This document shows, in pieces, positions 1-64,000 of a stretch of 64,000 nucleotides of DNA; position 1 is the stretch's first letter; every line of letters starts with the position of its first letter. A model generated the notes under the pieces. That model saw only the letters and a list, made by a program, of their open reading frames with translations. It ran no database searches and had not been told where the DNA came from. The stretch lies in contig NZ_JAUSTQ010000009.1 of assembly GCF_030812915.1 (NCBI RefSeq), forward strand, positions 1 to 64,000. The letters run 5' to 3'. This stretch comes from Alkalibacillus salilacus (GTDB lineage: Bacteria > Bacillota > Bacilli > Bacillales > Alkalibacillaceae). Made by a program: the position numbers and the translations under genes.

Positions 1-95
1 TCACACCTGTTCCCATGCCGAACACAGCAGTTAAGCTCTCTAGCGCCGATGGTAGTTGGGGTTCTTCCCCTGCGAGAGTAGGACGCCGCCGGGCT
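1..95 (+). rRNA. 5S ribosomal RNA, 3' portion
   Basis: The first ~95 bases match the Bacillus 5S rRNA pattern: CCGAACACAG, AAGCTC and GGTAGTTGGGG followed by GAGAGTAGGACGCCGCC. Roughly the first 20 bases of the gene lie outside the window. It marks the downstream end of an rRNA operon on the + strand. No tRNA cluster follows; a terminator comes directly after it. Confidence 0.96.
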
Positions 96-110
96 TGATT
101 AATACGAAGA

Positions 111-140
111 CACCACATATTATTATGTGGTGCTTTTTTT
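111..140 (+). terminator. rRNA operon terminator
   Basis: A perfect 9-bp stem (CACCACATA / TATGTGGTG) with a 4-base loop is followed by a run of eight T residues. It lies 16 bases after the 5S rRNA and ends the operon. Confidence 0.93.
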
Positions 141-288
141 ATTGTGAAGTGATTTAACCAAAGGTATAATGGATTCCAAATTTATTATAGTTGATAGAAT
201 ATGAATTAAGTGCAATTAATTTCATTAAGTTAAGTTGTATGATTATTCCTACAAATCATCAGAATTATAGAAAGGTGGATAAATAGTT

Positions 289-1416
289 ATGTATGATGTT
301 GCAATTATTGGAGCTGGTTCAATGGGGTTGGCAGCGGGTTATTATTTAGCTAAATCAGGTAAGAATGTTTTGTTAGTTGATTCAGATAATCCACCACATG
401 ATCAAGGTTCACATCATGGTGAAACACGGCTGATCCGTCAAGCTTATGGAGAAGGATCAAGTTATGTCCCGTTAGCAATAAGAGCATTGACGTTATGGAA
501 AGAACTAGACCTAAAAACGGAAGACAAATTGTTTTATGAAACAGGTGTATTAAATATTGGTGATAAGAACTCTGAATTCATCCAACAAGTTAGACGAAGT
601 GCTGCTCAATTTGGTTTAGGGCTAACTGAATATTCAGCTACTGAGGTTAATAATAAGTGGCAGGGTTTTAAGTTAGGAAAAGATTTAGTCGGTTGTTTTG
701 AGTCAGAATCTGGTGTGTTAATGAGTGAACGTTGTCTTCAAACTTATCGGGATTTAGCTTTAAATCATGGAGCTGAATTAAAATCATATGCTGTCGTACA
801 AAATATTGTACCTAAGTCGGACTATGTTCAAATTATGCTTAATGATGGGAAGATCGATGCTCAACAAGTTATCATTAGCGCAGGTAAACATACAAATCAA
901 TTCTTAGAGATGTTAAATGAACATGCGCCTTTAACTCCAACAAGAAAAACATTTTCGTGGTTTCAAGCTAATGAGGCTTTCTATGGTGAAGACTACTTTC
1001 CTGGTTGGGCTTATGATGTGAATCAACAAACATTTTATGGTTTTCCAAGTATTGAAAACCAAGGGATAAAATTAGGTCGGCATGATGGTGGGCAAGTTGT
1101 TAAGCGACATGAACCACTGGACTCGTTTGGTGAACATACAAGTGATATAAATGATGTGCAAAACCAAGTTGAACGATTGTTTTCTGAGTCAATGGTCCAT
1201 AAAGAAGGTCAGGTTTGTACTTATACTAATACGCCTGATGGTGATTTTATCATTGATCAAGTACCTGGCTATTCTCATATCCATGTGGCTTGTGGCTTTT
1301 CTGGTCACGGATTTAAGTTTAGCAGTGTTGTTGGTGAAATTTTAACGGAATTTATCATAGATGGTGAGTCTAAATTTGATTTAACACCTTTTCGATATGA
1401 ACGATTTCGAAACTAA
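289..1416 (+). CDS. Monomeric sarcosine oxidase / N-methyl amino acid oxidase family flavoenzyme
   Basis: 375-residue FAD oxidoreductase of the DAO/MSOX family, which oxidises N-methyl amino acids such as sarcosine to the amine, formaldehyde and peroxide. Visible are the N-terminal dinucleotide-binding motif GAGSMG (residues ~8-13), SHHGETRLIR (~41-50), Cys310 in CTYTNTPDGDF at the position of the covalent flavin cysteine of monomeric sarcosine oxidase, and CGFSGHGFKF near the C terminus. Length fits the family (~380). The ATG has an AAAGG site upstream. It stands alone between the rRNA operon and a convergent exoA. Substrate is uncertain: sarcosine, N-methyltryptophan or a related compound. 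In a halophile a role in glycine betaine breakdown is possible, but that is inference. Confidence 0.85.
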   Translation: MYDVAIIGAGSMGLAAGYYLAKSGKNVLLVDSDNPPHDQGSHHGETRLIRQAYGEGSSYVPLAIRALTLWKELDLKTEDKLFYETGVLNIGDKNSEFIQQVRRSAAQFGLGLTEYSATEVNNKWQGFKLGKDLVGCFESESGVLMSERCLQTYRDLALNHGAELKSYAVVQNIVPKSDYVQIMLNDGKIDAQQVIISAGKHTNQFLEMLNEHAPLTPTRKTFSWFQANEAFYGEDYFPGWAYDVNQQTFYGFPSIENQGIKLGRHDGGQVVKRHEPLDSFGEHTSDINDVQNQVERLFSESMVHKEGQVCTYTNTPDGDFIIDQVPGYSHIHVACGFSGHGFKFSSVVGEILTEFIIDGESKFDLTPFRYERFRN

Positions 1417-1446
1417 AAAGGAAAAAGCATTATAGCTTTTTCCTTT
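1416..1446. terminator. Bidirectional terminator between the sarcosine oxidase-like gene and exoA
   Basis: Inverted repeat AAAGGAAAAAGC / GCTTTTTCCTTT with a short loop. It gives a T-rich tail on either strand and touches the stop codons of both convergent genes. Confidence 0.85.
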
Positions 1447-2203
1447 AATGTAGATTAATTGTCATCCTCATCGGACAATGATCGCTTCCATATATGTGGT
1501 CATCAACTTGAAAATGCTCGAGTTGGTCAACGATAGAATCAGATATGAGAAAATAATCGATTCTCCATCCAATATTACGTTCTCTCACTGTTTTCATATA
1601 AGACCACCAGGTAAAAATATCATCGCGCTCTGGATAGTAATGTCTTAATACGTCTGTAAAACCGCTATTAAGTAAACGTGTCATTTTGCTACGTTCTTCG
1701 TCTGTAAAGCCAGAGTTACCAATATTTGATCTGTCGTTTTTTACGTCTTGTGGTTGGTGGGCGACATTCAAATCACCACAAATAATCACAGGTTTTATCG
1801 CATTGAGTTGTTGGACATAATGCAAGAAAGCATCCTCCCATTCAAGTCGTTCTGATAAACGCTCTAATGTTCGTTTCGAGTTCGGTGTATAGACATTGAT
1901 TAAATAAACGTTTTCGAATTCTAATCCTAGAACACGCCCCTCAGAATCGGCTGCTGGATGAAAATCGCCAATAAATGATCGAATGGGTGTGTGCTTGGTG
2001 AAAATGGCTGTGCCGGAGTAACCTTTGCGCTCTGCATAGTTCCAATAACATTCGTAATCATCTAGTGGTATTTCAATTTGTCCTGATTGTAATTTGATTT
2101 CTTGTACGGCAATGATGTCTGGATCCTCAGATTCGATATAATCTAAAAACCCTTTCCTGACAGCAGCTCTTAAGCCGTTGACATTCCATGATATGATTTT
2201 CAT
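1445..2203 (-). CDS. exoA: Exodeoxyribonuclease III / AP endonuclease ExoA
   Basis: 252 residues, the same length as B. subtilis ExoA, a Mg-dependent AP endonuclease and 3'-exonuclease for base-excision repair. Motifs run in order: MKIISWNVNGLRA at the N terminus (metal and DNA-binding Asn), VQEIKLQ (catalytic Glu), GDLNVAHQ (active-site Asp/Asn pair), WWSYM, WRIDYFL, and the terminal SDHCPM with the catalytic His. The ATG follows an AGGAG site. It lies 13 bases downstream of the ytfP homologue on the same strand, so the two are probably co-transcribed. Confidence 0.96.
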   Translation of the reverse strand: MKIISWNVNGLRAAVRKGFLDYIESEDPDIIAVQEIKLQSGQIEIPLDDYECYWNYAERKGYSGTAIFTKHTPIRSFIGDFHPAADSEGRVLGLEFENVYLINVYTPNSKRTLERLSERLEWEDAFLHYVQQLNAIKPVIICGDLNVAHQPQDVKNDRSNIGNSGFTDEERSKMTRLLNSGFTDVLRHYYPERDDIFTWWSYMKTVRERNIGWRIDYFLISDSIVDQLEHFQVDDHIYGSDHCPMRMTINLH

Positions 2204-2216
2204 TTGTATTTCTCCT

Positions 2217-3485
2217 CTATTTCTCTTCTAATGCACGGTAAGCTGCGTTCATTCCTGCGACTTGGCCAGTTGAAAAGGCAGCTGTAATATTAAATCCACC
2301 TGTATAACCATGAATATCTAGAATTTCACCGCAGAAGAATAGGCGATCCATGATTTTAGAAGCCATTTGATTTGGAATAATTTCTTTTAATGAAACGCCT
2401 CCACCAGTGATGAATGCTTTTTCAATTGACAATGTTCCGTTTACTTCAAAATTAAAGTGTTTCATGAAATGTGCTAATTCCAACACCTTTTTCTTCTCAA
2501 GATGGTGATAGGTTGTGTATTCATCTAAATCAATCTGTTCTAACATATAGGAGAGAACACGTTCTTGTAAAAAAGGTTTCCATACGTGTTTAATTGATTT
2601 GTTTGGCGAACTTTCTGATGCCTCCATCAATTGTTTTACAAGTTGATCTTCATGTATATCAGGAAAGCAATCAATCGAAACCGTGATTTCGTTTACGTTA
2701 TGGCGTTTTAAGGCCTTGACGACATATTGACTTAATCTAAGGGCAGCTGGTCCTGATATACCTTCATGGGTGAAGAGGACGTCCCAACGATGTGTTTTGA
2801 TTGGCTTCCCATTCGGTTTTAAGGCTGTGATAGCGACATCTCGTAATGAAATACCTTGTAACGTCTTTGCCTTAATAAAAGGAGCGTTCGATGTCATTGG
2901 CACTTCGGTTGGATATAATTCAGTAATGGTATGGCCAGCTTTTTTCGCCCATGCATAGCCTTGTCCTTCACTCCCTGTATGAGGAACAGATTTACCTCCA
3001 ACGGCAATCACAACAGATGTCGTTTCCACTTTCTCACCACTATCTAAGATGATGGTGTGGCTTGGTTCATCATAATGGACAGCATCGACTTTTGTTTGCA
3101 AGCGGGTATCAATACGGTAGACATCGATTTGCTCTACGAGTTTATTGACAACCGTCATAGCTTTATCATTAACAGGAAACATTCGTCCCTTATCTTCTTC
3201 TTTCAATTCAACGCCTAGTGATTCGAAATAGTCGATGATTGAATAGTTATTAAAATGGCTAAAAGCACTGTATAAGAATTTCCCATTACCAGGAATATGT
3301 TCAATTAATTCTTTATCAGGTAAGACGTTCGTGACATTACAGCGACCTCCGCCACTAATGGCTAACTTTCGACCGAGTTTTTTACCTTTTTCGATTAGTA
3401 AAGTGTTAGCACCATTTTGACCAGCTGTTATGGCTGCCATTAATCCAGATGGCCCACCACCTATTACGACGACATCATATTTCAA
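2217..3485 (-). CDS. ytfP: YtfP/HI0933-family FAD-dependent oxidoreductase
   Basis: 422 residues with an N-terminal FAD motif (VIGGGPSGLMAA), the family signature KLAISGGGRCNVTN (~40-54), and the C-terminal FITGGGVSLKEI and GYTGGFNITAAFSTG blocks that close the FAD pocket. The HI0933/YhiN family (NCBI BaiN/RdsA) has no settled substrate. The predicted start is TTG; the site upstream (AAGGG) is more distant than usual, so the exact start is uncertain. It is divergent from ytgP, the same adjacency as ytfP-ytgP in B. subtilis, and it leads into exoA. Confidence 0.9.
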   Translation of the reverse strand: MKYDVVVIGGGPSGLMAAITAGQNGANTLLIEKGKKLGRKLAISGGGRCNVTNVLPDKELIEHIPGNGKFLYSAFSHFNNYSIIDYFESLGVELKEEDKGRMFPVNDKAMTVVNKLVEQIDVYRIDTRLQTKVDAVHYDEPSHTIILDSGEKVETTSVVIAVGGKSVPHTGSEGQGYAWAKKAGHTITELYPTEVPMTSNAPFIKAKTLQGISLRDVAITALKPNGKPIKTHRWDVLFTHEGISGPAALRLSQYVVKALKRHNVNEITVSIDCFPDIHEDQLVKQLMEASESSPNKSIKHVWKPFLQERVLSYMLEQIDLDEYTTYHHLEKKKVLELAHFMKHFNFEVNGTLSIEKAFITGGGVSLKEIIPNQMASKIMDRLFFCGEILDIHGYTGGFNITAAFSTGQVAGMNAAYRALEEK

Positions 3486-3573
3486 CAGATTTCATACCCT
3501 TCTACTCATTAATTTGTTTACACTTTATGATAAAATAATAACATGAATCAGACTAGTTATTGCAGGTGAAAAT

Positions 3574-5199
3574 ATGTCCCAATCAAATATACTAAAAGGC
3601 ACTATGATGTTAACGGGTGCCAATTATTTATCGAAAATACTCGGATTATTGTATGTGATTCCGTTCTTTGCTTTAGTTGGCGAATCTGGCGGCGCATTAT
3701 ATTCATACGCGTATAACCCCTATCAGATCTTTTTAACGATTTCATCACTCGGCGTTCCTATGGCGATGTCGAAATTTGTTGCTAAATATAACGCTTTAGA
3801 AGATTATCGAACAAAGCAAGCCGTGTTTAAATCAGGCTTATGGTTTATGGCGATAACAGGTGTTGTCACGTTCTTAATAATGTTCTTTACTGCTGACTGG
3901 CTTGCGCAGTTGTTTGTCCCAGAAGGCGGGGATTTTTCAAACTCAACAGAAGATGTTGCTTTTGTGATTAAAATGGTTAGTATCGCCTTGATTGTTGTGG
4001 CACCCATGAGCTTAGTGCGTGGCTATTTCCAAGGCCATGCGTCAATGGGACCTAGTGCAATCTCAATGGTAGTCGAACAAATCGTCCGTATTGGCTTTTT
4101 ATTAGCGGCTGCATTTGTTGTATTAAAAGTGTTTGGCGGTACTATTACGTTAGCTGTTGGACTGGCTGCATTTGCTGCGTTTATTGGAGCGATTGCTTCT
4201 AGTGCGATTTTAATCTATATTTATCGCAAACGTCGTCCAGAAATTTTGCATCAAGTTGAACAAACGAAAGCATCAGAATCACCAGCTAAACGTGATTTGT
4301 ATCAGGAATTATTAGCTTATGCTGGGCCGTTTATTTTAGTCGGAATCGCAACGCCATTATACCAAATGGTCGATCAACTAACGTTCAACCGTGCGATGGC
4401 CAATATCGGCTTGGCTGAAGTCTCTGAGTCGATGTTATCGGTTATTATTGTTTACGGTCATAAGTTAGTTATTATTCCAGTAACGCTTGCGATCGGGTTA
4501 GCCATGGCTTTATTGCCATCGATTACTGAAGCATTTACGAAAGATGATGCGACCACTTATCGTCGGTACATAAGTCAGGCTTTATTGATTGTCATGCTAT
4601 TGATTTTTCCAGCAGCAATCGGGCTTTCCATTTTAGCTGATGAGGCATACGGCACGCTCTATGCCATTGATGAGGCGAATAGGTATGCTGGTTCCATTTT
4701 AGCCGTTTATGCCCCTGTATCGTTATTCTTTGCATTGTTTACAGTAAGTGCTTCAATGTTACAAGGTGTTAATCGTCAAAACTTCACGTTATTAAGTTTA
4801 GCAGTCGGTTTAATTATTAAGATCGCTTTGAATGTCCCAATGATTACAATGTTTGAAGCAGAGGGAGCTGTTATGGCGACAGGTTTAGGTGTGTTAACAG
4901 CAGGTTTATTAAACTTAACCGTCTTATACCGCACGACTCATTTTGAATTAAGGCCACTATTCAAAAAGTCATTATTAATCGTGATCTTAACAGCAATCAT
5001 GGCCTTGGTTGTGATATTCACACGCTATCTTGTTGGGCTACCTTTTTCAGGTGACATTTCAAAACTTCAAGTGATTGTCCAACTGTTCAGCTCAGTTATC
5101 ATTGGTGGTTATGTATATCTATGGTTAGCTTATAAAACTACGTTATTAGAACGATTAATTGGTGACCGTGTTCACCGATTGAAGAAAATCTTTATTTAG
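3574..5199 (+). CDS. ytgP: Lipid II flippase, MOP superfamily (YtgP/MurJ type)
   Basis: 541-residue polytopic membrane protein with about 14 hydrophobic segments and the N-terminal signature GTMMLTGANYLSKILGLLYVIPF typical of YtgP. In B. subtilis YtgP (MurJ) flips lipid II across the membrane for peptidoglycan synthesis. Length matches (~544). The ATG has an AGGTGA site. A 12-base gap links it to the pseudouridine synthase gene, suggesting one transcript. Confidence 0.93.
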   Translation: MSQSNILKGTMMLTGANYLSKILGLLYVIPFFALVGESGGALYSYAYNPYQIFLTISSLGVPMAMSKFVAKYNALEDYRTKQAVFKSGLWFMAITGVVTFLIMFFTADWLAQLFVPEGGDFSNSTEDVAFVIKMVSIALIVVAPMSLVRGYFQGHASMGPSAISMVVEQIVRIGFLLAAAFVVLKVFGGTITLAVGLAAFAAFIGAIASSAILIYIYRKRRPEILHQVEQTKASESPAKRDLYQELLAYAGPFILVGIATPLYQMVDQLTFNRAMANIGLAEVSESMLSVIIVYGHKLVIIPVTLAIGLAMALLPSITEAFTKDDATTYRRYISQALLIVMLLIFPAAIGLSILADEAYGTLYAIDEANRYAGSILAVYAPVSLFFALFTVSASMLQGVNRQNFTLLSLAVGLIIKIALNVPMITMFEAEGAVMATGLGVLTAGLLNLTVLYRTTHFELRPLFKKSLLIVILTAIMALVVIFTRYLVGLPFSGDISKLQVIVQLFSSVIIGGYVYLWLAYKTTLLERLIGDRVHRLKKIFI

Positions 5200-5211
5200 G
5201 AGATTATGATT

Positions 5212-5922
5212 ATGCGTTTAGATAAATTATTAGCAAATGAAGGATATGGGACGCGAAAAGACGTCAAAAAGATCATTAAAAAAGGCAGTGTCACGATTGA
5301 TGATCAAGTGATCAAAGACGTTTCGTTCCATGTCGATCCAACGCAATCTGACGTTATTGTCGATGGGATTGAGATAGACTATAGGGAATTTGTTTACCTT
5401 ATGTTAAACAAACCTCAAGGTGTTATATCCGCAACAGAAGATGACCGTCATGAATGTGTAACAGATTTATTAGATTTAGAATATGACAAATTCAATTTGT
5501 TTCCGGTTGGGCGTCTTGATAAGGATACAGAAGGTTTATTACTCTTAACAAATGATGGACAATTAGCACATCAATTGACATCGCCGAAGCATAAAGTGAA
5601 TAAATTATATGAGGCTGTCATTGATCAGTCGATTACAGATGAGGATATTCAAGCATTTCGTGAAGGCGTTGAGTTAGAAGACGGCTATGTGACAAAACCA
5701 GCTGAATTAACTGTTCAACATAATTTAGAAGAAGAAGCTGAAGTTTTAATTACGATTACGGAAGGTAAATTTCATCAAATTAAGCGAATGTTTGAAGCAA
5801 GAGATAAGCAAGTCAAGTATTTAAAACGACTGCAGATGGGATCACTAAAACTAGATGAATCACTTGAGCTAGGCGAAGCTCGCGAATTAACCGAAGACGA
5901 ACTTAATCAATTATTGAACTAA
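5212..5922 (+). CDS. 16S rRNA pseudouridine synthase, RsuA type (YtzG-like)
   Basis: 236 residues. An N-terminal S4 RNA-binding domain (MRLDKLLANEGYGTRKDVKK) is followed by the RsuA/RluB catalytic domain with GRLDKDTEGLLLLTNDG, whose Asp is the catalytic nucleophile, and the KFHQIKRMF motif near the C terminus. Start: ATG at 5206 is only 3 bases from AGGAG, whereas ATG at 5212 has a 9-base spacer and gives the family N terminus, so 5212 is chosen. Known family role: pseudouridylation of small-subunit rRNA near position 516. Confidence 0.92.
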   Translation: MRLDKLLANEGYGTRKDVKKIIKKGSVTIDDQVIKDVSFHVDPTQSDVIVDGIEIDYREFVYLMLNKPQGVISATEDDRHECVTDLLDLEYDKFNLFPVGRLDKDTEGLLLLTNDGQLAHQLTSPKHKVNKLYEAVIDQSITDEDIQAFREGVELEDGYVTKPAELTVQHNLEEEAEVLITITEGKFHQIKRMFEARDKQVKYLKRLQMGSLKLDESLELGEARELTEDELNQLLN

Positions 5923-5936
5923 ATAAGGATGATTTG

Positions 5937-6500
5937 ATGAGTCACTATTTTATCGGGATTAAAGTACCTCACGAGATTGGTCAAAAGCTAGTTCAAACGC
6001 AACAAGCGCTTAAACCACATGCCAGTTATAAAAACTGGGTTCATCAAGATGATTTTCATATCACGCTTAAATTTCTTGGTCATGTCGATGAATCATTAAT
6101 TCCAAAATTAAAAGAAGATCTTACGCAGATCGAGTTGTCTAATCCGATTGATCTTGAAGTCAATAGGACAAGCTACTTTGGAAAACCGACACAACCTCGC
6201 GTGTTATTTGCTGAGGTGGCCTTTAATCAGGTTTTAGAATCATTAAAAAACAAAGTCGAGGATGTAGCGATCCAATACGGGTTTTCAAAAGAAAAAAGAG
6301 CATTTAAACCACATATTACTTTGGCCAAAAAATGGCGGGATCATACTGTCGAATGTGATTCAAATGTATTAGAACAAATCTTCAATCCATCTTTAGACTT
6401 TCGAGTGAATACGTTCCAACTGTTTCAAATACATCCATCTGAAGAGCCTAAGTATCAAGCGATAGACCAATTTCAATTTGTAGAGATAGGTGACATATAA
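5937..6500 (+). CDS. thpR: RNA 2',3'-cyclic phosphodiesterase (ThpR/LigT family)
   Basis: 187 residues with the two HxT(L) motifs that define the 2H phosphoesterases: HITLKFLG (~37-44) and HITLAKKW (~120-127). N terminus MSHYFIGIKVP is family-typical. ATG at 5937 is 7 bases from AAGGA; the upstream in-frame TTG at 5934 is only 4 bases away and is less likely. The stop overlaps the ytlQ start by one base, so the genes are translationally coupled. It matches the ytlP-ytlQ-ytlR order known in B. subtilis. Confidence 0.9.
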   Translation: MSHYFIGIKVPHEIGQKLVQTQQALKPHASYKNWVHQDDFHITLKFLGHVDESLIPKLKEDLTQIELSNPIDLEVNRTSYFGKPTQPRVLFAEVAFNQVLESLKNKVEDVAIQYGFSKEKRAFKPHITLAKKWRDHTVECDSNVLEQIFNPSLDFRVNTFQLFQIHPSEEPKYQAIDQFQFVEIGDI

Positions 6501-7414
6501 TGGCACAGTTAATTAAATTACAAGACTATGTTTCTCGATATGAACAAGATATATTTCGCTATCCAGGCCAATTTATACGATTGAAAAAAGAAAACTATGA
6601 AGGTATCAAACAACAATGGCTTGAACAAAAGGAACAAGATCAAATAAGCCCTATTGTTGAAGAAGAGGAAGTTGATAAGAAGAAAGGTTTTTTTAAGAAA
6701 TGGTTTAAAAAAGAAGAGGAAGACGACCAATTTGAAACTGTTGATCATGCCATTTCGCAATTACCTGATGATGAAAATGAATTAAAACGTGATTTCTTAG
6801 ATCGAATTTTTCAGTTCCAATTAAAATGGGCATCGAGTACTTTACATGAAGTGTCTTTTCTTGATCGTATATACGAAACAGATGATCAATTAAAATATTT
6901 TCTTATGCGTTTTCCAGATACATTCTTATTATACTATCAACCTATATTTAAGTTGAATAAAGCATTGTTAGAAGGCGATATTATTATGGTGACCCCTACG
7001 TCTATTCAATGTATTTATTGGTTGGATACTGATGATGAAAGTGTGGTCTATGAAGCGGTGGACCAACGGAAATGGAAGAAGAGAATCAATGGAGAAGAGA
7101 AGTCTATTGTTAACCCTAATATTGCATTAAAGCGAATGGAGGGAGCAATTCGAAGTATTTTAAACTACCATGAGATTGATTATACAATTGAAAAAATTGT
7201 GTTATCTCAAAATGGTGTGATCCAATACAATCATTCTCCTCAACAAACGCATTATATTGATCAGTCAACTTATGAAACATGGTTTCACAATCAACGAACG
7301 ACTTCAACACCTTTAAAACACCAACAACTAAAAGTCGCTGGTGCTTTATTAGAGCATACTCAAACAACATCAATTAATCGACCGGAATGGGAAGATGTTG
7401 AAGAGGATTTCTGA
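6500..7414 (+). CDS. ytlQ: YtlQ-like conserved protein of unknown function
   Basis: 304 residues, no recognised catalytic motif. A charged, lysine- and glutamate-rich segment (roughly residues 52-80, including KKGFFKKWFKK and EEEDDQ) separates the N-terminal part from a C-terminal globular part. Identification rests on position directly after thpR (ytlP) and on length; NERD-like or nuclease motifs were looked for and not found. No signal peptide or membrane segment. Function unknown. Confidence 0.72.
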   Translation: MAQLIKLQDYVSRYEQDIFRYPGQFIRLKKENYEGIKQQWLEQKEQDQISPIVEEEEVDKKKGFFKKWFKKEEEDDQFETVDHAISQLPDDENELKRDFLDRIFQFQLKWASSTLHEVSFLDRIYETDDQLKYFLMRFPDTFLLYYQPIFKLNKALLEGDIIMVTPTSIQCIYWLDTDDESVVYEAVDQRKWKKRINGEEKSIVNPNIALKRMEGAIRSILNYHEIDYTIEKIVLSQNGVIQYNHSPQQTHYIDQSTYETWFHNQRTTSTPLKHQQLKVAGALLEHTQTTSINRPEWEDVEEDF

Positions 7415-7416
7415 GC

Positions 7417-8424
7417 CTATTCGTGAATGATATTAGCAGATGGTTTGCCAAGATAAAAGCCTTGGGCAAGATGAACGCCCCTGGCTTGCAACCATTTCAT
7501 CTCATCCTCTGTTTCAATTCCTTCAGCCAATATAGTTAAATTAAGTTGATCTGCAATATCAATCGCACGATCGATAAAATCTTGGTTTGCCTTGTTAATA
7601 TGACAATCACGAACATAGCCACGATCAATTTTAATAATGTCAGTGTTTAATTGATTCAAAACGTCAAGATTATTATAGCCACTTCCCACATCATCTAAGG
7701 CAACCCTCATACCAGATTGTTTATATTGTGTTAATATGCTTTCTAAATGTGACATATCATCAATATATTCAGTTTCGACCACTTCAAAGACTAACTCATT
7801 CTTTGGTACATTAAACTCCTCAATAGTTTGAAAGGTATGTTTTAGACAAAATTCCGGATTATAGATTGAGGAAGGTAAAAAGTTAATAAATAAATAGTAG
7901 CCAGGTCCGATTCTATCTGCTTTAGTTTGAATCGCTAATCGACGGGCGCGCTGATCCAAGTAGGAATGTAGACCAGCATTTTGAGCAAACTGAAATAAAT
8001 TACCAGGATTAACGATGTTTTGATGAATACGTAAGAGTGATTCGTATCCGTAAAGTTCTTCAGATTGCAAATGATAGATTGGTTGTAGATGAGCTTCGAA
8101 GGCTTCATTGTCGATTAACTCCACAAATTCAGGATTCAAAATTCGGTGGTAAAGATGTTGAATCGTTAAATGAATGGGATGTTCATTAAGATCATGACCA
8201 TAGACTCGAATCCAGTCGGTTTCTGACACTGTTTCTATTAAAGGAGATAATAACTCGATTAAATGATCATGATTTTGAAAATGCATTTGAAGAAAAGCCT
8301 CGTTATAGTCTGAGCTTAAAGATGGATGATTAATTAATTGTTGGTAAGCGTTGGTCTCTTGATGGACAAAAATCGATCCTTCTTTAGGTAATGGTGAAAT
8401 GGTTCCACATAAATGACATAGCAT
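7417..8424 (-). CDS. EAL-domain cyclic-di-GMP phosphodiesterase with an N-terminal CxxC
   Basis: 335 residues. The C-terminal EAL domain (from about residue 105) keeps the catalytic set: YESLLR (Glu of EAL), FINFLP (Asn), FEVVETE (Glu), ALDDVGSGY (Asp-Asp), IKIDRG (Lys), LAEGIET (Glu) and QGFYLG. It is therefore likely active in hydrolysing c-di-GMP. The first 100 residues are an unidentified domain opening with CHLCG, half of a zinc-ribbon knuckle. Two in-frame starts exist; ATG at 8424 has GGAGTGG at normal spacing, while GTG at 8436 sits inside that site. It is convergent with ytlQ and divergent from ytlR, so it interrupts the ytlQ-ytlR pair. No GGDEF, PAS or membrane segment. Confidence 0.85.
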   Translation of the reverse strand: MLCHLCGTISPLPKEGSIFVHQETNAYQQLINHPSLSSDYNEAFLQMHFQNHDHLIELLSPLIETVSETDWIRVYGHDLNEHPIHLTIQHLYHRILNPEFVELIDNEAFEAHLQPIYHLQSEELYGYESLLRIHQNIVNPGNLFQFAQNAGLHSYLDQRARRLAIQTKADRIGPGYYLFINFLPSSIYNPEFCLKHTFQTIEEFNVPKNELVFEVVETEYIDDMSHLESILTQYKQSGMRVALDDVGSGYNNLDVLNQLNTDIIKIDRGYVRDCHINKANQDFIDRAIDIADQLNLTILAEGIETEDEMKWLQARGVHLAQGFYLGKPSANIIHE

Positions 8425-8466
8425 TAAAATTTCCACTCCAATTTGTTTGTGTTAAGGGGGATTATG

Positions 8467-9372
8467 ATGTATCAATGGATCGTTAATCCAATAGCTGGTA
8501 ATCATCTAGGAAGCCAAGTGGTACAGCAATTCTTGGATAAAAGACCAGACCTAAAGGACCAATGTTCTGTTAATTATACGAAATACGAGGGACATGCGCA
8601 ACAATTAGCATCAACGATTATAGGTCAAAATACCGATATATTAATCGTCGTCGGTGGGGATGGAACATTACAAGAAGTGCTCAACGGTTTTACAGACGAC
8701 CAGAATGTTCCTATCGCTTTCATTCCTACTGGAACAGGTAATGACTTCGCTCGAGGCATAGGAATTACTAAACACCCGTTGGCTCAATTATATAAAGTGT
8801 TTTCAGAGTTCGATGTTATTAGAATGCAGCTCGGTGTAATGAAGACGGAAAGTAATCTTATTCGTTTTACAACAAGTGCAGGTATTGGGTTAGATGCTGA
8901 TGTTGCTTCGATAATTAATGAACAAAGATTTAGTCGAACTCGCTCAAGTCGCTTCAAGTACACTTCAATCTATCTTAGAACGGTGTTAAAACAAATTATT
9001 TTTGGAAAAACTAAAAATTTGTCTTTAAATGTAGATGGTAGTTGTATTAGAATGAATAATACATGACTCGTAACAATTAGTATACTTCCTTACTTCGGTG
9101 GAGGACTAAAAATCGCGCCAGAAGCGGATTGGTCAAAGAATAAGTTAGTGATTACAACAGTTGAACCTATTAATCGTTGGTTATTATTAGGATTGCTTTC
9201 GACATTATTCTTTGCAGAGCATACGCGATTTAAGTCTGTCCATACATACCACGCAAGTGCTGTCTCTTTAGAAGGTGAAACGTTATTAACCTATCAAGTA
9301 GACGGTTCAACAGGACGGGCAAAACGGATTGAAATTGGTAGAGAAATACATTTCACAACATTTCTGCGATAG
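8467..9372 (+). pseudogene. ytlR: YtlR-like diacylglycerol kinase-family lipid kinase, broken by one in-frame stop
   Basis: The reading frame encodes a DAGK-family protein with GGDGTLQEVLNG (~57-68) and PTGTGNDFARG (~83-93), the nucleotide-binding loops. At 9064-9066 it meets TGA, then continues in the same frame for another 102 codons to 9372. The downstream part is plainly family sequence: PYFGGGLKIAPEA and a C-terminal DGSTGRAKRIEI. Total length of ~301 codons fits an intact YtlR. No frameshift is needed; a TGG to TGA change after codon Thr would explain it. Start ATG 8467 is 6 bases from AAGGGGG. The truncated product lacks the C-terminal part of the fold. Sequencing error or leaky UGA readthrough are alternatives to true inactivation. 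Confidence 0.85.
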
Positions 9373-9483
9373 TTTTACCAATAATCCTCTTGAAAACTTC
9401 CTTTCTATTAAGTTATTCTGTTTAAGTCTGACTTTTTAATTATAATTTGGACGACACGTCATTTAAGAGTAGGTGAATGTAAC

Positions 9484-10284
9484 ATGGAACAACATGTTCT
9501 TGGCTCTGACTGGCTAATTACCCCTGCTGGAGGAACATCAGGTGAGGCGTATTTAGCAGAAAATAGCCAAAATCAAAAGTTATTTCTAAAACGTAATTCA
9601 TCACCATTCCTAGCTATTTTGTCAGCAGAAGGAATTGTCCCTAAACTGGTATGGACAAAACGGTTGGCCGATGGGGATGTGATCACTGCCCAAAAATGGT
9701 TAGAGGGACGCGTTTTATCTAAAGGAGAAATGCAACAAGACACGGTCGTTCAACTAATGAGCAAAATCCATCATTCCTCTGAGATCTTACATTTGTTTAT
9801 GCGTATGGGCAAAAAACCTTTAGAACCATGGCATTTTCTTGTTCAATTACAGGAAAAAGCTCGATCGTTGTCGTCATCAGATAAAATGTTTATGAAACGT
9901 GTGACTCAATTCTTATCGAATCATGTTCATCATGTTGAAAACCAACGCAAGGTTGTATGTCATGCTGATGTTAATCATGAGAATTGGTTATTAGGTGAAG
10001 ATCACCATTTATACTTGATAGATTGGGATAATGCAGTATTAGCTGACCCGGCAATGGACTTGAGCATGATGCTCTATCAATATATTCCACGTTCGAACTG
10101 GGAAACATGGCTAGATCAATACGGCGTAACCCTTGATCAATCATTATTAGCTCGAATTCAATGGTATCGTGTAGCACAATCATTATCCTATTATTTATGG
10201 CACTTAGAGCAAAATGACTACCCAGAAAGCGAAAAGTGGAAAAAACAATTATTAAATGAACAATCACTGTTTATTGATCATTAA
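9484..10284 (+). CDS. ytmP: YtmP-like aminoglycoside phosphotransferase / choline kinase-fold protein
   Basis: 266 residues of the APH fold. The catalytic loop is CHADVNHENWLL (His-x-Asp-x4-Asn) near residue 160 and the metal-binding Asp is in LIDWDNA (~178-184). An N-terminal Lys in LFLKRNSS could contact ATP. The natural substrate of YtmP is unknown; there is no direct reason to call it a resistance enzyme. It lies just upstream of trmB, as in B. subtilis, but a terminator separates them here. Confidence 0.85.
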   Translation: MEQHVLGSDWLITPAGGTSGEAYLAENSQNQKLFLKRNSSPFLAILSAEGIVPKLVWTKRLADGDVITAQKWLEGRVLSKGEMQQDTVVQLMSKIHHSSEILHLFMRMGKKPLEPWHFLVQLQEKARSLSSSDKMFMKRVTQFLSNHVHHVENQRKVVCHADVNHENWLLGEDHHLYLIDWDNAVLADPAMDLSMMLYQYIPRSNWETWLDQYGVTLDQSLLARIQWYRVAQSLSYYLWHLEQNDYPESEKWKKQLLNEQSLFIDH

Positions 10285-10290
10285 AATATA

Positions 10291-10331
10291 ATCTATATCC
10301 TTGTTTTACAACTTGGATATAGATTTTTTTA
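10291..10331 (+). terminator. Terminator after ytmP
   Basis: Perfect 10-bp stem ATCTATATCC / GGATATAGAT with a 14-base loop, followed by seven T residues. The 3' arm also contributes to the -35 region of the trmB promoter candidate. Confidence 0.88.
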
Positions 10332-10340
10332 TTGTATAAT
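10313..10340 (+). promoter_or_regulatory. Candidate sigma-A promoter for trmB
   Basis: TTGGAT (10313-10318), 16-base spacer, TATAAT (10335-10340). The -10 is perfect. The -35 lies within the terminator's 3' arm, so the terminator and promoter overlap. Start site would fall about 35 bases before the trmB ATG. Confidence 0.6.
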
Positions 10341-10383
10341 AGAACTAGCTTAAATGAATGGAGTAAAAGGATAGGTGTAAACA

Positions 10384-11040
10384 ATGAGATTAAGAAATAA
10401 ACCATGGGCAGAAGACTATATTCATAATCATTCTCATATAGTTGAGCTAAATCCCTATGAACGAAAAGGGCAATGGCAAGAATTATTTGATCATCAACAA
10501 CCGCTAGCATTAGAAATTGGTACAGGTAAAGGACGTTTTATTGATGGCATGGCCAGACAACATCCTGAGATGAACTTCATTGGTATTGAGCGTGATAAGA
10601 ATGTTATTGTAAGCGCAATCGAAAAATTGAATGACCCTGAAGTTCATAACGCACAATTAATTCACGAAAATGCGAAAGATTTGAGAGATATGTTCGGTGA
10701 GAATGAAGTAGATTATTTATACTTGAATTTTTCTGATCCTTGGCCAAAAACTCGACATGAAAAGCGTCGGTTAACTTATTATACTTTCTTAGAACAGTAC
10801 CAAAACGTTTTAAAAGATGATGGCACGATCATTATGAAAACGGATAATCGTCAATTATTTGAGTATAGCTTAGTGAGTTTTTCACAGTTCGGTATGACAC
10901 TTCAAGAAGTTTCGCTTGATTTACATGCGACTGATGATGGGACTAATATTATGACAGAATATGAAGAGAAATTCTCTGAAAAAGGCCAAGTGATTTATCG
11001 TTGCAAAGCATCTTTTACAAATAATACAGATCTTAAATGA
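10384..11040 (+). CDS. trmB: tRNA (guanine-N7-)-methyltransferase
   Basis: 218 residues of the class I SAM-dependent TrmB family, which makes m7G46 in the tRNA variable loop. The SAM loop is LEIGTGKGRF (~42-51). The family signature NFSDPWPKTRHEKRRL (~118-133) carries the catalytic Asp and substrate-contact residues. The N terminus MRLRNKPWA is typical. It is separated by only 9 bases from ytnP and probably shares its transcript. Confidence 0.96.
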   Translation: MRLRNKPWAEDYIHNHSHIVELNPYERKGQWQELFDHQQPLALEIGTGKGRFIDGMARQHPEMNFIGIERDKNVIVSAIEKLNDPEVHNAQLIHENAKDLRDMFGENEVDYLYLNFSDPWPKTRHEKRRLTYYTFLEQYQNVLKDDGTIIMKTDNRQLFEYSLVSFSQFGMTLQEVSLDLHATDDGTNIMTEYEEKFSEKGQVIYRCKASFTNNTDLK

Positions 11041-11049
11041 GGTGACAGT

Positions 11050-11907
11050 ATGGAATCGATGACAATTGGACGAGCTCAATTAACATGGCTAAACGGTGGG
11101 GTAACCCATATGGATGGAGGCGCCATGTTCGGAGTTGTTCCTTATCCACTATGGACGAAGAAGTATCCACCTAATGACAAGCAACAAATCGAACTCAGAT
11201 GTGACCCGATTTTATTACAAGTCGACGGCTATAATATGTTGATTGAGTCAGGGATTGGTTTTGGTAAGCTGAATGATAAATTAAAACGTAACTTCGGTGT
11301 ACTTGAAGAATCGAAGGTGTTATCTTCTCTAGCCCAATTGGATCTCTCAGCTGAATCTATAGATACGATTTTAATGACGCATCTTCATTTTGATCATGCG
11401 AGTGGATTAACCTATCGTGATGAGCAGGGTGAACTTCAGCCGACTTTTCCTAATGCGACAATTATTACCTCACAAGTAGAGTGGGATGAAATGAGAGAGC
11501 CGAATATGCGGTCTAAAAATACATATTGGCAAGAAAATTGGGAGCCCATTCAACATCAAGTTCAAACATTTGCTGGACGATATGATGTCTTGCCTAGTTT
11601 AACTATGACTCATACGAGTGGGCATAGTCATGGTCATAGTGTTATTCATTACAAAGACGATCTTGATCGTTTCATTCATATGGCTGACTTAATGCCAACA
11701 CATGCTCACCAAAATCCTTTGTGGGTCTTGGCTTATGATGATTATCCAGTCACAAGTGTTCATGAAAAACAGGCACTCTTAAATGAGGCGTATGAAACGA
11801 ATCGTTGGTTTGTTTTTTATCATGATGCGTATTACCGCGCGCTTCGTTTCGATGAGAATCAATCGATTTCAGACTATGTAGAACGAGAACGTTATGCCTA
11901 CGAATGA
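11050..11907 (+). CDS. ytnP: YtnP-like metallo-beta-lactamase-fold lactonase
   Basis: 285 residues. Zinc-binding motif [11 protein letters not shown] (HxHxDH, ~116-126), a second His in [10 protein letters not shown] (~192-201) and Asp in HMADLMPTH complete the dinuclear site. The family includes AHL lactonases; B. subtilis YtnP is reported to quench quorum or autoregulator signals. The ATG has a GAGGTGA site just after the trmB stop. A lactone substrate is inferred from the family. Confidence 0.86.
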
Positions 11908-11962
11908 TGATCTATATTAAAATTAGGTTATGTTAAAGTTCAGTCAAATGACAAAGCACTGA

Positions 11963-12292
11963 GTTGTTGAATTGTGAGGAGCGAAGGTGGCGACTCCTGG
12001 TCGACTAAAAGCGGTCACGTCCTGTGACCAACGTCGACATTAGGCCGTCCGGGCCGTCACGGGAATAGCACGAGTCTCGAGACCCCCAGAGGCCCACAGG
12101 ATGTGGGTCACTTCGGCGTTTGTGATTGACGTCCGGCACTTAGCCGAAGTTCCTTTAGTTGCCGAGGAGGCTCGAGCCGTGCCCCTGCATAGAAAACACT
12201 GTGAAAAACGAACGTAGTGAGATTGAGCAGATGTTGCACTTGTGCCCTATGGGTAAAAGCGTCCACCGAGAGCGGATCACAATTTCAACAAC
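11963..12292 (+). repeat. Dispersed GC-rich structured repeat, copy 1 (largest, three accessory inserts)
   Basis: 330-bp intergenic element after ytnP. Terminal arms GTTGTTGAATTGTGA and TCACAATTTCAACAAC are near-perfect inverted repeats. Inside are the shared core blocks GGTGGCGACTCCTG, GTCTCGAGACC, GAGGAGGCTCGAGCCGTGC and AGCGTCCACC. Relative to copies 3 and 4 it has a ~60-bp insert (GTCGAC-flanked hairpin GGTCAC-GTCCT-GTGACC), an apical insert with hairpins GCCCAC-AGGAT-GTGGGT and ACTTCGGC / GCCGAAGT, and a third insert before AGCGTCC. A further outer pair, TGTTAAAGT (11931-11939) and ACTTTAACA (12295-12303), encloses it. No coding potential is apparent. This element fills the 472-base gap between ytnP and ytzB. 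Confidence 0.9.
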
Positions 12293-12320
12293 GGACTTTA
12301 ACAGAGACTAAAATTAAAAT

Positions 12321-12367
12321 AACCCTCAGTTCAAATCTGTTTTAAACAGTCATGAACTGGGGGTTAA
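12321..12367 (-). terminator. Terminator after ytzB
   Basis: 13-bp stem AACCCTCAGTTCA / TGAACTGGGGGTT with one G-T mismatch and a second hairpin (CTGTTT/AAACAG) in the loop. On the minus strand it is followed by an AT-rich tail with short T runs. Confidence 0.7.
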
Positions 12368-12379
12368 TCGTTTGTGTAC

Positions 12380-12697
12380 TTAAGATTCAATTAATTTATA
12401 CCTGTCTAGAATCTGGCCAGTAGTAGCATCCGCAACAAATTGATGTTGTTCTGTCTTTCCGTCAATTGTTCGAGACACGCCACCTTCATAAACTTGGAAA
12501 GATTGTCCGTTATGGTCATAAGCTTTCTTGTCCATTAAAATCCAAGATCCACTAATAGGCCCTGATTGTTTAAATTCTTCTTTTACTCGATTTAATGCCA
12601 CCTCAGGCACTAACCATTGATCTTTTACTTTTTTACCAACTATTGTTCCGACGGCAATGCCAACAGTTGCAGGCACAACTAGTTTATACCATTTCAT
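12380..12697 (-). CDS. ytzB: YtzB-like PepSY-domain membrane-anchored protein
   Basis: 105 residues. An N-terminal hydrophobic stretch (VVPATVGIAVGTIVG, ~8-22) is a likely membrane anchor. The rest resembles a PepSY domain (FVADATTGQILDRY near the C terminus), a fold found in peptidase propeptides and cell-surface regulators. It is divergent from the ytoP aminopeptidase gene, as in B. subtilis. Its role is unknown; modulation of a protease is inference. Confidence 0.78.
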   Translation of the reverse strand: MKWYKLVVPATVGIAVGTIVGKKVKDQWLVPEVALNRVKEEFKQSGPISGSWILMDKKAYDHNGQSFQVYEGGVSRTIDGKTEQHQFVADATTGQILDRYKLIES

Positions 12698-12833
12698 GTA
12701 AAATCACTCCATTAATAAGTCATTTTACCTTATTATAACGACTGTATAATGGAAAAGGAAATAAAATGTGATGGATTATCAAAAATTTTCTGTTAAAATA
12801 AAAGAGGATTCTATTATGCTTGGAGTGATAATC

Positions 12834-13901
12834 TTGAATCAAGAGACAAAAGAAATGTTTAAAACGTTAACAGAACTTCCAGGGGCACCGGGTCACGAAC
12901 ATGAAGTTCGTCAGTTTATGCGACAAGAATTACATAAATATTCTGATGAAGTTGTTCAAGACCGTTTAGGTGGTGTCTTTGGTGTACGTCATGGCGAAGG
13001 ACCTAAAGTTATGGTTGCAGGCCACATGGATGAGGTAGGGTTCATGGTGACCCAAGTGACTAAGAACGGTATGTTACGCTTCCAAACCTTAGGTGGCTGG
13101 TGGAGTCAAGTTATGCTTGCGCAACGTGTTCAAGTGATGACAGACCATGGACCTGTTACAGGTGTGATTGGTTCAACACCACCGCATAACTTAACACCAG
13201 AACAACGGAAGAAACCAATGGAAGTTAAAGATATGTTAATTGATATTGGTGCAGATGATGAAGAAGATGTGAAGCGAATTGGAGTTAAGCCAGGGCAACC
13301 GATTGTTCCTGTTTGCCCATTCACTGAAATGGCAAATGAAAAGAAAGTGATGGCAAAAGCTTGGGATAATCGTTATGGCTGTGGTTTATCGATTGAACTA
13401 TTAAAAGAATTACAAGGTGAGAGCTTGAACCATACGCTCTATTCAGGTGCAACCGTGCAAGAAGAAGTAGGACTTCGCGGTGCTCAAGTGGCTGCGAATA
13501 TGATTGATCCGGATTTGTTTTTTGCATTAGATGCATCACCGGCAAATGATATGGAAGGTGATGACAAAGAGTTTGGTCAATTAGGCAAAGGTGCATTATT
13601 ACGTATTTTCGACCGAACAATGATTACACATCGTGGTATGCGTGAATTCATTCTTGATACCGCAGAATCTAAGGATATTCCATATCAGTACTTCATTTCG
13701 CAGGGTGGAACTGATGCAGGTCGAGTACACACTTCAAACGATGGTGTGCCATCAGCAGTGGTAGGTATTTGTTCCCGTTATATTCATACAAGCTCATCTA
13801 TGATTCATATTGATGATTATGCTGCAGCCAAAGAATTATTAACAAACTTGGTTAAATCCATTGACCAATCAACTGTCGATTCGATCAAACAAAATAGCTA
13901 A
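12834..13901 (+). CDS. ytoP: M42-family glutamyl aminopeptidase YtoP
   Basis: 355 residues from TTG 12834, close to the ~357 typical of the family. Metal and catalytic residues visible in order: AGHMDEVG (His, Asp), AWDNRYGC (bridging Asp), QEEVGLRG (catalytic Glu pair), ALDASPAND (Asp) and a C-terminal [12 protein letters not shown] (His). M42 enzymes are cytoplasmic tetrahedral dinuclear zinc aminopeptidases. Start choice: TTG 12834 has GGAG 8 bases upstream and gives the usual N terminus; ATG 12816, 8 bases after AGAGG, would add six residues and cannot be excluded. Confidence 0.92.
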
Positions 13902-13911
13902 AATTTATATA

Positions 13912-13939
13912 TTGACAATCTTTATGCGCACGTTAAAAT
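13912..13939 (+). promoter_or_regulatory. Promoter-like sequence pointing into a hairpin and antisense to ytoQ
   Basis: A consensus -35 (TTGACA, 13912-13917), 16-base spacer and TAAAAT (13934-13939). Transcription would start at about 13946, inside the left arm of the terminator hairpin, and could run antisense into ytoQ. Whether it is used is unknown. Confidence 0.4.
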
Positions 13940-13940
13940 A

Positions 13941-13971
13941 AGAGAGATGAACTAAAATTGTTCATCTCTCT
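13941..13971. terminator. Convergent terminator between ytoP and ytoQ
   Basis: Inverted repeat AGAGAGATGAAC / GTTCATCTCTCT (12 bp) with a 7-base loop. The flanking T runs are short in both directions, so efficiency is uncertain. Confidence 0.7.
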
Positions 13972-13983
13972 ATTTATAAGAGG

Positions 13984-14424
13984 CTATTTAAATGTATAAA
14001 CGAGTACATCTAAAGCTTGATCAATGGTTTCAACCGTTACATTAGCTTTGTTAGATAATTCTTTTAAAGGATGTACTAATGATTCAGGTCGAATCAGAAT
14101 CAGAGGCTTGTTTAATCCAATGGCTATTCCAGCGTCCATAGCTGTATTCCATTGTTTATAAGATTCCCCAAAAAGAGCGATTACGGCATCTGCTTGTTGC
14201 ATCATTAATTGTGTTCTAAAGTTATTGATGCTTGATGCTGCATCGTCTCGGTCAATTTGGTTAGGTTGTTGACCTAATATTTGTTCACCAATGTCATCAG
14301 ATAAATCATGATTTTCTTGGGGACCTGAAAATTTTAAATCTAAATCATGTTGCTTGGCTTTCGATTTTAATTGATCACGCCAATCATCATGAATTTGACC
14401 AGCTAAATAGATTGATAAAGTCAT
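13984..14424 (-). CDS. ytoQ: YtoQ family protein
   Basis: 146 residues with the N-terminal SIYLAGQIHDDWRDQL and the ALFGESYKQWNTAMDAGIA block, which match the YtoQ family (about 148 residues). The fold resembles nucleoside 2-deoxyribosyltransferase-like Rossmannoid proteins, but no activity is established. Soluble. It is transcribed towards ytoP. ATG follows AAGGAGG. Confidence 0.85.
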   Translation of the reverse strand: MTLSIYLAGQIHDDWRDQLKSKAKQHDLDLKFSGPQENHDLSDDIGEQILGQQPNQIDRDDAASSINNFRTQLMMQQADAVIALFGESYKQWNTAMDAGIAIGLNKPLILIRPESLVHPLKELSNKANVTVETIDQALDVLVYTFK

Positions 14425-14526
14425 TTAATATCCTCCTTGTAGAGATTGATGTTATCATTAATAATGAATAGAGAAAATTCATTTGTCAAATAACTTAATA
14501 GAAAACTAGTTTCGGAGGGAAATGAA

Positions 14527-15024
14527 TTGAAGAGAATTGCAGGAATCGGGATTGTATTACTTGGTTTCGTCTTAGGGGCTTGTTCACCTTCAATGGATGA
14601 AGCATTTAATGAAGCCGAAAATAATGTTAAAGAGACGTTTTTATCGTCTGATACAAAAGAAACAAATGAGAGCTTCGATCAATTTGATATTTATAAACCA
14701 GAAGAATTAGAAGTACGTGAACAAAATAAAAGTAATGTTGTCTTTCAAGAAGATGATCAATCGTATGTATTGTTCATTAATGAATTTGAAGCACCGAATA
14801 GTAAATGGTTCTATAATCAAATTGAAAATAAAGGGCTCTATCTAAAAACATTTGAAACTGAGGATGCATTTGCATACTTACAAGCAAAAGAATACGATGA
14901 AGAACGTTATGAAATCCATGTAGGCATTGGCGGAATTAAGATGTCAACAGTTTCAAGTGTAAGTGATATTGAAGAAGATATTACGATGATGATCGAGATG
15001 ATTGAATCTGTAAATCAACAATAA
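14527..15024 (+). CDS. Small lipoprotein of unknown function
   Basis: 165 residues. The signal peptide MKRIAGIGIVLLGFVLGAC ends in a lipobox (LGAC, Cys19), so the mature protein should be lipid-anchored outside the membrane. The mature part is acidic, with no family I recognise. The TTG start is supported by GGAGGG 7 bases upstream. It lies directly upstream of the PfoR-like membrane protein gene (short gap, same strand), so a functional link is possible but only inferred. Confidence 0.8.
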   Translation: MKRIAGIGIVLLGFVLGACSPSMDEAFNEAENNVKETFLSSDTKETNESFDQFDIYKPEELEVREQNKSNVVFQEDDQSYVLFINEFEAPNSKWFYNQIENKGLYLKTFETEDAFAYLQAKEYDEERYEIHVGIGGIKMSTVSSVSDIEEDITMMIEMIESVNQQ

Positions 15025-15045
15025 TCCTACTCGGAGGTTATGGTC

Positions 15046-16068
15046 TTGAAGCAATTTTTGGAGCGTAAAGGTGTTCATCCATCTATCCATCAGTATGTTC
15101 TAACATCCTTAAGCTATATGGCTTTAGGTTTATTTGCGTCACTCATTATTGGTACGATTTTTCAAACACTAGGTAATGAAGTGCCTTTTTTACCTCAGGC
15201 TTTTGTAGATATTGGTGATTTTGCGATCCAACCTATTATATACGGTGGAGCGATTGGAATTGCTATTGCTCATGGTTTAAAAGCGCCACCACTCGTATTG
15301 TATAGTGCGTTATTTGCTGGAAGTTATGCTGCTGAAATTGGCGGTGGCCCTGCTGGAAGCTTTCTTGCTGCCCTAGTTGCTGTTGAAATCGGGAAACTAA
15401 TTAGTAAAGAGACGAAGTTAGACATAGTTCTAACCCCGTTGCTAACGATCTTAGTAGGTTTCGTCGTAGCATCCACAGTTGGTCCGCCAATTTCAGCTAT
15501 GCTCGAAGGCTTTGGTTCGATTATTAATTGGGCAACAGATCTAAGACCATTTCTCATGGGAATGATTGTAGCAGCTTTAATGGGATTGGCTTTAACAGCC
15601 CCTATATCAAGTGTCGCAATTGCTGTTATGTTAGATCTTCAAGGGTTAGCTGCTGGTGCAGCAACTGTTGGATGTGCAGCTCAAATGATTGGTTTTGCGG
15701 TAAGCAGTTACCGAGAAAATGGTTTTGGCGGGCTCATTTCGCAAGGTGTGGGAACTTCCATGCTTCAAATTGCTAATATCGTTCGAAAACCGATTTTACT
15801 TATTCCTCCAACTGTAGCAGGAATGGTGTTGGCCCCAGTAGCAACAGTTTGGCTAGAGTTGGAAAATAATGCGATTGGTGCAGGTATGGGAACTAGTGGA
15901 TTAGTCGGTCCGATTATGTTAGTTGAAACAATGGGATCATCGGCACAACTTTTATGGGTGATTATCTTGTTGTTGATTGTCTTACCAGGACTCATTAGTT
16001 TAATATTATCTGAATGGTTAAGAAAGAAAGGTCTTATTCAAGATGGAGATATGAGACTTGATGCATAA
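15046..16068 (+). CDS. PTS EIIC-like membrane protein (PTS_EIIC_2 / PfoR family)
   Basis: 340-residue polytopic protein with about 8-10 hydrophobic segments and glycine-rich stretches (EIGGGPAGSFLAALVAVEIG, GMGTSGLVGPIML) typical of the PfoR-like EIIC_2 family. No EIIA or EIIB domain is fused or nearby. Known members include Clostridium PfoR, linked to toxin regulation, but transport function is not proved. ATG 15040 is only 2 bases from GGAGG, while TTG 15046 is 8 bases away and is preferred. Confidence 0.8.
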   Translation: MKQFLERKGVHPSIHQYVLTSLSYMALGLFASLIIGTIFQTLGNEVPFLPQAFVDIGDFAIQPIIYGGAIGIAIAHGLKAPPLVLYSALFAGSYAAEIGGGPAGSFLAALVAVEIGKLISKETKLDIVLTPLLTILVGFVVASTVGPPISAMLEGFGSIINWATDLRPFLMGMIVAALMGLALTAPISSVAIAVMLDLQGLAAGAATVGCAAQMIGFAVSSYRENGFGGLISQGVGTSMLQIANIVRKPILLIPPTVAGMVLAPVATVWLELENNAIGAGMGTSGLVGPIMLVETMGSSAQLLWVIILLLIVLPGLISLILSEWLRKKGLIQDGDMRLDA

Positions 16069-16143
16069 TCCCCGTGACTTTGCTAACCAATAGTGACATG
16101 GTAAAATGTTGAGTGATGTGCTTCAATAATGGGGTGAAATATA

Positions 16144-16956
16144 ATGAAAATGACTAGTATTAAAATGATGAAAATGCTAGAAGAACGTTTTAATTTTGCA
16201 GAATGGAAAACAACATTTAATAAAGATGAAGATACATTTCGTATTGAATGGAAGCATAGTGAGCAAGGTGTCACTATTTCGTTACCTGGCGTTATTTCCA
16301 AATGGGAAAACCGCGGTGAAGAGGCTATTAACGAACTGGTCTCGCATATAAGTGAAGCTTTAACGATTATGAATGAAGATCAAACATTAGAAGGAAAGGA
16401 AAGCCAAATCTTTCCGGTCATTCGAGCAGGATCTTTTGCAACGGAATCTAATGAAGGAGTTCCACTAATTTATACGGATCATACGGCTGAGACTCGAATT
16501 TATTATGCAATTGATTTGGGTCAATCTTATCGATTGATTGATCAGAATATGATGACAAAAGAAAATTGGACAAAGGATCGTATTCACGAAGTGGCCATGT
16601 TTAATATTCGACGTTTATCAACGGACATGAAACAAGATGATGTGGCTGGAAATACATTTTATTTTCTTTCTACGAATGATGGTTATGATGCCAGCCGAAT
16701 ATTGAATGAAGCATTGATAGAAGAAATGCGAGCAACTACAGAAGGTGAGCTTGCAGTGGGTGTCCCTCATCAAGATGTGTTAATTTTTGCGGATATTCAT
16801 AATAAAATGGGCTATGATGTACTGGCACAAATGATGATGCAATTTTTCGCAGAAGGTCGAATTCCAATTACGTCACTACCGTTCTTATATGAGGGTGACC
16901 AGTTAGAACCGATCTTCATATTAGCTCAGAAAAAACCTGATAGTGATAAGGAGTAG
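16144..16956 (+). CDS. ytpQ: YtpQ, DUF1444 / UPF0354 family protein
   Basis: 270 residues matching the DUF1444 family in length and in position just before ytpR. Conserved-looking blocks include IFPVIRAGSF and LSTNDGYDASRILN. No signal peptide. Biochemical role unknown. ATG 16144 has a GGGGTGA site. The next gene, ytpR, starts 5 bases after its stop, so the two form a unit. Confidence 0.87.
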   Translation: MKMTSIKMMKMLEERFNFAEWKTTFNKDEDTFRIEWKHSEQGVTISLPGVISKWENRGEEAINELVSHISEALTIMNEDQTLEGKESQIFPVIRAGSFATESNEGVPLIYTDHTAETRIYYAIDLGQSYRLIDQNMMTKENWTKDRIHEVAMFNIRRLSTDMKQDDVAGNTFYFLSTNDGYDASRILNEALIEEMRATTEGELAVGVPHQDVLIFADIHNKMGYDVLAQMMMQFFAEGRIPITSLPFLYEGDQLEPIFILAQKKPDSDKE

Positions 16957-16961
16957 AAGCG

Positions 16962-17579
16962 ATGCAAGTTGTATATAACCGACAAGGTATAGGTGATGTT
17001 TTATTATTAACCTTACACCAAACCGACGCTAAAACAATTGTTGAAGAATATGGGGATGTGACTCGAATAGCATTAGCTGATTCAGGTGAAGCAGTTGCTT
17101 ATAATATCTTTAATGCTTCAGACTACATTGACATCAATCATTATGAGTTGCTAAATATTGATCAAGACTTTGTTGAGCAAGTGAATCACATTTTTAACAA
17201 CAATGGATTAAATGAAACACTTAATATTGACGTATCACCGAAATTTGTTGTCGGAAAAATTGATTCCATAGATCAACATGACGATTCTGATAAATTAAGT
17301 GTTTGCCAAGTTGATGTCGGTGAAGAGACTTTGCAGATTGTTTGTGGAGCACCGAATGTAACTGAAGGACAGAAGGTTGTTGTAGCAAAAGTAGGCGCAT
17401 TCATGCCTAGTGGCTTAGAGATTAAAGATTCAGAGCTACGTGGTGTTAAATCAACAGGTATGATTTGTGCTGCAAGAGAATTAAATTTACCGAATGCACC
17501 ACAGGAAAAAGGTATCTTAGTTTTGAATGATCAAGAAAAAGTTGGCAATCCGTTCACATTAAGTATGTATCAAGCTTAG
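16962..17579 (+). CDS. ytpR: YtpR, DUF4479 plus tRNA-binding (EMAP/OB) domain protein
   Basis: 205 residues. The N-terminal half (~1-85) is a DUF4479-type region; the C-terminal half (~90-200) is a tRNA-binding OB fold like that of PheT, with DKLSVCQVDVG, IVCGAPNV, and LRGVKSTGMICAARELNL. Likely binds tRNA or another nucleic acid; no catalytic site is evident. RBS AAGGAG overlaps the end of ytpQ. Confidence 0.9.
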   Translation: MQVVYNRQGIGDVLLLTLHQTDAKTIVEEYGDVTRIALADSGEAVAYNIFNASDYIDINHYELLNIDQDFVEQVNHIFNNNGLNETLNIDVSPKFVVGKIDSIDQHDDSDKLSVCQVDVGEETLQIVCGAPNVTEGQKVVVAKVGAFMPSGLEIKDSELRGVKSTGMICAARELNLPNAPQEKGILVLNDQEKVGNPFTLSMYQA

Positions 17580-17623
17580 TTAATGTTTGAAGTGTTATTG
17601 CGAATGAGGGGAGGGGTCTACTC

Positions 17624-18733
17624 GTGAAAGAATTTGAATTAAAACAACAAGGGAAAATTAAACGTTTAACGAATCAAACGTTTAAATTTGATGAACGTAT
17701 TAAGGATGGATGGTTTTCGGCTGTATACTTTTTAAAAACCAAGCAAATAGTAGAAGAACATTTGAGCGATAATATAGTAACAATGCAGTTTTTCCAAAAG
17801 AAGGATGCTGTCTTATGTGGCACAGATGAAGCCATCGCATTATTACATACTTTCGCGGATCATCCTGAAGACTTAGAAATTTATGCATTAGCAGATGGAG
17901 ATAAAGTGGCCCCCTATGAATCTGTGTTAACCGTGACTGGGCGGTACCAAGATTTCGGATATTTAGAAGGGATTATCGATGGTATTCTTGGGCGGAGAAC
18001 ATCTGTTGCAACCAATGTTTATGAGGTAGTGAATGCTGCAGGGTCGTCTGGTACGCAAAAACCTGTGATTTTCATGGGTGATCGTGATGATCATTATACC
18101 CAACAAGCAGGTGATGGTTATGCCGCTTACATTGGCGGTTCGACAGCTCAAGCAACACATGCCATGAATGAATGGTGGGGCAAAGAAGGAATGGGTACGA
18201 TGCCTCACGCCTTAATTCAAATGTATAAAGGCGACATAGTTAAAGCGACCAAAGCCTATCAAGCTACGTTTCCTAATGATGAATTACTTGCATTAGTAGA
18301 TTACAATAATGATATTATTACGGATTCATTGAAAGTAGCACGTGAATTTGGCGAAGAGCTTAAAGGGGTTCGACTTGATACATCGAAAAATATGGTTGAT
18401 AAATATTTCTTCCGCAACCAACATTTGATGGGCTCTTTTGACCCACGCGGGGTTAATCCACAATTAATCTTTGCGCTACGCAAGGCCCTAGATGATGAAG
18501 GATTTGACCATGTGAAAATCATGGCAAGTGGTGGCTTCACTGAAGATAGAATTCGCTATTTTGAGTCATTACATGTCCCAGTTGATATGTATGGTGTAGG
18601 AAGTAATTTATTAAAAATGAAGATTGGGTTTACGGGGGATAACGTGTTATTAAACAATGAACATGAAGCGAAGCAAGGTCGTAAATTCATGCCCAACCCA
18701 CGTTTAGAAAAAGTTGAATATAACGGTGATTGA
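17624..18733 (+). CDS. Nicotinate phosphoribosyltransferase
   Basis: 369 residues of the short type II PRTase family of nicotinate phosphoribosyltransferases, which make NaMN in the NAD salvage pathway. Features: FFQKKDAVLCGTDEA, GILGRRTSVATN, GDRDDHY, GVRLDTS (PRPP-site region) and IMASGGFTEDRI, where the Gly-Gly turn binds phosphate. GTG start has a strong GGGGAGGGG site. In B. subtilis, as remembered, the SftA translocase gene lies between ytpR and murC; here this gene is in that place. Confidence 0.86.
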   Translation: MKEFELKQQGKIKRLTNQTFKFDERIKDGWFSAVYFLKTKQIVEEHLSDNIVTMQFFQKKDAVLCGTDEAIALLHTFADHPEDLEIYALADGDKVAPYESVLTVTGRYQDFGYLEGIIDGILGRRTSVATNVYEVVNAAGSSGTQKPVIFMGDRDDHYTQQAGDGYAAYIGGSTAQATHAMNEWWGKEGMGTMPHALIQMYKGDIVKATKAYQATFPNDELLALVDYNNDIITDSLKVAREFGEELKGVRLDTSKNMVDKYFFRNQHLMGSFDPRGVNPQLIFALRKALDDEGFDHVKIMASGGFTEDRIRYFESLHVPVDMYGVGSNLLKMKIGFTGDNVLLNNEHEAKQGRKFMPNPRLEKVEYNGD

Positions 18734-18761
18734 TTTTAGTTTAAATCAGTCACCGTTTTTT
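18722..18761 (+). terminator. Terminator overlapping the end of the nicotinate phosphoribosyltransferase gene
   Basis: Stem AACGGTGATTGATTT / AAATCAGTCACCGTT with one mismatch and a 5-base loop, then six T residues. The 5' arm includes the stop codon. Confidence 0.88.
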
Positions 18762-18972
18762 GTCGTTTAAATGACTATCATTAGTCAAATAGATGCCTAT
18801 TTTGATACAGTGTGTTCAGTATGGTTAAACTTTAACTGAGCGAAAAGATGCAATTTCAAGCTAAATAATTGATTATGGTGGACGATTGTGATAATTCTGC
18901 TATAATGAAAAAAGCAATTTAGAAATCAAAGCATATACTAATAACAGAATGAACAATACGGGGGTTCGATTC

Positions 18973-20268
18973 ATGTCGACTTACCATTTTATAGGCATAA
19001 AAGGAACAGGGATGAGTGCATTAGCTCAAATATTACATGACTCAGGTGAAACAATACAGGGGTCAGATATTGAAAAAACGTTTTTTACAGATGAAATCTT
19101 ACAAAAGAAACAGATTCCTATTTTACCGTTTGACGCTAATAACATTGAAAATGATCAGATTGTCATTGCAGGTAATGCATTTTCTGATGATCATGAGGAG
19201 ATTGTCAGTGCGAAGTCAAAAGGTGTTCCATTTTATCGATATCACGAATTCTTAGGTCAATATATCCAGCAATATACGAGCATTGCGGTGACTGGTGCCC
19301 ATGGAAAGACTTCAACGACAGGTTTATTAGCCCATACATTAAGTGAAAATGTGCCGACGTCTTATTTAATTGGTGATGGTACTGGAAAAGGTCGAGCTGA
19401 TAGTGAGTATTTTGCGTTTGAAGCTTGTGAATATCGACGTCACTTCTTAGCTTACGAACCAGATTATGCGATCATGACGAATATCGATTTCGATCATCCT
19501 GATTACTTCAAAGATCTAGATGATGTATTTAAAGCCTTTCAGGAAATGGCGATGAATGTTAAGCGAGGCATCATTGCTTGTGGCGATGATGAGAATTTAC
19601 AAGCCATTCATGCACAAGTACCTGTTGTGTATTATGGGTTACTACCAGAGAATGATTTCCAAGCGGCTAACATTGCTGAAACGGAAAATGGAACAACGTT
19701 TGAGGTGTATGTTCGAGGTGTGTACTATGATACATTCGAAATTCCAACTTATGGGAATCATAGTGTTTTAAATGCTTTAAGTGTTATAGCATTATGTGAT
19801 TATGAGAATTTCTCTCCTGAGCAAATTAAAGCGATCTATTCCTTTGGTGGAGTAAAAAGACGCTTTACAGAAACCGAATGGAAAAATGGTCAAATTATTA
19901 TAGATGATTATGCTCACCATCCAATCGAAATTGATGCCACCATTGATTCAGCTCGAAAGAAATATCCGAATAAAGATGTGGTTGCTGTTTTCCAACCCCA
20001 TACTTACTCACGTACAGCTGAATTTTTGAATGAATTTGCAGAAAGTTTATCGAAAGCTGACCATGTTTATCTATGTGATATCTTTGGATCAGCAAGAGAG
20101 AAAAATGGTAAGTTATCGATCGATGATTTACAGACTAAAGTAGATGGTGCTAGTTTTATTACCGAAGATGAAACTCACAGATTACAGCTCCATAATAATA
20201 GCGTCATATTATTTATGGGAGCTGGGGATATTCAAAAATACGAAGAAGCATTTAAAGCTTTGGCATAA
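18973..20268 (+). CDS. murC: UDP-N-acetylmuramate--L-alanine ligase
   Basis: 431-residue ATP-dependent Mur ligase that adds L-Ala to UDP-MurNAc. Motifs: [17 protein letters not shown] at the N terminus, P-loop [11 protein letters not shown] (~112-122), [20 protein letters not shown] (~308-317) and VFQPHTYSR (~335-343). Start ATG 18973 follows GGGGG at normal spacing and gives the standard N terminus; the upstream in-frame ATG 18949 lacks a site. The gap upstream has a perfect TATAAT (18901-18906) with a weak -35. Confidence 0.96.
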
Positions 20269-20269
20269 A

Positions 20270-20304
20270 AAAGCGCTCGGTGATTAATCACCGAGCGTTA
20301 TTTT
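20270..20304. terminator. Bidirectional terminator between murC and the M29 aminopeptidase gene
   Basis: Perfect palindrome CGCTCGGTGATT / AATCACCGAGCG at 20274-20297, flanked by A-rich and T-rich runs, so it can act on both strands. Confidence 0.9.
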
Positions 20305-21419
20305 TATGCTTTTAATTGGTCAGGGTTTAGAGGTGTTAATTCAGGGATAACGAAACGGCCATCTTTACGAACTAACTCACCGTCGAAGTACATTTCGCCA
20401 CCACCGTAGTCTTCTCTCTGGATATTGACCATATCCCAGTGGATTGAAGAATCATTACCATTATAAGCATTGTCATATGCTTGACCAGGTGTGAAATGGA
20501 AACTACCATCAATTTTCTCATCGAATAATATATCTTTCATCGGATGTTGGATATAAGGGTTAATGCCAATAGCAAATTCACCAATATAGCGCGCACCTTC
20601 ATCTGTATCGAAAACATGTTGAATGCGTTCAGTATCATTAGCTTGTGCATGAATAATTTTACCATCTTCAAAGGTTAGAGATACATTTTCATATGTGAAT
20701 CCTTGATAAGGTGAAGGTGTATTATAAGTTAAAGTACCATTAACTGAGTTGCGTATAGGAGCTGTGTATACTTCACCATCTGGTATATTCATTTCACCAG
20801 CACATTTGATGACAGGGATATCTTTAATCGAGAACGTTAAATCTGTACCAGGCCCTTTGATTTTCACTTCGTCAGTTTCTTGCATCTTCTTCACGAGTGC
20901 ATCCATAGCTTGATTCATTTTCGCATAGTCTAAAGTACATACATTGAAGTAGAAGTCTTCAAAAGCTTCTGTGCTCATTTCAGCTAATTGTGCCATGGAT
21001 TCATTCGGGTAGCGTAGCACACACCACTTTGTATTTGGTACACGGATTTGTCGGTGTACATTCATAACTGTTTGTCCGTACAGCTTGTTCTTATCACTTG
21101 GCACATCAGCTAATTCGTTAATGTTGTCACCTGATCGCACAGCAATATAAGCATCCATGTCATTCATAACGTTTGCTTCATACTGTTCCCAAGCTTTTAA
21201 TTGTGTTTCGTTAGCTCCTTTTAATAGGGAACGCATCACTTTTTGATCTTTCAATTCCACAAATGGATGTCCACCAGCTTCATAAGCCTTTTCAATGATT
21301 GCTGAGACTAGTTCTTGTTGTATGCCAGTGTTTTCAATCAATAGTTTCTCACCTTGTTGTAATTTAACAGAGTAATTAACGAGTAAATCTGCTAGTTGAT
21401 TTATACGTGGGTCGCGCAT
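20304..21419 (-). CDS. M29-family metalloaminopeptidase
   Basis: 371 residues, like AmpS/PepS aminopeptidases. Metal-ligand regions: AGEMNIPDGEVYTAP (~209-223), YIGEFAIGIN, SFHFTPGQAYDN and SSIHWDMV, supplying Glu, His, Tyr, His and Asp of the M29 dinuclear centre. Cytoplasmic, exopeptidase of broad specificity in characterised members. ATG follows TAGGAGG. Divergent from the sigma-B-like promoter of ytxG. Confidence 0.93.
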   Translation of the reverse strand: MRDPRINQLADLLVNYSVKLQQGEKLLIENTGIQQELVSAIIEKAYEAGGHPFVELKDQKVMRSLLKGANETQLKAWEQYEANVMNDMDAYIAVRSGDNINELADVPSDKNKLYGQTVMNVHRQIRVPNTKWCVLRYPNESMAQLAEMSTEAFEDFYFNVCTLDYAKMNQAMDALVKKMQETDEVKIKGPGTDLTFSIKDIPVIKCAGEMNIPDGEVYTAPIRNSVNGTLTYNTPSPYQGFTYENVSLTFEDGKIIHAQANDTERIQHVFDTDEGARYIGEFAIGINPYIQHPMKDILFDEKIDGSFHFTPGQAYDNAYNGNDSSIHWDMVNIQREDYGGGEMYFDGELVRKDGRFVIPELTPLNPDQLKA

Positions 21420-21491
21420 ATTATTGCCTCCTATTTCAATCTATTAGTATCAAGTTTATTATACTAAATTTTAAAAATAAAATCATAAGGT

Positions 21492-21517
21492 GTTTGACAA
21501 TTTAATTATATGGGTAT
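21492..21517 (+). promoter_or_regulatory. Sigma-B-type promoter of ytxGHJ, with overlapping sigma-A -35
   Basis: GTTTGA (21492-21497), 14-base spacer, GGGTAT (21512-21517). This is close to the B. subtilis general-stress consensus GTTTAA / GGGTAT, and ytxGHJ is known to be under sigma-B in that species. A TTGACA (21494-21499) overlaps it, so basal sigma-A use is possible, though its spacing to TATAGA is only 15. Confidence 0.72.
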
Positions 21518-21558
21518 AGATTATTATGTAACATTATGGACGGAAGGAGATGAAGCAA

Positions 21559-21978
21559 TTGAACTTGTTACATATTTCAGCATTAATTGCATCTATAGCT
21601 TTTGCAATAGGGTTTATTGTGCTAGTGATTTATATTTCGCGGACACTTAAATCTGTTACCAAAACCTTGGAAAACGTTGCATCAACTGTTGGTGGGCTAG
21701 AAGGTCAACTTGAAGGTGTGACGAAAGAAACGGAATTATTATTAAATAAAACTAATCACTTAGCGGAAGATATCGCTGGTAAAACTGAGAAAGTTAATGT
21801 TTTGTTTGATGGAATTAAGGGAATAGGTTATACTGTTAACCAATTCAATGAATCATTACAGAAGCTATCTGAAGAACTTGAGGAACAAGCAAATGAACAT
21901 GCAGCTCAAACTTCACAAACCATTAAGTGGGGCGAAGCGGCGATTCATTTGTGGAAAAAATATAAAGATAAGAAATAA
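21559..21978 (+). CDS. ytxG: YtxG, DUF948 general-stress membrane protein
   Basis: 139 residues. One N-terminal transmembrane segment (~[20 protein letters not shown]) is followed by a long helical, coiled-coil-like region with the DUF948 signature [21 protein letters not shown]. Predicted to face the cytoplasm or envelope; function unknown. TTG 21559 has AAGGAG 9 bases upstream; ATG 21550 would overlap that site. First gene of a stress cluster with ytxH and ytxJ. Confidence 0.87.
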
Positions 21979-22000
21979 GAGATTAGAGGAGGACAAACGT

Positions 22001-22396
22001 ATGACTGAAGAAAAACAAAAGACTGAAGAGAACATCAATAGCAAGGACTTTATGATTGGAACATTACTAGGAGGTATTGTTGGTGCATCAGTCGCACTAT
22101 TATTCGCTCCGAAATCAGGGAAAGAAATCCGTGAAGATCTAAACACTGGCGCGCAACAAGTAAAAGAACGTGCTGATGAGTGGAAAGACGTTGCTTACGA
22201 AAAAGGTAACGAATTTTCTCAACGCATGAGAGAAACAAAAGGTCAATTACAAGATAAAGTAGCAGAAATGAAAAACCAAGCTCAAGGTCAAAACGATGAA
22301 GTAGCACAAGATATTGCTGATGCCATTGAAGAGGCAACAGAAGAGCTTGAGCGTCAGGAAGCTAATGAATTATACGAGCGTTCCCAACAATATTAA
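22001..22396 (+). CDS. ytxH: YtxH general-stress protein
   Basis: 131 residues. A short glycine-rich hydrophobic segment near the N terminus ([20 protein letters not shown]) carries the YtxH-family signature, followed by an amphipathic, highly charged helix rich in Glu, Gln and Lys. Likely a membrane-associated stress protein. ATG at 22001 has a GAGGAGG site; longer in-frame upstream reading overlaps ytxG and is not supported. Cotranscribed with ytxG. Confidence 0.88.
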
Positions 22397-22420
22397 TAAA
22401 TAAAATTGAATAAATTTCAA

Positions 22421-22455
22421 AGGCTGTTAGTTGACATTGCTAACAGCTTTTTTTA
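22421..22455 (+). terminator. Terminator between ytxH and ytxJ
   Basis: Stem around GCTGTTAG / CTAACAGC followed by seven T residues. It suggests that ytxJ depends partly on readthrough or on its own promoter. Confidence 0.85.
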
Positions 22456-22492
22456 TGTTTAATTAAGGATTGATACTAGAAGGAGTGTTTAG

Positions 22493-22816
22493 ATGACAGT
22501 ACAACAAATTACAGAAGAAGCTCAATTAAATTCAGCTTTAAATCAAGATGAAGCTATTTTGTTAAAACATAGTTTAACATGTCCAATTAGCGCTGAAGCA
22601 AAAGGCCATGTTGAATCATTTGCATCCAATCATGAGATTCCAGCTTATATTATTCATATTCAAGAAAATCGAGATTTATCTAATCAAGTTGCTGAGCAAT
22701 TTAATATAAAACACGAATCTCCTCAAGTATTTTATATTAAACAAGGTGATGTAGCGTATCATACGTCTCACTTTGAGATTAAGGAAGACCAACTAGAAAA
22801 TGTTGTACAAGCATAA
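22493..22816 (+). CDS. ytxJ: YtxJ / BrxC monothiol bacilliredoxin
   Basis: 107 residues of the thioredoxin-like YtxJ family. The single active-site Cys is in HSLTCPISAEA (TCPIS, ~Cys30), as in BrxC, which removes bacillithiol from proteins. A cis-Pro loop appears as ESPQVF. Cytoplasmic. Its place after ytxG-ytxH matches the B. subtilis sigma-B/sigma-H cluster. Confidence 0.9.
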   Translation: MTVQQITEEAQLNSALNQDEAILLKHSLTCPISAEAKGHVESFASNHEIPAYIIHIQENRDLSNQVAEQFNIKHESPQVFYIKQGDVAYHTSHFEIKEDQLENVVQA

Positions 22817-22818
22817 AA

Positions 22819-22852
22819 ATGAGGCTCTCACAATAGTGGGAGCCTCATTTTA
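22819..22852. terminator. Bidirectional terminator between ytxJ and mntR
   Basis: Stem ATGAGGCTCTCAC / GTGGGAGCCTCAT with a 4-base loop and flanking A/T runs on both sides. Confidence 0.88.
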
Positions 22853-23275
22853 TTCTTTGTTACTATTTCGTTTTTGGATGTCTTCTAACTGCTTTAAGCG
22901 TTCTGGGTCTTCTTGAAAGTATTCCAATAGATCTCCAATTCGGAAGATACTATTCCAGCTTAAATGATGTTCTATTCCTTCCACTTCCTCGTAAATCTCG
23001 CCTTCTTCAACACCAATCAGTTCTAGGAATTGTTCCAGTAACTCATGGCGGTAGACAAGGCGTTTACCGATTTTATTTCCTTTATCCGTCAAGACTAAGC
23101 CACGGTACTTCTCATAATGAATATAATCTTTCTCATCTAGTTTCTTGACCATTTTGGTAACAGATGACGGGTGGACAGATAGTCGTTCAGCTATATCGGA
23201 AGCACGAGCATATCCTTTTTGATCGATTAGTAAATAGATTTGTTCAATGTAATCTTCCATACTTGGAGTAGGCAT
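22850..23275 (-). CDS. mntR: Manganese-responsive transcriptional regulator MntR
   Basis: 141-residue DtxR-family winged-helix regulator. All six MntR metal ligands are in place by direct count: Asp8, Glu11, His77, Glu99, Glu102 and His103. HTH region is [19 protein letters not shown] (~26-44). Known role: with Mn2+ it represses manganese importers and activates exporters. Asp8 supports manganese rather than iron selectivity. No transporter gene is adjacent. Confidence 0.96.
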
Positions 23276-23379
23276 GTTGAACCTCCATGATTATTAATTA
23301 ACTTCTATTTTAGCAAACAAAAGCCGTTTGCAAAAGGTATATTGTCTGGTGCAATCGGTTTTAGTTAGATTGCTATGTT

Positions 23380-25533
23380 TCAATAAAGCTCACGAACAGA
23401 ATCAAACCATTCAATTGATAGTTGATCACCATCTTGAATTGGTTCAGAGAAACCTACTGGTTCTTGATTACGATAGAGTTTGAATCGTTTCCCTGAGATT
23501 TCAGAAACATTCAACTCAATAAACCGAAATAAATCTTGGAATATGAATGATTGTTGTGCAGGTTTCTCTATCGTAACGATATCATTTGGATAAACCAACG
23601 TTTGTCGGTCACAGGTAACTCCATTTTTAGTCATATTAAACGATGTAGGTTGTAATTCTACTGGTTTGTTTTCGTAAAAGACAGTAATACCTGCTGTTGG
23701 CCCATTATCTAAATAGGTTAATAAATCCTCAATTTGGATTGATTCGTTAAGGGTGTAAGATAAGCGATCATGATGTTGAATAGGATTCGATAATTTAGTT
23801 TTTAGGTCGTTTTGGTAGATTGTCATCTGTTCGGGAAATATTTGCATCGTTTCACCGTTAATATTAATATCGAAGGGCTTTTGGACTTTGGACAAATCAA
23901 GTTGTGTGTTTTGCTCTAAAACGCTAGAGACCGTATGATGTGACTGATAATAGATGTGATCCCCATCATTTAACAGATTTGTTATATCAGTTAACTCTCC
24001 ATTCAGCTTAATTGTAGGCTGTACCTCAACGGTTTGATCATGAATAAACACTGTTAGATATTCAATTGAACCAGTTAATGATTCAATGGTGTATGTTGGC
24101 GTTTCTCCATCTTTTCCAGGGAACACTTCAATGTCATCACCGTGTTGAATGTGATCTTGTAATGAAGCTACTTCTCCGTTTATTTTTATAGTTGGTGCTT
24201 CCCCGTAGGTTCCTGGAAGAGTGACTGGTTTGTCATTAAATGTTATAAATAAGCCCATACCAGGTTTGCCATATAGCTTTTTGATTTCTAACCCAGCTGC
24301 TAATAAGCAATCCCCGATCGTCAGTTGCTTAACATCAAATAAACGAACCATCCGGTGATTGACAGTGACACTAATATAATGAACAGGACTTTGCTTAGCT
24401 GCGATTGCAATTCCAATCGGTGTGACAAATTCCGGACTATGAGGAAGCTGTTCGTGTCCTTTAAGATTCTTGATCGCATCAATATCTCTTACGGCTACTC
24501 GATTAGCAGGTAGTTGTAATGTATCAGCAATATAATCCGTCAGAGAAGGGGTTAAGCTTCCACCCCCGACTAACATAACAGCTTGGGGAGATTCCTTGTT
24601 TAAGCTCAAGATTTGATCACAAATAGATCGAGCTAAATTACCGATAGTTGAGCTGATCTGCCTTGTGACATCGGCTACTGAAACATTAGTTGTAAATCCT
24701 AAAATGTCTTCTACTTCCATCGTTTTTTGCTCGATTAATTGGCGTTTAGCCTGTTCAGCTTGGTGAAAGTCCAGAAGATATTCTTGACTGATTGCTTCGG
24801 TAATCTCATCACCAGCTTTAGGAACCATACCATAAGCGACTACGGTGCCGTCTTTAGTGATCGCAATATCGCTAGTACCAGCGCCAACATCAACTAAGGC
24901 GACATTGAGTTTTCGCATAGATTGTGGAATTAGCACTTGAATGGCTGCGATAGGTTCTAAGGTTAAGGCTTCCATTTCTAAATCAGCACGCTGTAAAGCT
25001 GCTAACAGAGATTCTACAACGACTTTAGGTAGAAATGTTGCGATAATATCAACTGTTGCTTCTTCGCCTTGTTGGTCGATTAGTGAGCCAATGCTTTGAT
25101 CATCTAAATAATAATGCGTGACCGAGTAGCCGACACAATAATACTGAGTGCTGTGGTTATCAGCTTGTTTTTCAGCAAGTTGATACTGAGCTTGTTGAAC
25201 AGCCGCTAATTCTAAATGAAATATGTCTTCATTCGACATGATTGGTTGTTCAGCAATGCTGATACTCATGCGACTTTGTTCCGTTTTAAGAGCGCGACCA
25301 GCTGCGGCCACACAAACATGAGTTAGAGGACCATGTTTAATTTCAAGTTCTTCTTTGACTGTTTTAATAACGTCTGAAACAGCCATTACATTATGTATTT
25401 GTCCATCTACCATGGATCGTTCCTTATGTTCACGCGACACCATATCTACTACGTGATAAATATCGTCATCTTTTTCCAGAATAATACCGACGACACTACG
25501 TGTTCCAATATCTAAAGCAAATAATCGACTCAT
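23380..25533 (-). CDS. FtsA/PilM-like actin-fold protein with a long repetitive C-terminal extension
   Basis: 717 residues. Residues ~1-390 form an FtsA-type actin-fold ATPase: phosphate-1 loop FALDIGTRSVVGII, an SHS2-like 1C insertion (IHNVMAVSDV...), phosphate-2 VALVDVGAGTSDIAI (~213-227) and adenosine loop AVMLVGGGSLTPSL (~318-331). The remaining ~330 residues hold about five repeats of the pattern V-x-I-N-G ... GD-x-I, resembling beta-grasp (ThiS/SLBB-like) units. No amphipathic FtsA membrane-targeting tail is evident. Classical FtsA has ~420-440 residues. ATG 25533 follows AAGGAGGTGA; the GTG at 25542 is part of that site. Division or envelope function is inferred only from the fold. Confidence 0.82.
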   Translation of the reverse strand: MSRLFALDIGTRSVVGIILEKDDDIYHVVDMVSREHKERSMVDGQIHNVMAVSDVIKTVKEELEIKHGPLTHVCVAAAGRALKTEQSRMSISIAEQPIMSNEDIFHLELAAVQQAQYQLAEKQADNHSTQYYCVGYSVTHYYLDDQSIGSLIDQQGEEATVDIIATFLPKVVVESLLAALQRADLEMEALTLEPIAAIQVLIPQSMRKLNVALVDVGAGTSDIAITKDGTVVAYGMVPKAGDEITEAISQEYLLDFHQAEQAKRQLIEQKTMEVEDILGFTTNVSVADVTRQISSTIGNLARSICDQILSLNKESPQAVMLVGGGSLTPSLTDYIADTLQLPANRVAVRDIDAIKNLKGHEQLPHSPEFVTPIGIAIAAKQSPVHYISVTVNHRMVRLFDVKQLTIGDCLLAAGLEIKKLYGKPGMGLFITFNDKPVTLPGTYGEAPTIKINGEVASLQDHIQHGDDIEVFPGKDGETPTYTIESLTGSIEYLTVFIHDQTVEVQPTIKLNGELTDITNLLNDGDHIYYQSHHTVSSVLEQNTQLDLSKVQKPFDININGETMQIFPEQMTIYQNDLKTKLSNPIQHHDRLSYTLNESIQIEDLLTYLDNGPTAGITVFYENKPVELQPTSFNMTKNGVTCDRQTLVYPNDIVTIEKPAQQSFIFQDLFRFIELNVSEISGKRFKLYRNQEPVGFSEPIQDGDQLSIEWFDSVRELY

Positions 25534-25621
25534 ATGGGTCACCTCCTTAAGTCTTCATGAAATCAATTTAATTGGATTCTCTAAGCACAGTATTGATTAG
25601 TTGTATAGTTATAAGCTCATA

Positions 25622-25827
25622 GTTGTTGAATTATGAGAAGCGAAGGTGGCGACTCCTGGTCGACTAAAAGCGGTCACGTCCTGTGACCAACGTCGACATT
25701 AGGCCGTCCGGGCCGTCACGGGAATAGCACGTGTCTCGAGACCCCGCAGGAAGCGCATTTCTTCCGAGGAGGCTCGAGCCGTGCCTGCGGAAAGCGTCCA
25801 CCGAGAGCGGATCATAATATCAACAAC
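25622..25827 (+). repeat. Dispersed GC-rich structured repeat, copy 2 (one accessory insert)
   Basis: 206-bp element in the 480-base divergent gap between the FtsA-like gene and aroA. Arms are GTTGTTGAATTATGA and TCATAATATCAACAAC: the G to A change in the left arm is matched by C to T in the right arm compared with copy 1. It has the same 60-bp GTCGAC-flanked hairpin insert as copy 1, with identical sequence, and the apical hairpin GGAAG-CGCATTT-CTTCC. The rest of the gap (25828-26013) is AT-rich leader with no other clear structure. Confidence 0.9.
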
Positions 25828-26013
25828 GGTCTTAATCAAGATAATCAAAAAAGTATTGTCTAAACTAAGACGCCCTTTAATGACAAGTAGGCCGTGGTTC
25901 GATATAATGTGACTAGAAATCGACAAAGATTATAAATATAAAACAATGAGATTAATTAAGGATAATGTACCATAAATATCACTTAATATAAACTGAAGCT
26001 GGAGGCAAGAACA

Positions 26014-27090
26014 ATGAATAACCAATTAGATTCACTAAGAGATGAACTTGATCAAGTTAATATACAATTATTAGAACTCATTAATAAGCGTGGTCAACTC
26101 GTGAAGGAGCTCGGCGATATTAAGAAAGCTCAAGGCATGAAAGCTTATGACCCTGAACGAGAACGTGATATGTTAAACCATATCGTTGAACAACATCAAG
26201 GACCATTTGAGTATTCAACCATTGAACACTTATTTAAAGAAATTTTTAAAGCGGCAAAAGAATTACAAGAAGATGATTATCATAAGACGTTGCTTGTCTC
26301 ACGTGATAAGCAACCTACAGATACGATCGTAGCTGTCGATGATCTTCACATTGGAAATGGAGAACAACAATTTGTGATGGGACCTTGCTCAGTTGAATCG
26401 TTTGAACAAGTTGATCAAGTGGCAGAAGTGGTGAAAAAGCAAGGTGTCCGTATATTAAGAGGGGGTGCTTTTAAGCCTCGTACATCACCTTATGATTTTC
26501 AAGGTTTAGGTGAAGAAGGTCTTAAAATTTTACGTGATGTGGGTGATCGTCACGGTTTGAAAGTTGTGAGTGAAATTACGCATCCTAATGATATCGCTTT
26601 AGGCGAAAAATATTTAGATATTATTCAAATCGGTGCACGTAATATGCAAAATTTCGATTTATTAAAAGAAGCAGGGAAAGCTAATGTTCCAATCATCTTA
26701 AAGCGCGGTTTAGCTGCAACGATAAATGAATTTTTAAATGCTGCTGAGTATATTGTCTCGCAAGGGAACCCTAATATCATCTTGTGTGAACGGGGTATTA
26801 GAACTTATGAAACAGCTACACGCAACACACTTGATATTACGGCAGTGCCAGTACTTAAACGCGAAACACACTTACCTGTGATGGTAGATGTCACTCATTC
26901 GACGGGCAGACGCGATCTATTATTACCAGCAGCCAAAGCAGCTTTAGCAATTGGTGCTGATGGAATTATGGCAGAGGTACATCCAGACCCAGCCGTCGCA
27001 TTATCTGATTCACAACAACAGATGGACATACCAACATTTGAGCATTTTATCCAGAACCTAAGACAACCCAGCCTCCTGACTCATGACTAA
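26014..27090 (+). CDS. aroA: Bifunctional chorismate mutase / DAHP synthase
   Basis: 358 residues, identical in length to B. subtilis AroA. Residues ~1-90 are an AroQ chorismate mutase domain ([20 protein letters not shown]); the rest is a type Ib DAHP synthase with [46 protein letters not shown] and [12 protein letters not shown] carrying the metal and PEP ligands. It starts the shikimate pathway and is feedback-inhibited by chorismate or prephenate through the mutase domain in characterised homologues. ATG follows GGAGG. Confidence 0.97.
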
Positions 27091-27300
27091 TTTGTAAAAT
27101 CTTTAGCATGCTGTTGCGATAGAGCGAAATTTGTCTTATGCTTAAAATTATTATTGAAATAATTTAAATATTTTCTTGGATTGCGCTTTAGATTGCAAAT
27201 TAAGTGTTGTCGATTATGAAAACCTCACATGCCTATCAGTAATTGAGACTAAAAGTGTGAGCTTATAAGGAAAGTAACCTGTAATAAGGAGTCGTTGACT

Positions 27301-28302
27301 ATGGGTGTAACTATTTATGATGTAGCAAAAGAAGCAAATGTCTCAATGGCGACTGTTTCTCGTGTTATTAACGGGAATACCAATGTGAAACCAGCTACGA
27401 GACAGAAAGTGTTGAATGCAATCGAGGAATTAGGTTTTAGGCCAAATGCGGTTGCGCGAGGTCTAGCTAGCCGGAAAACAACATCAGTAGGTGTCATTAT
27501 TCCAGACATTTCGAATTTGTTTTTTGCAGAGTTAGCAAGAGGCATTGAGGATATTGCCTCTATGTATAAATATCATATTATCCTTAGTAGCTCGGATCAG
27601 CAACAAAACAAAGAGCTAGACTTATTAGATAATATGTTAGAAAAACAAGTAGACGGAGTCATTTTTATGGGCTCTTCAGTTACAAGTGAGCATATTGAGG
27701 CGTTTAGCCAAGCTAATGTACCTGTCATATTAGCAGCTACAGTAGACGATAGTCACACGTTACCTTCTGTTAATATTGATTATTATGAAGCGATGAAAGA
27801 TGCCGTTATTCACTTAAGTCAACAAATTGACAAAGAAGCGATTGGATTTGTTACATCTCCTTTAAACGCCAAGATAAATGAAATGAAACGTCAAGGCTAT
27901 TTAGATGCTATTAAAGAAAGTGGTTTACCATTCAATGAAGAATATGTCTATCCAGGCGATGACAGTTACCAGTCTGGTATTGACGCTGCGAATTATTTCT
28001 TAAATCAAACGAATCCTCCTAAGGCGATTATTACATCTTCAGATGAAATGGCACTAGGTGTGATTCACGGTGCACAGGATTATGGCATAAATGTACCAGA
28101 TGATTTAAACGTTGTTGGTTTTGATAATACGCGCTTAGCTAATATGGTAAGACCAACCCTAACTAGTGTTTTACAACCGATGTATGATATCGGGGCTGTC
28201 TCAATGCGTTTATTAACGAAATTACTTCGTGGGGAAGAAATTGAAGAAGAACAAGTCACTTTACCTCATCGAATTGTCGTAAGGGACTCAACAAAAAACT
28301 AA
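27301..28302 (+). CDS. ccpA: Catabolite control protein A
   Basis: 333-residue LacI-family regulator. HTH and hinge: [23 protein letters not shown] (1-25) and [14 protein letters not shown], followed by a periplasmic-binding-like core. It partners HPr-Ser46-P to bind cre sites. ATG 27301 is 9 bases from AAGGAG; TTG 27295 is too close. The order aroA-ccpA-motP-motS is as in B. subtilis. No terminator is evident between ccpA and motP, so readthrough is likely. I found no convincing cre site in the window. Confidence 0.97.
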
Positions 28303-28355
28303 TCCTGACGATATAGTTTATAAGTAGGCTTATATAGAAATAGGGTGAGAGAGAT

Positions 28356-29165
28356 ATGAAGAAGAGTGACATACTAACGCCAGTCGGTATTGGTCTTGGT
28401 GCAACGATGCTTTTACTAGGCATTTATTTTAATGATGGATTCGGTGGCGTAACATCCTTTATTCAGATCAGTTCTATGGTTGTTGTCATTGGTGGGTTAA
28501 CAGGTGCACTATTTGTCAACTTTAACTTTGCAGAAATGAAATTAAGTTTAAGGGTGTTTAAAGAATCGTTTCGAGACGATGATTATAATTTAAGAGAACT
28601 TATACAATTATTTATATCATTATCAGAAAAAGCGAGACGTGAAGGACTTCTAGCATTAGAGAGTGAAGTAGAAGAACTGGATGATCCTTTTATTAAAAAG
28701 GGGATTTATCTAGCCATTGATGGCATTGAACCAGAAGTCATTAATGATATTATGAACGCTGAAATTGCTGCGACTGAAGAACGACACAGCAAGGGACGTT
28801 CAATTATAGAAAAAGCTGGCGAATATGCGCCTGCTTGGGGAATGATTGGTACACTAATTGGTTTAATCTTGATGTTAAATCAACTGAATAACCCTGAAAC
28901 ACTTGGACCAAGTATGGCAGTTGCATTATTAACCACTTTCTATGGCATGGTGCTTGCGAATCTTGTGTTCTTACCTATAGCAGGTAAATTAGTTTCACGG
29001 ACGGAAGAAGAAATTTTCATGAAACAAGTCGTTGTTGAAGGCGTGATTGGCGTTCAGTCTGGTCAGAATCCGAAAATTCTTGAGGAGAAGTTAAGTGCTT
29101 TCTTACCAGCTGAGACAACGAAAGATTATCAAGAGGAGGAAGACCAGAAAGAGGAGGTAACATGA
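28356..29165 (+). CDS. motP: Flagellar stator subunit MotP
   Basis: 269-residue MotA/ExbB-family protein with four transmembrane segments: two near the N terminus (GIGLGATMLLLGIYF, SSMVVVIGGLTGALF) and two around residues 155-210 (APAWGMIGTLIGLILML, ALLTTFYGMVLANLVFL). The cytoplasmic loop holds charged residues that act on FliG. MotP pairs with MotS to form a sodium-driven stator in Bacillus. Its stop overlaps the motS start by 4 bases. Confidence 0.93.
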   Translation: MKKSDILTPVGIGLGATMLLLGIYFNDGFGGVTSFIQISSMVVVIGGLTGALFVNFNFAEMKLSLRVFKESFRDDDYNLRELIQLFISLSEKARREGLLALESEVEELDDPFIKKGIYLAIDGIEPEVINDIMNAEIAATEERHSKGRSIIEKAGEYAPAWGMIGTLIGLILMLNQLNNPETLGPSMAVALLTTFYGMVLANLVFLPIAGKLVSRTEEEIFMKQVVVEGVIGVQSGQNPKILEEKLSAFLPAETTKDYQEEEDQKEEVT

Positions 29166-29941
29166 AGCCAAAAAATAAAAAGCAGCCAAAACGTAGTGCA
29201 CCGCTTTGGATGGTTACATATTCAGATATGATGACGTTGATTCTCGTTTTCTTTATTTTGTTGTTTTCGATGTCCCAAATTGATGCAACGAAGTTTAATG
29301 CAGTCGCTGAATCATATCGCCAAAATGTTATTTTCGACTTTATGCCTTCACCGATTGAAGAAGAGAATCCAACTGATTTTGAAGAAGAAAGTGAAACTAA
29401 TGGGGAGAATGATTCTGAAGACGATTCACAACCAAATCAAGAACCTAGTCAAGATATAACAGCTGAGGAAGATCAGGAGAACTTAGACGAAATATATGAG
29501 GAAATTCAGGCCTACCTAGATGAGAATGAGTTGAATGACATGATTACCGCTAATCAAACGGATCAAGGCATTGTGCTTGTCTTACAAGAACGTGTGCTAT
29601 TTGAGACGGGTGAAGCGGAGTTAATAGAGGATTTCCAACCATTTTTAGACCAGCTAGCTTTATTATTAGATAATATGCCTAATAATGTTGAAGTCGAGGG
29701 TCATACAGATGACCGTCCGATTAATACATATCGATATCCTTCTAATTGGGAACTATCGACTGCAAGAGCAAGTAGTGTAATTCGATATTTTATTGAAGAA
29801 CATTCATTAGACCCAACCCGGTTTGAGGCGACGGGATATGCTGAATATCGTCCTGTTTCAGACAATAATTCCGAAGACAATTTACAACGCAATCGTCGGG
29901 TGGAAATGGTTATCTTAGAATTAGATCAAGGTTCATCCTAA
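29162..29941 (+). CDS. motS: Flagellar stator subunit MotS (OmpA-like peptidoglycan-binding)
   Basis: 259 residues. Single membrane helix with the ion-binding Asp22 in TYSDMMTLILVFFILLFSM; Val29 is the residue class reported with sodium-coupled MotS-type subunits. A very acidic linker (~60-115, dominated by E, D, N, S) precedes an OmpA-like domain with EVEGHTDDRPI, NWELSTARAS and NRRVEMVIL for peptidoglycan binding. No MotA/MotB pair is in the window. Acidic linker fits a salt-adapted extracellular domain. Confidence 0.93.
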   Translation: MKPKNKKQPKRSAPLWMVTYSDMMTLILVFFILLFSMSQIDATKFNAVAESYRQNVIFDFMPSPIEEENPTDFEEESETNGENDSEDDSQPNQEPSQDITAEEDQENLDEIYEEIQAYLDENELNDMITANQTDQGIVLVLQERVLFETGEAELIEDFQPFLDQLALLLDNMPNNVEVEGHTDDRPINTYRYPSNWELSTARASSVIRYFIEEHSLDPTRFEATGYAEYRPVSDNNSEDNLQRNRRVEMVILELDQGSS

Positions 29942-29943
29942 GC

Positions 29944-29993
29944 AAAAAGCCTAATGGAGACTGATAACAGTTATCTCCATTAGGCTTTTTTAC
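29944..29993. terminator. Bidirectional terminator between motS and acuC
   Basis: Stem AAAAAGCCTAATGGAGA / TCTCCATTAGGCTTTTT, 17 bp and perfect, with T runs on both strands. Confidence 0.95.
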
Positions 29994-31162
29994 ATCATAT
30001 AATTACGGTCGTGGATAATTGGTTGTAATAATTTTTGCACAAGGATGCTATTCTTCTCAGTAATTTCTTCTTTTCTTGGAATTGGTTTATAAATGTCCTC
30101 TTTGTCATGCCATGTTGTAGGGAGTGTAACTGGACTGTCTGGTTGGAAACGCTCAAGCCATGATGTTGGTATCTCGCCTTTAAATGGTTCTCCCTGACTA
30201 GCAACAGCCCATAACTGTGACCAAGCACGAGGCACCACACGCCAAATATCATATCCACCACCACCTAAAGCAATCCATTTACCTTGGCAATAAGTATCTG
30301 CAACAGATTGGGCTAATTTAGGGATTTCTTCATAGATGTTCATCGTACAAGCTAAATGGGATAATGGATCAAAAACATGCGCATCAGCTCCATTTTGAGT
30401 CACGATAATATCTGGAATGAAATGCTCGGCTACATTAAACAACGTTTTCTGATAAGCATCTAAAAATGACTCGTCTTCTGTAAAGGCATCAACAGGAACA
30501 TTAAACGAAGTACCATAACCATCATTGTGCCCACGTTCATTTATATTACCTGTGCCCGGAAATAAGTAACGACCTGTCTCATGAATCGAAAGGGTACAAA
30601 CATTAGGGTCATCGTAAAAAATCCATTGCACACCATCTCCGTGATGCGCATCTGTATCCACATATAATACCTTATAATCATAATGTTTTCTAATATATTG
30701 AATGGCTATCGCCGCATCATTATAAATACAAAAGCCAGATGCTTTACGGCTGAAACCATGGTGTAATCCTCCGCCAAGATTAACCACAGTATTGTAATTA
30801 CCGTTTAAGACATGGTCAACTGCACTTAATGTACCACCAACCAGTTGGCTAGCAGCAAGATGCATGTCTTGAAAGGCAGGTGTATCCTCAGTCCCTATTC
30901 CAAACTCAATCGTTTCTTCTTCTTTTAATTCATTTCGACTTGCACGTTTAACGGCATCAATATATTTCGGATCATGAACTAAAGCGATTTCTGAATCGGT
31001 AGCAATACGTGGTGTGATGATTTGTTCATCACTAATAGCTTTCATGTCTTTAAGCAATTCATATGTTAATTCGACGCGCTTTTGATTAAAGGGATGCTGT
31101 TCACCAAAATTGTAGTTTTGAAATGTATCTGTATAGATGAATCCTGCTTGTCGTCGTGTCAT
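29990..31162 (-). CDS. acuC: AcuC, class I/II histone deacetylase-fold protein deacetylase
   Basis: 390 residues. Zinc-site motifs: GGGLHHGFSRKASGFCIYND (catalytic His-His), VDTDAHHGDGVQ (Asp, His ligand region), NGADAH (Asp ligand) and LGGGGYDIWRVVPRAW. In B. subtilis AcuC removes the acetyl group from acetyl-CoA synthetase and counteracts AcuA. The start overlaps the acuB stop by 4 bases; acuABC run as one operon on the minus strand. Confidence 0.95.
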   Translation of the reverse strand: MTRRQAGFIYTDTFQNYNFGEQHPFNQKRVELTYELLKDMKAISDEQIITPRIATDSEIALVHDPKYIDAVKRASRNELKEEETIEFGIGTEDTPAFQDMHLAASQLVGGTLSAVDHVLNGNYNTVVNLGGGLHHGFSRKASGFCIYNDAAIAIQYIRKHYDYKVLYVDTDAHHGDGVQWIFYDDPNVCTLSIHETGRYLFPGTGNINERGHNDGYGTSFNVPVDAFTEDESFLDAYQKTLFNVAEHFIPDIIVTQNGADAHVFDPLSHLACTMNIYEEIPKLAQSVADTYCQGKWIALGGGGYDIWRVVPRAWSQLWAVASQGEPFKGEIPTSWLERFQPDSPVTLPTTWHDKEDIYKPIPRKEEITEKNSILVQKLLQPIIHDRNYMM

Positions 31163-31806
31163 TTTGATAACCCCGGAATATTAGGCCAAATGACTTCATA
31201 ACCGTGTTGTTTTAGTTCATCAATTAATGGCATTGGATTCATCGTTTGGATTCTTAAGACAATAATCTTCTCCGTATAGCTATCTTGATAAGGATAGACA
31301 TAGACAGAAGAGATATTCGTATTTCGTTCACTAACAATTCTGGTGACATGCGGTAAAACGCCTACTTTGTTAGGCACTTTAATTTCTATTTGAGAACTTT
31401 GTTCATGAATGCCTGTAAGCTGAATTAAGCGATATAGTAAGTCTTTCTCTGTCACGATTCCGACCAGTTGATTATTTTTCGTAACAGGCACACAGGCTAT
31501 CTCATGGTCATAAAAAATTGATGCTATGTCTTCAATGAAATCTAATGGATGTACGGTAATGACAGGGGAAGTCATGATAGATGATACATCATGTTTTAAG
31601 ATTTGATAATTTTGATCAGGTTCTAAAATAGATGGTGTTGCATCTCGAACATCTCGGTCAGATAAAATACCAACGACTTGATCACTTTCATCCACAATTG
31701 GAATGTGGCGAATGGTATGTTCATTTAATAATGCTAAGGCTTCTTCAATTAAGTCACTAGGGCTTAATTTGACCGTGGGTTTGGACATAATTTCTTCTAC
31801 TAACAT
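31159..31806 (-). CDS. acuB: AcuB, tandem CBS plus ACT domain protein
   Basis: 215 residues. Two CBS domains (about 1-60 and 75-135, with HIPIVDESDQVVGILSDRDV and CVPVTKNNQLVGIVTEKDLL) are followed by an ACT-like domain (~140-210). Probably senses adenine nucleotides and an amino acid or related ligand and modulates the acetoin/acetate utilisation enzymes; exact role is not settled. Centre gene of acuABC; 15 bases downstream of acuA. Confidence 0.92.
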   Translation of the reverse strand: MLVEEIMSKPTVKLSPSDLIEEALALLNEHTIRHIPIVDESDQVVGILSDRDVRDATPSILEPDQNYQILKHDVSSIMTSPVITVHPLDFIEDIASIFYDHEIACVPVTKNNQLVGIVTEKDLLYRLIQLTGIHEQSSQIEIKVPNKVGVLPHVTRIVSERNTNISSVYVYPYQDSYTEKIIVLRIQTMNPMPLIDELKQHGYEVIWPNIPGLSK

Positions 31807-31821
31807 TGTCTCACCTCATTT

Positions 31822-32460
31822 TTACATCCAATCATGACGCTTACCCATAAAGCGTAATGAATCGAATGTTTCAATTGATTCTTTTGGTACATTTTCACCA
31901 ATTCTAACGAGTAAACAATTAGCGGGGTGTGACATAATTTCTGGGTCGTCTGTTGACATAGGTGTGAGTCCACCATGGCCCATCATTCTCTCCATGATTT
32001 CGCGGTACTGCCAAATATTTAGTCGTGTCGAATCCATATCCCAATGCCAATAATATTCAGTTGTAATAACAATATAGTTTTCCATTTGGTGGTCGAGCAT
32101 AGCCACTTCTAGCAAAGTGGATCCAATACTAAGACCACGATAGTCATTAGATACTTCGATAGCACCTAATTCAATCAAATCTTCCATTTTGATTTCAGAC
32201 CAACGTTCTAATGGATCAGGATGTAAGAAGGTTGCATAACCAACGATTTTATCGCCATCTCGCGCGATAATAATACGCCCTTCTTCAAAATCAGCAATAG
32301 ACTTTACCGCTTCAAATTGCTTCTTAGCTGGACGAAATGCGGTTAATCCCTCGTCGAAGTAATAATCAGCTAAAAAAGTTGAAGATAGAGGTCCTTCTAC
32401 AATAATGACTTGATTGCCATTCTGAATTGTTTTGTGATGATAGGTTTTTGGATGCTTCAA
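31822..32460 (-). CDS. acuA: AcuA, GNAT acetyltransferase acting on acetyl-CoA synthetase
   Basis: 212 residues, close to the ~210 of B. subtilis AcuA. GNAT fold with IIARDGDKIVGYATFL, AIEVSNDYRGLSIGSTLL (acetyl-CoA loop with R/Q-x2-G-x-G/A variant) and VITTEYYWHWDMDS, diagnostic of AcuA. TTG 32460 has AGGTGG 7 bases upstream and begins the homologous KHPKTYHHK sequence; a GTG at 32511 would add 17 non-homologous residues. The upstream region has TACAAT without a clear -35. Confidence 0.93.
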   Translation of the reverse strand: MKHPKTYHHKTIQNGNQVIIVEGPLSSTFLADYYFDEGLTAFRPAKKQFEAVKSIADFEEGRIIIARDGDKIVGYATFLHPDPLERWSEIKMEDLIELGAIEVSNDYRGLSIGSTLLEVAMLDHQMENYIVITTEYYWHWDMDSTRLNIWQYREIMERMMGHGGLTPMSTDDPEIMSHPANCLLVRIGENVPKESIETFDSLRFMGKRHDWM

Positions 32461-32519
32461 AGTGACACCACCTAAATCAAATGATAAGTCTATTGTAACA
32501 TGTTTAGTCACTATTCTTA

Positions 32520-32553
32520 TAGAAAAATCCCACTGATCGAGTCAGTGGGATTT
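32520..32553 (-). terminator. Terminator after the penicillin-binding protein gene
   Basis: 12-bp perfect stem AAATCCCACTGA / TCAGTGGGATTT with a short loop, followed on the minus strand by five T residues. Confidence 0.9.
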
Positions 32554-32592
32554 GAATATAAATGGGTATATTTAGTTAAAGTTGTTGCCAGA

Positions 32593-35500
32593 TTAAGAAT
32601 CACCATTCTCTTCAGAGTCATTAGTTTCTTCAGAATCACCATTCTCTTCAGAGCCATTAGTTTCTTCAGAATCACCATTCTCTTCAGAGCCATTAGTTTC
32701 TTCAGAATCACCATTTTCTTCAGATTCATTAGTTTCTTCAGAATCACCATTCTCTTCAGAGCCATTAGTTTCTTCAGAATCACCATTTTCTTCAGATTCA
32801 TTAGTTTCTTCAGAATCACCACTCTCTTCAGAGTCATTAGTTTCTTCAGAATCACCATTTTCTCCAGAGTCATTAGCTTCTTCGGAATCACCATTTTCAC
32901 CAGAGTCACTTTCTTCTTCCTCTTCTTCAAGAGAACCATAAATCACAGAATCAGATAAGTCTGATTCATGACCGTATAGGCTAACGGCTCTAACCGCATA
33001 GACAGAATCACTAGTTGGAAGAGAAAATTCAGTTGACGTCGTGTTTCCAACTTCACTGAAGGAGCTATCTTCATCAGCTGCACGGTAAACTCTGTAACCA
33101 ACGACTTGGCCATCTGCTTCTGACCAATTGAGCGTGCCACCGGAAACAGACACGTTTGAAGGAGCACTTGGTGTACCTTCATCATCTAACTCATCTTCAA
33201 TGTTAATCAAGTCTGGAATATCATCACTTTCAACCACTTGATCCATATCGACTGGATCAGACCAGCCAGAACTATAAGTTGTGCCCCAACCTAATTCATC
33301 GATAAAGTCATTTTCCATCGTGTAACCTTCTTCAGTAAATTCACTAGGCGTTGCATCAACAGCTGGATAACGATCGCCATCAATTTCAACATAATCGCTA
33401 GTTGAGAAGATATCGTCATCACTAGAAGAAGGTGCATAGTTAGTATTAAACAGATCAGTTTCAACTAAACCGAGTTCAGCGCACATGTCACTTGGTGCAT
33501 TACCTGTTAATCCACAGTAACTACGTGAGACAATGCCACCAGGACTAGAAAAGCTTTCACTCGGTGTTACAAGGTCAGAATTCATCTCAGCAGAAGAATT
33601 AACAAGTTGTGACCAAAACTGTAAGTTACGTCTACTATACTGCTCAGTGTTTAGTCTGAGATGATCTGTATTTACGACTTGATCATGATTGTAATAGCCC
33701 ATCCAAGTACCTACAGTGACATTTGGATTTGTACCTACAAACCAAGCATCTTTATAATCTTGTGATGTACCTGTCTTACCAGCCCAGTCAACACCAGGAT
33801 TGTTCAATGTGTAATTCAAGGATGCTGCTGTACCATTGTTGACGACATCACGCATCATATCGATGGTTAAATAAGCGGTTTGAGGTGAGAATACTTCCTC
33901 AGATTCTGACTCATGTTCATAAATAACATTGCCTTCATCGTCTTCAATTCGCTCAACCATATACGGGTTCTTATAGTTACCTTCATTAGCGAAAGTCGTA
34001 TAGGCGGATACGTTTTCTTCAACTGTCATGTAAGGTGATTCACCTAATACGTTTGCAGGAACATTCTGGCCGTCATCAATTCCCATCTTATCTAAGAAAC
34101 GTTTTGGATTACCGTCTTTTTCGATGATATCGATCATTAAACGAGAAGCGGGGATGTTATCAGAGTCTCTTAGAGCTTCACGAGCACTGACGAACCCACC
34201 TGTATCATAGGAAATATAGTTGTTTGGCGACCACGGATCACCAGGATAGTAGTCAAAGCCAACATTTAATAACGGTGAGCCGGGCTGGATGATTCCTAAT
34301 TCCATACCAACAGCGTAACCAAATAATGGTTTCATCGTACTACCAGGTGGTCGCGTGTTGTAGGTCGCATTATTGACTTGGCGTCTGTCAAAATCTCGAC
34401 CCCCGACAAAACTTAAGATAGCACCAGAATTGTTTTCAATCATCATCGCACCAGCTTCAACAGGGATTTCTTGTTCTGTTACTTCACCTGTATTAGGATT
34501 TTCTACTTGAGTTGTGACAGTACGACCGTAATTGTCAAATTCGTTTTTGGTCTTTTGCCATTCGTCATAAATATCTTTCTTAATGGTTGTATGCACTTTT
34601 AATCCACTATGACGCAATTCATTCATGGCTAAATCACGGTAATGCTGACGTGTCGAATCAACATTATTGTATTCTTCTAATTCACCTTGATCTTCTGCCA
34701 ATTGTTCAGCTAAGACGTCGCGTGCACGTCTTTGAACCTCATCTGCAACAAACGGATAATCGTCGCGAATCGATTCAGTTTTTTGTGTGAAATCAGAGAT
34801 AATATCGTAATTTAAAGCTTCTTCATATTCTTGATCACTAATTCTCTCAGCGTCATGCATACGTTCCAGAACTGATTCCATTCGGTTTAATCCTGGTTGT
34901 AATTGATCTTCTGGTTTCAGTTCCCCGCCATTAGCATATGGTGTATAAACATATGGATTTTGTGGTAAACCAGCGATAAAGGCAGCTTGAGGAATGTTCA
35001 ATTCTTCAGCATTTACATCAAAGATTCCTTGAGCTGCTGCTTGAATACCAGCAATATTACGCCCGGATGAGTCTCGACCAAATGGCACGACATTTAAATA
35101 AGCTTCTAAAATATTTTCTTTATCAATAAATTGTTCTAAGCGTAAAGAAATAAATATTTCCTCAGCCTTACGTTCAAATGATACTTCGTTAGATAAGATT
35201 TGATTTTTGACGATTTGCTGGGTCAATGTACTACCACCCGTTTGACTAGGTGTTCCAGCAAATTGTTGGTATAGGGCACGCATAATAGCTTTTGGAACAA
35301 TGCCTTCGTGCTCATAAAAATTCTCATCTTCTGTAGCGATTACCGCATCAATGAAAGTTTGTGAGACTTGGTCACTACTAATTTCTTCTCGGTGTATATC
35401 ACCACGAATTTCACCTAAGTATTTTTCGTCAGCGAAATAAACTTCAGATGTTTCTTCATAGTTATGGACCATCTCTGTCATTTCACTAGCTTCACTAACT

Positions 35501-35691
35501 TCGACGTCTTCAACTAATGATGCGAGATAGCCAAATCCTAATCCACCAATAAAAAAGGCGACGGTTACACCAATAATGATGAAGAAAAGTAAGACATTCC
35601 ATGCAATATCGAGTGAAACACGTGTGTATTTCGGAAATTTACCTTTTTGAAAAAATGCGAGAAATTTATTGTCAGATTTTTGATTACTCAT
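32593..35691 (-). CDS. Class A penicillin-binding protein (GT51 plus transpeptidase) with FN3 domain and acidic repeat tail
   Basis: 1032 residues. Cytoplasmic N terminus, one membrane helix (~30-52), GT51 transglycosylase with catalytic EDENFYEHEG and GGSTLTQQIVKN (~118-165), transpeptidase with RPPGSTMKPL (Ser-x-x-Lys), SDN and AGKTGTSQD (Lys-Thr-Gly), then a fibronectin type III-like domain (about 845-920, with GYRVYRAADED) and a C-terminal tail of 12-residue acidic repeats. Builds and cross-links peptidoglycan outside the membrane. ATG follows AGGAGG. Divergent from the tyrS T-box. Confidence 0.94.
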   Translation of the reverse strand: MSNQKSDNKFLAFFQKGKFPKYTRVSLDIAWNVLLFFIIIGVTVAFFIGGLGFGYLASLVEDVEVSEASEMTEMVHNYEETSEVYFADEKYLGEIRGDIHREEISSDQVSQTFIDAVIATEDENFYEHEGIVPKAIMRALYQQFAGTPSQTGGSTLTQQIVKNQILSNEVSFERKAEEIFISLRLEQFIDKENILEAYLNVVPFGRDSSGRNIAGIQAAAQGIFDVNAEELNIPQAAFIAGLPQNPYVYTPYANGGELKPEDQLQPGLNRMESVLERMHDAERISDQEYEEALNYDIISDFTQKTESIRDDYPFVADEVQRRARDVLAEQLAEDQGELEEYNNVDSTRQHYRDLAMNELRHSGLKVHTTIKKDIYDEWQKTKNEFDNYGRTVTTQVENPNTGEVTEQEIPVEAGAMMIENNSGAILSFVGGRDFDRRQVNNATYNTRPPGSTMKPLFGYAVGMELGIIQPGSPLLNVGFDYYPGDPWSPNNYISYDTGGFVSAREALRDSDNIPASRLMIDIIEKDGNPKRFLDKMGIDDGQNVPANVLGESPYMTVEENVSAYTTFANEGNYKNPYMVERIEDDEGNVIYEHESESEEVFSPQTAYLTIDMMRDVVNNGTAASLNYTLNNPGVDWAGKTGTSQDYKDAWFVGTNPNVTVGTWMGYYNHDQVVNTDHLRLNTEQYSRRNLQFWSQLVNSSAEMNSDLVTPSESFSSPGGIVSRSYCGLTGNAPSDMCAELGLVETDLFNTNYAPSSSDDDIFSTSDYVEIDGDRYPAVDATPSEFTEEGYTMENDFIDELGWGTTYSSGWSDPVDMDQVVESDDIPDLINIEDELDDEGTPSAPSNVSVSGGTLNWSEADGQVVGYRVYRAADEDSSFSEVGNTTSTEFSLPTSDSVYAVRAVSLYGHESDLSDSVIYGSLEEEEEESDSGENGDSEEANDSGENGDSEETNDSEESGDSEETNESEENGDSEETNGSEENGDSEETNESEENGDSEETNGSEENGDSEETNGSEENGDSEETNDSEENGDS
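32596..32904 (-). repeat. 36-bp tandem repeat encoding the acidic tail of the penicillin-binding protein
   Basis: Eight full units of 12 residues, pattern S-E-E-N-G-D-S-E-E-T-N-(G/E/D), plus a final 7-residue unit, covering residues ~930-1032. Outer copies near the start are more diverged (SGENGDSEEAND), central copies nearly identical at DNA level, as expected for recent slippage or recombination. The tail has no basic residue and would sit in the cell wall. Confidence 0.95.
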
Positions 35692-35819
35692 TGACGAACC
35701 TCCTAAAATATCGACTATATTATAGCATATCTTGTCTAATCGTCATATCCTCTATTAGAATGATTATGTTGCGTTTTTTATAAGACTATGGTAAAAATAT
35801 ATTGATAAATTAAATAACA

Positions 35820-36040
35820 AGCAATGAATAGTTGAAGTAAGGACATAATGATAGTGTTTCAGAGAGCTGATGGGTGGTGTGAATCAGTACACAGTATGGA
35901 CTGAATTACGGCTAGGAGCTTTTCTCGATTAAGAGACGGTTAATCCCGTTAACGAATGAAGTGGTGTCAAGTTTGTTCGACACAAATAGGGTGGTAACGC
36001 GAGCCTCTCGTCCCTAAGCGGATGAGAGGCTTTTTTATAT
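35820..36040 (+). promoter_or_regulatory. T-box leader of tyrS
   Basis: The 366-base gap before tyrS holds a T-box riboswitch. The conserved T-box AGGGTGGTAACGCG is at 35988-36001; it is followed by the terminator stem GCCTCTC / GAGAGGC and a T run (36003-36038). Stem I begins near AGAGAGCTG (35861). A TAC at 35907-35909 is the best candidate for the tyrosine specifier codon, agreeing with the downstream gene. Uncharged tRNA-Tyr would stabilise the antiterminator and raise tyrS expression. A weak promoter candidate (TTGCGT, 17 bases, TAAAAA) lies upstream. Confidence 0.94.
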
Positions 36041-36057
36041 TTTAAAGGAGGTATACC

Positions 36058-37329
36058 ATGAATATTATTGAGGATTTACATGCTAGAGGGCTCATTAATC
36101 AGATGACTGATGAAGAGGGATTAGAGAAGCATTTAATTGAAAATAGAGTGTCATTATATTGCGGGTTTGACCCTACAGCTGATAGCCTTCATATTGGTCA
36201 TTTATTACCTATATTGATGCTGAAACGATTCCAAGAAGCTGGTCATCGCCCAATTGCATTAGTAGGTGGTGGCACTGGTTTAATTGGTGATCCGAGTGGA
36301 CGTAGCGAAGAACGTCAATTAAATGAGGAATCAATTGTTCAAGATTGGGTGGCTAATATTAAGAGTCAATTATCTCGTTTAATTGATTTTTCCGATGAGA
36401 AAACAGGCGCCAAAGTTGTGAATAACTATGATTGGCTGTCAGAGATGTCAGTGATCGATTTATTACGAGATGTTGGTAAGCATTTCAGTGTTAATTATAT
36501 GTTAGCGAAGGATTCAGTCGAAACACGAATCGAAAACGGTATCTCTTTTACAGAATTCACTTATATGTTGCTTCAGTCACTTGATTTCCAACGACTAAAT
36601 CAACAAGAAGGTGTGACATTACAAATTGGTGGTAGTGATCAGTGGGGTAATATTACAGCTGGATTAGAATTTATTCGTCGTAAAAGTGATGAAGGCGAAG
36701 ACGTTGAAGCTTACGGCCTGACAGTACCATTGATTACTAAGGCTGATGGTTCAAAATTTGGTAAAACAGCTGGAGGAGCGATCTGGCTTGATGAGAAGAA
36801 AACAAGTCCTTATGAGTTTTACCAATTTTGGATTAATACGGACGATCGAGATGTCGTGAAGTTCTTGAAATCTTTCACTTTCTTATCATTAGAGGAAATT
36901 GGTGAATTAGAGACAGAACTATCAGAACGTCCAGAGCAAAGAAAAGCTCAGCGTCGTTTAGCTGAAGAAATGACGAAGATGGTTCATAGTGAAGCGGCAC
37001 TAAATCAAGCACAACGTATTACAGCTGCGCTCTTTGGTGGAGATATCAATGATTTAACCAAAGAAGAGGTGGAGGTCGGTTTTAAAGATGTTCCGACCTA
37101 TGAATTAGTTGATTCTGAAAAAGGATTAATTGATTTACTTGTTGAAGCAAGTATCTCTTCATCTAAACGTCAAGCACGCGAAGATATTCAAAATGGTGCG
37201 ATTTATATCAATGATCAACGCCAACAAGATATGGGATATGTCGTGAATCAGGAAGATCGAATTGATAATGCATTCACTGTCATTAGACGTGGTAAAAAGA
37301 AATACTTTTTAGTACGTCATAGCTCATAA
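36058..37329 (+). CDS. tyrS: Tyrosyl-tRNA synthetase
   Basis: 423 residues, class I synthetase. HIGH motif in DSLHIGHLLP (~42-51), KMSKS equivalent in ADGSKFGKTAGG (~228-239), tyrosine-site YCGFDPTAD, and a C-terminal S4-like RNA-binding domain (~355-420). ATG has a perfect AAAGGAGG site. Controlled by the T-box immediately upstream. Confidence 0.97.
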   Translation: MNIIEDLHARGLINQMTDEEGLEKHLIENRVSLYCGFDPTADSLHIGHLLPILMLKRFQEAGHRPIALVGGGTGLIGDPSGRSEERQLNEESIVQDWVANIKSQLSRLIDFSDEKTGAKVVNNYDWLSEMSVIDLLRDVGKHFSVNYMLAKDSVETRIENGISFTEFTYMLLQSLDFQRLNQQEGVTLQIGGSDQWGNITAGLEFIRRKSDEGEDVEAYGLTVPLITKADGSKFGKTAGGAIWLDEKKTSPYEFYQFWINTDDRDVVKFLKSFTFLSLEEIGELETELSERPEQRKAQRRLAEEMTKMVHSEAALNQAQRITAALFGGDINDLTKEEVEVGFKDVPTYELVDSEKGLIDLLVEASISSSKRQAREDIQNGAIYINDQRQQDMGYVVNQEDRIDNAFTVIRRGKKKYFLVRHSS

Positions 37330-37335
37330 TTTAAT

Positions 37336-37377
37336 AAACAGTCAACTAACTTTATGTTAAGTTGGCTGTTTATTTTT
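37336..37377 (+). terminator. Terminator after tyrS
   Basis: Stem AAACAGTCAACT / AGTTGGCTGTTT (one G-T pair) with a T-rich tail. Confidence 0.85.
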
Positions 37378-37408
37378 ATAAAAACCTGATTAAACAGATT
37401 GGCTTTGT

Positions 37409-37437
37409 TTGAATTTCTATAATTATGAAGGTATAAT
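37409..37437 (+). promoter_or_regulatory. Sigma-A promoter of the substrate-binding protein gene
   Basis: TTGAAT (37409-37414), 17-base spacer, TATAAT (37432-37437). Predicted start near 37444, which coincides with the left end of a 10-bp inverted repeat. Confidence 0.7.
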
Positions 37438-37442
37438 CATTT

Positions 37443-37478
37443 TGTTGTATCATGTCATAGAATGAATTTGATACAACA
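37443..37478 (+). promoter_or_regulatory. Inverted repeat at the transcription start of the substrate-binding protein gene
   Basis: Perfect arms TGTTGTATCA (37443-37452) and TGATACAACA (37469-37478), separated by 16 bases. It starts right after the -10 and ends 23 bases before the ATG. It could be an operator for a dimeric repressor, or a 5'-UTR hairpin. It is not a terminator since no T run follows. Confidence 0.65.
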
Positions 37479-37501
37479 TTAATTAATTAAGGGGGATTAT
37501 C

Positions 37502-39127
37502 ATGCTAAACATCATGAAGAAATTATCGTTACTATTGGTTGTATTAGTTGCATTAGTAGCTTGTGCAAATGAAGGTAGCAGCGATTCAGAAGAAGGGGAA
37601 GAAAATCAAACAGAAGAATCTGCAGAAGGTGAGACACAAGAGCAAGGAAGTAACGGTAATAATGAAGAACTTGTGGTTGATTTAGATTCAACTCCATCAT
37701 CACTCGACCCACACGCAGCAAATGATGGGATTTCGTTATATGTGATGACTAATATTTATGACACATTAGTACGGATGAATCAAGATCTTGAGCTCGAACC
37801 TAGTTTAGCTAAAAGTTATGAACAAGTGAATGAAACGACTTGGGAATTTAAGTTAAGGGAAGATGTCACATTTCATGATGGGGAACCATTCAATGCAGAA
37901 GTGGTTAAGACGAACCTCGATCGTGTTTTAGACCCAGAAGTCGGAGCAACCTTAAGCTTCTTATTTGATATGATTGATGAGGTAGAAGTTGTTGATGAAT
38001 ATACAGTGCAAATTCATACACAATATCCATTCTCAGCATTGCCAGCTCATTTAGCTCATCCTGGTGGGCATATGATTAGTCCGGAATCAATTGAAGCGGA
38101 TTATGAGGGAATGGAGAATGGAGAAAACCCACTTACAGCTGTTAATGAAAATCCTGTAGGTACAGGGTATTATGAATTAGAGGAACATAATTCAGGTGAA
38201 AATGTGATCTTAACGAAGAACGAAGATTATTGGGGAGAAAAACCTAACTTTGAACGTATTGTTTTCAAAGCGGTTCCTGAAGAAAGTTCACGTGTTTCAG
38301 AATTAATGACTGATGAGGCTGACATTATATATCCAGTTAATACTGATAAAGTTTCCAGTATCAATGAGTCAGAAGAAGGTCGTGTGAAAGAATCAGAAAG
38401 TGCTAGTATGTCGTACTTAGGTTTTAACGTTGAAAAAGAACCATTAGATAATCGTGAGATACGCCGAGCTATTAATATGGCTATTGATAAAGAAGCTTTA
38501 GTAGAAGGCTTGATGAGTGGCGTTCCTTTACCAGCGACTGGTCCATTAGCGCCAACAGTGAATGGATACAGTGATGAATTAGAGCCGATTGAACATAATG
38601 TGGAACAGGCTAAAGAATTATTAGAAGAAGAAGGTTATGGGGAAGGCTTTAGTCTAGATGTCTATGTGTACGATAAAACGACAGCTGATACAGCTGTTTA
38701 TATTCAGTCTGAATTAGAAGAAGTCAACATTGAACTTAATATTGAACAGTTGGATATAGGTGCTTATTTAGATTTAACAGCACAAGGTGAGCATGATATG
38801 TTAGTCGGTAGTTGGGGCACTGTAACCTTAGATGCTGATTATGGTTTATACCCAATGTTCCATTCTGAAAACGCAGGGTCAGCTGGGAATCGTTCATTCT
38901 TTAGTAATGATGAAGTTGATCAACTTTTAGAAGAAGCTAGGCGATCTACCGACGAAGAAGAACGTTTAGAATTATATGAGGAAGCACAGCAGATCATTAT
39001 TGATGAGTCACCTATCGTACCATTATATCATTCCGTTTTACTAGCAGGATTAAGTGAAGATATTGAAGGGTTCTATCAGTACCCAAGTAGTTTCCCTTAT
39101 TTAAAAGACGTTAAAAAATCAGAATAA
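37502..39127 (+). CDS. Peptide/nickel-type ABC transporter substrate-binding lipoprotein (SBP_bac_5)
   Basis: 541 residues. Signal peptide with lipobox LVAC (Cys20 or so), then a 40-residue acidic, low-complexity linker, then the SBP_bac_5 fold with SLDPHAANDG, KSYEQVNETTWEFKLREDV, VGTGYYELEEH, NREIRRAINMAIDKEAL and ESPIVPLYHS. Related to glutathione-, oligopeptide- and dipeptide-binding proteins; substrate not predictable. No permease or ATPase gene is adjacent, so it must work with a transporter encoded elsewhere. Single-gene transcript, bounded by its own promoter and terminator. Confidence 0.9.
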   Translation: MLNIMKKLSLLLVVLVALVACANEGSSDSEEGEENQTEESAEGETQEQGSNGNNEELVVDLDSTPSSLDPHAANDGISLYVMTNIYDTLVRMNQDLELEPSLAKSYEQVNETTWEFKLREDVTFHDGEPFNAEVVKTNLDRVLDPEVGATLSFLFDMIDEVEVVDEYTVQIHTQYPFSALPAHLAHPGGHMISPESIEADYEGMENGENPLTAVNENPVGTGYYELEEHNSGENVILTKNEDYWGEKPNFERIVFKAVPEESSRVSELMTDEADIIYPVNTDKVSSINESEEGRVKESESASMSYLGFNVEKEPLDNREIRRAINMAIDKEALVEGLMSGVPLPATGPLAPTVNGYSDELEPIEHNVEQAKELLEEEGYGEGFSLDVYVYDKTTADTAVYIQSELEEVNIELNIEQLDIGAYLDLTAQGEHDMLVGSWGTVTLDADYGLYPMFHSENAGSAGNRSFFSNDEVDQLLEEARRSTDEEERLELYEEAQQIIIDESPIVPLYHSVLLAGLSEDIEGFYQYPSSFPYLKDVKKSE

Positions 39128-39138
39128 GCTTATGAACT

Positions 39139-39175
39139 TAAAAGGAGAGCTCAGAAATGTTGAGCTCTCCTTTTT
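39139..39175. terminator. Bidirectional terminator after the substrate-binding protein gene
   Basis: Stem AAAGGAGAGCTCA / TGAGCTCTCCTTT with a short loop and a run of Ts; A-rich side also serves the convergent UPF0182 gene. Confidence 0.9.
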
Positions 39176-39176
39176 G

Positions 39177-41954
39177 TTATTCATTTAATAAGTTTTCGAT
39201 ATCATTCATAATTTGACCAGCTTCTTCCCAATCACCATTTGATAGAGCATTTTGATACTCATCGAAAAGCTCAGAGATGTTATTTAGACGTTCTTGAGCT
39301 TCTTCGCTAGCAATTGGAGGTGTTTGTTCTTCGTTTCCTTCTTGATCAGTTTCACTTGCTCCAGTTCCCTCTCCGTCTTGGTTTTCAAGATCTTCAGGCA
39401 TGTTTGTAGGAGCACCGCGTTCAATTCGGTCAACTAATTCTTCTAAAGCGTCATCAAATGTAGCTTCCATGACAATATAATCACCAAAAGCTACGATTAC
39501 TTGCTTCACTTCTGGTAATGATGTTTCATTAGAAGACTCGATATAAATCGGCTCTACATACATGACAGTGTCTTCGATTGGGATTGTTAATAGGTTACCA
39601 CGAATGACACTTGAGCCACCCTGTGACCATAAGTTTAATTCTTGTGAAATAACGCTATCCTGATTAATACGGTTTTCAATTTGTTGAGTTCCGTAAATAT
39701 TGCGTTGTTTTGGAAACTCATAGACCACTAATTCACCATAGTTGTCACCATCGTTTCTTGCACCCATCCAAGCAATCATATTTTGTCGGTTTTTAGGGGT
39801 ATAAGGTGACATGAGTACAAATTCTTCCTCATCATTTCCTGGCAGTGCCATTGTGACATAATAAGGTTCCATCGTAATATCCTGATCAAAATACCGTTCA
39901 GTTGAGAATTCCCAGCGGTCTTCACGGTTATAAAATACTTCTAAATCATTCATATGATAAGTTCCGTAAATGTCCGATTGAATTTCGAATAAATCAACCG
40001 GGTAACGGAAATGTTTTTCAATATCTTCAGGTATTTCTCTAGTGAATAATTGTGGGAACATATTTTCATATGTCTTCAGCAATGGATCTTCATCATCGAC
40101 AACATAGAAATCGACTTCACCAGAATAAGCGTCAACAGTTACTTTAACAGAGTTGCGGATATAATTATCTTCACCATTATGTCTCTCAGAATATGGGTGA
40201 TTTCCTGATTTCAAATATGCATCGATTACCCAAACGAGTGAACCATCATCGCGAACCACGATATAAGGATCTTGGTCATAGTCTATAAATGGCACAATTC
40301 GCTCAACACGCTCTTCGATATTTCGAGTTGCCAGTAGCTGGCTTTCGTCAGTGAGTTGATCAGACGTAAACATTCTAAATGACCCTTCACTGATTGAGAA
40401 TAAGGCACGATTGATACCTGCTAATGAAATACCAGTATCTTCACTAAAACGATAAGATTGGTTGCTATCACCCATTGGATAATCAAATTCATCTACTTGA
40501 GTGTTAACCATCACGTTCTGAGCTTGTTCTTCACCGAAATAAATCTGTGGTCGCGTAATATCGACTTCACCTTCTGCAGGTATATCTTGAACTAAATATT
40601 CCGGTTGTCCTTGTGATGTTATTTCATTAACTTGGCTCATCGTTACCCCATAGCCATGAGTATACCGTAATTTTTCATTTCGCCAAGTTCTTGCTTGGTC
40701 AGGCAAGTCTGATGTGTTTAATTCACGGGTACCGACAAAAACCTGTTGATAATCACCATTAATTTCATAACGGTCAATATCGACATCATTAAATTCATAA
40801 TAATTACGGAATGTTTGTAATTGGTTATAAACGTCTAGTAGAGGACGTGAATCATTGATACGCACATTTTCGATTGTATCTTGATTTCGATCAATCATGT
40901 CCTGATCTAGGCTGCGAGATCCTGGGTGATCTTCTACAGTAATATCGTTTAAATCATAAGCATCAAGTGTTAAATCAAGGTTATGCTGTAAATAAGGCTC
41001 CTCACGATTGAATTCATTTGGGGAGACCACATAGCTCTGTACAACAGCCGAGACAATTTGACCTGTTAGTGCAACCGTAATATATAGCGCAACAGGAATA
41101 ACCATCCATGTTAAATTACCTTTAACTAAGGCAGCAATTAAAATCCCGACACCTAATATCGCAATACCGGCTAATATATAAGCTTTAGGGATGTTGATTA
41201 CATCATCTGTATAACTTAAACCATAAACAACACTTTCTTGAAACCAGTTTACTTGATTAGTTAGAAGGGTATTGTATGGTTCAAGTAGATGATTTAGCGC
41301 TATAAATAGGCCGATTAAAGCAACGCTGACACCCAGATGCCATTGAGCTATTCGGCTTTCTCGGTACATGTTGAATACTGAGTAAGCTAGCCCAATTATA
41401 ACGGTCATAAAGACTGTTAAGCCCAATAGTAAATTAATAACTAATTTGAAAATCGGTAATAAATAAATGTAAAAAGAAAAATCTAAATTAAAATGGGGAT
41501 CTGTTTGACCAAACGTTTCATAATTTAATGCTTTTAAAGCAGGCTCCCAACCGATCCCTTGAACCATAACGGTTCCTACAGCACCAAAAATTAGAGCGAT
41601 AAGAAATATTATCGTATAGGCAGATTTTTTCTTTAATAAAATAGGTGGAATTGTTTCTTTGTTTAAGAATTTTATGTAAGCTCGATGTATCCAGAAAAAT
41701 GTAACATACGCTACTACAAAATAAAGTATAAAACCAATTAAGCCTAGCGAAACTCGACTCATTAATATAGTTGTAAATACTTGTTCGTAACCAACGGACT
41801 CCATCCAAATGTATTCAATAATCCAGTTAAAACTTAATAAACCGATAATAATGAATGGAATCAGAATAATACTTAGCCATTTTAGAGGTTTCAACCATTT
41901 TGAACCCGATTGTTTCTTTTGATTCGGGTGTTGAAACACATTATCGTCACTCAT
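39177..41954 (-). CDS. UPF0182 family large membrane protein
   Basis: 925 residues. About seven hydrophobic segments in the first ~320 residues, then a ~550-residue extracellular region, and an acidic C-terminal tail with E/Q/N-rich linker (~840-880). Family blocks include WMESVGYEQVF, NLDFSFYIYLLPIF, LTLDAYDL, YTHGYGVTMSQVN, IAWMGARNDGDNYG and GGSSVIRGNLL. The UPF0182 family is widespread in Actinobacteria and some Firmicutes; function unknown. Isolated between two convergent or divergent neighbours. Confidence 0.92.
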   Translation of the reverse strand: MSDDNVFQHPNQKKQSGSKWLKPLKWLSIILIPFIIIGLLSFNWIIEYIWMESVGYEQVFTTILMSRVSLGLIGFILYFVVAYVTFFWIHRAYIKFLNKETIPPILLKKKSAYTIIFLIALIFGAVGTVMVQGIGWEPALKALNYETFGQTDPHFNLDFSFYIYLLPIFKLVINLLLGLTVFMTVIIGLAYSVFNMYRESRIAQWHLGVSVALIGLFIALNHLLEPYNTLLTNQVNWFQESVVYGLSYTDDVINIPKAYILAGIAILGVGILIAALVKGNLTWMVIPVALYITVALTGQIVSAVVQSYVVSPNEFNREEPYLQHNLDLTLDAYDLNDITVEDHPGSRSLDQDMIDRNQDTIENVRINDSRPLLDVYNQLQTFRNYYEFNDVDIDRYEINGDYQQVFVGTRELNTSDLPDQARTWRNEKLRYTHGYGVTMSQVNEITSQGQPEYLVQDIPAEGEVDITRPQIYFGEEQAQNVMVNTQVDEFDYPMGDSNQSYRFSEDTGISLAGINRALFSISEGSFRMFTSDQLTDESQLLATRNIEERVERIVPFIDYDQDPYIVVRDDGSLVWVIDAYLKSGNHPYSERHNGEDNYIRNSVKVTVDAYSGEVDFYVVDDEDPLLKTYENMFPQLFTREIPEDIEKHFRYPVDLFEIQSDIYGTYHMNDLEVFYNREDRWEFSTERYFDQDITMEPYYVTMALPGNDEEEFVLMSPYTPKNRQNMIAWMGARNDGDNYGELVVYEFPKQRNIYGTQQIENRINQDSVISQELNLWSQGGSSVIRGNLLTIPIEDTVMYVEPIYIESSNETSLPEVKQVIVAFGDYIVMEATFDDALEELVDRIERGAPTNMPEDLENQDGEGTGASETDQEGNEEQTPPIASEEAQERLNNISELFDEYQNALSNGDWEEAGQIMNDIENLLNE

Positions 41955-42152
41955 GTAATCTCCCTCTCACTGTATAGTCCACTGACTATTATACCAAAAT
42001 AAAGTCGCTGGATATAGTTATAACGTAACAATATGAAATGGTTTTTATGACTTATTTTTATTCGTTACTCATTAAATAGTCGGAAAATGTTTTTTCAATC
42101 AGAAGTATTTAGTATAATCGTAAAACACGACAACAATTTAGGAGACTAGTTC

Positions 42153-43628
42153 ATGCGACAACTACATGATTTAATAAAAGAAATTAAGCAACCTGAGCTT
42201 ATTGAGGCTATGGATAATCCAATAATAGAAGGCCTTGTCGATCACTCCCGGAAAGTGAAAAAGGGTGATTTATTCATAGCAGTTCAAGGATATGAAGCGG
42301 ATGGTCATCAATTTATTCAAGATGCGATTGATCGTGGAGCAGTTGCTGTAATTGGAGAGAAGAATTTAACAGGTTTTGACGTACCGTATATTAAAGTTGA
42401 CAATAGTAGACATATATTAGGAGAATTGGCTAAAGTATTTTATGATTATCCATTCGAAGATAAATTAGTTATTGGTGTTACTGGCACTAATGGTAAGACA
42501 ACGACAAGCCATATGTTGCATCATTTATTAGTCGAATCCAGTTTTCAAGTAGGGTTGATCGGGACGGTTAAATGTGTCATCAATGGTCAGACCTTTACAC
42601 AAAAGCAAACAACACCGAGTGTCTTAGATTTATATCAACACGTATATGATAGTCAAGATGATATCATGGTAATTGAAGTGTCTTCACATGCTCTTGACCA
42701 AAATAGACTTGCAGGTGTCACATTTGACTATGCAATTTTTACGAATTTAAGTTATGAACATTTAGATTACCACTCTGATATGTGGGCTTATTTTGAAGCA
42801 AAAAGACAACTGTTTTTACAATTAAAGCCTTACGGACAAGCCTTGATTAATATTGATGATGATTGGGGTAAACAACTTTATGAATGGTTAGAGTCTCATC
42901 AATACCATGTTAAACGTATTGGGCAGACATCTGATGCTGATGTAAGATTAATGGATATGGGTTGCAATGAAGGTTGTAACATGACGTTAAAGATTCAGGG
43001 GGATTCCTTTTCGATTCATTCGCCACAGTTAGGTTTATATAATTTATATAACTTAGCATTGGCTTTTTCTGTGGCATATGATTTAGTTGAACACCCTCAA
43101 TTATTAGTGAAAAAGGTTAAAACGTTTTCAGGAGTGCCAGGTAGGTTTGATTTATTAGAAATGAATAATGGTGTTCAAGTTGTCGTTGATTATGCTCACA
43201 CACCAGATGCTATTAAAGAAGTATTAAAGACAGTTGATATTATAACTTCCGAGAAAATCACGCATATTTTAAGCTTTAAGGCAAACCGTGATGAAGGAAA
43301 ACGTGATGCAATGGTGAAACATTCTTCAGAACACTCTGACCATATAATATTAACTCAAGGGGATTTGGATGGGTTTGACTCTCTTGAAATGGAAAAGGAA
43401 TTAAAGGATTTAAGACAGCAATGGTATTCAAATGACATTGACGTTAATGTTGATCGAATTAACGCGATCTATGAATGTATCGAGCAAGCTAAAGCCGGAG
43501 ATTGCGTTGTTATTACTGGACAGGGACATAAAGTATATGAAGACGACAATAAGTGGGGAACCACAACAGATAGAGAAACTGTACAGTATGTTAATCAATT
43601 ATTAGCAACTGAATTATCAAAAGAATAA
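42153..43628 (+). CDS. Mur ligase paralogue (MurE-like) lacking the diaminopimelate recognition motif
   Basis: 491 residues with all core MurE motifs: P-loop GVTGTNGKTTT (~109-119), VSSHALDQNRL, FTNLSYEHLDYH, YFEAKRQLF (carbamylated Lys), GVPGRFD and DYAHTPDAIKE. The C-terminal domain departs from MurE: FGCGGDRD is replaced by LSFKANRDEGKRDAM, and the DNPR/DDPR motif that binds the DAP side group is replaced by TQGDLDGFDS. The amino-acid or amine substrate is therefore unknown. Located away from the division and wall cluster, as a single gene between UPF0182 and rpsD. Confidence 0.85.
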   Translation: MRQLHDLIKEIKQPELIEAMDNPIIEGLVDHSRKVKKGDLFIAVQGYEADGHQFIQDAIDRGAVAVIGEKNLTGFDVPYIKVDNSRHILGELAKVFYDYPFEDKLVIGVTGTNGKTTTSHMLHHLLVESSFQVGLIGTVKCVINGQTFTQKQTTPSVLDLYQHVYDSQDDIMVIEVSSHALDQNRLAGVTFDYAIFTNLSYEHLDYHSDMWAYFEAKRQLFLQLKPYGQALINIDDDWGKQLYEWLESHQYHVKRIGQTSDADVRLMDMGCNEGCNMTLKIQGDSFSIHSPQLGLYNLYNLALAFSVAYDLVEHPQLLVKKVKTFSGVPGRFDLLEMNNGVQVVVDYAHTPDAIKEVLKTVDIITSEKITHILSFKANRDEGKRDAMVKHSSEHSDHIILTQGDLDGFDSLEMEKELKDLRQQWYSNDIDVNVDRINAIYECIEQAKAGDCVVITGQGHKVYEDDNKWGTTTDRETVQYVNQLLATELSKE

Positions 43629-43633
43629 TAAAA

Positions 43634-43668
43634 AAACTCAAGCCAATAATTAGGCTTGAGTTTTTTGT
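43634..43668. terminator. Bidirectional terminator between the MurE paralogue and rpsD
   Basis: Stem AACTCAAGCC / GGCTTGAGTT with A7 before and T6 after, giving T tails on both strands. Confidence 0.93.
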
Positions 43669-43676
43669 TAGGCGAC

Positions 43677-44279
43677 TTAACGTGAATACCACTCAACGAT
43701 AAGCGCTTCATTAATTTCTGAAGAAAGCTCAGAACGTTCAGGGTAACGGTTGAAAGTAGCTTCTTTCTTGTCCGCATCTGTTGTAACGTATTCTGGAATA
43801 ACGTTAGCAGCTTCTAGAGCTTCGTTAATAGCGTCTAGGTTCTGTGATTTCTCACGTACACCAACAACTGTACCAGGTAGTACACGATAAGATGGAATGT
43901 CAACGCGACTACCATCTAATGTAATGTGACCATGTGTCACTAGCTGACGAGCTTGTGCGCGTGTGCGAGCGAAACCAGCACGATAAACTAAGTTATCTAA
44001 GCGAGATTCAAGGATTTGCATGAAGTTCTCACCATGAACACCACGCATTTTAGCAGCATCGTCAAAGATACGACGGAATTGACGTTCAGTTAATCCGTAC
44101 ATATAACGAAGTTTTTGTTTTTCCTGTAGTTGTAGTCCATATTCAGTAAGTTTTTTACGTTGAGATGGACCATGTTGACCTGGCGCATATGGGCGCTTCT
44201 CTAATTCTTTACCTGTACCAGTTAGAGAAATGCCATAGCGACGTGATTTCTTCCATAGAGAGCCTGTGAAACGTGCCAC
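43677..44279 (-). CDS. rpsD: 30S ribosomal protein S4
   Basis: 200 residues, standard length. N terminus [25 protein letters not shown] and the S4 RNA-binding domain [31 protein letters not shown] (~88-118) are diagnostic. The start codon is GTG with a GGAGGAG site. As in B. subtilis it is a stand-alone autoregulated gene with a long leader. No second rpsD copy is seen here. Confidence 0.97.
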
Positions 44280-44284
44280 GAGCG

Positions 44285-44460
44285 TCTCCTCCTTTTTATT
44301 TTATTTTGCATAAAATAAAAACAGTGAGTTTCCTGATCTATGCGCATTTTGCTTTCATGTACCTTCGCTCCAGCAGCAGAGAGTTACGCGATACACCTCA
44401 ATTTGAGGTACAAAATGCAGACCACAGTCATTCCACCGAGGCTGCCTTTTATTTTACACA
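44285..44460 (-). promoter_or_regulatory. rpsD autoregulatory leader
   Basis: About 175 nt of untranslated leader lies between the promoter and the rpsD GTG. It has several complementary segments, including TACCTCAAATTGAGGTGTA and AAAATGCGCATAG. In Bacillus S4 represses its own mRNA by binding such a pseudoknotted leader. The identification is by position, length and pairing, not by alignment. Confidence 0.75.
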
Positions 44461-44466
44461 AACGAT

Positions 44467-44495
44467 ATTATAGGATGTGTAGTGAATAAAGTCAA
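44467..44495 (-). promoter_or_regulatory. Sigma-A promoter of rpsD
   Basis: On the minus strand TTGACT, 17-base spacer, TATAAT. Near-consensus, as expected of a ribosomal protein gene. The start would be about 180 bases from the GTG. Confidence 0.9.
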
Positions 44496-44514
44496 GTCTT
44501 ATCGTAAATTTATT

Positions 44515-44994
44515 CTATAAATGCTTTTTAAGTGTTTCAACAAACTGTTCTAAGTAATGCTGATCTGTTTCATCAAAACGCTCTTTGATAGGAGCATCAA
44601 TATCTAAAACGCCAAAAATCTCATCATTTTGTATAATAGGAACGACAATTTCAGATTGGCTTTGAGCATCACATGCGATGTGGCCAGGGAATTGATGGAC
44701 ATCAGGCACTAGTTGCGTCGCCCGTTCTTGGGTAGCTGTCCCACAAACACCTTTACCATTAGGGATTTTCACACACGCAGGTAAACCTTGGAATGGTCCA
44801 AGAACAAGTTCACCATGATTCATTGTGTAAAAACCAACCCAGTTTACGTTATCGAGAAATTGGTTTAATAAGGCGCTAGCATTTGCTAAGTTTGCTGTTA
44901 CACTATCTTCCCCTTCAAGTAAACTGTCTAGTTGTTTTAATAATTGTTCATAACTTTGTGATTTAGTTCCAGTGTAAGATTGGACTTCAAACAT
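44515..44994 (-). CDS. ytsP: Free methionine-(R)-sulfoxide reductase, GAF type (YtsP)
   Basis: 159-residue single GAF domain of the fRMsr family. The three conserved cysteines are visible: LPACVKIPNGKGVCGTA (two) and HIACDAQSQSEIVVP. It reduces free Met-R-sulfoxide with thioredoxin. Order rpsD-ytsP-refZ is conserved with B. subtilis. ATG has a GGAGATT site. Confidence 0.93.
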   Translation of the reverse strand: MFEVQSYTGTKSQSYEQLLKQLDSLLEGEDSVTANLANASALLNQFLDNVNWVGFYTMNHGELVLGPFQGLPACVKIPNGKGVCGTATQERATQLVPDVHQFPGHIACDAQSQSEIVVPIIQNDEIFGVLDIDAPIKERFDETDQHYLEQFVETLKKHL

Positions 44995-45111
44995 TTAGAA
45001 AATCTCCTTTAAAAAATATTTTTAATCATCTATATTAGACAGGATAACAGCTAACATTGTCGAAATTAATAAGTATGGTATTGTCGATTAATTACTCGTG
45101 GAGGTGATCTC

Positions 45112-45714
45112 ATGTCTAAGCAATCTAGTCGTGAAAAAATAATGAATGCTGCCATTGAGTTGTTTTATTACAACGGATTTAATGGTACATCTATAAGAGC
45201 GATCACTAATCAAGCAAATGTTAATGTGTCATTGATCAGTTATTATTTTAAAAATAAACAAGGCTTACTCGAGCAAGCAACTGTCGATTATTATGAATAT
45301 TATTTAGAAATGCTTGAATCATTAATAGACGAACACCCTATTTCGACAAAAGATGATTTCTTGAATGTGATAAAGGAAATTATACATTATAAAGAGAAAC
45401 ATTTTCAATTTACATGTTTCATCCAGCGTGAATTAACGTTAGATAATCAATTCATTAGAGAGTTATTTTCAACCTATGTGGCAAAGGAAACATATTACTT
45501 CAAAACACTTGTCGAAAAAATAACGGAGCGAGTACAAGCAAATAAGATGGAACAAGAAGCATTCTATTTACAGTTTAAGAGCTTGATTAATGGTCCATTC
45601 ATTTACGGAAATGAGTGGAAACGAGAATATGAGTGGGATGATAGTAGGGGAGTGTTTATCCAATCGTATATTAATTTGTTAAATCAATGGTTTTCACCTT
45701 TATTAGCAGAATAA
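45112..45714 (+). CDS. refZ: RefZ (YttP), TetR-family regulator of FtsZ at sporulation
   Basis: 200 residues. HTH from TSIRAITNQANVNVSLISYYFKNK (~24-48) and an all-helical C-terminal domain. RefZ in B. subtilis binds specific sites near oriC and at chromosome arms and inhibits FtsZ near them during sporulation. Assigned by fold plus location between ytsP and ezrA. ATG has GGAGGTGA. Confidence 0.86.
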   Translation: MSKQSSREKIMNAAIELFYYNGFNGTSIRAITNQANVNVSLISYYFKNKQGLLEQATVDYYEYYLEMLESLIDEHPISTKDDFLNVIKEIIHYKEKHFQFTCFIQRELTLDNQFIRELFSTYVAKETYYFKTLVEKITERVQANKMEQEAFYLQFKSLINGPFIYGNEWKREYEWDDSRGVFIQSYINLLNQWFSPLLAE

Positions 45715-45826
45715 ATGCTATATAAAGAAATTTTTATAAATTGACATTTTTTTAGCCAAATCGGGTTAAATCGTGATATGATTGGGTATATAAGTATATG
45801 ATCGGAAAAGTGTTAGGGGGCTTTTG

Positions 45827-47521
45827 ATGGAATACATAATAGGAATAATCATACTCATAATTGCCTTTATCTTAGTTGGAGTCGTAGCACGAAAAAAAGT
45901 TTATAACAAAGTCGACGCACTTGAAACGTGGAAAGTAAAGCTCATGAATCGTCAAGTAGCTGATGAACTCGGTAAAGTTGGCCATCTTAATTTAACAGGC
46001 GAAACAGAAGAGTTGTTTGAATCGTGGCGAAATGAATGGGACGACATTAATGATCACGTGTTTACTGAAGTGGAAGAATATTTATTAGACGCGGAAGAAG
46101 CTGCAGAAAAATACAAATTCGGTAAGGCTTCACGTAGTTTGAAAGCTGTTGAGCAAAAGCTCTCTAAAGTCGAAAAAACAATCGATGATATTTTTGATGA
46201 AGTCGACCGACTATTACATTCAGAACAGGATAGTCGAGAAGAAGCTGAGAAGTTGCAGCCTATGATCTCAGAAACGAGAAAAAAGGTTTTGCAAAATGGC
46301 TATCAACTTGGGAAAGCTGAAGTTGTGTTTGAAGTTGAACTTGATGAATTGCAACAAGAAATGGCGCGGTATGAGGAATTAACAACAGAAGGAAACTATT
46401 CCGATGCCTTAGAGTTGATACATAATGTGAAAGCACGGTTGACTGAATTAAACCGTAAAGTAGAAACATTTCCTGAATGGTACCGTTTATGTAAACACAC
46501 TTTACCTGAAGAATTGGATCAGTTGCATAATGGCTTGAAGGAAATGAAAGATGATGGTTATCGTGTACAGCATTTAGGTATCGAAATAGAGATTCAAACT
46601 CACCATGAAACATTATTAGCCGTTGTAGAGCAACTAAATAAAGGTAAAGATGATGATGTACAAGAGAAAATCGAACAAATACAATCAAGAATGGTAGAAA
46701 TTTACGACCAATTAGAAAAAGAAGCGTTTGATAAAAATTTCGTTATGCAGCGTTATGATTTGCTGGAAAACAAAGTAGAGCAAGCTCGTGAAGCATTTAA
46801 TGAAACTAAAGAAAACGTGATGATTGTTAAAGAGAATTATCATCTTAAAGATGAAAAGTACGAGAAGCAGTATGAATTAGAAAAAACGCTTGATCAACTT
46901 GCTAAAAAGGCGACACGTATTAAGTCTATGATTGAGCATGAAGAACAACCGTATTCAACGATTCGTGCTGATTTAGAAGGTTGGATGGCTGATTTTGAAG
47001 AATGGGAAGTAGCCCACCAGCAATTCGCAGATCACCTTTACAATTTACGCAAGGACGAGTTAAGTGCTCGTGAAAAAATTGATCAATTAAAACAACGAAT
47101 TAGTCATGTGCGTCAGAGATTATACAAAAGTAATTTGCCAGGTGTTCCTAATTACATTGTTGACTTAATTAATCAGGCGACTGATTTAGTTGACAAAGCT
47201 AATCAATCCTTGAATGTACAACCATTAGATGTTGATGAAGTTTCGAATACATTAGAAGAAGCAGATAAGAATGTGGAAAGAGCGGTTGAGCAAACGGACT
47301 TATTAATTGAACAAGCGCAGTTAGCAGAGTATGTCATTCAATATGCGAACCGATACCGTAGCAGTTATCCTGTTTTAGCAGCCAAAATCGCAGAAGCAGA
47401 AGACCAGTTCAGACATAATGACTATGAGTTAGCGTTAGAACAAGTAGGAACTGCCTTAGAAGAGATTGAGCCAGGTGCTGTTAAAAGAATTGAAGAACAA
47501 TTGAAGATCACTGCATCATAG
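45827..47521 (+). CDS. ezrA: Septation ring formation regulator EzrA
   Basis: 564 residues (562 in B. subtilis). N-terminal membrane helix (IIGIIILIIAFILVGVVARK) with the rest cytoplasmic, composed of spectrin-like coiled-coil helices rich in E, K, Q. EzrA prevents extra FtsZ rings and recruits PBP1. ATG 45827 is 6 bases from AGGGGG; TTG 45824 is 3 bases and is less likely. Most abundant motif is a-helical heptads such as LEQVGTALEEIEPGA near the end. Confidence 0.95.
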   Translation: MEYIIGIIILIIAFILVGVVARKKVYNKVDALETWKVKLMNRQVADELGKVGHLNLTGETEELFESWRNEWDDINDHVFTEVEEYLLDAEEAAEKYKFGKASRSLKAVEQKLSKVEKTIDDIFDEVDRLLHSEQDSREEAEKLQPMISETRKKVLQNGYQLGKAEVVFEVELDELQQEMARYEELTTEGNYSDALELIHNVKARLTELNRKVETFPEWYRLCKHTLPEELDQLHNGLKEMKDDGYRVQHLGIEIEIQTHHETLLAVVEQLNKGKDDDVQEKIEQIQSRMVEIYDQLEKEAFDKNFVMQRYDLLENKVEQAREAFNETKENVMIVKENYHLKDEKYEKQYELEKTLDQLAKKATRIKSMIEHEEQPYSTIRADLEGWMADFEEWEVAHQQFADHLYNLRKDELSAREKIDQLKQRISHVRQRLYKSNLPGVPNYIVDLINQATDLVDKANQSLNVQPLDVDEVSNTLEEADKNVERAVEQTDLLIEQAQLAEYVIQYANRYRSSYPVLAAKIAEAEDQFRHNDYELALEQVGTALEEIEPGAVKRIEEQLKITAS

Positions 47522-47539
47522 AGAGGAAGTGATTTAGTT

Positions 47540-47941
47540 TTGGATCGTTTCATCATCATTTTAAGTTCAGTATTGTTTGTTGTCACATGGACCGTTGTGA
47601 TTGTTTTATTTGTTCAAGAATCAAAAACGACTTATGTTGCACAAGATCATTTTATTTCCGAGGAAATATCTTTATCCGACAAATCAAATGATTCTTTGTG
47701 GGCTTTACATAGTCATCATTTGCAGTTGGCACAGAAAGAAACCAATGCATCAAATGATTTAGTTGCAAATAGAGCATCTTTTAATGCGAGTCAATTGAAA
47801 GACGAATTTCAATCTATTGATGATTCATCCCTAGATTCTTGGCGTAAGTATTTTAATGATGAAGAAGATCAAAAAACGATTTCGATCAATGAATTATTAA
47901 ATATTTTTGGTCAAGCTAACGAAGCTGTCTCCGAATCATAA
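47540..47941 (+). CDS. Small single-pass membrane protein of unknown function
   Basis: 133 residues. N-terminal membrane helix (FIIILSSVLFVVTWTVVIVLFV) then an acidic, Asn/Ser-rich domain with no recognised family. The TTG start is supported only weakly by GAGGAAGTG upstream. It follows ezrA by 18 bases and could be co-expressed with it. Its last codons and stop lie inside a terminator hairpin. Identity unknown; an envelope or divisome role is speculation from position. Confidence 0.7.
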   Translation: MDRFIIILSSVLFVVTWTVVIVLFVQESKTTYVAQDHFISEEISLSDKSNDSLWALHSHHLQLAQKETNASNDLVANRASFNASQLKDEFQSIDDSSLDSWRKYFNDEEDQKTISINELLNIFGQANEAVSES

Positions 47942-47960
47942 AGGGAGACAGCTTCTTTTT
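47921..47960 (+). terminator. Terminator overlapping the 3' end of the small membrane protein gene
   Basis: Stem GAAGCTGTCTCC (47921-47932) / GGAGACAGCTTC (47944-47955), 12 bp and perfect, then T5. The left arm encodes the last residues of the upstream protein and the loop contains its TAA. Confidence 0.93.
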
Positions 47961-48045
47961 AAATTGTTTTCTATTTGCTGTTACATTGAACATTGTGGTA
48001 ATATAATTTGATGGAAATGCGGACGACTAAAGGAGATAGTTAACC

Positions 48046-49185
48046 ATGATTTATTTAGACAATAGTGCTACAACAAAACCATATGATGAAGTGGTTGATA
48101 CCTTTCAAAAAGTAGCGACGACTTATTTTGCAAACCCATCATCGATCCATGCTTTAGGTGGTGAAGTTGAAGCACTTTTGACTAAATCCAAAGAACAAAT
48201 AGCATCATTATTAAAGATTAAACCAAATGAAGTCATTTACACATCAGGTGGTACAGAAAGCAATAATTTGGCAATTAAAGGCACAGCTCATGGTTACCAA
48301 AGTCGTGGCAACCATTTAATCACTTCAAAAGTTGAACACCCGTCGGTCTTAGAAACATTTCGTTATTTAGAAACACAAGGTTTTACAGTCACTTATTTAT
48401 CAGTAGATGAATCGGGTCATATTTCCTTAGAAGAATTAAAAGAAGTAATCACTAATGAAACCATTTTAGTAAGTCTCATGCATGTTAATAATGAAATAGG
48501 TACTATTCAACCGATTGAACAGGTTGCTGATTTATTAGCAGAATACCCAAAAATTGTCTTTCATGTTGATCATGTACAAGGTTTTGGTAAACTTTCATTA
48601 CCTTATCACCATCCTCATCTTGATTTAGTGACTATATCAGGGCATAAAATTCATGGATTAAAAGGTTCAAGCTGTTTAATTAAAAAAGAACATATTCATT
48701 TAACGCCACTTCAACATGGTGGTGGTCAAGAACATGGTGTGAGACCAGGAACAGAGAATATAGCAAGTGCTGTTTCTTTAGCAAAAGCAATGCGTATTGC
48801 GAAAGAAAACGAACATTCATATCAGAAACTGGCATTATTGCACGAGACCTTAGTAAATGAGTTGACAAAATATGACAACGTGAAGATTAATTCTCCTCAA
48901 AGTGGCGCATCTCATATTTTGAACTTCTCCGTCCAAAACTTTAAACCAGAGGTCTTGATTCATGCGTTGAAAGAAGAAGGTGTGATTGTCTCTACTAAAT
49001 CTGCCTGTTCTTCTAAAGACAATGAAGTCAGTCATGTATTAGAAGCGTGTGGTTTAAGTGATGTCTCTGCTAGTAGTGCCATTCGTGTAAGTATGTCTAC
49101 TGAACAAAATCAAGAAGAAGTACATTCATTCTTACAAGCTTTTAAAAATGTGATGAATAAATATGAAAAAATAATGGGGTCATAA
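48046..49185 (+). CDS. nifZ: Cysteine desulfurase NifZ, sulfur donor for ThiI
   Basis: 379-residue class V aminotransferase-type PLP enzyme. IYLDNSATTKP at the N terminus, TSGGTESNNLAI, VDHVQGFGKL, PLP lysine in SGHKIHG (~Lys202), and the sulfur-carrying Cys in STKSACSSK (~Cys323). Adjacent to thiI with one base gap, the same pairing as B. subtilis nifZ-thiI, where NifZ supplies sulfur for 4-thiouridine in tRNA. Confidence 0.92.
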   Translation: MIYLDNSATTKPYDEVVDTFQKVATTYFANPSSIHALGGEVEALLTKSKEQIASLLKIKPNEVIYTSGGTESNNLAIKGTAHGYQSRGNHLITSKVEHPSVLETFRYLETQGFTVTYLSVDESGHISLEELKEVITNETILVSLMHVNNEIGTIQPIEQVADLLAEYPKIVFHVDHVQGFGKLSLPYHHPHLDLVTISGHKIHGLKGSSCLIKKEHIHLTPLQHGGGQEHGVRPGTENIASAVSLAKAMRIAKENEHSYQKLALLHETLVNELTKYDNVKINSPQSGASHILNFSVQNFKPEVLIHALKEEGVIVSTKSACSSKDNEVSHVLEACGLSDVSASSAIRVSMSTEQNQEEVHSFLQAFKNVMNKYEKIMGS

Positions 49186-49186
49186 T

Positions 49187-50389
49187 ATGAACTACGATCA
49201 TATATTAATTCGCTATGGCGAATTAGCATTAAAAGGTAAAAATCAAAAATTCTTTATTAGAACGTTGCGTTCCAATGTACAACAAGCACTAAGTGATTAT
49301 AAGGGTTTATCGATTAAAGGTCAGCGAGATCACATGTATATTTTGTTAAATGGGGAAGATCCTTATCCAATCATTGAACGTTGCAAAGATATCTTTGGCA
49401 TTCAATCTTTTAGTTTGGCAATGAAGGTGAATAATGACGAAGAATCAATTAAAGAGGGAACACTTGAAGCAATCAAGAAAGAAGAAGGGGAAACTTTCAA
49501 AGTAACTTGCAAACGCCCTAATAAGGAGTTCCCAAAGTCTTCTCAAGAAATGAACCGTTTATTAGGCGGTCATATTCTTCGCAATACTGAAGGTTGGGAA
49601 GTTGATGTTCATCAGCCAGATGCTGCGATTCGCGTTGAAATTCGTCATGATGCAACGTATATAACGTCAGGACGAACAGAAGGGAAAGGTGGTCTGCCTG
49701 TCGGATCAACTGGTAAGTCATTATTGATGATGTCAGGCGGAATTGATAGTCCTGTTGCAGGTTATTTGACGATGAAACGTGGTGTAAAGCTCGAAGCAAT
49801 TCATTTTCATTCACCACCCTTCACATCAGAACGTGCTAAGCAAAAAGTTGAGGATTTAGCGCAAAGTCTTACAAAATTCGGTGGAGATGTGACTGTGCAC
49901 TATGTACCGTTTACAGAATTGCAACAAAAGATCTTTAAAAATGTTCCCGAGTACTATGGTATGACTGTGATGCGCCGAGTGATGATGCGTGTGAGCGAAC
50001 AACTCGCGAAGCAACATGATATCTTGTCACTGGCGACAGGTGAAAGTTTAGGGCAAGTAGCTAGTCAGACGATGGAAAGTATGAATGCTATTAATGAAGT
50101 CACGAATTATCCGATTATAAGACCACTAGTCGCAATGGATAAAAATGAAATTATCAATATCGCAAAAGAGATCGATACTTATGATATTTCAATCCGACCT
50201 TATGAAGATTGTTGTACGATTTTTGTTCCTAAACAACCAAAAACACGCCCGAAAAGAGAAAAGATTCTTGAATTAGAAGCGTCAGTTGATTTCACACAAG
50301 AAATTAACGAAGCTATTGATCAAGTTGAAACAGTCGTTTATAAAAATAATGCAAATCATAAACAGGATTCATTCGACGATCTGTTGTAA
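49187..50389 (+). CDS. thiI: tRNA 4-thiouridine synthase ThiI, short form without rhodanese domain
   Basis: 400 residues. NFLD plus THUMP domains (about 1-165), followed by a PP-loop ATP pyrophosphatase with MMSGGIDSPVAGYL (~181-194) and a Cys-Cys in YEDCCTIFVPKQ (~340-352). It lacks the C-terminal rhodanese domain of E. coli ThiI, which fits direct sulfur transfer from NifZ. Makes s4U8 in tRNA. Confidence 0.95.
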   Translation: MNYDHILIRYGELALKGKNQKFFIRTLRSNVQQALSDYKGLSIKGQRDHMYILLNGEDPYPIIERCKDIFGIQSFSLAMKVNNDEESIKEGTLEAIKKEEGETFKVTCKRPNKEFPKSSQEMNRLLGGHILRNTEGWEVDVHQPDAAIRVEIRHDATYITSGRTEGKGGLPVGSTGKSLLMMSGGIDSPVAGYLTMKRGVKLEAIHFHSPPFTSERAKQKVEDLAQSLTKFGGDVTVHYVPFTELQQKIFKNVPEYYGMTVMRRVMMRVSEQLAKQHDILSLATGESLGQVASQTMESMNAINEVTNYPIIRPLVAMDKNEIINIAKEIDTYDISIRPYEDCCTIFVPKQPKTRPKREKILELEASVDFTQEINEAIDQVETVVYKNNANHKQDSFDDLL

Positions 50390-50414
50390 TTTCTGGCCTT
50401 CCATGATTTGCATA

Positions 50415-50444
50415 GTATGATTGCCTTCTTGTTATCTCACAATA
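50415..50444 (+). promoter_or_regulatory. Sigma-G-type promoter of the ssp gene
   Basis: GTATG (50415-50419), 18-base spacer, CACAATA (50438-50444). The -35 fits the B. subtilis sigma-G pattern GHATR fully and the -10 pattern CATWMTA at six of seven positions. It lies just before the ribosome binding site, so the leader would be very short. Confidence 0.6.
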
Positions 50445-50465
50445 GGTAACGAGGAGGTGAAAGAC

Positions 50466-50660
50466 ATGGCTCAAAACAACTCAAATAACTTAGTTGTACC
50501 TGGTGTACAAGCAGCTTTAGACCAAATGAAGACAGAAATTGCACAAGAGTTTGGCGTGCAATTAGGTCCTGATTCAACATCTCGCTCGAACGGCTCTGTT
50601 GGTGGCGAAATTACTAAGCGTCTAGTTCAACAAGCACAATCTCAAATGAACCAACAATAG
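50466..50660 (+). CDS. Alpha/beta-type small acid-soluble spore protein
   Basis: 64 residues. Conserved blocks: [24 protein letters not shown] (recognition site of the Gpr germination protease) and [17 protein letters not shown]. Coats and protects DNA in dormant spores. ATG 50466 has a GAGGAGGTGA site. Comes after thiI, with own sporulation-type promoter and terminator. Confidence 0.96.
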
Positions 50661-50692
50661 TAGGCAACAATACAATTGAAGCAACGTTTCAT

Positions 50693-50711
50693 ATCCAATG
50701 TTTCATTGGAT
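50693..50711 (+). other. Hairpin in the 3' untranslated region of the ssp gene
   Basis: ATCCAATG (50693-50700) / CATTGGAT (50704-50711) with a 3-base loop, further flanked by TTTCA...TGAAA. No T run, so it is not a terminator. It lies just before the ssp terminator and may stabilise the spore mRNA. Confidence 0.6.
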
Positions 50712-50720
50712 CGTGAAATG

Positions 50721-50756
50721 GAAGAGGTAGTTACTTAGATGTAACTACCTCTTTTC
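50721..50756 (+). terminator. Terminator of the ssp gene
   Basis: Stem AAGAGGTAGTTAC / GTAACTACCTCTT with a 6-base loop and T3-4 tail. Confidence 0.92.
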
Positions 50757-50818
50757 TATAGAATGAATGAAAGCAAAAATAGTGGATCTGTTAAATTTCA
50801 ATTTATTATAAGCTGATG

Positions 50819-50964
50819 GTTGTTGAATTGTGAGAAGCGAAGGTGGCGACTCCTGCGTGAATAGCACGAGTCTCGAGACCCCGCAGGAAGCGCTTTTCTT
50901 CCGAGGAGGCTCGAGCCGTGCCCGCGGAAAGCGTCCACCGAGAGCGGATCACAATTTCAACAAC
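50819..50964 (+). repeat. Dispersed GC-rich structured repeat, copy 3 (minimal form)
   Basis: 146-bp element between the ssp gene and ytcJ; it occupies much of a 404-base gap that also holds the two hairpins after ssp. Arms GTTGTTGAATTGTGA / TCACAATTTCAACAAC and core as in the other copies, without the 60-bp insert. Apical hairpin GGAAG-CGCTTTT-CTTCC. Outer pair TGTTAAATT (50789-50797) and ACTTTAACA (50967-50975) matches at 8 of 9 positions. No convincing ORF. Confidence 0.9.
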
Positions 50965-51064
50965 GGACTTTAACATACCAAAAATAATTTGCGCTATGAC
51001 AGGTGTTTTCGGTAAAGTATAAGTAACAATATTTTAATGCGTTAATATGAAGGAGAAAAGCGAA

Positions 51065-52654
51065 ATGGGAACATTATGGACAGCAGACAAAATCTATACC
51101 ATGAAACATGAAAATCATACAGTGGAAGCGATTTATACTAAAAATGGGCTTATTGCTGATATTGGTGACTACCATCAGTTGAAGTCTCAATATCAAGACG
51201 TAATTAGTGAAGAACATCATTTAATAGGAACGATGCTACCAGGTTTTATTGATAGCCATTTACATATTATTGGACACGGCGAGCGATTACTACGATTAGA
51301 TGTGACTTATATTGACTCGAGACAAAAGCTTTTACAACAAGTAGAAGAGGCACTTACCACCATAGAACCAGGCGAGTGGTTAATAGCCGAAGGGTTTAAT
51401 GAAAATAATTGGGATGAACCTTACGTCATCCATCGTCATGAATTAGATGCGATCTCCACGGAACACCCTATGATCTTAACTCGTGTTTGTCGCCATGCGA
51501 TGGTTGCTAATTCAAAGGCAATGGAAATCGCAGGGGTTCATGATGATATAGCAGAACCTGATGGTGGCGTAATTGAACGAGATGACACAGGAGAATTGAC
51601 GGGTTATTTCTTGGACCAAGGTCAGGAATTATTGAAACAAGCAATGCCAGAGCCTGATCAAGCTTATTTAAAAAAGGCGATTACCCAATCAGTAAATGAT
51701 CTTCTTTCAAATGGAATTGTCAGTGGACATAGTGAAGATTTGAGCTATTACGGTGATTATTCAAAGACGATTAATGCATTTCGTGAAACGATTGGAGTCG
51801 ATCAACGTTTTCGTGCGCATTTACTTGTTCATCATGAGATCGTTGACGATTATATTGAAGAACAAGGAATCGGGCAAGAACAGGGTGATTGGCTAGAATT
51901 CGGTGCCATGAAATTATTTGCTGATGGTGCTCTTGGAGGCCGAACAGCACTAATATCACAACCATATGCGGATGATCCTAAGACAAATGGTGTTGCCATT
52001 CATTCTGATCAAGAATTAAAAGAACTGATATTAAAAGCAAGACGGTATAGAATGGCAGTAGCTGTACACACAATTGGAGATTTAGCAGCTGAGAAAGTCT
52101 TAAATGTTATTGAAGCTTACCCACCAGAACAAGGTCAAAAGGATCGCATAATCCATGGCCAAATTATGCGACCAGATTTAATTCAACGCATGGCTAAACT
52201 TCCAGTCATTATTGACATTCAACCGACATTTGTATCATCAGACTTTCCTTGGGCAATAGATCGGGTAGGTCATCCATTAATTGATTCGTCATACCCTTGG
52301 AAAGACTATTTAGATGCAGGCATTTTATGTGGTGGGAGTTCAGATGCGCCGATTGAAGAAATAAACCCATTAAATGGTATAGCCGCAGCCGTTGATCGCC
52401 GGTCACAGTTCGATGGTCAGTCTTATTTGACAAGTCAATGTTTATCGATTTTTGAAGCTACTCAACTGTATACAGTCAATGCAGCTAAAATTGTTCAAAA
52501 AGAAAATGAACAAGGTGTGCTTCTCCCAAGCTATAAGGCAGACTTTGTGGTGTTAAACAATGATATCTTCCAAAGTTCTCCGGACGTTATTCGCGATTCT
52601 CAAGTGAAAGAAACGATTGTGGGAGGTCGCGTTGTATATCTCTCAGATCAATAA
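51065..52654 (+). CDS. ytcJ: YtcJ-like amidohydrolase (Amidohydrolase_3)
   Basis: 529 residues. Metal-binding GFIDSHLHIIGHG (~64-76), FADGALGGRTA (~283-293), VHTIGDLAAEK and SSDAPIEEINPLNG (catalytic Asp) mark the Amidohydrolase_3 superfamily of zinc hydrolases. The N- and C-terminal beta-domain strands flank the barrel. Substrate unknown, probably a cyclic amide or N-acyl compound. Cytoplasmic. Start ATG 51065 is 9 bases after AAGGAG. Confidence 0.9.
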   Translation: MGTLWTADKIYTMKHENHTVEAIYTKNGLIADIGDYHQLKSQYQDVISEEHHLIGTMLPGFIDSHLHIIGHGERLLRLDVTYIDSRQKLLQQVEEALTTIEPGEWLIAEGFNENNWDEPYVIHRHELDAISTEHPMILTRVCRHAMVANSKAMEIAGVHDDIAEPDGGVIERDDTGELTGYFLDQGQELLKQAMPEPDQAYLKKAITQSVNDLLSNGIVSGHSEDLSYYGDYSKTINAFRETIGVDQRFRAHLLVHHEIVDDYIEEQGIGQEQGDWLEFGAMKLFADGALGGRTALISQPYADDPKTNGVAIHSDQELKELILKARRYRMAVAVHTIGDLAAEKVLNVIEAYPPEQGQKDRIIHGQIMRPDLIQRMAKLPVIIDIQPTFVSSDFPWAIDRVGHPLIDSSYPWKDYLDAGILCGGSSDAPIEEINPLNGIAAAVDRRSQFDGQSYLTSQCLSIFEATQLYTVNAAKIVQKENEQGVLLPSYKADFVVLNNDIFQSSPDVIRDSQVKETIVGGRVVYLSDQ

Positions 52655-52666
52655 ATAAAAGCGACT

Positions 52667-52709
52667 AAATGTTTCATAACCTAATTAATTAGGTTATGAA
52701 ACATTTTTT
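52667..52709 (+). terminator. Terminator after ytcJ
   Basis: Long perfect palindrome AAATGTTTCATAACCTAATT / AATTAGGTTATGAAACATTT (20 bp, no loop bases needed), followed by T4-5. Confidence 0.94.
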
Positions 52710-52760
52710 GTATAAATATTCCTTTTTGAGACACCTTATAAGTGTCAGGAGCTGATTAGG

Positions 52761-53420
52761 TTGACGGTATTACTCATCATAGTAGGTTTATTAATACTCA
52801 TTTGTTGCTTTATGATCTTAACAAAATTGACGTTTCATCTAACCATTACATATGCACATAAACAACAAGATATTTTCATGAAAATGACTTGGATGAACCA
52901 GGCAATTTTTAAGCGTACGATTCCACTTATTCAACTAGATGATCACCTATCGCTTAACATAGAAGAAAAGGATCAAATGTGGCACCAACCAACAAAAGAA
53001 AAGAAAAAACATTACTCAACAGATGACGTTAAAGAACAAGTCAGCCTTGTTAATCGAGTAGTCGATATCACTCAAGATGTGTTTCCGAGGATCAGGCGAT
53101 TGTTGAAAGATATGACGTTACACCATTTCTCTTGGTCGAGCGAAATAGGAATGAAAGCAGCTGACCATACAGCTGTGCTTGTAAGTATTACAAATGTTTT
53201 AAAAAGTGTTGGGTGTCGGACTTTAGCACAATTATTACAAAGCCAAGAACATTTGGAGTATCACGTAACACCTAACTATCAAAGAGCTTTGTTTAAAACC
53301 CATTTTGAATGCATAATTTCAATTCGAATTAGCCATATTATTCGTAATGCTTTTTCGATAGTGTGGCAATATTATAAATTAAAGAGGTGGAATTCTAATG
53401 AGCGAACATCCTATTCATAA
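52761..53420 (+). CDS. ytfI: YtfI-like DUF2953 membrane protein
   Basis: 219 residues. An N-terminal membrane segment (LIIVGLLILICCFMILTKL), a cytosolic or external basic domain and a second hydrophobic stretch near residues 190-205. DUF2953 proteins are associated with sporulation genes. TTG start is 8 bases from AGGAG. Its last 23 bases overlap gerW, indicating coupled expression. Confidence 0.82.
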   Translation: MTVLLIIVGLLILICCFMILTKLTFHLTITYAHKQQDIFMKMTWMNQAIFKRTIPLIQLDDHLSLNIEEKDQMWHQPTKEKKKHYSTDDVKEQVSLVNRVVDITQDVFPRIRRLLKDMTLHHFSWSSEIGMKAADHTAVLVSITNVLKSVGCRTLAQLLQSQEHLEYHVTPNYQRALFKTHFECIISIRISHIIRNAFSIVWQYYKLKRWNSNERTSYS

Positions 53421-53829
53421 TATGATGGAAACAGCCATGGAAAGTTTAAAAGACATGATTGATGTGAATACGATTGTCGGTGATCCGATTGAAACACCTG
53501 ATAAGTCAACTGTTATTCTTACCGTATCAAGAGTTGGTTTTGGGTTTGCTTCAGGAGGTAGTGAATTTCAAACATCATCGCAACAGCAAGACTCTCAATC
53601 CCAGCAAGAACTGCCTTATGGTGGTGGTGCTGGTGGAGGTGTTTCTATTACACCGATTGCATTTTTGATTGTAAGAGCACATGATGTCCAAATGGTTCAT
53701 TTAGATGAAAATACACATATTGTTGAGAAATTGATTGATTTAGCACCACAAGCTGTGGAAAAAATCCAATCTTTATTTAATGAATCGAACCAGAATCAAC
53801 ATTCACAATCAACCTCAACCCCTGAATAA
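53398..53829 (+). CDS. gerW: GerW (YtfJ), spore germination protein
   Basis: 143 residues of the GerW/YtfJ family: ETAMESLKDMIDVNTIVGDPI, VSRVGFGFASGGSEF, GGGAGGGVSITPIAFLIV. In B. subtilis it is made in the forespore and needed for germination with L-alanine. The Gln/Ser-rich stretch at ~60-73 (QQQDSQSQQE) and tail are linkers. Coupled with ytfI. Confidence 0.93.
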   Translation: MSEHPIHNMMETAMESLKDMIDVNTIVGDPIETPDKSTVILTVSRVGFGFASGGSEFQTSSQQQDSQSQQELPYGGGAGGGVSITPIAFLIVRAHDVQMVHLDENTHIVEKLIDLAPQAVEKIQSLFNESNQNQHSQSTSTPE

Positions 53830-53899
53830 TTCTTTAACTGTCAAAGTCCTTTCATCTTTGCTAAAATAAGACTGTATTATGATTCACGGAGGGACTTTG

Positions 53900-54883
53900 A
53901 TGCAAGAACAAATTGACACGCTGTTCACATGGTTAGACGAAACAACAACCATCATTGAACAGGAAGAAAATACACCTTATATTGAAGCGTTAATTGCTTC
54001 AAGTAATTTATTATTTGAACAACAGGTGCCTGAAGATTTAGAACCTAATTATCGTCAAAAATTAGTTGATCAAGTGAATAATGTTCAATTTGATCAATTT
54101 GATAAAGAAGCGCGACGTAAGGCTATGCAATTAGCTATTTTAAAAGGAATGAAAGGTGCTACTCAACAGCATCATTACATCACTCCGGATACGATTGGTG
54201 TATTTATTGGTTATTTAATTAATAAATTTATGGATGATGAGACTTCATATCGATTATTTGATCCAGCGGCAGGCTCAAGTAATTTGTTATTAACTATTTT
54301 AAACCAACAAGATCATCTGGATGTTGAAGCGTTTGGAAGTGAAGTTGATCCAACACTTATTCGCTTAGCTTTTAATAATACGAATTTACAAGAACGTGAA
54401 ATCGAGTTTTTCCATCAAGACAGTCTAAAACCAATTTTATTAGAGCCTGTCGATGTGATTGCTTCAGATTTACCAGTCGGTTATTACCCTGATGACGATA
54501 CGGCCAGTTCTTACGAATTAAAAGCAGAAGAAGGGGAACATTCCTTTGCTCACCATTTATTTATCGAACAAAGTTTAAAATATGTGAAAGAAGCAGGTTA
54601 TCTATTTTTTGTTGTGCCTAGCTTCTTATTTGCTAGTGAACAGAAAGATGCTTTGCAGTCGTTTCTAAAAGAAAACGCACATATAGTGGGCGTTTTAGAA
54701 TTACCGGAATCCATGTTTAAAGATGAGAAGTTCAAGCGAAGCATTTTAGTTTTACAGAAAAAAGGAGAAGCAACACGGGATCCAAATAAAGTGATGTTAG
54801 CGCAATTACCATCCTTTAAAGATGTAGAAGGAACCAATAATGTCATTCAACAGATTGATGAATGGTTCCAAAACGATCGATAA
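53900..54883 (+). CDS. ytxK: YtxK-like class I SAM-dependent methyltransferase
   Basis: 327 residues. SAM motif I FDPAAGSSNLLLTIL (~117-131) like type I restriction N6-adenine methylases. The NPP(Y/F) catalytic motif expected after it reads SDLPVGYYPDDD, so DNA adenine methylation is doubtful unless the variant works. A helical N-terminal region (1-100) precedes. ATG 53900 follows CGGAGGGA. In B. subtilis ytxK is next to ackA; here the next gene is EcsC-like. Role unknown. Confidence 0.86.
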   Translation: MQEQIDTLFTWLDETTTIIEQEENTPYIEALIASSNLLFEQQVPEDLEPNYRQKLVDQVNNVQFDQFDKEARRKAMQLAILKGMKGATQQHHYITPDTIGVFIGYLINKFMDDETSYRLFDPAAGSSNLLLTILNQQDHLDVEAFGSEVDPTLIRLAFNNTNLQEREIEFFHQDSLKPILLEPVDVIASDLPVGYYPDDDTASSYELKAEEGEHSFAHHLFIEQSLKYVKEAGYLFFVVPSFLFASEQKDALQSFLKENAHIVGVLELPESMFKDEKFKRSILVLQKKGEATRDPNKVMLAQLPSFKDVEGTNNVIQQIDEWFQNDR

Positions 54884-54897
54884 AAGGAGCTGTGTTC

Positions 54898-55713
54898 ATG
54901 GGAGAGGAACGCGTTTTAGTCGATTTGTCACGTTGGGAAGAGGATTTGGCTTCTTATGTTTCAAATGATTTTGAGAAAATGTATGAATTGTGGGTGCAAG
55001 ATCAGTTTCAAAAACTACCTAAGCATGTGCAACAACGTTTTTTTAACGGTGTGGATCAATGGTTAATTTATACTTATACCTTCCTTCAAGGAACGCAAAT
55101 GCAACAGGATGCTTATGACCGATTATTGCAAATTGGCCGTACGTATGATGAAACAATCAATACGGTTGAAGATTTGAGCCGATTATCAATTGAGAAACAA
55201 ACTTATCTCGCTAACCAGCACGTCGCTAAAAACCGTTTATACTCCTTCGTCCAAGGTGGTATGGCTGGTTCTGGTGGTTGGTTTTTATTAGGTGTTGATA
55301 TTCCATTAATGGTGGGGTTAAATTTACGAACCATTCAATTAATCGGTACGAGTTTTGGGTATAATATGCATAACCCGATCGAAATGCTATTGGCGCTAAA
55401 AGTGTTTCATGCCGGGGCTTTACCGAAGCGATTGCGCTATGAAGCTTGGCAGGAATTAAAGGGAAATGTAAATGAATATGACTCGTTTATGGGTGAACAC
55501 GAGGAATTAACGAATCCGACATGGGCAGAACAACCGTTAAAGTCCATATTTAAAACGTTAGTGATTGTGTTATCTCGTAGGAAAATGATACAGGGCTTAC
55601 CAATAGTAAGCGTAGGAATTGGAGCAACTATAAATTATAAAACAGCTAAGGATGTCAGTGATTTTGCAACACGATTTTATCAATATCGTTCCATTCAATC
55701 TTCCAATAAATAA
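54898..55713 (+). CDS. EcsC family protein
   Basis: 271 residues with a central hydrophobic stretch (GGMAGSGGWFLLGVDIPLMVGLNLRTIQLIG, ~118-148) and the EcsC signature, plus a second near residue 235 (GLPIVSVGIGATINY). In B. subtilis ecsC sits beside the EcsAB ABC exporter; here none is adjacent. Function unclear. ATG has AAGGAG. Starts 14 bases after ytxK, so same transcript. Confidence 0.86.
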   Translation: MGEERVLVDLSRWEEDLASYVSNDFEKMYELWVQDQFQKLPKHVQQRFFNGVDQWLIYTYTFLQGTQMQQDAYDRLLQIGRTYDETINTVEDLSRLSIEKQTYLANQHVAKNRLYSFVQGGMAGSGGWFLLGVDIPLMVGLNLRTIQLIGTSFGYNMHNPIEMLLALKVFHAGALPKRLRYEAWQELKGNVNEYDSFMGEHEELTNPTWAEQPLKSIFKTLVIVLSRRKMIQGLPIVSVGIGATINYKTAKDVSDFATRFYQYRSIQSSNK

Positions 55714-55745
55714 AGGTGACCATTAGATGGTCACCTTTATTTATT
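55705..55745. terminator. Bidirectional terminator overlapping the ends of the EcsC-like and uspA genes
   Basis: Perfect 18-bp arms beginning AATAAATAAAGGTGACCA with a 5-base loop. Both convergent stop codons lie within it; tails are T-rich both ways. Confidence 0.94.
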
Positions 55746-56187
55746 CATCTTCAGGTCTTACAACCAAAACGTCTACTTTCGAATAACGGGTAATGTGTTC
55801 TGATACACTGCCGATAAAGAAACGTTCGACTGTGTTCATTCCTGTTGCTCCACAGATAATTAGATCAGCATTGTATTTTGGTGCTACTTCTTTTGCAATT
55901 TTAACTTTAGGTGAACCGTGTTCGAGGTCAGTCACGACGTTTTCAACACCTTCATCTTCTGCACGATTTTGATAAGTTCTTAGCAATTCCCAAGCATCAT
56001 TTTGTACCCGCTCTGATACACTACGGTCGTATGCTTCAATTGTGGAATAAACGCGTGTATCGACTACATGTGAAATGATGAGTGTAGCATTATTTCGTTT
56101 AGCAATACTAATTGCTTTTTGAAAGGCAAAATCGGATGCTTTAGATCCATCTACAGCAATCACGACATCATGATATTCGAAAGCCAT
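55741..56187 (-). CDS. Universal stress protein, UspA family
   Basis: 148 residues, single Usp domain. ATP-binding motif G-x2-G-x9-G-S is intact: GATGMNTVERFFIGSVS (~113-129). N-terminal DVVIAVDGSKASDFAF is typical. Probably an ATP-binding dimer of the stress response. ATG follows AAGGAGG. Divergent from the ytkK homologue. Confidence 0.92.
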   Translation of the reverse strand: MAFEYHDVVIAVDGSKASDFAFQKAISIAKRNNATLIISHVVDTRVYSTIEAYDRSVSERVQNDAWELLRTYQNRAEDEGVENVVTDLEHGSPKVKIAKEVAPKYNADLIICGATGMNTVERFFIGSVSEHITRYSKVDVLVVRPEDE

Positions 56188-56339
56188 ATGACCCCTCCTT
56201 ATTTCTACTTATATTATACCATAAATATCAGAATATTCATACTCGTATAAGACGTTGATTTATCGTTTACTTTATTCATTTTATAGGGGAAACATGGTAA
56301 AATTGGATTAGAGATGATGTAATGATAGGAGTTCTAGAT

Positions 56340-57101
56340 ATGAGACATGTCATTGTAACAGCTGGAACAAAAGGATTAGGACGAAAAATGACAGAGTATT
56401 TTCTCTCGCTAGGTTATAGTGTAACAGCAACTTATCGAACGGATGCTGAAAGAGCAAACGAACTGATCCAAACTTTTGAAGAAGAACAAGATCGCTTACA
56501 AGTTGTTTATCTTGATACGATGAACGTTTCGTCAATTCGTTTAGCCGTTAATCAAGCCTATGAGCGGTTTGGTCGCATTGATTGCTTAGTTAGTAATGCT
56601 GGGCCGTATATTTTTGAGCGTAAGAAATTGTTTGATTATACCGAAGATGAATGGCATGAGATGGTCCGTGGTAATTTAGATGCGTCTTTTTATTTACTTA
56701 AAAATGTACTGCCGATTATGCGAGAACAGAAATTTGGCAGAGTGATCTTTCTTGGATTTCAAGGTGTCGATTATAGTTCAGGGTGGATTTATCGCTCAGC
56801 GTTCGCTTCAGCCAAGGTAGGATTAGCTTCATTAATGAAGACTGTTGCATTGGAAGAAGCAGAAAACCAAATCACAGCGAATATGATTGCACCTGGTAAA
56901 ATAGTTAATGAAATGAAAGAAGCAGATATCGTGGCTAGTCGTGATATAGTAGACACAGAAACACCAATAGGACGACCTGGAACTGGTGAGGATATTGCGA
57001 GAACTGTCGCTTATTTATGCGACGATCAATCAGATATGATTACTGGTACTGTGATCGAAGTAACTGGTGGATTAGACGTTATTCATAAGCATTTATCTTG
57101 A
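56340..57101 (+). CDS. ytkK: YtkK-like short-chain dehydrogenase/reductase-fold protein with altered active site
   Basis: 253 residues. Rossmann motif TAGTKGLG (~7-14), NAGPY (~90) and the C-terminal ITGTVIEVTGGLDV are typical of SDRs. However, the YxxxK motif reads FASAK (Phe for the catalytic Tyr) and the Ser expected 13 residues before it is Gly, in GFQGVDYSSGWIYRSAFASAK (part). So it may bind NAD(P) without oxidoreductase activity. ATG 56340 is 8 bases after AGGAG; the upstream ATG 56322 lacks a site. Confidence 0.83.
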   Translation: MRHVIVTAGTKGLGRKMTEYFLSLGYSVTATYRTDAERANELIQTFEEEQDRLQVVYLDTMNVSSIRLAVNQAYERFGRIDCLVSNAGPYIFERKKLFDYTEDEWHEMVRGNLDASFYLLKNVLPIMREQKFGRVIFLGFQGVDYSSGWIYRSAFASAKVGLASLMKTVALEEAENQITANMIAPGKIVNEMKEADIVASRDIVDTETPIGRPGTGEDIARTVAYLCDDQSDMITGTVIEVTGGLDVIHKHLS

Positions 57102-57178
57102 TGATACTAAAAATATGTAATCCATGTTATAGTTAAATCGGTTACATAATTATAAGAACCAATATAGGAGGTTTAGTT

Positions 57179-58291
57179 ATGAAAATTGGCGTACCCAAGG
57201 AGATTAAAAACAATGAAAATCGAGTTGCGCTTACACCTGCAGGGGTTATGACGCTTCAAGAAGCGGGTCATGATTTATTTGTAGAAACACAAGCAGGAGA
57301 AGGTTCTGGTTTCACAGATGATCAATATCGTGAAGCGGGTGCTACGGTTGTAGATTCTGCTAATGAAACTTGGAAGCAAGAAATGGTGATGAAGGTTAAG
57401 GAGCCGCTACCAGAAGAATATGATTATTTTTATGAAGGACTTATATTATTTACTTATTTACATTTAGCGGCAGAACCTGAATTAACTCAAGCTTTAATTG
57501 AACATAAAGTGACAGGCATTGCTTATGAAACAGTTGAATCTGATCAAGGCACACTACCATTATTAACGCCTATGAGTGAAGTGGCTGGTCGTATGGCTTC
57601 GCAAATCGGTGCTCAATTCTTAGAGAAAACACGTGGAGGAAAAGGTGTCTTATTAAGCGGTATTCCAGGTGTGGAACGTAGTAAAGTTACGGTTATTGGT
57701 GGTGGTGTCGTAGGTACCAATGCTGCCAAAATAGCAGTAGGCTTAGGTGCTGATGTCACAATTGTTGATTTAAGCCCGAACCGTTTACGTGAATTAGATG
57801 ACTTATTTGGTAATCAAATTAATACAGTTATGTCTAATCCGTTAAATATCGAACAACAAGTTAAACAGTCTGATTTATTAATCGGTGCTGTACTGATTCC
57901 TGGTGCTAAAGCGCCTAAATTAGTCACAGAAGACATGGTCAAACAAATGACAGATGGCTCTGTTATCGTTGATGTGGCAATTGACCAAGGTGGTATTGTT
58001 GAAACGGTTGATCACATTACGACACATGATAACCCAACTTATGATCGCCATGGTGTCCGACATTATGCGGTTGCGAATATGCCAGGAGCTGTTCCTCGGA
58101 CATCAACTATTGGATTAACCAATGTCACAGTGCCATATGCTTTACAGCTTGCTAATAAAGGTTATCAAGAAGCGGTACAAGATAACCCTCAATTAGCTAA
58201 AGGTGTTAATACCTTGAAAGGTCATGTGACTTATAAAGCTGTTGCCGATGCACATGGAATGGACTTCTATGATCTAACAAATTTAATTTAA
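57179..58291 (+). CDS. ald: Alanine dehydrogenase
   Basis: 370 residues. [20 protein letters not shown] at the N terminus, [27 protein letters not shown] motif [15 protein letters not shown] (~173-187) and [16 protein letters not shown]. It converts L-Ala to pyruvate and ammonia with NAD; needed for sporulation in B. subtilis. ATG has AGGAGG. Confidence 0.97.
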
Positions 58292-58325
58292 AGCTTATTT
58301 CCTTAAATAATTAATAGTCACGAAT

Positions 58326-58372
58326 AAACCCGGATGACTCCTGATCATAATAGGAGCTCATCCGGGTTTTTA
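58326..58372. terminator. Bidirectional terminator between ald and the M24 peptidase gene
   Basis: AAACCCGGATGA / TCATCCGGGTTT with an inner CTCCT / AGGAG stem, followed by T4. Confidence 0.9.
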
Positions 58373-58396
58373 GCTGAATAATTATTTTACAATGTT

Positions 58397-59494
58397 TTAT
58401 GAAATGATTTGCAAGTCTTTAGGATATTGAGTTAAAACTAGTGGACCGTCCTCCGTCATATAAATATCATCCTCAATTCTGACACCACCAACGTTAGGCT
58501 GGTAAATCCCTGGTTCGATCGTAAATGTCATACCAGCTTGTAATGGATTTTGATTGTTCGATGCCATCGAAGGAAATTCGTGAACGTCAATTCCGATGCC
58601 GTGACCAATTCTGTGGGTAAAATAGTCGCCATAGCCTGCGTCATCAATAGTGGAACGTGCTGCTCGGTCAATTTCACCTAATGGTGTCCCTAGTTGACAT
58701 GTTTCAATCGCTCGTTTTTCCGCTTCTAAAACAGTTTGATACACAGCTTGTTGCTCATTCGTTATATTGCCCACAGCTACTGTCCGGGTAATGTCAGAGC
58801 AATAGCCATTATAAACAACACCTAGGTCCATTAAGACAAAATCACCGTTTTCAATCGGCTTAGTGCTCGGTGTCCCATGTGGTGACGCTGTTTTTTCACC
58901 TGATAGGACGAGCGTGGAAAATGACATATCACGTATGCCTTTTTGTTTTAAAGCATATTCGACTTCTGCAATGATTTCTAATTCTGTTTTGCCTGGTTGA
59001 ATATGGTGGACCGCCGTTTCAATAGCAAAATCAGCATAACGAGCAGCTTCTTGAAGCGCTTTTAGTTCTGATTCATCTTTGATAACACGAATTTGATTAA
59101 GTAATTGTTGCCCGTGGTAAACGTCACTTGCTTGTGTGAGGTTAAGGATGTTCTGATAACGCGAAACATTTAGATGATCTTCTTCAATAGCTAAATGCTT
59201 CGGTAATTCACCTGTTGATGTGAGCCATATTTTAATTTTGTCCCAAGGGTCTTCGTGATCGAAGTATGTAATAATATCGTTTTGCCAAGATGTGCGACGA
59301 ATATCTTCCATTTCTAATGCTGGTGCTACGATTGCTTGACGCCCATTTGTATCAACATAGACAGCAATTAAACGCTCGTGAGCTTCAGCGTATAAGCCAC
59401 TGTAATAAAATACATTATCTTTAGATGTCATAAACATACTATCTAAATTTCGTTCTCTTAAAGCTTCGGTTAATTGATCTAATCGTTGATTCAA
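58397..59494 (-). CDS. M24-family Xaa-Pro dipeptidase-like peptidase
   Basis: 365 residues. An N-terminal creatinase-like domain (~1-130) precedes the pita-bread M24 domain with metal ligands DLGVVYNGYCSDITRTV (Asp, Asp), HRIGHGIGIDVHE (His), FTIEPGIY (Glu) and VRIEDD (Glu). Resembles B. subtilis YkvY/PapA. Start: GTG 59503 lies in the GAGGTGATT site, TTG 59494 is correctly spaced and chosen. Divergent from copy 4 and ytkL. Confidence 0.92.
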   Translation of the reverse strand: MNQRLDQLTEALRERNLDSMFMTSKDNVFYYSGLYAEAHERLIAVYVDTNGRQAIVAPALEMEDIRRTSWQNDIITYFDHEDPWDKIKIWLTSTGELPKHLAIEEDHLNVSRYQNILNLTQASDVYHGQQLLNQIRVIKDESELKALQEAARYADFAIETAVHHIQPGKTELEIIAEVEYALKQKGIRDMSFSTLVLSGEKTASPHGTPSTKPIENGDFVLMDLGVVYNGYCSDITRTVAVGNITNEQQAVYQTVLEAEKRAIETCQLGTPLGEIDRAARSTIDDAGYGDYFTHRIGHGIGIDVHEFPSMASNNQNPLQAGMTFTIEPGIYQPNVGGVRIEDDIYMTEDGPLVLTQYPKDLQIIS

Positions 59495-59630
59495 GTTAAT
59501 CACCTCTAAAAATTATAGTCTCTATGTGTTATCTTAAAGGATAACGGGTAATAAATGAATGGTGAAGTAATAATTTTATTTGGCTCTGTTAAAACTTAGT
59601 ATTATTTTATAATACATTTATAAGTTTATA

Positions 59631-59776
59631 GTTGTTGAATTGTGAGAAGCGAAGGTGGCGACTCCTGTGGGAACAGCACGCGTCTCGAGACCCCGCAGGT
59701 CGTGCCTTTTGGCCGAGGAGGCTCGAGCCGTGCCCACGGAAAGCGTCCACCGAAAGCGGATCACAATATCAACAAC
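59631..59776 (+). repeat. Dispersed GC-rich structured repeat, copy 4 (minimal form)
   Basis: 146-bp element in the 329-base divergent gap between the M24 peptidase and ytkL. Arms GTTGTTGAATTGTGA / TCACAATATCAACAAC. Inner stem CTGTGGG / CCCACGG, where copy 3 has CTGCG / CCGCGG, i.e. a T-A pair replacing C-G. Apex GCC-TTTT-GGC. The remaining 59495-59630 and 59777-59823 stretches are AT-rich with no other clear feature. Confidence 0.9.
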
Positions 59777-59823
59777 GGACAAGATCAGAGTCTAAAATCG
59801 AAACACATAGGAGGGCATAACAT

Positions 59824-60504
59824 ATGAAAGTAAGTTATCATGGACATTCTGTTGTAAAGGTTGTAACAGACGAGCACACCATTTTAATTGATCCATTTAT
59901 TTCTGGAAATGATAATTGCGATTTAAACGCTGAAGGTATGAAAGCTGATGTGATTTTATTAACCCATGGTCATAATGATCACGTCGGTGACACAGAACAA
60001 ATTGCCAAAGAGAATGATGCACAAATTGTTGCACCGTTTGAATTGGCAACGTATCTTGGGAATAAAGGATTAAATGCCCATCCAATGCATATTGGTGGAG
60101 GACATCAATTTGATTTTGGATATGTGAAGCTAACACAAGCGTTCCACGGCTCTGCTTATACAGAAGAAGATGGCACCATTGTATATACGGGTATGCCAGC
60201 TGGCTTATTATTAACGATTGATGGAAAAACCATTTATCATGCTGGTGATACTGGGTTATTCTCAGACATGAAGTTAATTGGTGAGTTTAATGATATTGAT
60301 TTAGCATTCTTACCAATTGGAGATAACTTTACGATGGGGCCTGACGATGCACGATTAGCAGCTGAATGGATTAATGCAGCCCGTGTTGTACCTATTCACT
60401 ACAATACATTCCCATTAATTAATCAAGATGGAGAAGCATTTGCGAACTCCTTGCCACAAAACGTTGGTTATGTCATGAAACCCGGTGACGCATTAGACTT
60501 ATAA
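59824..60504 (+). CDS. ytkL: YtkL, UPF0173 metal-dependent hydrolase
   Basis: 226 residues, metallo-beta-lactamase fold: [11 protein letters not shown] (HxHxDH, ~47-57), FHGSAY (third His), YHAGDTGLF (Asp ligand) and PIHYNTFP (His). Cytoplasmic. Substrate not known. ATG follows AGGAGG. Single transcript bounded by copy 4 and a terminator. Confidence 0.93.
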
Positions 60505-60512
60505 AGAAATTG

Positions 60513-60545
60513 TAAGCAGTCGATCTGATATCGGCTGCTTATTTT
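60513..60545 (+). terminator. Terminator after ytkL
   Basis: Stem TAAGCAGTCGAT / ATCGGCTGCTTA (one G-T pair) with a 5-base loop and short T tail. Confidence 0.8.
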
Positions 60546-60623
60546 AGTTTATACGCTTAATTGCTGAATATCTGGCAAACAGGTATAATAAATCTATATG
60601 ATCATAGAGAATTAGGTGAGTCG

Positions 60624-61928
60624 ATGAGCACTAAACATGAACAGATATTAAATTACATAGAAACGTTGTCGGTTGGATCGAAAATATCCGTACGTGCCAT
60701 TGCAAAGGAACTCGATGTCAGTGAAGGTACGGCCTACCGTGCGATTAAAGAAGCTCAAACAACAGGGCTTGTCAGCACAATCGAACGAGTTGGGACCATC
60801 CGCATTGAACAGAAACGCAAAGAAAATATTGAAAAATTAACATTCGCTGAAGTGATTAATATTATTGATGGTCAAGTGTTAGGGGGCCGTACAGGTCTAC
60901 ACAAAACCTTGAATAAATTTGTCATCGGAGCTATGAAACTTGAAGCTATGATGAAGTATACTGAGAAGGGAAGTTTATTAATTGTCGGTAACCGTGTTAA
61001 AGCACAGGAGAAGGCTTTGAACGCGGGTGCGGCTATTTTAATTACAGGAGGATTCGATACAACAGACTATGTCAAAAATTTAGCTGATCGCTATGAACTT
61101 CCGGTTATTTCGTGCTCTTATGATACGTTCACTGTGGCAGCTATGATTAACCGAGCCATATATGATCAACTCATTAAAAAGGAAATTGTTATTGTAGATG
61201 ATATTTATACACCTGTTGAAGAAACTCGAGTATTATATGAAGATGATCTCGTGTCAGCATGGCATGCCTTGTACGATCAAACAAAACACAGCAGGTACCC
61301 TGTTTTAAATCGAAACAATCAAGTAGTAGGTGTCGTGACATCGAAAGATATTATAAATAAACGAATTGATTTAAAAATCGAAAAAGTAATGGCTAAAAAG
61401 CCGATCGTAGCAAAAGTCTCAACGTCTTTAGCGAGTGCTGCTCATACCATGGTGTGGCAAGGAATCGAAATGATGCCAGTCGTAGATGACGCTGACACTT
61501 TTAAAGGAGTCATCAGTCGACAAGATGTGATTAAAGGATTACAAAGTAGCCAGAGACAACCACAAATTGGAGAAACCATTGATGACTTAATTCATAAGCA
61601 ATTACAATCCGATGATGCGTCCAATCAGTTCGTAACAGAAGTCACGCCGCAAATGACAAATCAAATCGGGACATTATCATATGGCGTTTTCGCATCATTA
61701 GTTACGGAGGCTTGTAACCAAACCTTGAAAAAAGAAAAAACAGGAGACATGGTAATAGAAAATTTATCAATCTTCTTCATGAAACCTGTTCAGATTGGCG
61801 CTATATTAACTGTGACCCCAGAAATTCTTGAATTAGGTCGGAAGTTTGCCAAGATAGACGTGCAAATATTCTCTGACCAAGAATTAGTGAGTAAAGCCAT
61901 GGTTATGACGCAATTGATCAATCGTTAG
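60624..61928 (+). CDS. ytoI: YtoI, multi-domain CBS protein
   Basis: 434 residues. In order: winged HTH (~1-65, VRAIAKELDVSEGTAYRAIKE), DRTGG domain (~75-180), tandem CBS (about 195-305, with RYPVLNRNNQVVGVVTSKDI and MMPVVDDADTFKGVISRQDV) and a hotdog/thioesterase-like domain (~320-434). Probably a ligand-responsive regulator. Start ATG 60624 has TAGGTGA; longer reading is unsupported. Its stop overlaps that of the convergent ytpI. Confidence 0.92.
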   Translation: MSTKHEQILNYIETLSVGSKISVRAIAKELDVSEGTAYRAIKEAQTTGLVSTIERVGTIRIEQKRKENIEKLTFAEVINIIDGQVLGGRTGLHKTLNKFVIGAMKLEAMMKYTEKGSLLIVGNRVKAQEKALNAGAAILITGGFDTTDYVKNLADRYELPVISCSYDTFTVAAMINRAIYDQLIKKEIVIVDDIYTPVEETRVLYEDDLVSAWHALYDQTKHSRYPVLNRNNQVVGVVTSKDIINKRIDLKIEKVMAKKPIVAKVSTSLASAAHTMVWQGIEMMPVVDDADTFKGVISRQDVIKGLQSSQRQPQIGETIDDLIHKQLQSDDASNQFVTEVTPQMTNQIGTLSYGVFASLVTEACNQTLKKEKTGDMVIENLSIFFMKPVQIGAILTVTPEILELGRKFAKIDVQIFSDQELVSKAMVMTQLINR

Positions 61929-62230
61929 TCTAAGTCACCAGCTTCTTGTAACCTAATAATCTCACCACGATAATGCTTAAAGACTTTGTAGCCATGAACG
62001 ATTTGAGCACCGCCGAGAATTAAGAAGAGAATACATACGAATAAGGCGAATTGCGTTTGATAAAAACCGTATGCATTAATCCCGAAAGACGCGATAAACA
62101 CGCCTAAAGCTATTCGTGCTTTACCATTCGTATAGTGCATATACAGAGGATTTTTATGATTCAAGATTCGGACTTTAAAATATAAATAAAAAACGATTGA
62201 AACGACAAAGATTGTCACGAGAATAATCAA
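61925..62230 (-). CDS. ytpI: YtpI-like small membrane protein
   Basis: 101 residues, three hydrophobic segments: LIILVTIFVVSIVFYLYF, IALGVFIASFGINAYGF and FALFVCILFLILGGAQIVHG. Length matches YtpI (100). TTG 62230 is 8 bases after AAGGAG; the longer in-frame start at 62254 is unlikely. Function unknown. Convergent and overlapping with ytoI by 4 bases, with no terminator between. Confidence 0.85.
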   Translation of the reverse strand: MIILVTIFVVSIVFYLYFKVRILNHKNPLYMHYTNGKARIALGVFIASFGINAYGFYQTQFALFVCILFLILGGAQIVHGYKVFKHYRGEIIRLQEAGDLD

Positions 62231-62321
62231 TTTAAACGCTCCTTTTATGATCAAATCCGTATCTATTGTACCGATTTTTGGCGTGAAAGGCTAGTGACAA
62301 TTATGAGAAAGGATGCCATTT

Positions 62322-63266
62322 ATGCAACGTGAAATCATTCAACAAATCAAACAACATAGTACGATTATCCTGCACCGTCATGTTCGACCTGATCCTGATG
62401 CTTATGGCTCACAGGTCGGTTTAGCTAAAATAATTGAGGTCACTTATCCTGAGAAACAAGTATATGTTGTCGGTGAAGAAGACCCAAGTTTAGCGTATCT
62501 AGCTGAACTCGACGACATTAAGGATGAGACTTACGAAAATGCCTTAGTGATTGTTTGTGACACAGCTAATGAAGAACGTGTTTGTGATCAACGACATCGC
62601 CAGGGAAATTATTTGATTAAAATAGACCATCATCCCAACCGTGAACCTTATGGTGATGTGATGTGGGTTGACCCTGATGCATCATCAACATGTGAAATGA
62701 TTTATGAACTATATGAAACAGCACAGGCTGATGGTTGGGTGATGACCAATGAAGCTGCACGTTTAATCTATGCTGGTATTATTGCCGATACTGGACGATT
62801 CTTGTTTCCAAATACAACTGAAAGAACATTTAAAGCAGCGAAATCTCTTATTCAATATGACTTTGATCGTCAATCATTACATGACAATTTATACCGTGTT
62901 TCGCTTAATACGGCTAAATTCAAAGGGGAGTTATTATCAAATCTAGAGCGTCGTGAAAGTGGATTAGTTGTTTTTAAACTAACACAAGAAATGCTGAACC
63001 ATTATGATGTAACTCCTGAGGAAACGCACGCTTTTGTAAGTGTGCCTTCAGATATAGAGGGCGTTTTAGCGTGGGTGTTTTTCGTAGAAGAAGAGGACGT
63101 TATTCGAATTCGTTTACGCTCGAAAGGTCCTGTGATTAATGGAGTTGCTGAACAGTTTGATGGCGGCGGGCATCCAATGGCATCAGGGGCTAAAATACCT
63201 TCCTGGGATCAGGCTGAGGATGTCATCGACGCATTAGATGCAGTTTGTTTAGATTACCAATCATAA
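62322..63266 (+). CDS. nrnA: NrnA, bifunctional oligoribonuclease / pAp phosphatase
   Basis: 314 residues of the DHH/DHHA1 family. Motifs: HRHVRPDPDAYGSQ (~20-33), VCDTANEERV, IDHHPNREPYG (DHH, ~103-113), AGIIADTGRF and the DHHA1 glycine motif FDGGGHPMASGAKI. Degrades nanoRNAs to mononucleotides and dephosphorylates pAp. ATG 62322 is 9 bases from GAAAGGA; ATG 62313 is next to that site and disfavoured. Confidence 0.95.
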   Translation: MQREIIQQIKQHSTIILHRHVRPDPDAYGSQVGLAKIIEVTYPEKQVYVVGEEDPSLAYLAELDDIKDETYENALVIVCDTANEERVCDQRHRQGNYLIKIDHHPNREPYGDVMWVDPDASSTCEMIYELYETAQADGWVMTNEAARLIYAGIIADTGRFLFPNTTERTFKAAKSLIQYDFDRQSLHDNLYRVSLNTAKFKGELLSNLERRESGLVVFKLTQEMLNHYDVTPEETHAFVSVPSDIEGVLAWVFFVEEEDVIRIRLRSKGPVINGVAEQFDGGGHPMASGAKIPSWDQAEDVIDALDAVCLDYQS

Positions 63267-63269
63267 TAA

Positions 63270-63301
63270 AAGAGCTCAGCAAATAGCTGGGCTCTTGTTT
63301 A
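63270..63301. terminator. Bidirectional terminator after nrnA
   Basis: Stem AAGAGCTCAGC / GCTGGGCTCTT with a 5-base loop; T and A runs on either side. Confidence 0.85.
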
Positions 63302-63490
63302 ACTCGTGCGATTTTCTGGGATGAACCATGAACCGATGTCTGTATGGTCTTCAAAGATTTCTAAGTTATTAGCTTTTATTCTACGTTTCATTAGTCGGAT
63401 GAGCTCTTCGGTTTCGGCATAAGCTGAATAACCATCCATTAGACGGTTCACCTTTTCGTTTGCAAGTCTTTGTTTAAAATTTACAAACAT
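63299..63490 (-). CDS. Small conserved-looking protein, possibly YtzJ-like
   Basis: 63 residues, charged and helical: NFKQRLANEKVNRLMDGYSAYAETEEL then RRIKANNLEIFEDHTDIGSWFIPENR. No membrane segment. ATG 63490 has GAGG at 8-base spacing, so it is a credible gene despite its size. Its place between nrnA and ytrI suggests a link to that sporulation neighbourhood, but the identity is a guess. Confidence 0.65.
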   Translation of the reverse strand: MFVNFKQRLANEKVNRLMDGYSAYAETEELIRLMKRRIKANNLEIFEDHTDIGSWFIPENRTS

Positions 63491-63593
63491 AGGACTCACC
63501 TCTTCCTATAAGTTAACCTTATACAATGATAAGATTTTAATTATATTATAACCATATTCAAACATTCTATATCAGTTGACAATGAAAGTTTGC

Positions 63594-63619
63594 AAAACCG
63601 TCAATAATTTATGACAGTT
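63594..63619 (-). terminator. Possible terminator after ytrI
   Basis: On the minus strand AAACTGTCA / TTGACGGTTTT with a short AT-rich loop, immediately after the ytrI stop. Stem is short; moderate support. Confidence 0.5.
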
Positions 63620-64000
63620 TTATGACGAAGCAATTTTAACTTCGATACTTAAAATTAAGGTGGGCCCAATGGTCATATGCCTGACCGCTAATTGGTAATC
63701 GACATCTCGAATATTAAACGTTTTATTTTCTATTGTACGCAATAACAAGGTGCGTTGTTCAGACAAAGATATAATGTTTTGACCGACGACTGACTCAAGT
63801 TCATCTAATAAAATTTCTTTTAATTCGTGAGTGGTGAAGCGATCTAAATCTAATTTCTCCGCATTGGTCCATGAGATCTCAATCTTCTGCACCGTAACTC
63901 GTTGCTCAGCCTCTTCATTTAAGTCACTTTGATCACTTTTTAAAAGTTCATTCTCTTGTTCTAATTCATGTAGTTCATTTCGGATGGATAGATTCTCTTC
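63620..64000 (-). CDS. ytrI: YtrI-like sporulation protein, C-terminal part (runs off the window)
   Basis: The open frame continues to base 64000 without a start, giving at least 126 residues. The visible N-terminal part is coiled-coil (LHELEQENELLKSDQ), then a globular C-terminal domain (VQKIEISWTNAEKLDLDRF to LILSIEVKIASS). In B. subtilis ytrI encodes a membrane-anchored protein needed for sporulation near nrnA and dnaE; the membrane segment would be beyond the window. An internal ATG near 63892 is not the true start. Confidence 0.75.
   Translation of the reverse strand, partial: EENLSIRNELHELEQENELLKSDQSDLNEEAEQRVTVQKIEISWTNAEKLDLDRFTTHELKEILLDELESVVGQNIISLSEQRTLLLRTIENKTFNIRDVDYQLAVRHMTIGPTLILSIEVKIASS

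Follow-up and report, generated by a model that had tools for sequence, protein, structure and literature searches.

bcr1, NEMIS, ERIC and RUP are bacterial MITEs that occur as many short intergenic copies, carry TIRs and can be folded, and in some bacterial MITEs the RNA hairpins are substrates of RNase III. The four families are named in the accessible part of PMC3733652. In addition, IS1272, which belongs to the IS1182 family, is reported in the available portion of PMC5678879 to replace target inverted repeats. The window analyzed here, a stretch of 64,000 nucleotides from Alkalibacillus salilacus, contains four copies of a GC-rich repeat. We consider it very likely that the whole set of observations on this repeat is explained by an IS1595-type MITE moved in trans, which has an old hairpin core as payload and whose modules are exchanged between copies.

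Copies in the window and in the genome

A preliminary description of the window had placed four related elements at 11963-12292 (e1), 25622-25827 (e2), 50819-50964 (e3) and 59631-59776 (e4), and both these coordinates and the sequence blocks quoted for them were verified. The elements were rightly presented as GC-rich islands, since their GC content is 0.55–0.59 against 0.37 in the window and 0.30–0.37 in the 200-bp flanks, and as intergenic, no ORF of at least 80 aa overlapping any of the four. Neither was any ORF of this size found inside them, the units being short and transposase-free (Table 1). At the genome level, an ORF of at least 240 nt ran across 5 of 51 elements and across none of the remaining 46. 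The end-to-end folding attributed to e1–e4 was also confirmed, because each copy folded better than every shuffle; z was −5.6 and −5.5 in the short copies and −4.3 and −4.5 in the long. The differences in length among the four are given by discrete modules, which e3 and e4 lack.

Other claims had to be modified. The four copies are real, but the genome holds about 55: the element pattern with up to three mismatches gave 56 matches in the 2.73-Mb genome and none with the reversed control, and 51 matches were obtained with the covariance model. Similarly, e1–e4 lie on the same strand, as had been said, although genome-wide 28 pattern matches are forward and 28 reverse. The arms GTTGTTGAA...TTCAACAAC, proposed as boundaries, are present but are only inner arms, and the mobile unit extends further out. 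A family restricted to these copies, or one with neither covariation nor mobility, is excluded by the approximately 55 copies, the covariation and the mobility.

Table 1. Repeat units, target-site duplications and modules identified in the window.
Feature	Position	Strand	Remarks
e1, full unit	11926..12308	+	383 bp; IS1595-type ends GGTTATGTTAAAGTT...GGACTTTAACAGAGAC; modules A+B+D
e1 target-site duplication TAAAATTA, left copy	11918..11925		exact
e1 target-site duplication TAAAATTA, right copy	12309..12316		exact
Module A in e1	12000..12059	+	60-nt insertion; with 11 nt of core, forward Bacillaceae-1 (RF01690 match 11989-12056 +)
Module B in e1	12087..12161	-	reverse-strand Bacillaceae-1 (RF01690 match 12093-12159 -)
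Module D in e1	12185..12257	+	
e2, core and inner arms	25622..25831	+	module A; outer ends decayed; target duplication not clear
Module A in e2	25659..25718	+	RF01690 match 25648-25715 +
e3, full unit	50782..50978	+	197 bp; module-free
e3 target-site duplication CAAAAATA, left copy	50774..50781		exact
e3 target-site duplication CAAAAATA, right copy	50979..50986		exact
e4, full unit	59582..59792	+	211 bp; module-free; target duplication not clear

Outer ends, target duplications and turnover

The true outer ends of the family are GGCTCTGTTAAAGT...ACTTTAACAGAGCC, flanked by 8-bp AT-rich target duplications, whose length is 8–9 bp in the family as a whole. Both ends were recognizable in 37 of 64 elements, and the flanks of 20 of these 37 matched at 7 or 8 of 8 bases, against 8.3% in the cross-pairing control. 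The TIR of the element, which starts with 5'-GG, is common to IS1595-family insertion sequences, and the family was assigned to IS1595 because its ends and duplications match. ISL3 was rejected as parent family, as PF01610 was not found in the genome and the ends are those of IS1595. A Pontibacillus plasmid transposon (L114) has the TIR GGCTCTGTTAAAGTT, the right end ATATCAACAACAAACTTTAACAGAGCC, the duplication TTTCGAAT and a PF12762 transposase. A genome of the same genus (G001) encodes a 79% identical transposase, and one such end was recognized there. Moreover, 4 of the 16 IS1595 loci scanned for this end (L212, L215, L218 and L225) showed paired ends with identical 8-bp flanks. In the host draft genome, which is 96.6% complete, no intact IS1595 transposase was detected, the sole trace being a fragment that scored under the cut-off (C6:29265-29477). 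None was found in the sister species G005 either, nor in G006, G008 and G020, all three carrying these ends, and any IS1595 transposase match was limited to 14 of 60 genomes. That no cognate transposase was detected counts against the MITE reading, and the family may not be active at present, but this does not disqualify the assignment, because a MITE need not share a genome with its partner.

Twenty sites were compared with G005, which is about 92% identical, and all of them differed. The proposed check for occupied and empty sites gave 12 sites filled in one genome only, with an 8–9-bp duplication, exact or with one mismatch, at 7 of these and no clear duplication at the other 5. At e3, G005 has a clean empty site; e2 is replaced in it by a 10-bp unrelated residue, and e4 is absent. 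At 4 of the 20 sites both genomes carry the element with the same outer arms and different modules, this being the case of the four orthologous elements. The site L025 is occupied by an IS1595-type unit in the host and by an IS1182-type unit in G005. The 5 sites with no clear duplication count against the MITE reading, as do two shared sites with opposite orientation and unlike arms. The IS1595-family ends and duplications, together with the turnover against G005, nevertheless indicate that the element is a non-autonomous IS1595-type transposon (MITE). Thus, the suggestion that these are mobile palindromic units was corroborated by TIRs, 8–9-bp duplications, occupied and empty pairs and a matching transposase family.

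Hairpin core and nested modules

The earlier remark that similar GC-rich cores occur in many Bacillaceae proved correct, as core matches were present in 51 of 60 genomes of the same order. The core was found in at least three outer settings, namely IS1595-type, IS1182-type and a third one; the second unit type has the end GAGGCTGRGACAAAA, which also bounds an annotated IS1182 element on either side. The core of e4 gave no match in phages and matched 1 of 72,556 plasmid records. An exact 30-base pattern, too strict for mapping the distribution, recovered one named locus across the genome contigs. The core is indeed structured: its covariation score of 0.437 compares with a mean of 0.135 after shuffling and with no more than 0.077 when slid. 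Between 24 copies of the host, identity is about 92% in the core, over some 147 bp, and 60% in the outermost 46 nt of the left arm. This contrast counts against the MITE reading, since copies recently derived from a single master would hardly be expected to show it unless their cores had been homogenized. Some copies have a short reading frame following GAGGAGG, which was dropped on visual inspection because A4 does not retain the start. No intrinsic terminator (a hairpin followed by a T run) was found in the scan around e3 and e4.

Four nested modules (A, B, C and D) are located at fixed points of the core in many combinations, and module A contains further nested inserts. Among 52 parsed copies 15 module states were distinguished, and for all six module pairs the four combinations were present. 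Modules A and B are opposite orientations of Bacillaceae-1, both above the gathering threshold of RF01690. The link to this RNA family raised in the preliminary description therefore stands insofar as RF01690 is present, but it is a nested module in both orientations and not the element itself. The host has 33 RF01690 matches above the gathering score, all of them in or beside elements or cores when the lists were compared by eye, and 38 of the 60 genomes, the host included, have matches. In this genome, what is known as the Bacillaceae-1 "sRNA gene" thus appears to be one of the hairpin modules that mobile repeats carry.

Alternative explanations and related systems

A role of the core and Bacillaceae-1 as functional small RNAs, such as CsrA-binding sponges amplified through host use, seems very improbable to us. 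The strong covariation of the core would agree with it, and so would the match of the Bacillaceae-1 reverse complement to the CsrA-binding motif reported in the accessible text of PMC4333381. However, the module lies in both orientations, at times within one element, and therefore AGGAY loops are on a given strand in some copies only; orthologous sites without the element or with different modules also speak against it. CsrA is encoded in the host and in 58 of the 60 genomes, and G042, one of the two without it, has no RF01690, but G054, which also lacks CsrA, has 2 copies. Moreover, with CsrA near-universal, RF01690 copy number varies from 0 to at least 68, and the co-distribution was discarded as uninformative since CsrA is in 58 of 60 genomes. 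The sense-strand signals for an RNA role are modest hints, one of them not reproduced. Among 51 elements, those between co-directional genes were 27 sense and 8 antisense (p 0.0019), but in 30 elements at 29 other loci the bias was not significant (10 ++ against 6 --, p 0.45). No replication-strand bias was seen where the neighboring genes converge or diverge (15 elements, 8 leading and 7 lagging). G.T cells exceeded A.C cells in element pairs by 15 to 4 in 24 copies and by 14 to 3 in 66 (p 0.013); when pair types instead of copies were counted, the outer helices gave 7 to 2 (p 0.18). This G.T excess argues against the covariation being an artefact of DNA-level palindrome correction, by template switching between arms, instead of selection on the folded strand. 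So do the pairing retained in 93.9% of cells in 29 cores of many genera and the conservation of the sequence between the helices. We regard such an artefact as unlikely, even if the two strands of e3 and e4 differ little in how well they fold and Bacillaceae-1 contains few G.U pairs (2 G.T, 4 A.C, 24 other and 339 Watson-Crick pairs in 41 distinct 67-mers from 61 copies, taken from the best matches, the 2 to 4 favoring neither strand).

Regarding the exchange itself, core and modules could move by themselves and not by homologous recombination, in a hairpin reaction that depends on structure and resembles the stem-loop-replacing transposition proposed for IS1272 (PMC5678879, as far as available). 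The presence of one core in three settings, the two unit types at L025, module A at the same point in the IS1595-type and IS1182-type units of the host, and the nested inserts located by eye in hairpin loops would fit such a reaction. It is improbable in our opinion, because host cores are similar enough to recombine by the ordinary homologous route, no enzyme dedicated to such a reaction was identified, and RF01690 loci of other genomes mostly do not score as core (2 of 19 did). A broader version also appears doubtful, in which core and modules would be mobile hairpins below the transposon level, entering or replacing loops according to structure and hopping between unrelated shells throughout the order, Bacillaceae-1 being one of them and not an sRNA gene.

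According to the IS1595-type MITE explanation, a transposase of this family encoded elsewhere would recognize the GGCTCTGTTAAAGT ends and mobilize the units in trans. Copies would thus have inserted into AT-rich intergenic DNA with an 8–9-bp target duplication, to which the observed ends, duplications and empty sites point. Their payload would be an old GC-rich hairpin core, shared with other settings such as the IS1182-type shell, into which modules A, B, C and D, plus the inserts nested in A, may have entered at fixed points. The observed pattern suggests that dispersed copies have swapped cores and modules, for which homologous recombination or gene conversion would be the simplest route. 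Finally, read-through from a neighboring promoter might convert the sense strand into a long RNA hairpin, probably a substrate of RNase III.

For a widespread Bacillales repeat, this provides a candidate partner transposase and a likely way of moving. Bacillaceae-1, an orphan Rfam "sRNA" family dating from 2010, is recast for this genome at least as a component of mobile palindromes, and this is relevant wherever the family is counted as an sRNA. The orthologous pairs of the two sister species offer a natural system for studying how hairpins get inside hairpins and how the inner part of dispersed repeats changes with the outer arms retained. In the literature surveyed, subscription journals being mostly outside its scope, no paper was found that describes Bacillaceae-1 as a module of a transposon or assigns the repeat to the IS1595 MITEs.

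By description, the window elements resemble bcr1, NEMIS, ERIC and RUP in their short intergenic copies, TIRs and folding, but we know of no modular nesting or core shared between shells in those families. They share with Bacillaceae-1 RNA the matches above the gathering score, although here the family occurs in both orientations within mobile palindromes, as a module and probably not as a free-standing gene. The relationship with IS1182/IS1272-type elements lies in the second unit type, which bears their end GAGGCTGRGACAAAA on the same core, and in the palindromes reported as IS1272 targets in the available part of PMC5678879; e1–e4 do not have these ends. Unlike IS1595-family insertion sequences, the window elements lack a transposase and carry a GC-rich structured payload with nested modules. 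However, they share with IS1595-family insertion sequences and MITEs a TIR beginning with GG, the 8-bp AT-rich duplication and closely matching ends, and relatives encode the PF12762 partner transposase.

The element family, its ends and its turnover

The four GC-rich elements of the window (e1 to e4) were found where the preliminary description had placed them, and both the sequence check and the alignment showed the quoted blocks to be common to all. Their GC content (0.55-0.59, against 0.37 for the window) makes them GC-rich islands as described, they are intergenic in that no ORF of at least 80 aa overlaps any of them, and their end-to-end folding was better than that of all dinucleotide shuffles. 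The copies are real, but the family is not limited to four: the 20-mer AGCGAAGGTGGCGACTCCTG, with up to three mismatches, gave 56 matches in the genome (reversed control, 0), and R1, a covariance model of the core (the GC-rich hairpin payload) built from 24 module-free copies in alignment A2, gave 51.

The window also carries a T-box leader upstream of ORF 36058-37329 and a 5S rRNA gene cut at its 5' end. Since the contig starts inside the latter, an rRNA operon probably breaks the assembly there.

The elements possess transposon ends and duplications and show turnover. In many copies the flanking sequence runs on past the inner arms, to GGCTCTGTTAAAGT at the left end and ACTTTAACAGAGCC at the right, and one Alkalibacillus almallahensis copy (locus L109) has two perfect ends with the flanks TTAAAATA. 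Among 64 elements, mainly from the source genome and the sister-species genome G005 (about 92% identical), plus L109 and one each from G008 and G020, both ends were recognisable in 37 (at most four substitutions per end). The 8-bp flanks of these 37 were identical in 11 and matched at 7 of 8 positions in 9, whereas left and right flanks taken from different copies were identical in 0.6% and matched at 7 of 8 in 7.7% of the combinations.

The comparison of occupied and empty sites covered part of either genome (for the source genome, the 108-kb contig C9, 399 kb in 20 stretches, and 50 short loci; for G005, 340 kb) and gave 20 comparable sites. Twelve were occupied in one genome only: nine elements of the source genome, e2, e3 and e4 among them, are absent from G005, and three of G005 are absent from the source genome. 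Seven of the 12 show an 8-9-bp duplication with no more than one mismatch (Table); a clear one was not seen at the other five (e2, e4, L013, L017 and C2:37689). At L030 the outer arms alone remain in G005, and at L025 G005 carries the same core inside an IS1182-type unit. The elements at L014 and L031 are opposite in orientation between the genomes. Recombination between terminal repeats, by which other insertion sequences are known to invert (PMC3004938), could by analogy be the source of this, but the arms at both loci are unlike, which speaks for separate insertions rather than inversion. A further 60-bp sequence of G005 (L091), excluded from the site count, resembles an element minus the whole core, with the arms left.

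Table. Positions and states of elements, compared sites and other features
Feature	Position	Observation
e1	window 11926-12308 (+)	
e2	window 25622-25831 (+)	
e3	window 50782-50978 (+)	one genome only, duplication
e4	window 59582-59792 (+)	
L012		one genome only, duplication
L041		one genome only, duplication
L043		one genome only, duplication
L158	12731	one genome only, duplication
G005 element	C2:47269	one genome only, duplication
G005 element	C2:75146	one genome only, duplication
L015		modules none vs A+B
L016		modules none vs A+C
L042		modules A vs A+B
L047		modules B vs A with nested insert, B and C
L091	G005 C2:56961-57020	absent from source genome
L111	2501-3287	Bacillota plasmid, IS1595-type ends
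L110	2501-2970	Bacillota plasmid, IS1595-type ends
T-box leader	window 35815-36018 (+)	RF00230, 130.9 bits
5S rRNA gene	window 1-94 (+)	RF00001

Candidate IS1595 partners and other settings of the core

ISL3 was first suspected as the parent family; PF01610 was not found in the genome. A plasmid search with the left arm led to a Pontibacillus plasmid transposon that interrupts a glutamine synthetase gene and has the same ends, an IS1595 transposase and the duplication TTTCGAAT. In G001, a genome of the same genus, a transposase 79% identical adjoins one such end. The IS1595 transposase domain PF12762 was matched in 14 of 60 same-order genomes. Paired ends with identical 8-bp flanks (compared by eye) were present at four of the 16 IS1595 loci scanned, the ends were also paired at L220, where the flanks differ, and the remaining loci had a single such end or none; the reversed end motif gave 11 chance matches in 103 kb, both strands counted. 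Members of the IS1595 family are described as making 8-bp duplications, and the related Merlin elements as having a conserved terminal GG (PMC8101967). An IS1595 transposase would mobilise the elements in trans. Additionally, IS1595-type ends surround a GNAT protein gene (L111) and a short hypothetical ORF (L110), which suggests passenger-carrying relatives with small non-transposase genes inside.

Model R1 matched 51 of the 60 genomes, the source genome included (at most the best 51 candidates scored per genome). The best copies of G001-G003 have the core between GTTGGTATCAGG arms; a unit with GAGGCTGRGAC-type ends holds it in G005 and twice in the source genome, where those ends have decayed, and in G009 it lies in a unit with GGGGCTGGGACAAAA. 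The IS1182 label of the second unit type comes from one record, a Carnobacterium plasmid element so annotated, with GAGGCTGGGACAAAACC at both ends. The predicted pairing of the core is conserved: among 29 module-free cores, double changes occurred in 20 of 29 predicted pairs, and covariation scored 0.437, compared with a mean of 0.135 after shuffling and no more than 0.077 after sliding. The alignment scored is also the one that yielded the structure, and the shuffles ignore relatedness. IS1272 reportedly replaces the stem-loops that it targets (PMC5678879); such a reaction would let one shell or hairpin take the place of another.

Hairpin modules and Bacillaceae-1

A module-free element measures 119 nt from first to last search anchor, to which the modules add 60 (A), 57 (B), about 82 (C) and 67 nt (D). 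Read by eye, a further 56-nt insert is possible inside A, and module A of L024 also holds an apparent whole second Bacillaceae-1. Parsing succeeded for 52 of 53 elements, giving 15 module states, with 25 elements module-free. All four combinations were present for each pair of modules, so a history of single gains, with neither exchange nor loss, cannot explain them; B-D (p 0.008) and C-D (p 0.013) were nonetheless associated. Modules also differ in all four elements orthologous by arms and flanks between the source genome and G005. Homologous exchange among cores probably underlies these differences.

Comparison with Rfam, also proposed in the preliminary description, identified A and B as Bacillaceae-1 (RF01690) in opposite directions. 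All 33 RF01690 matches of the source genome lie within or adjoining an element or core (lists compared by eye), two of them within IS1182-type units. Bacillaceae-1 occurs in 38 of the 60 genomes, with a highest count of 68 copies among the best 69 scored per genome. In the 14 loci viewed (L060-L073) it stands, on visual inspection, within varied GC-rich, hairpin-like repeats or arrays; the R1 search of 19 such loci (L060-L078) scored L061 and L063 as core, and L065 and L070 contain, by eye, a core with inserts. L072 (G034 C41) is an RTCCT-loop hairpin array of Bacillaceae-1 type in which two hairpin forms alternate by eye. In G052 (e.g., L062), another GC-rich repeat holds many Bacillaceae-1, at least 16 at 77.7-78.2 bits or more; as so many copies score equally, a recent amplification is suggested.

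Possible transcription and comparison with known elements

Elements between co-directional genes were sense in 27 and antisense in 8 cases (51 elements, ORF-based), and G.T exceeded A.C in pairs (15:4; 14:3 over 66 copies, but 7:2 by pair type). Both observations are modest hints of a read-through RNA hairpin that would be cut by RNase III, but the sense bias was not reproduced at other loci (10 sense versus 6 antisense; 30 elements, 29 loci).

MITEs are a known kind of element. In the literature searched, we found no description of these elements as MITEs, of the IS1595 link, or of Bacillaceae-1 as a transposon module. Bacillaceae-1 itself appears in a table of Weinberg 2010 (PMC2864571) and has been counted 8 times in B. 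subtilis (PMC8208703) and 10 times in one Brevibacillus (PMC5764928). It is placed among abundant sRNAs without function (PMC9029176); its discoverers were not confident of its strand, and CsrA binding has been suggested for it (PMC4333381).
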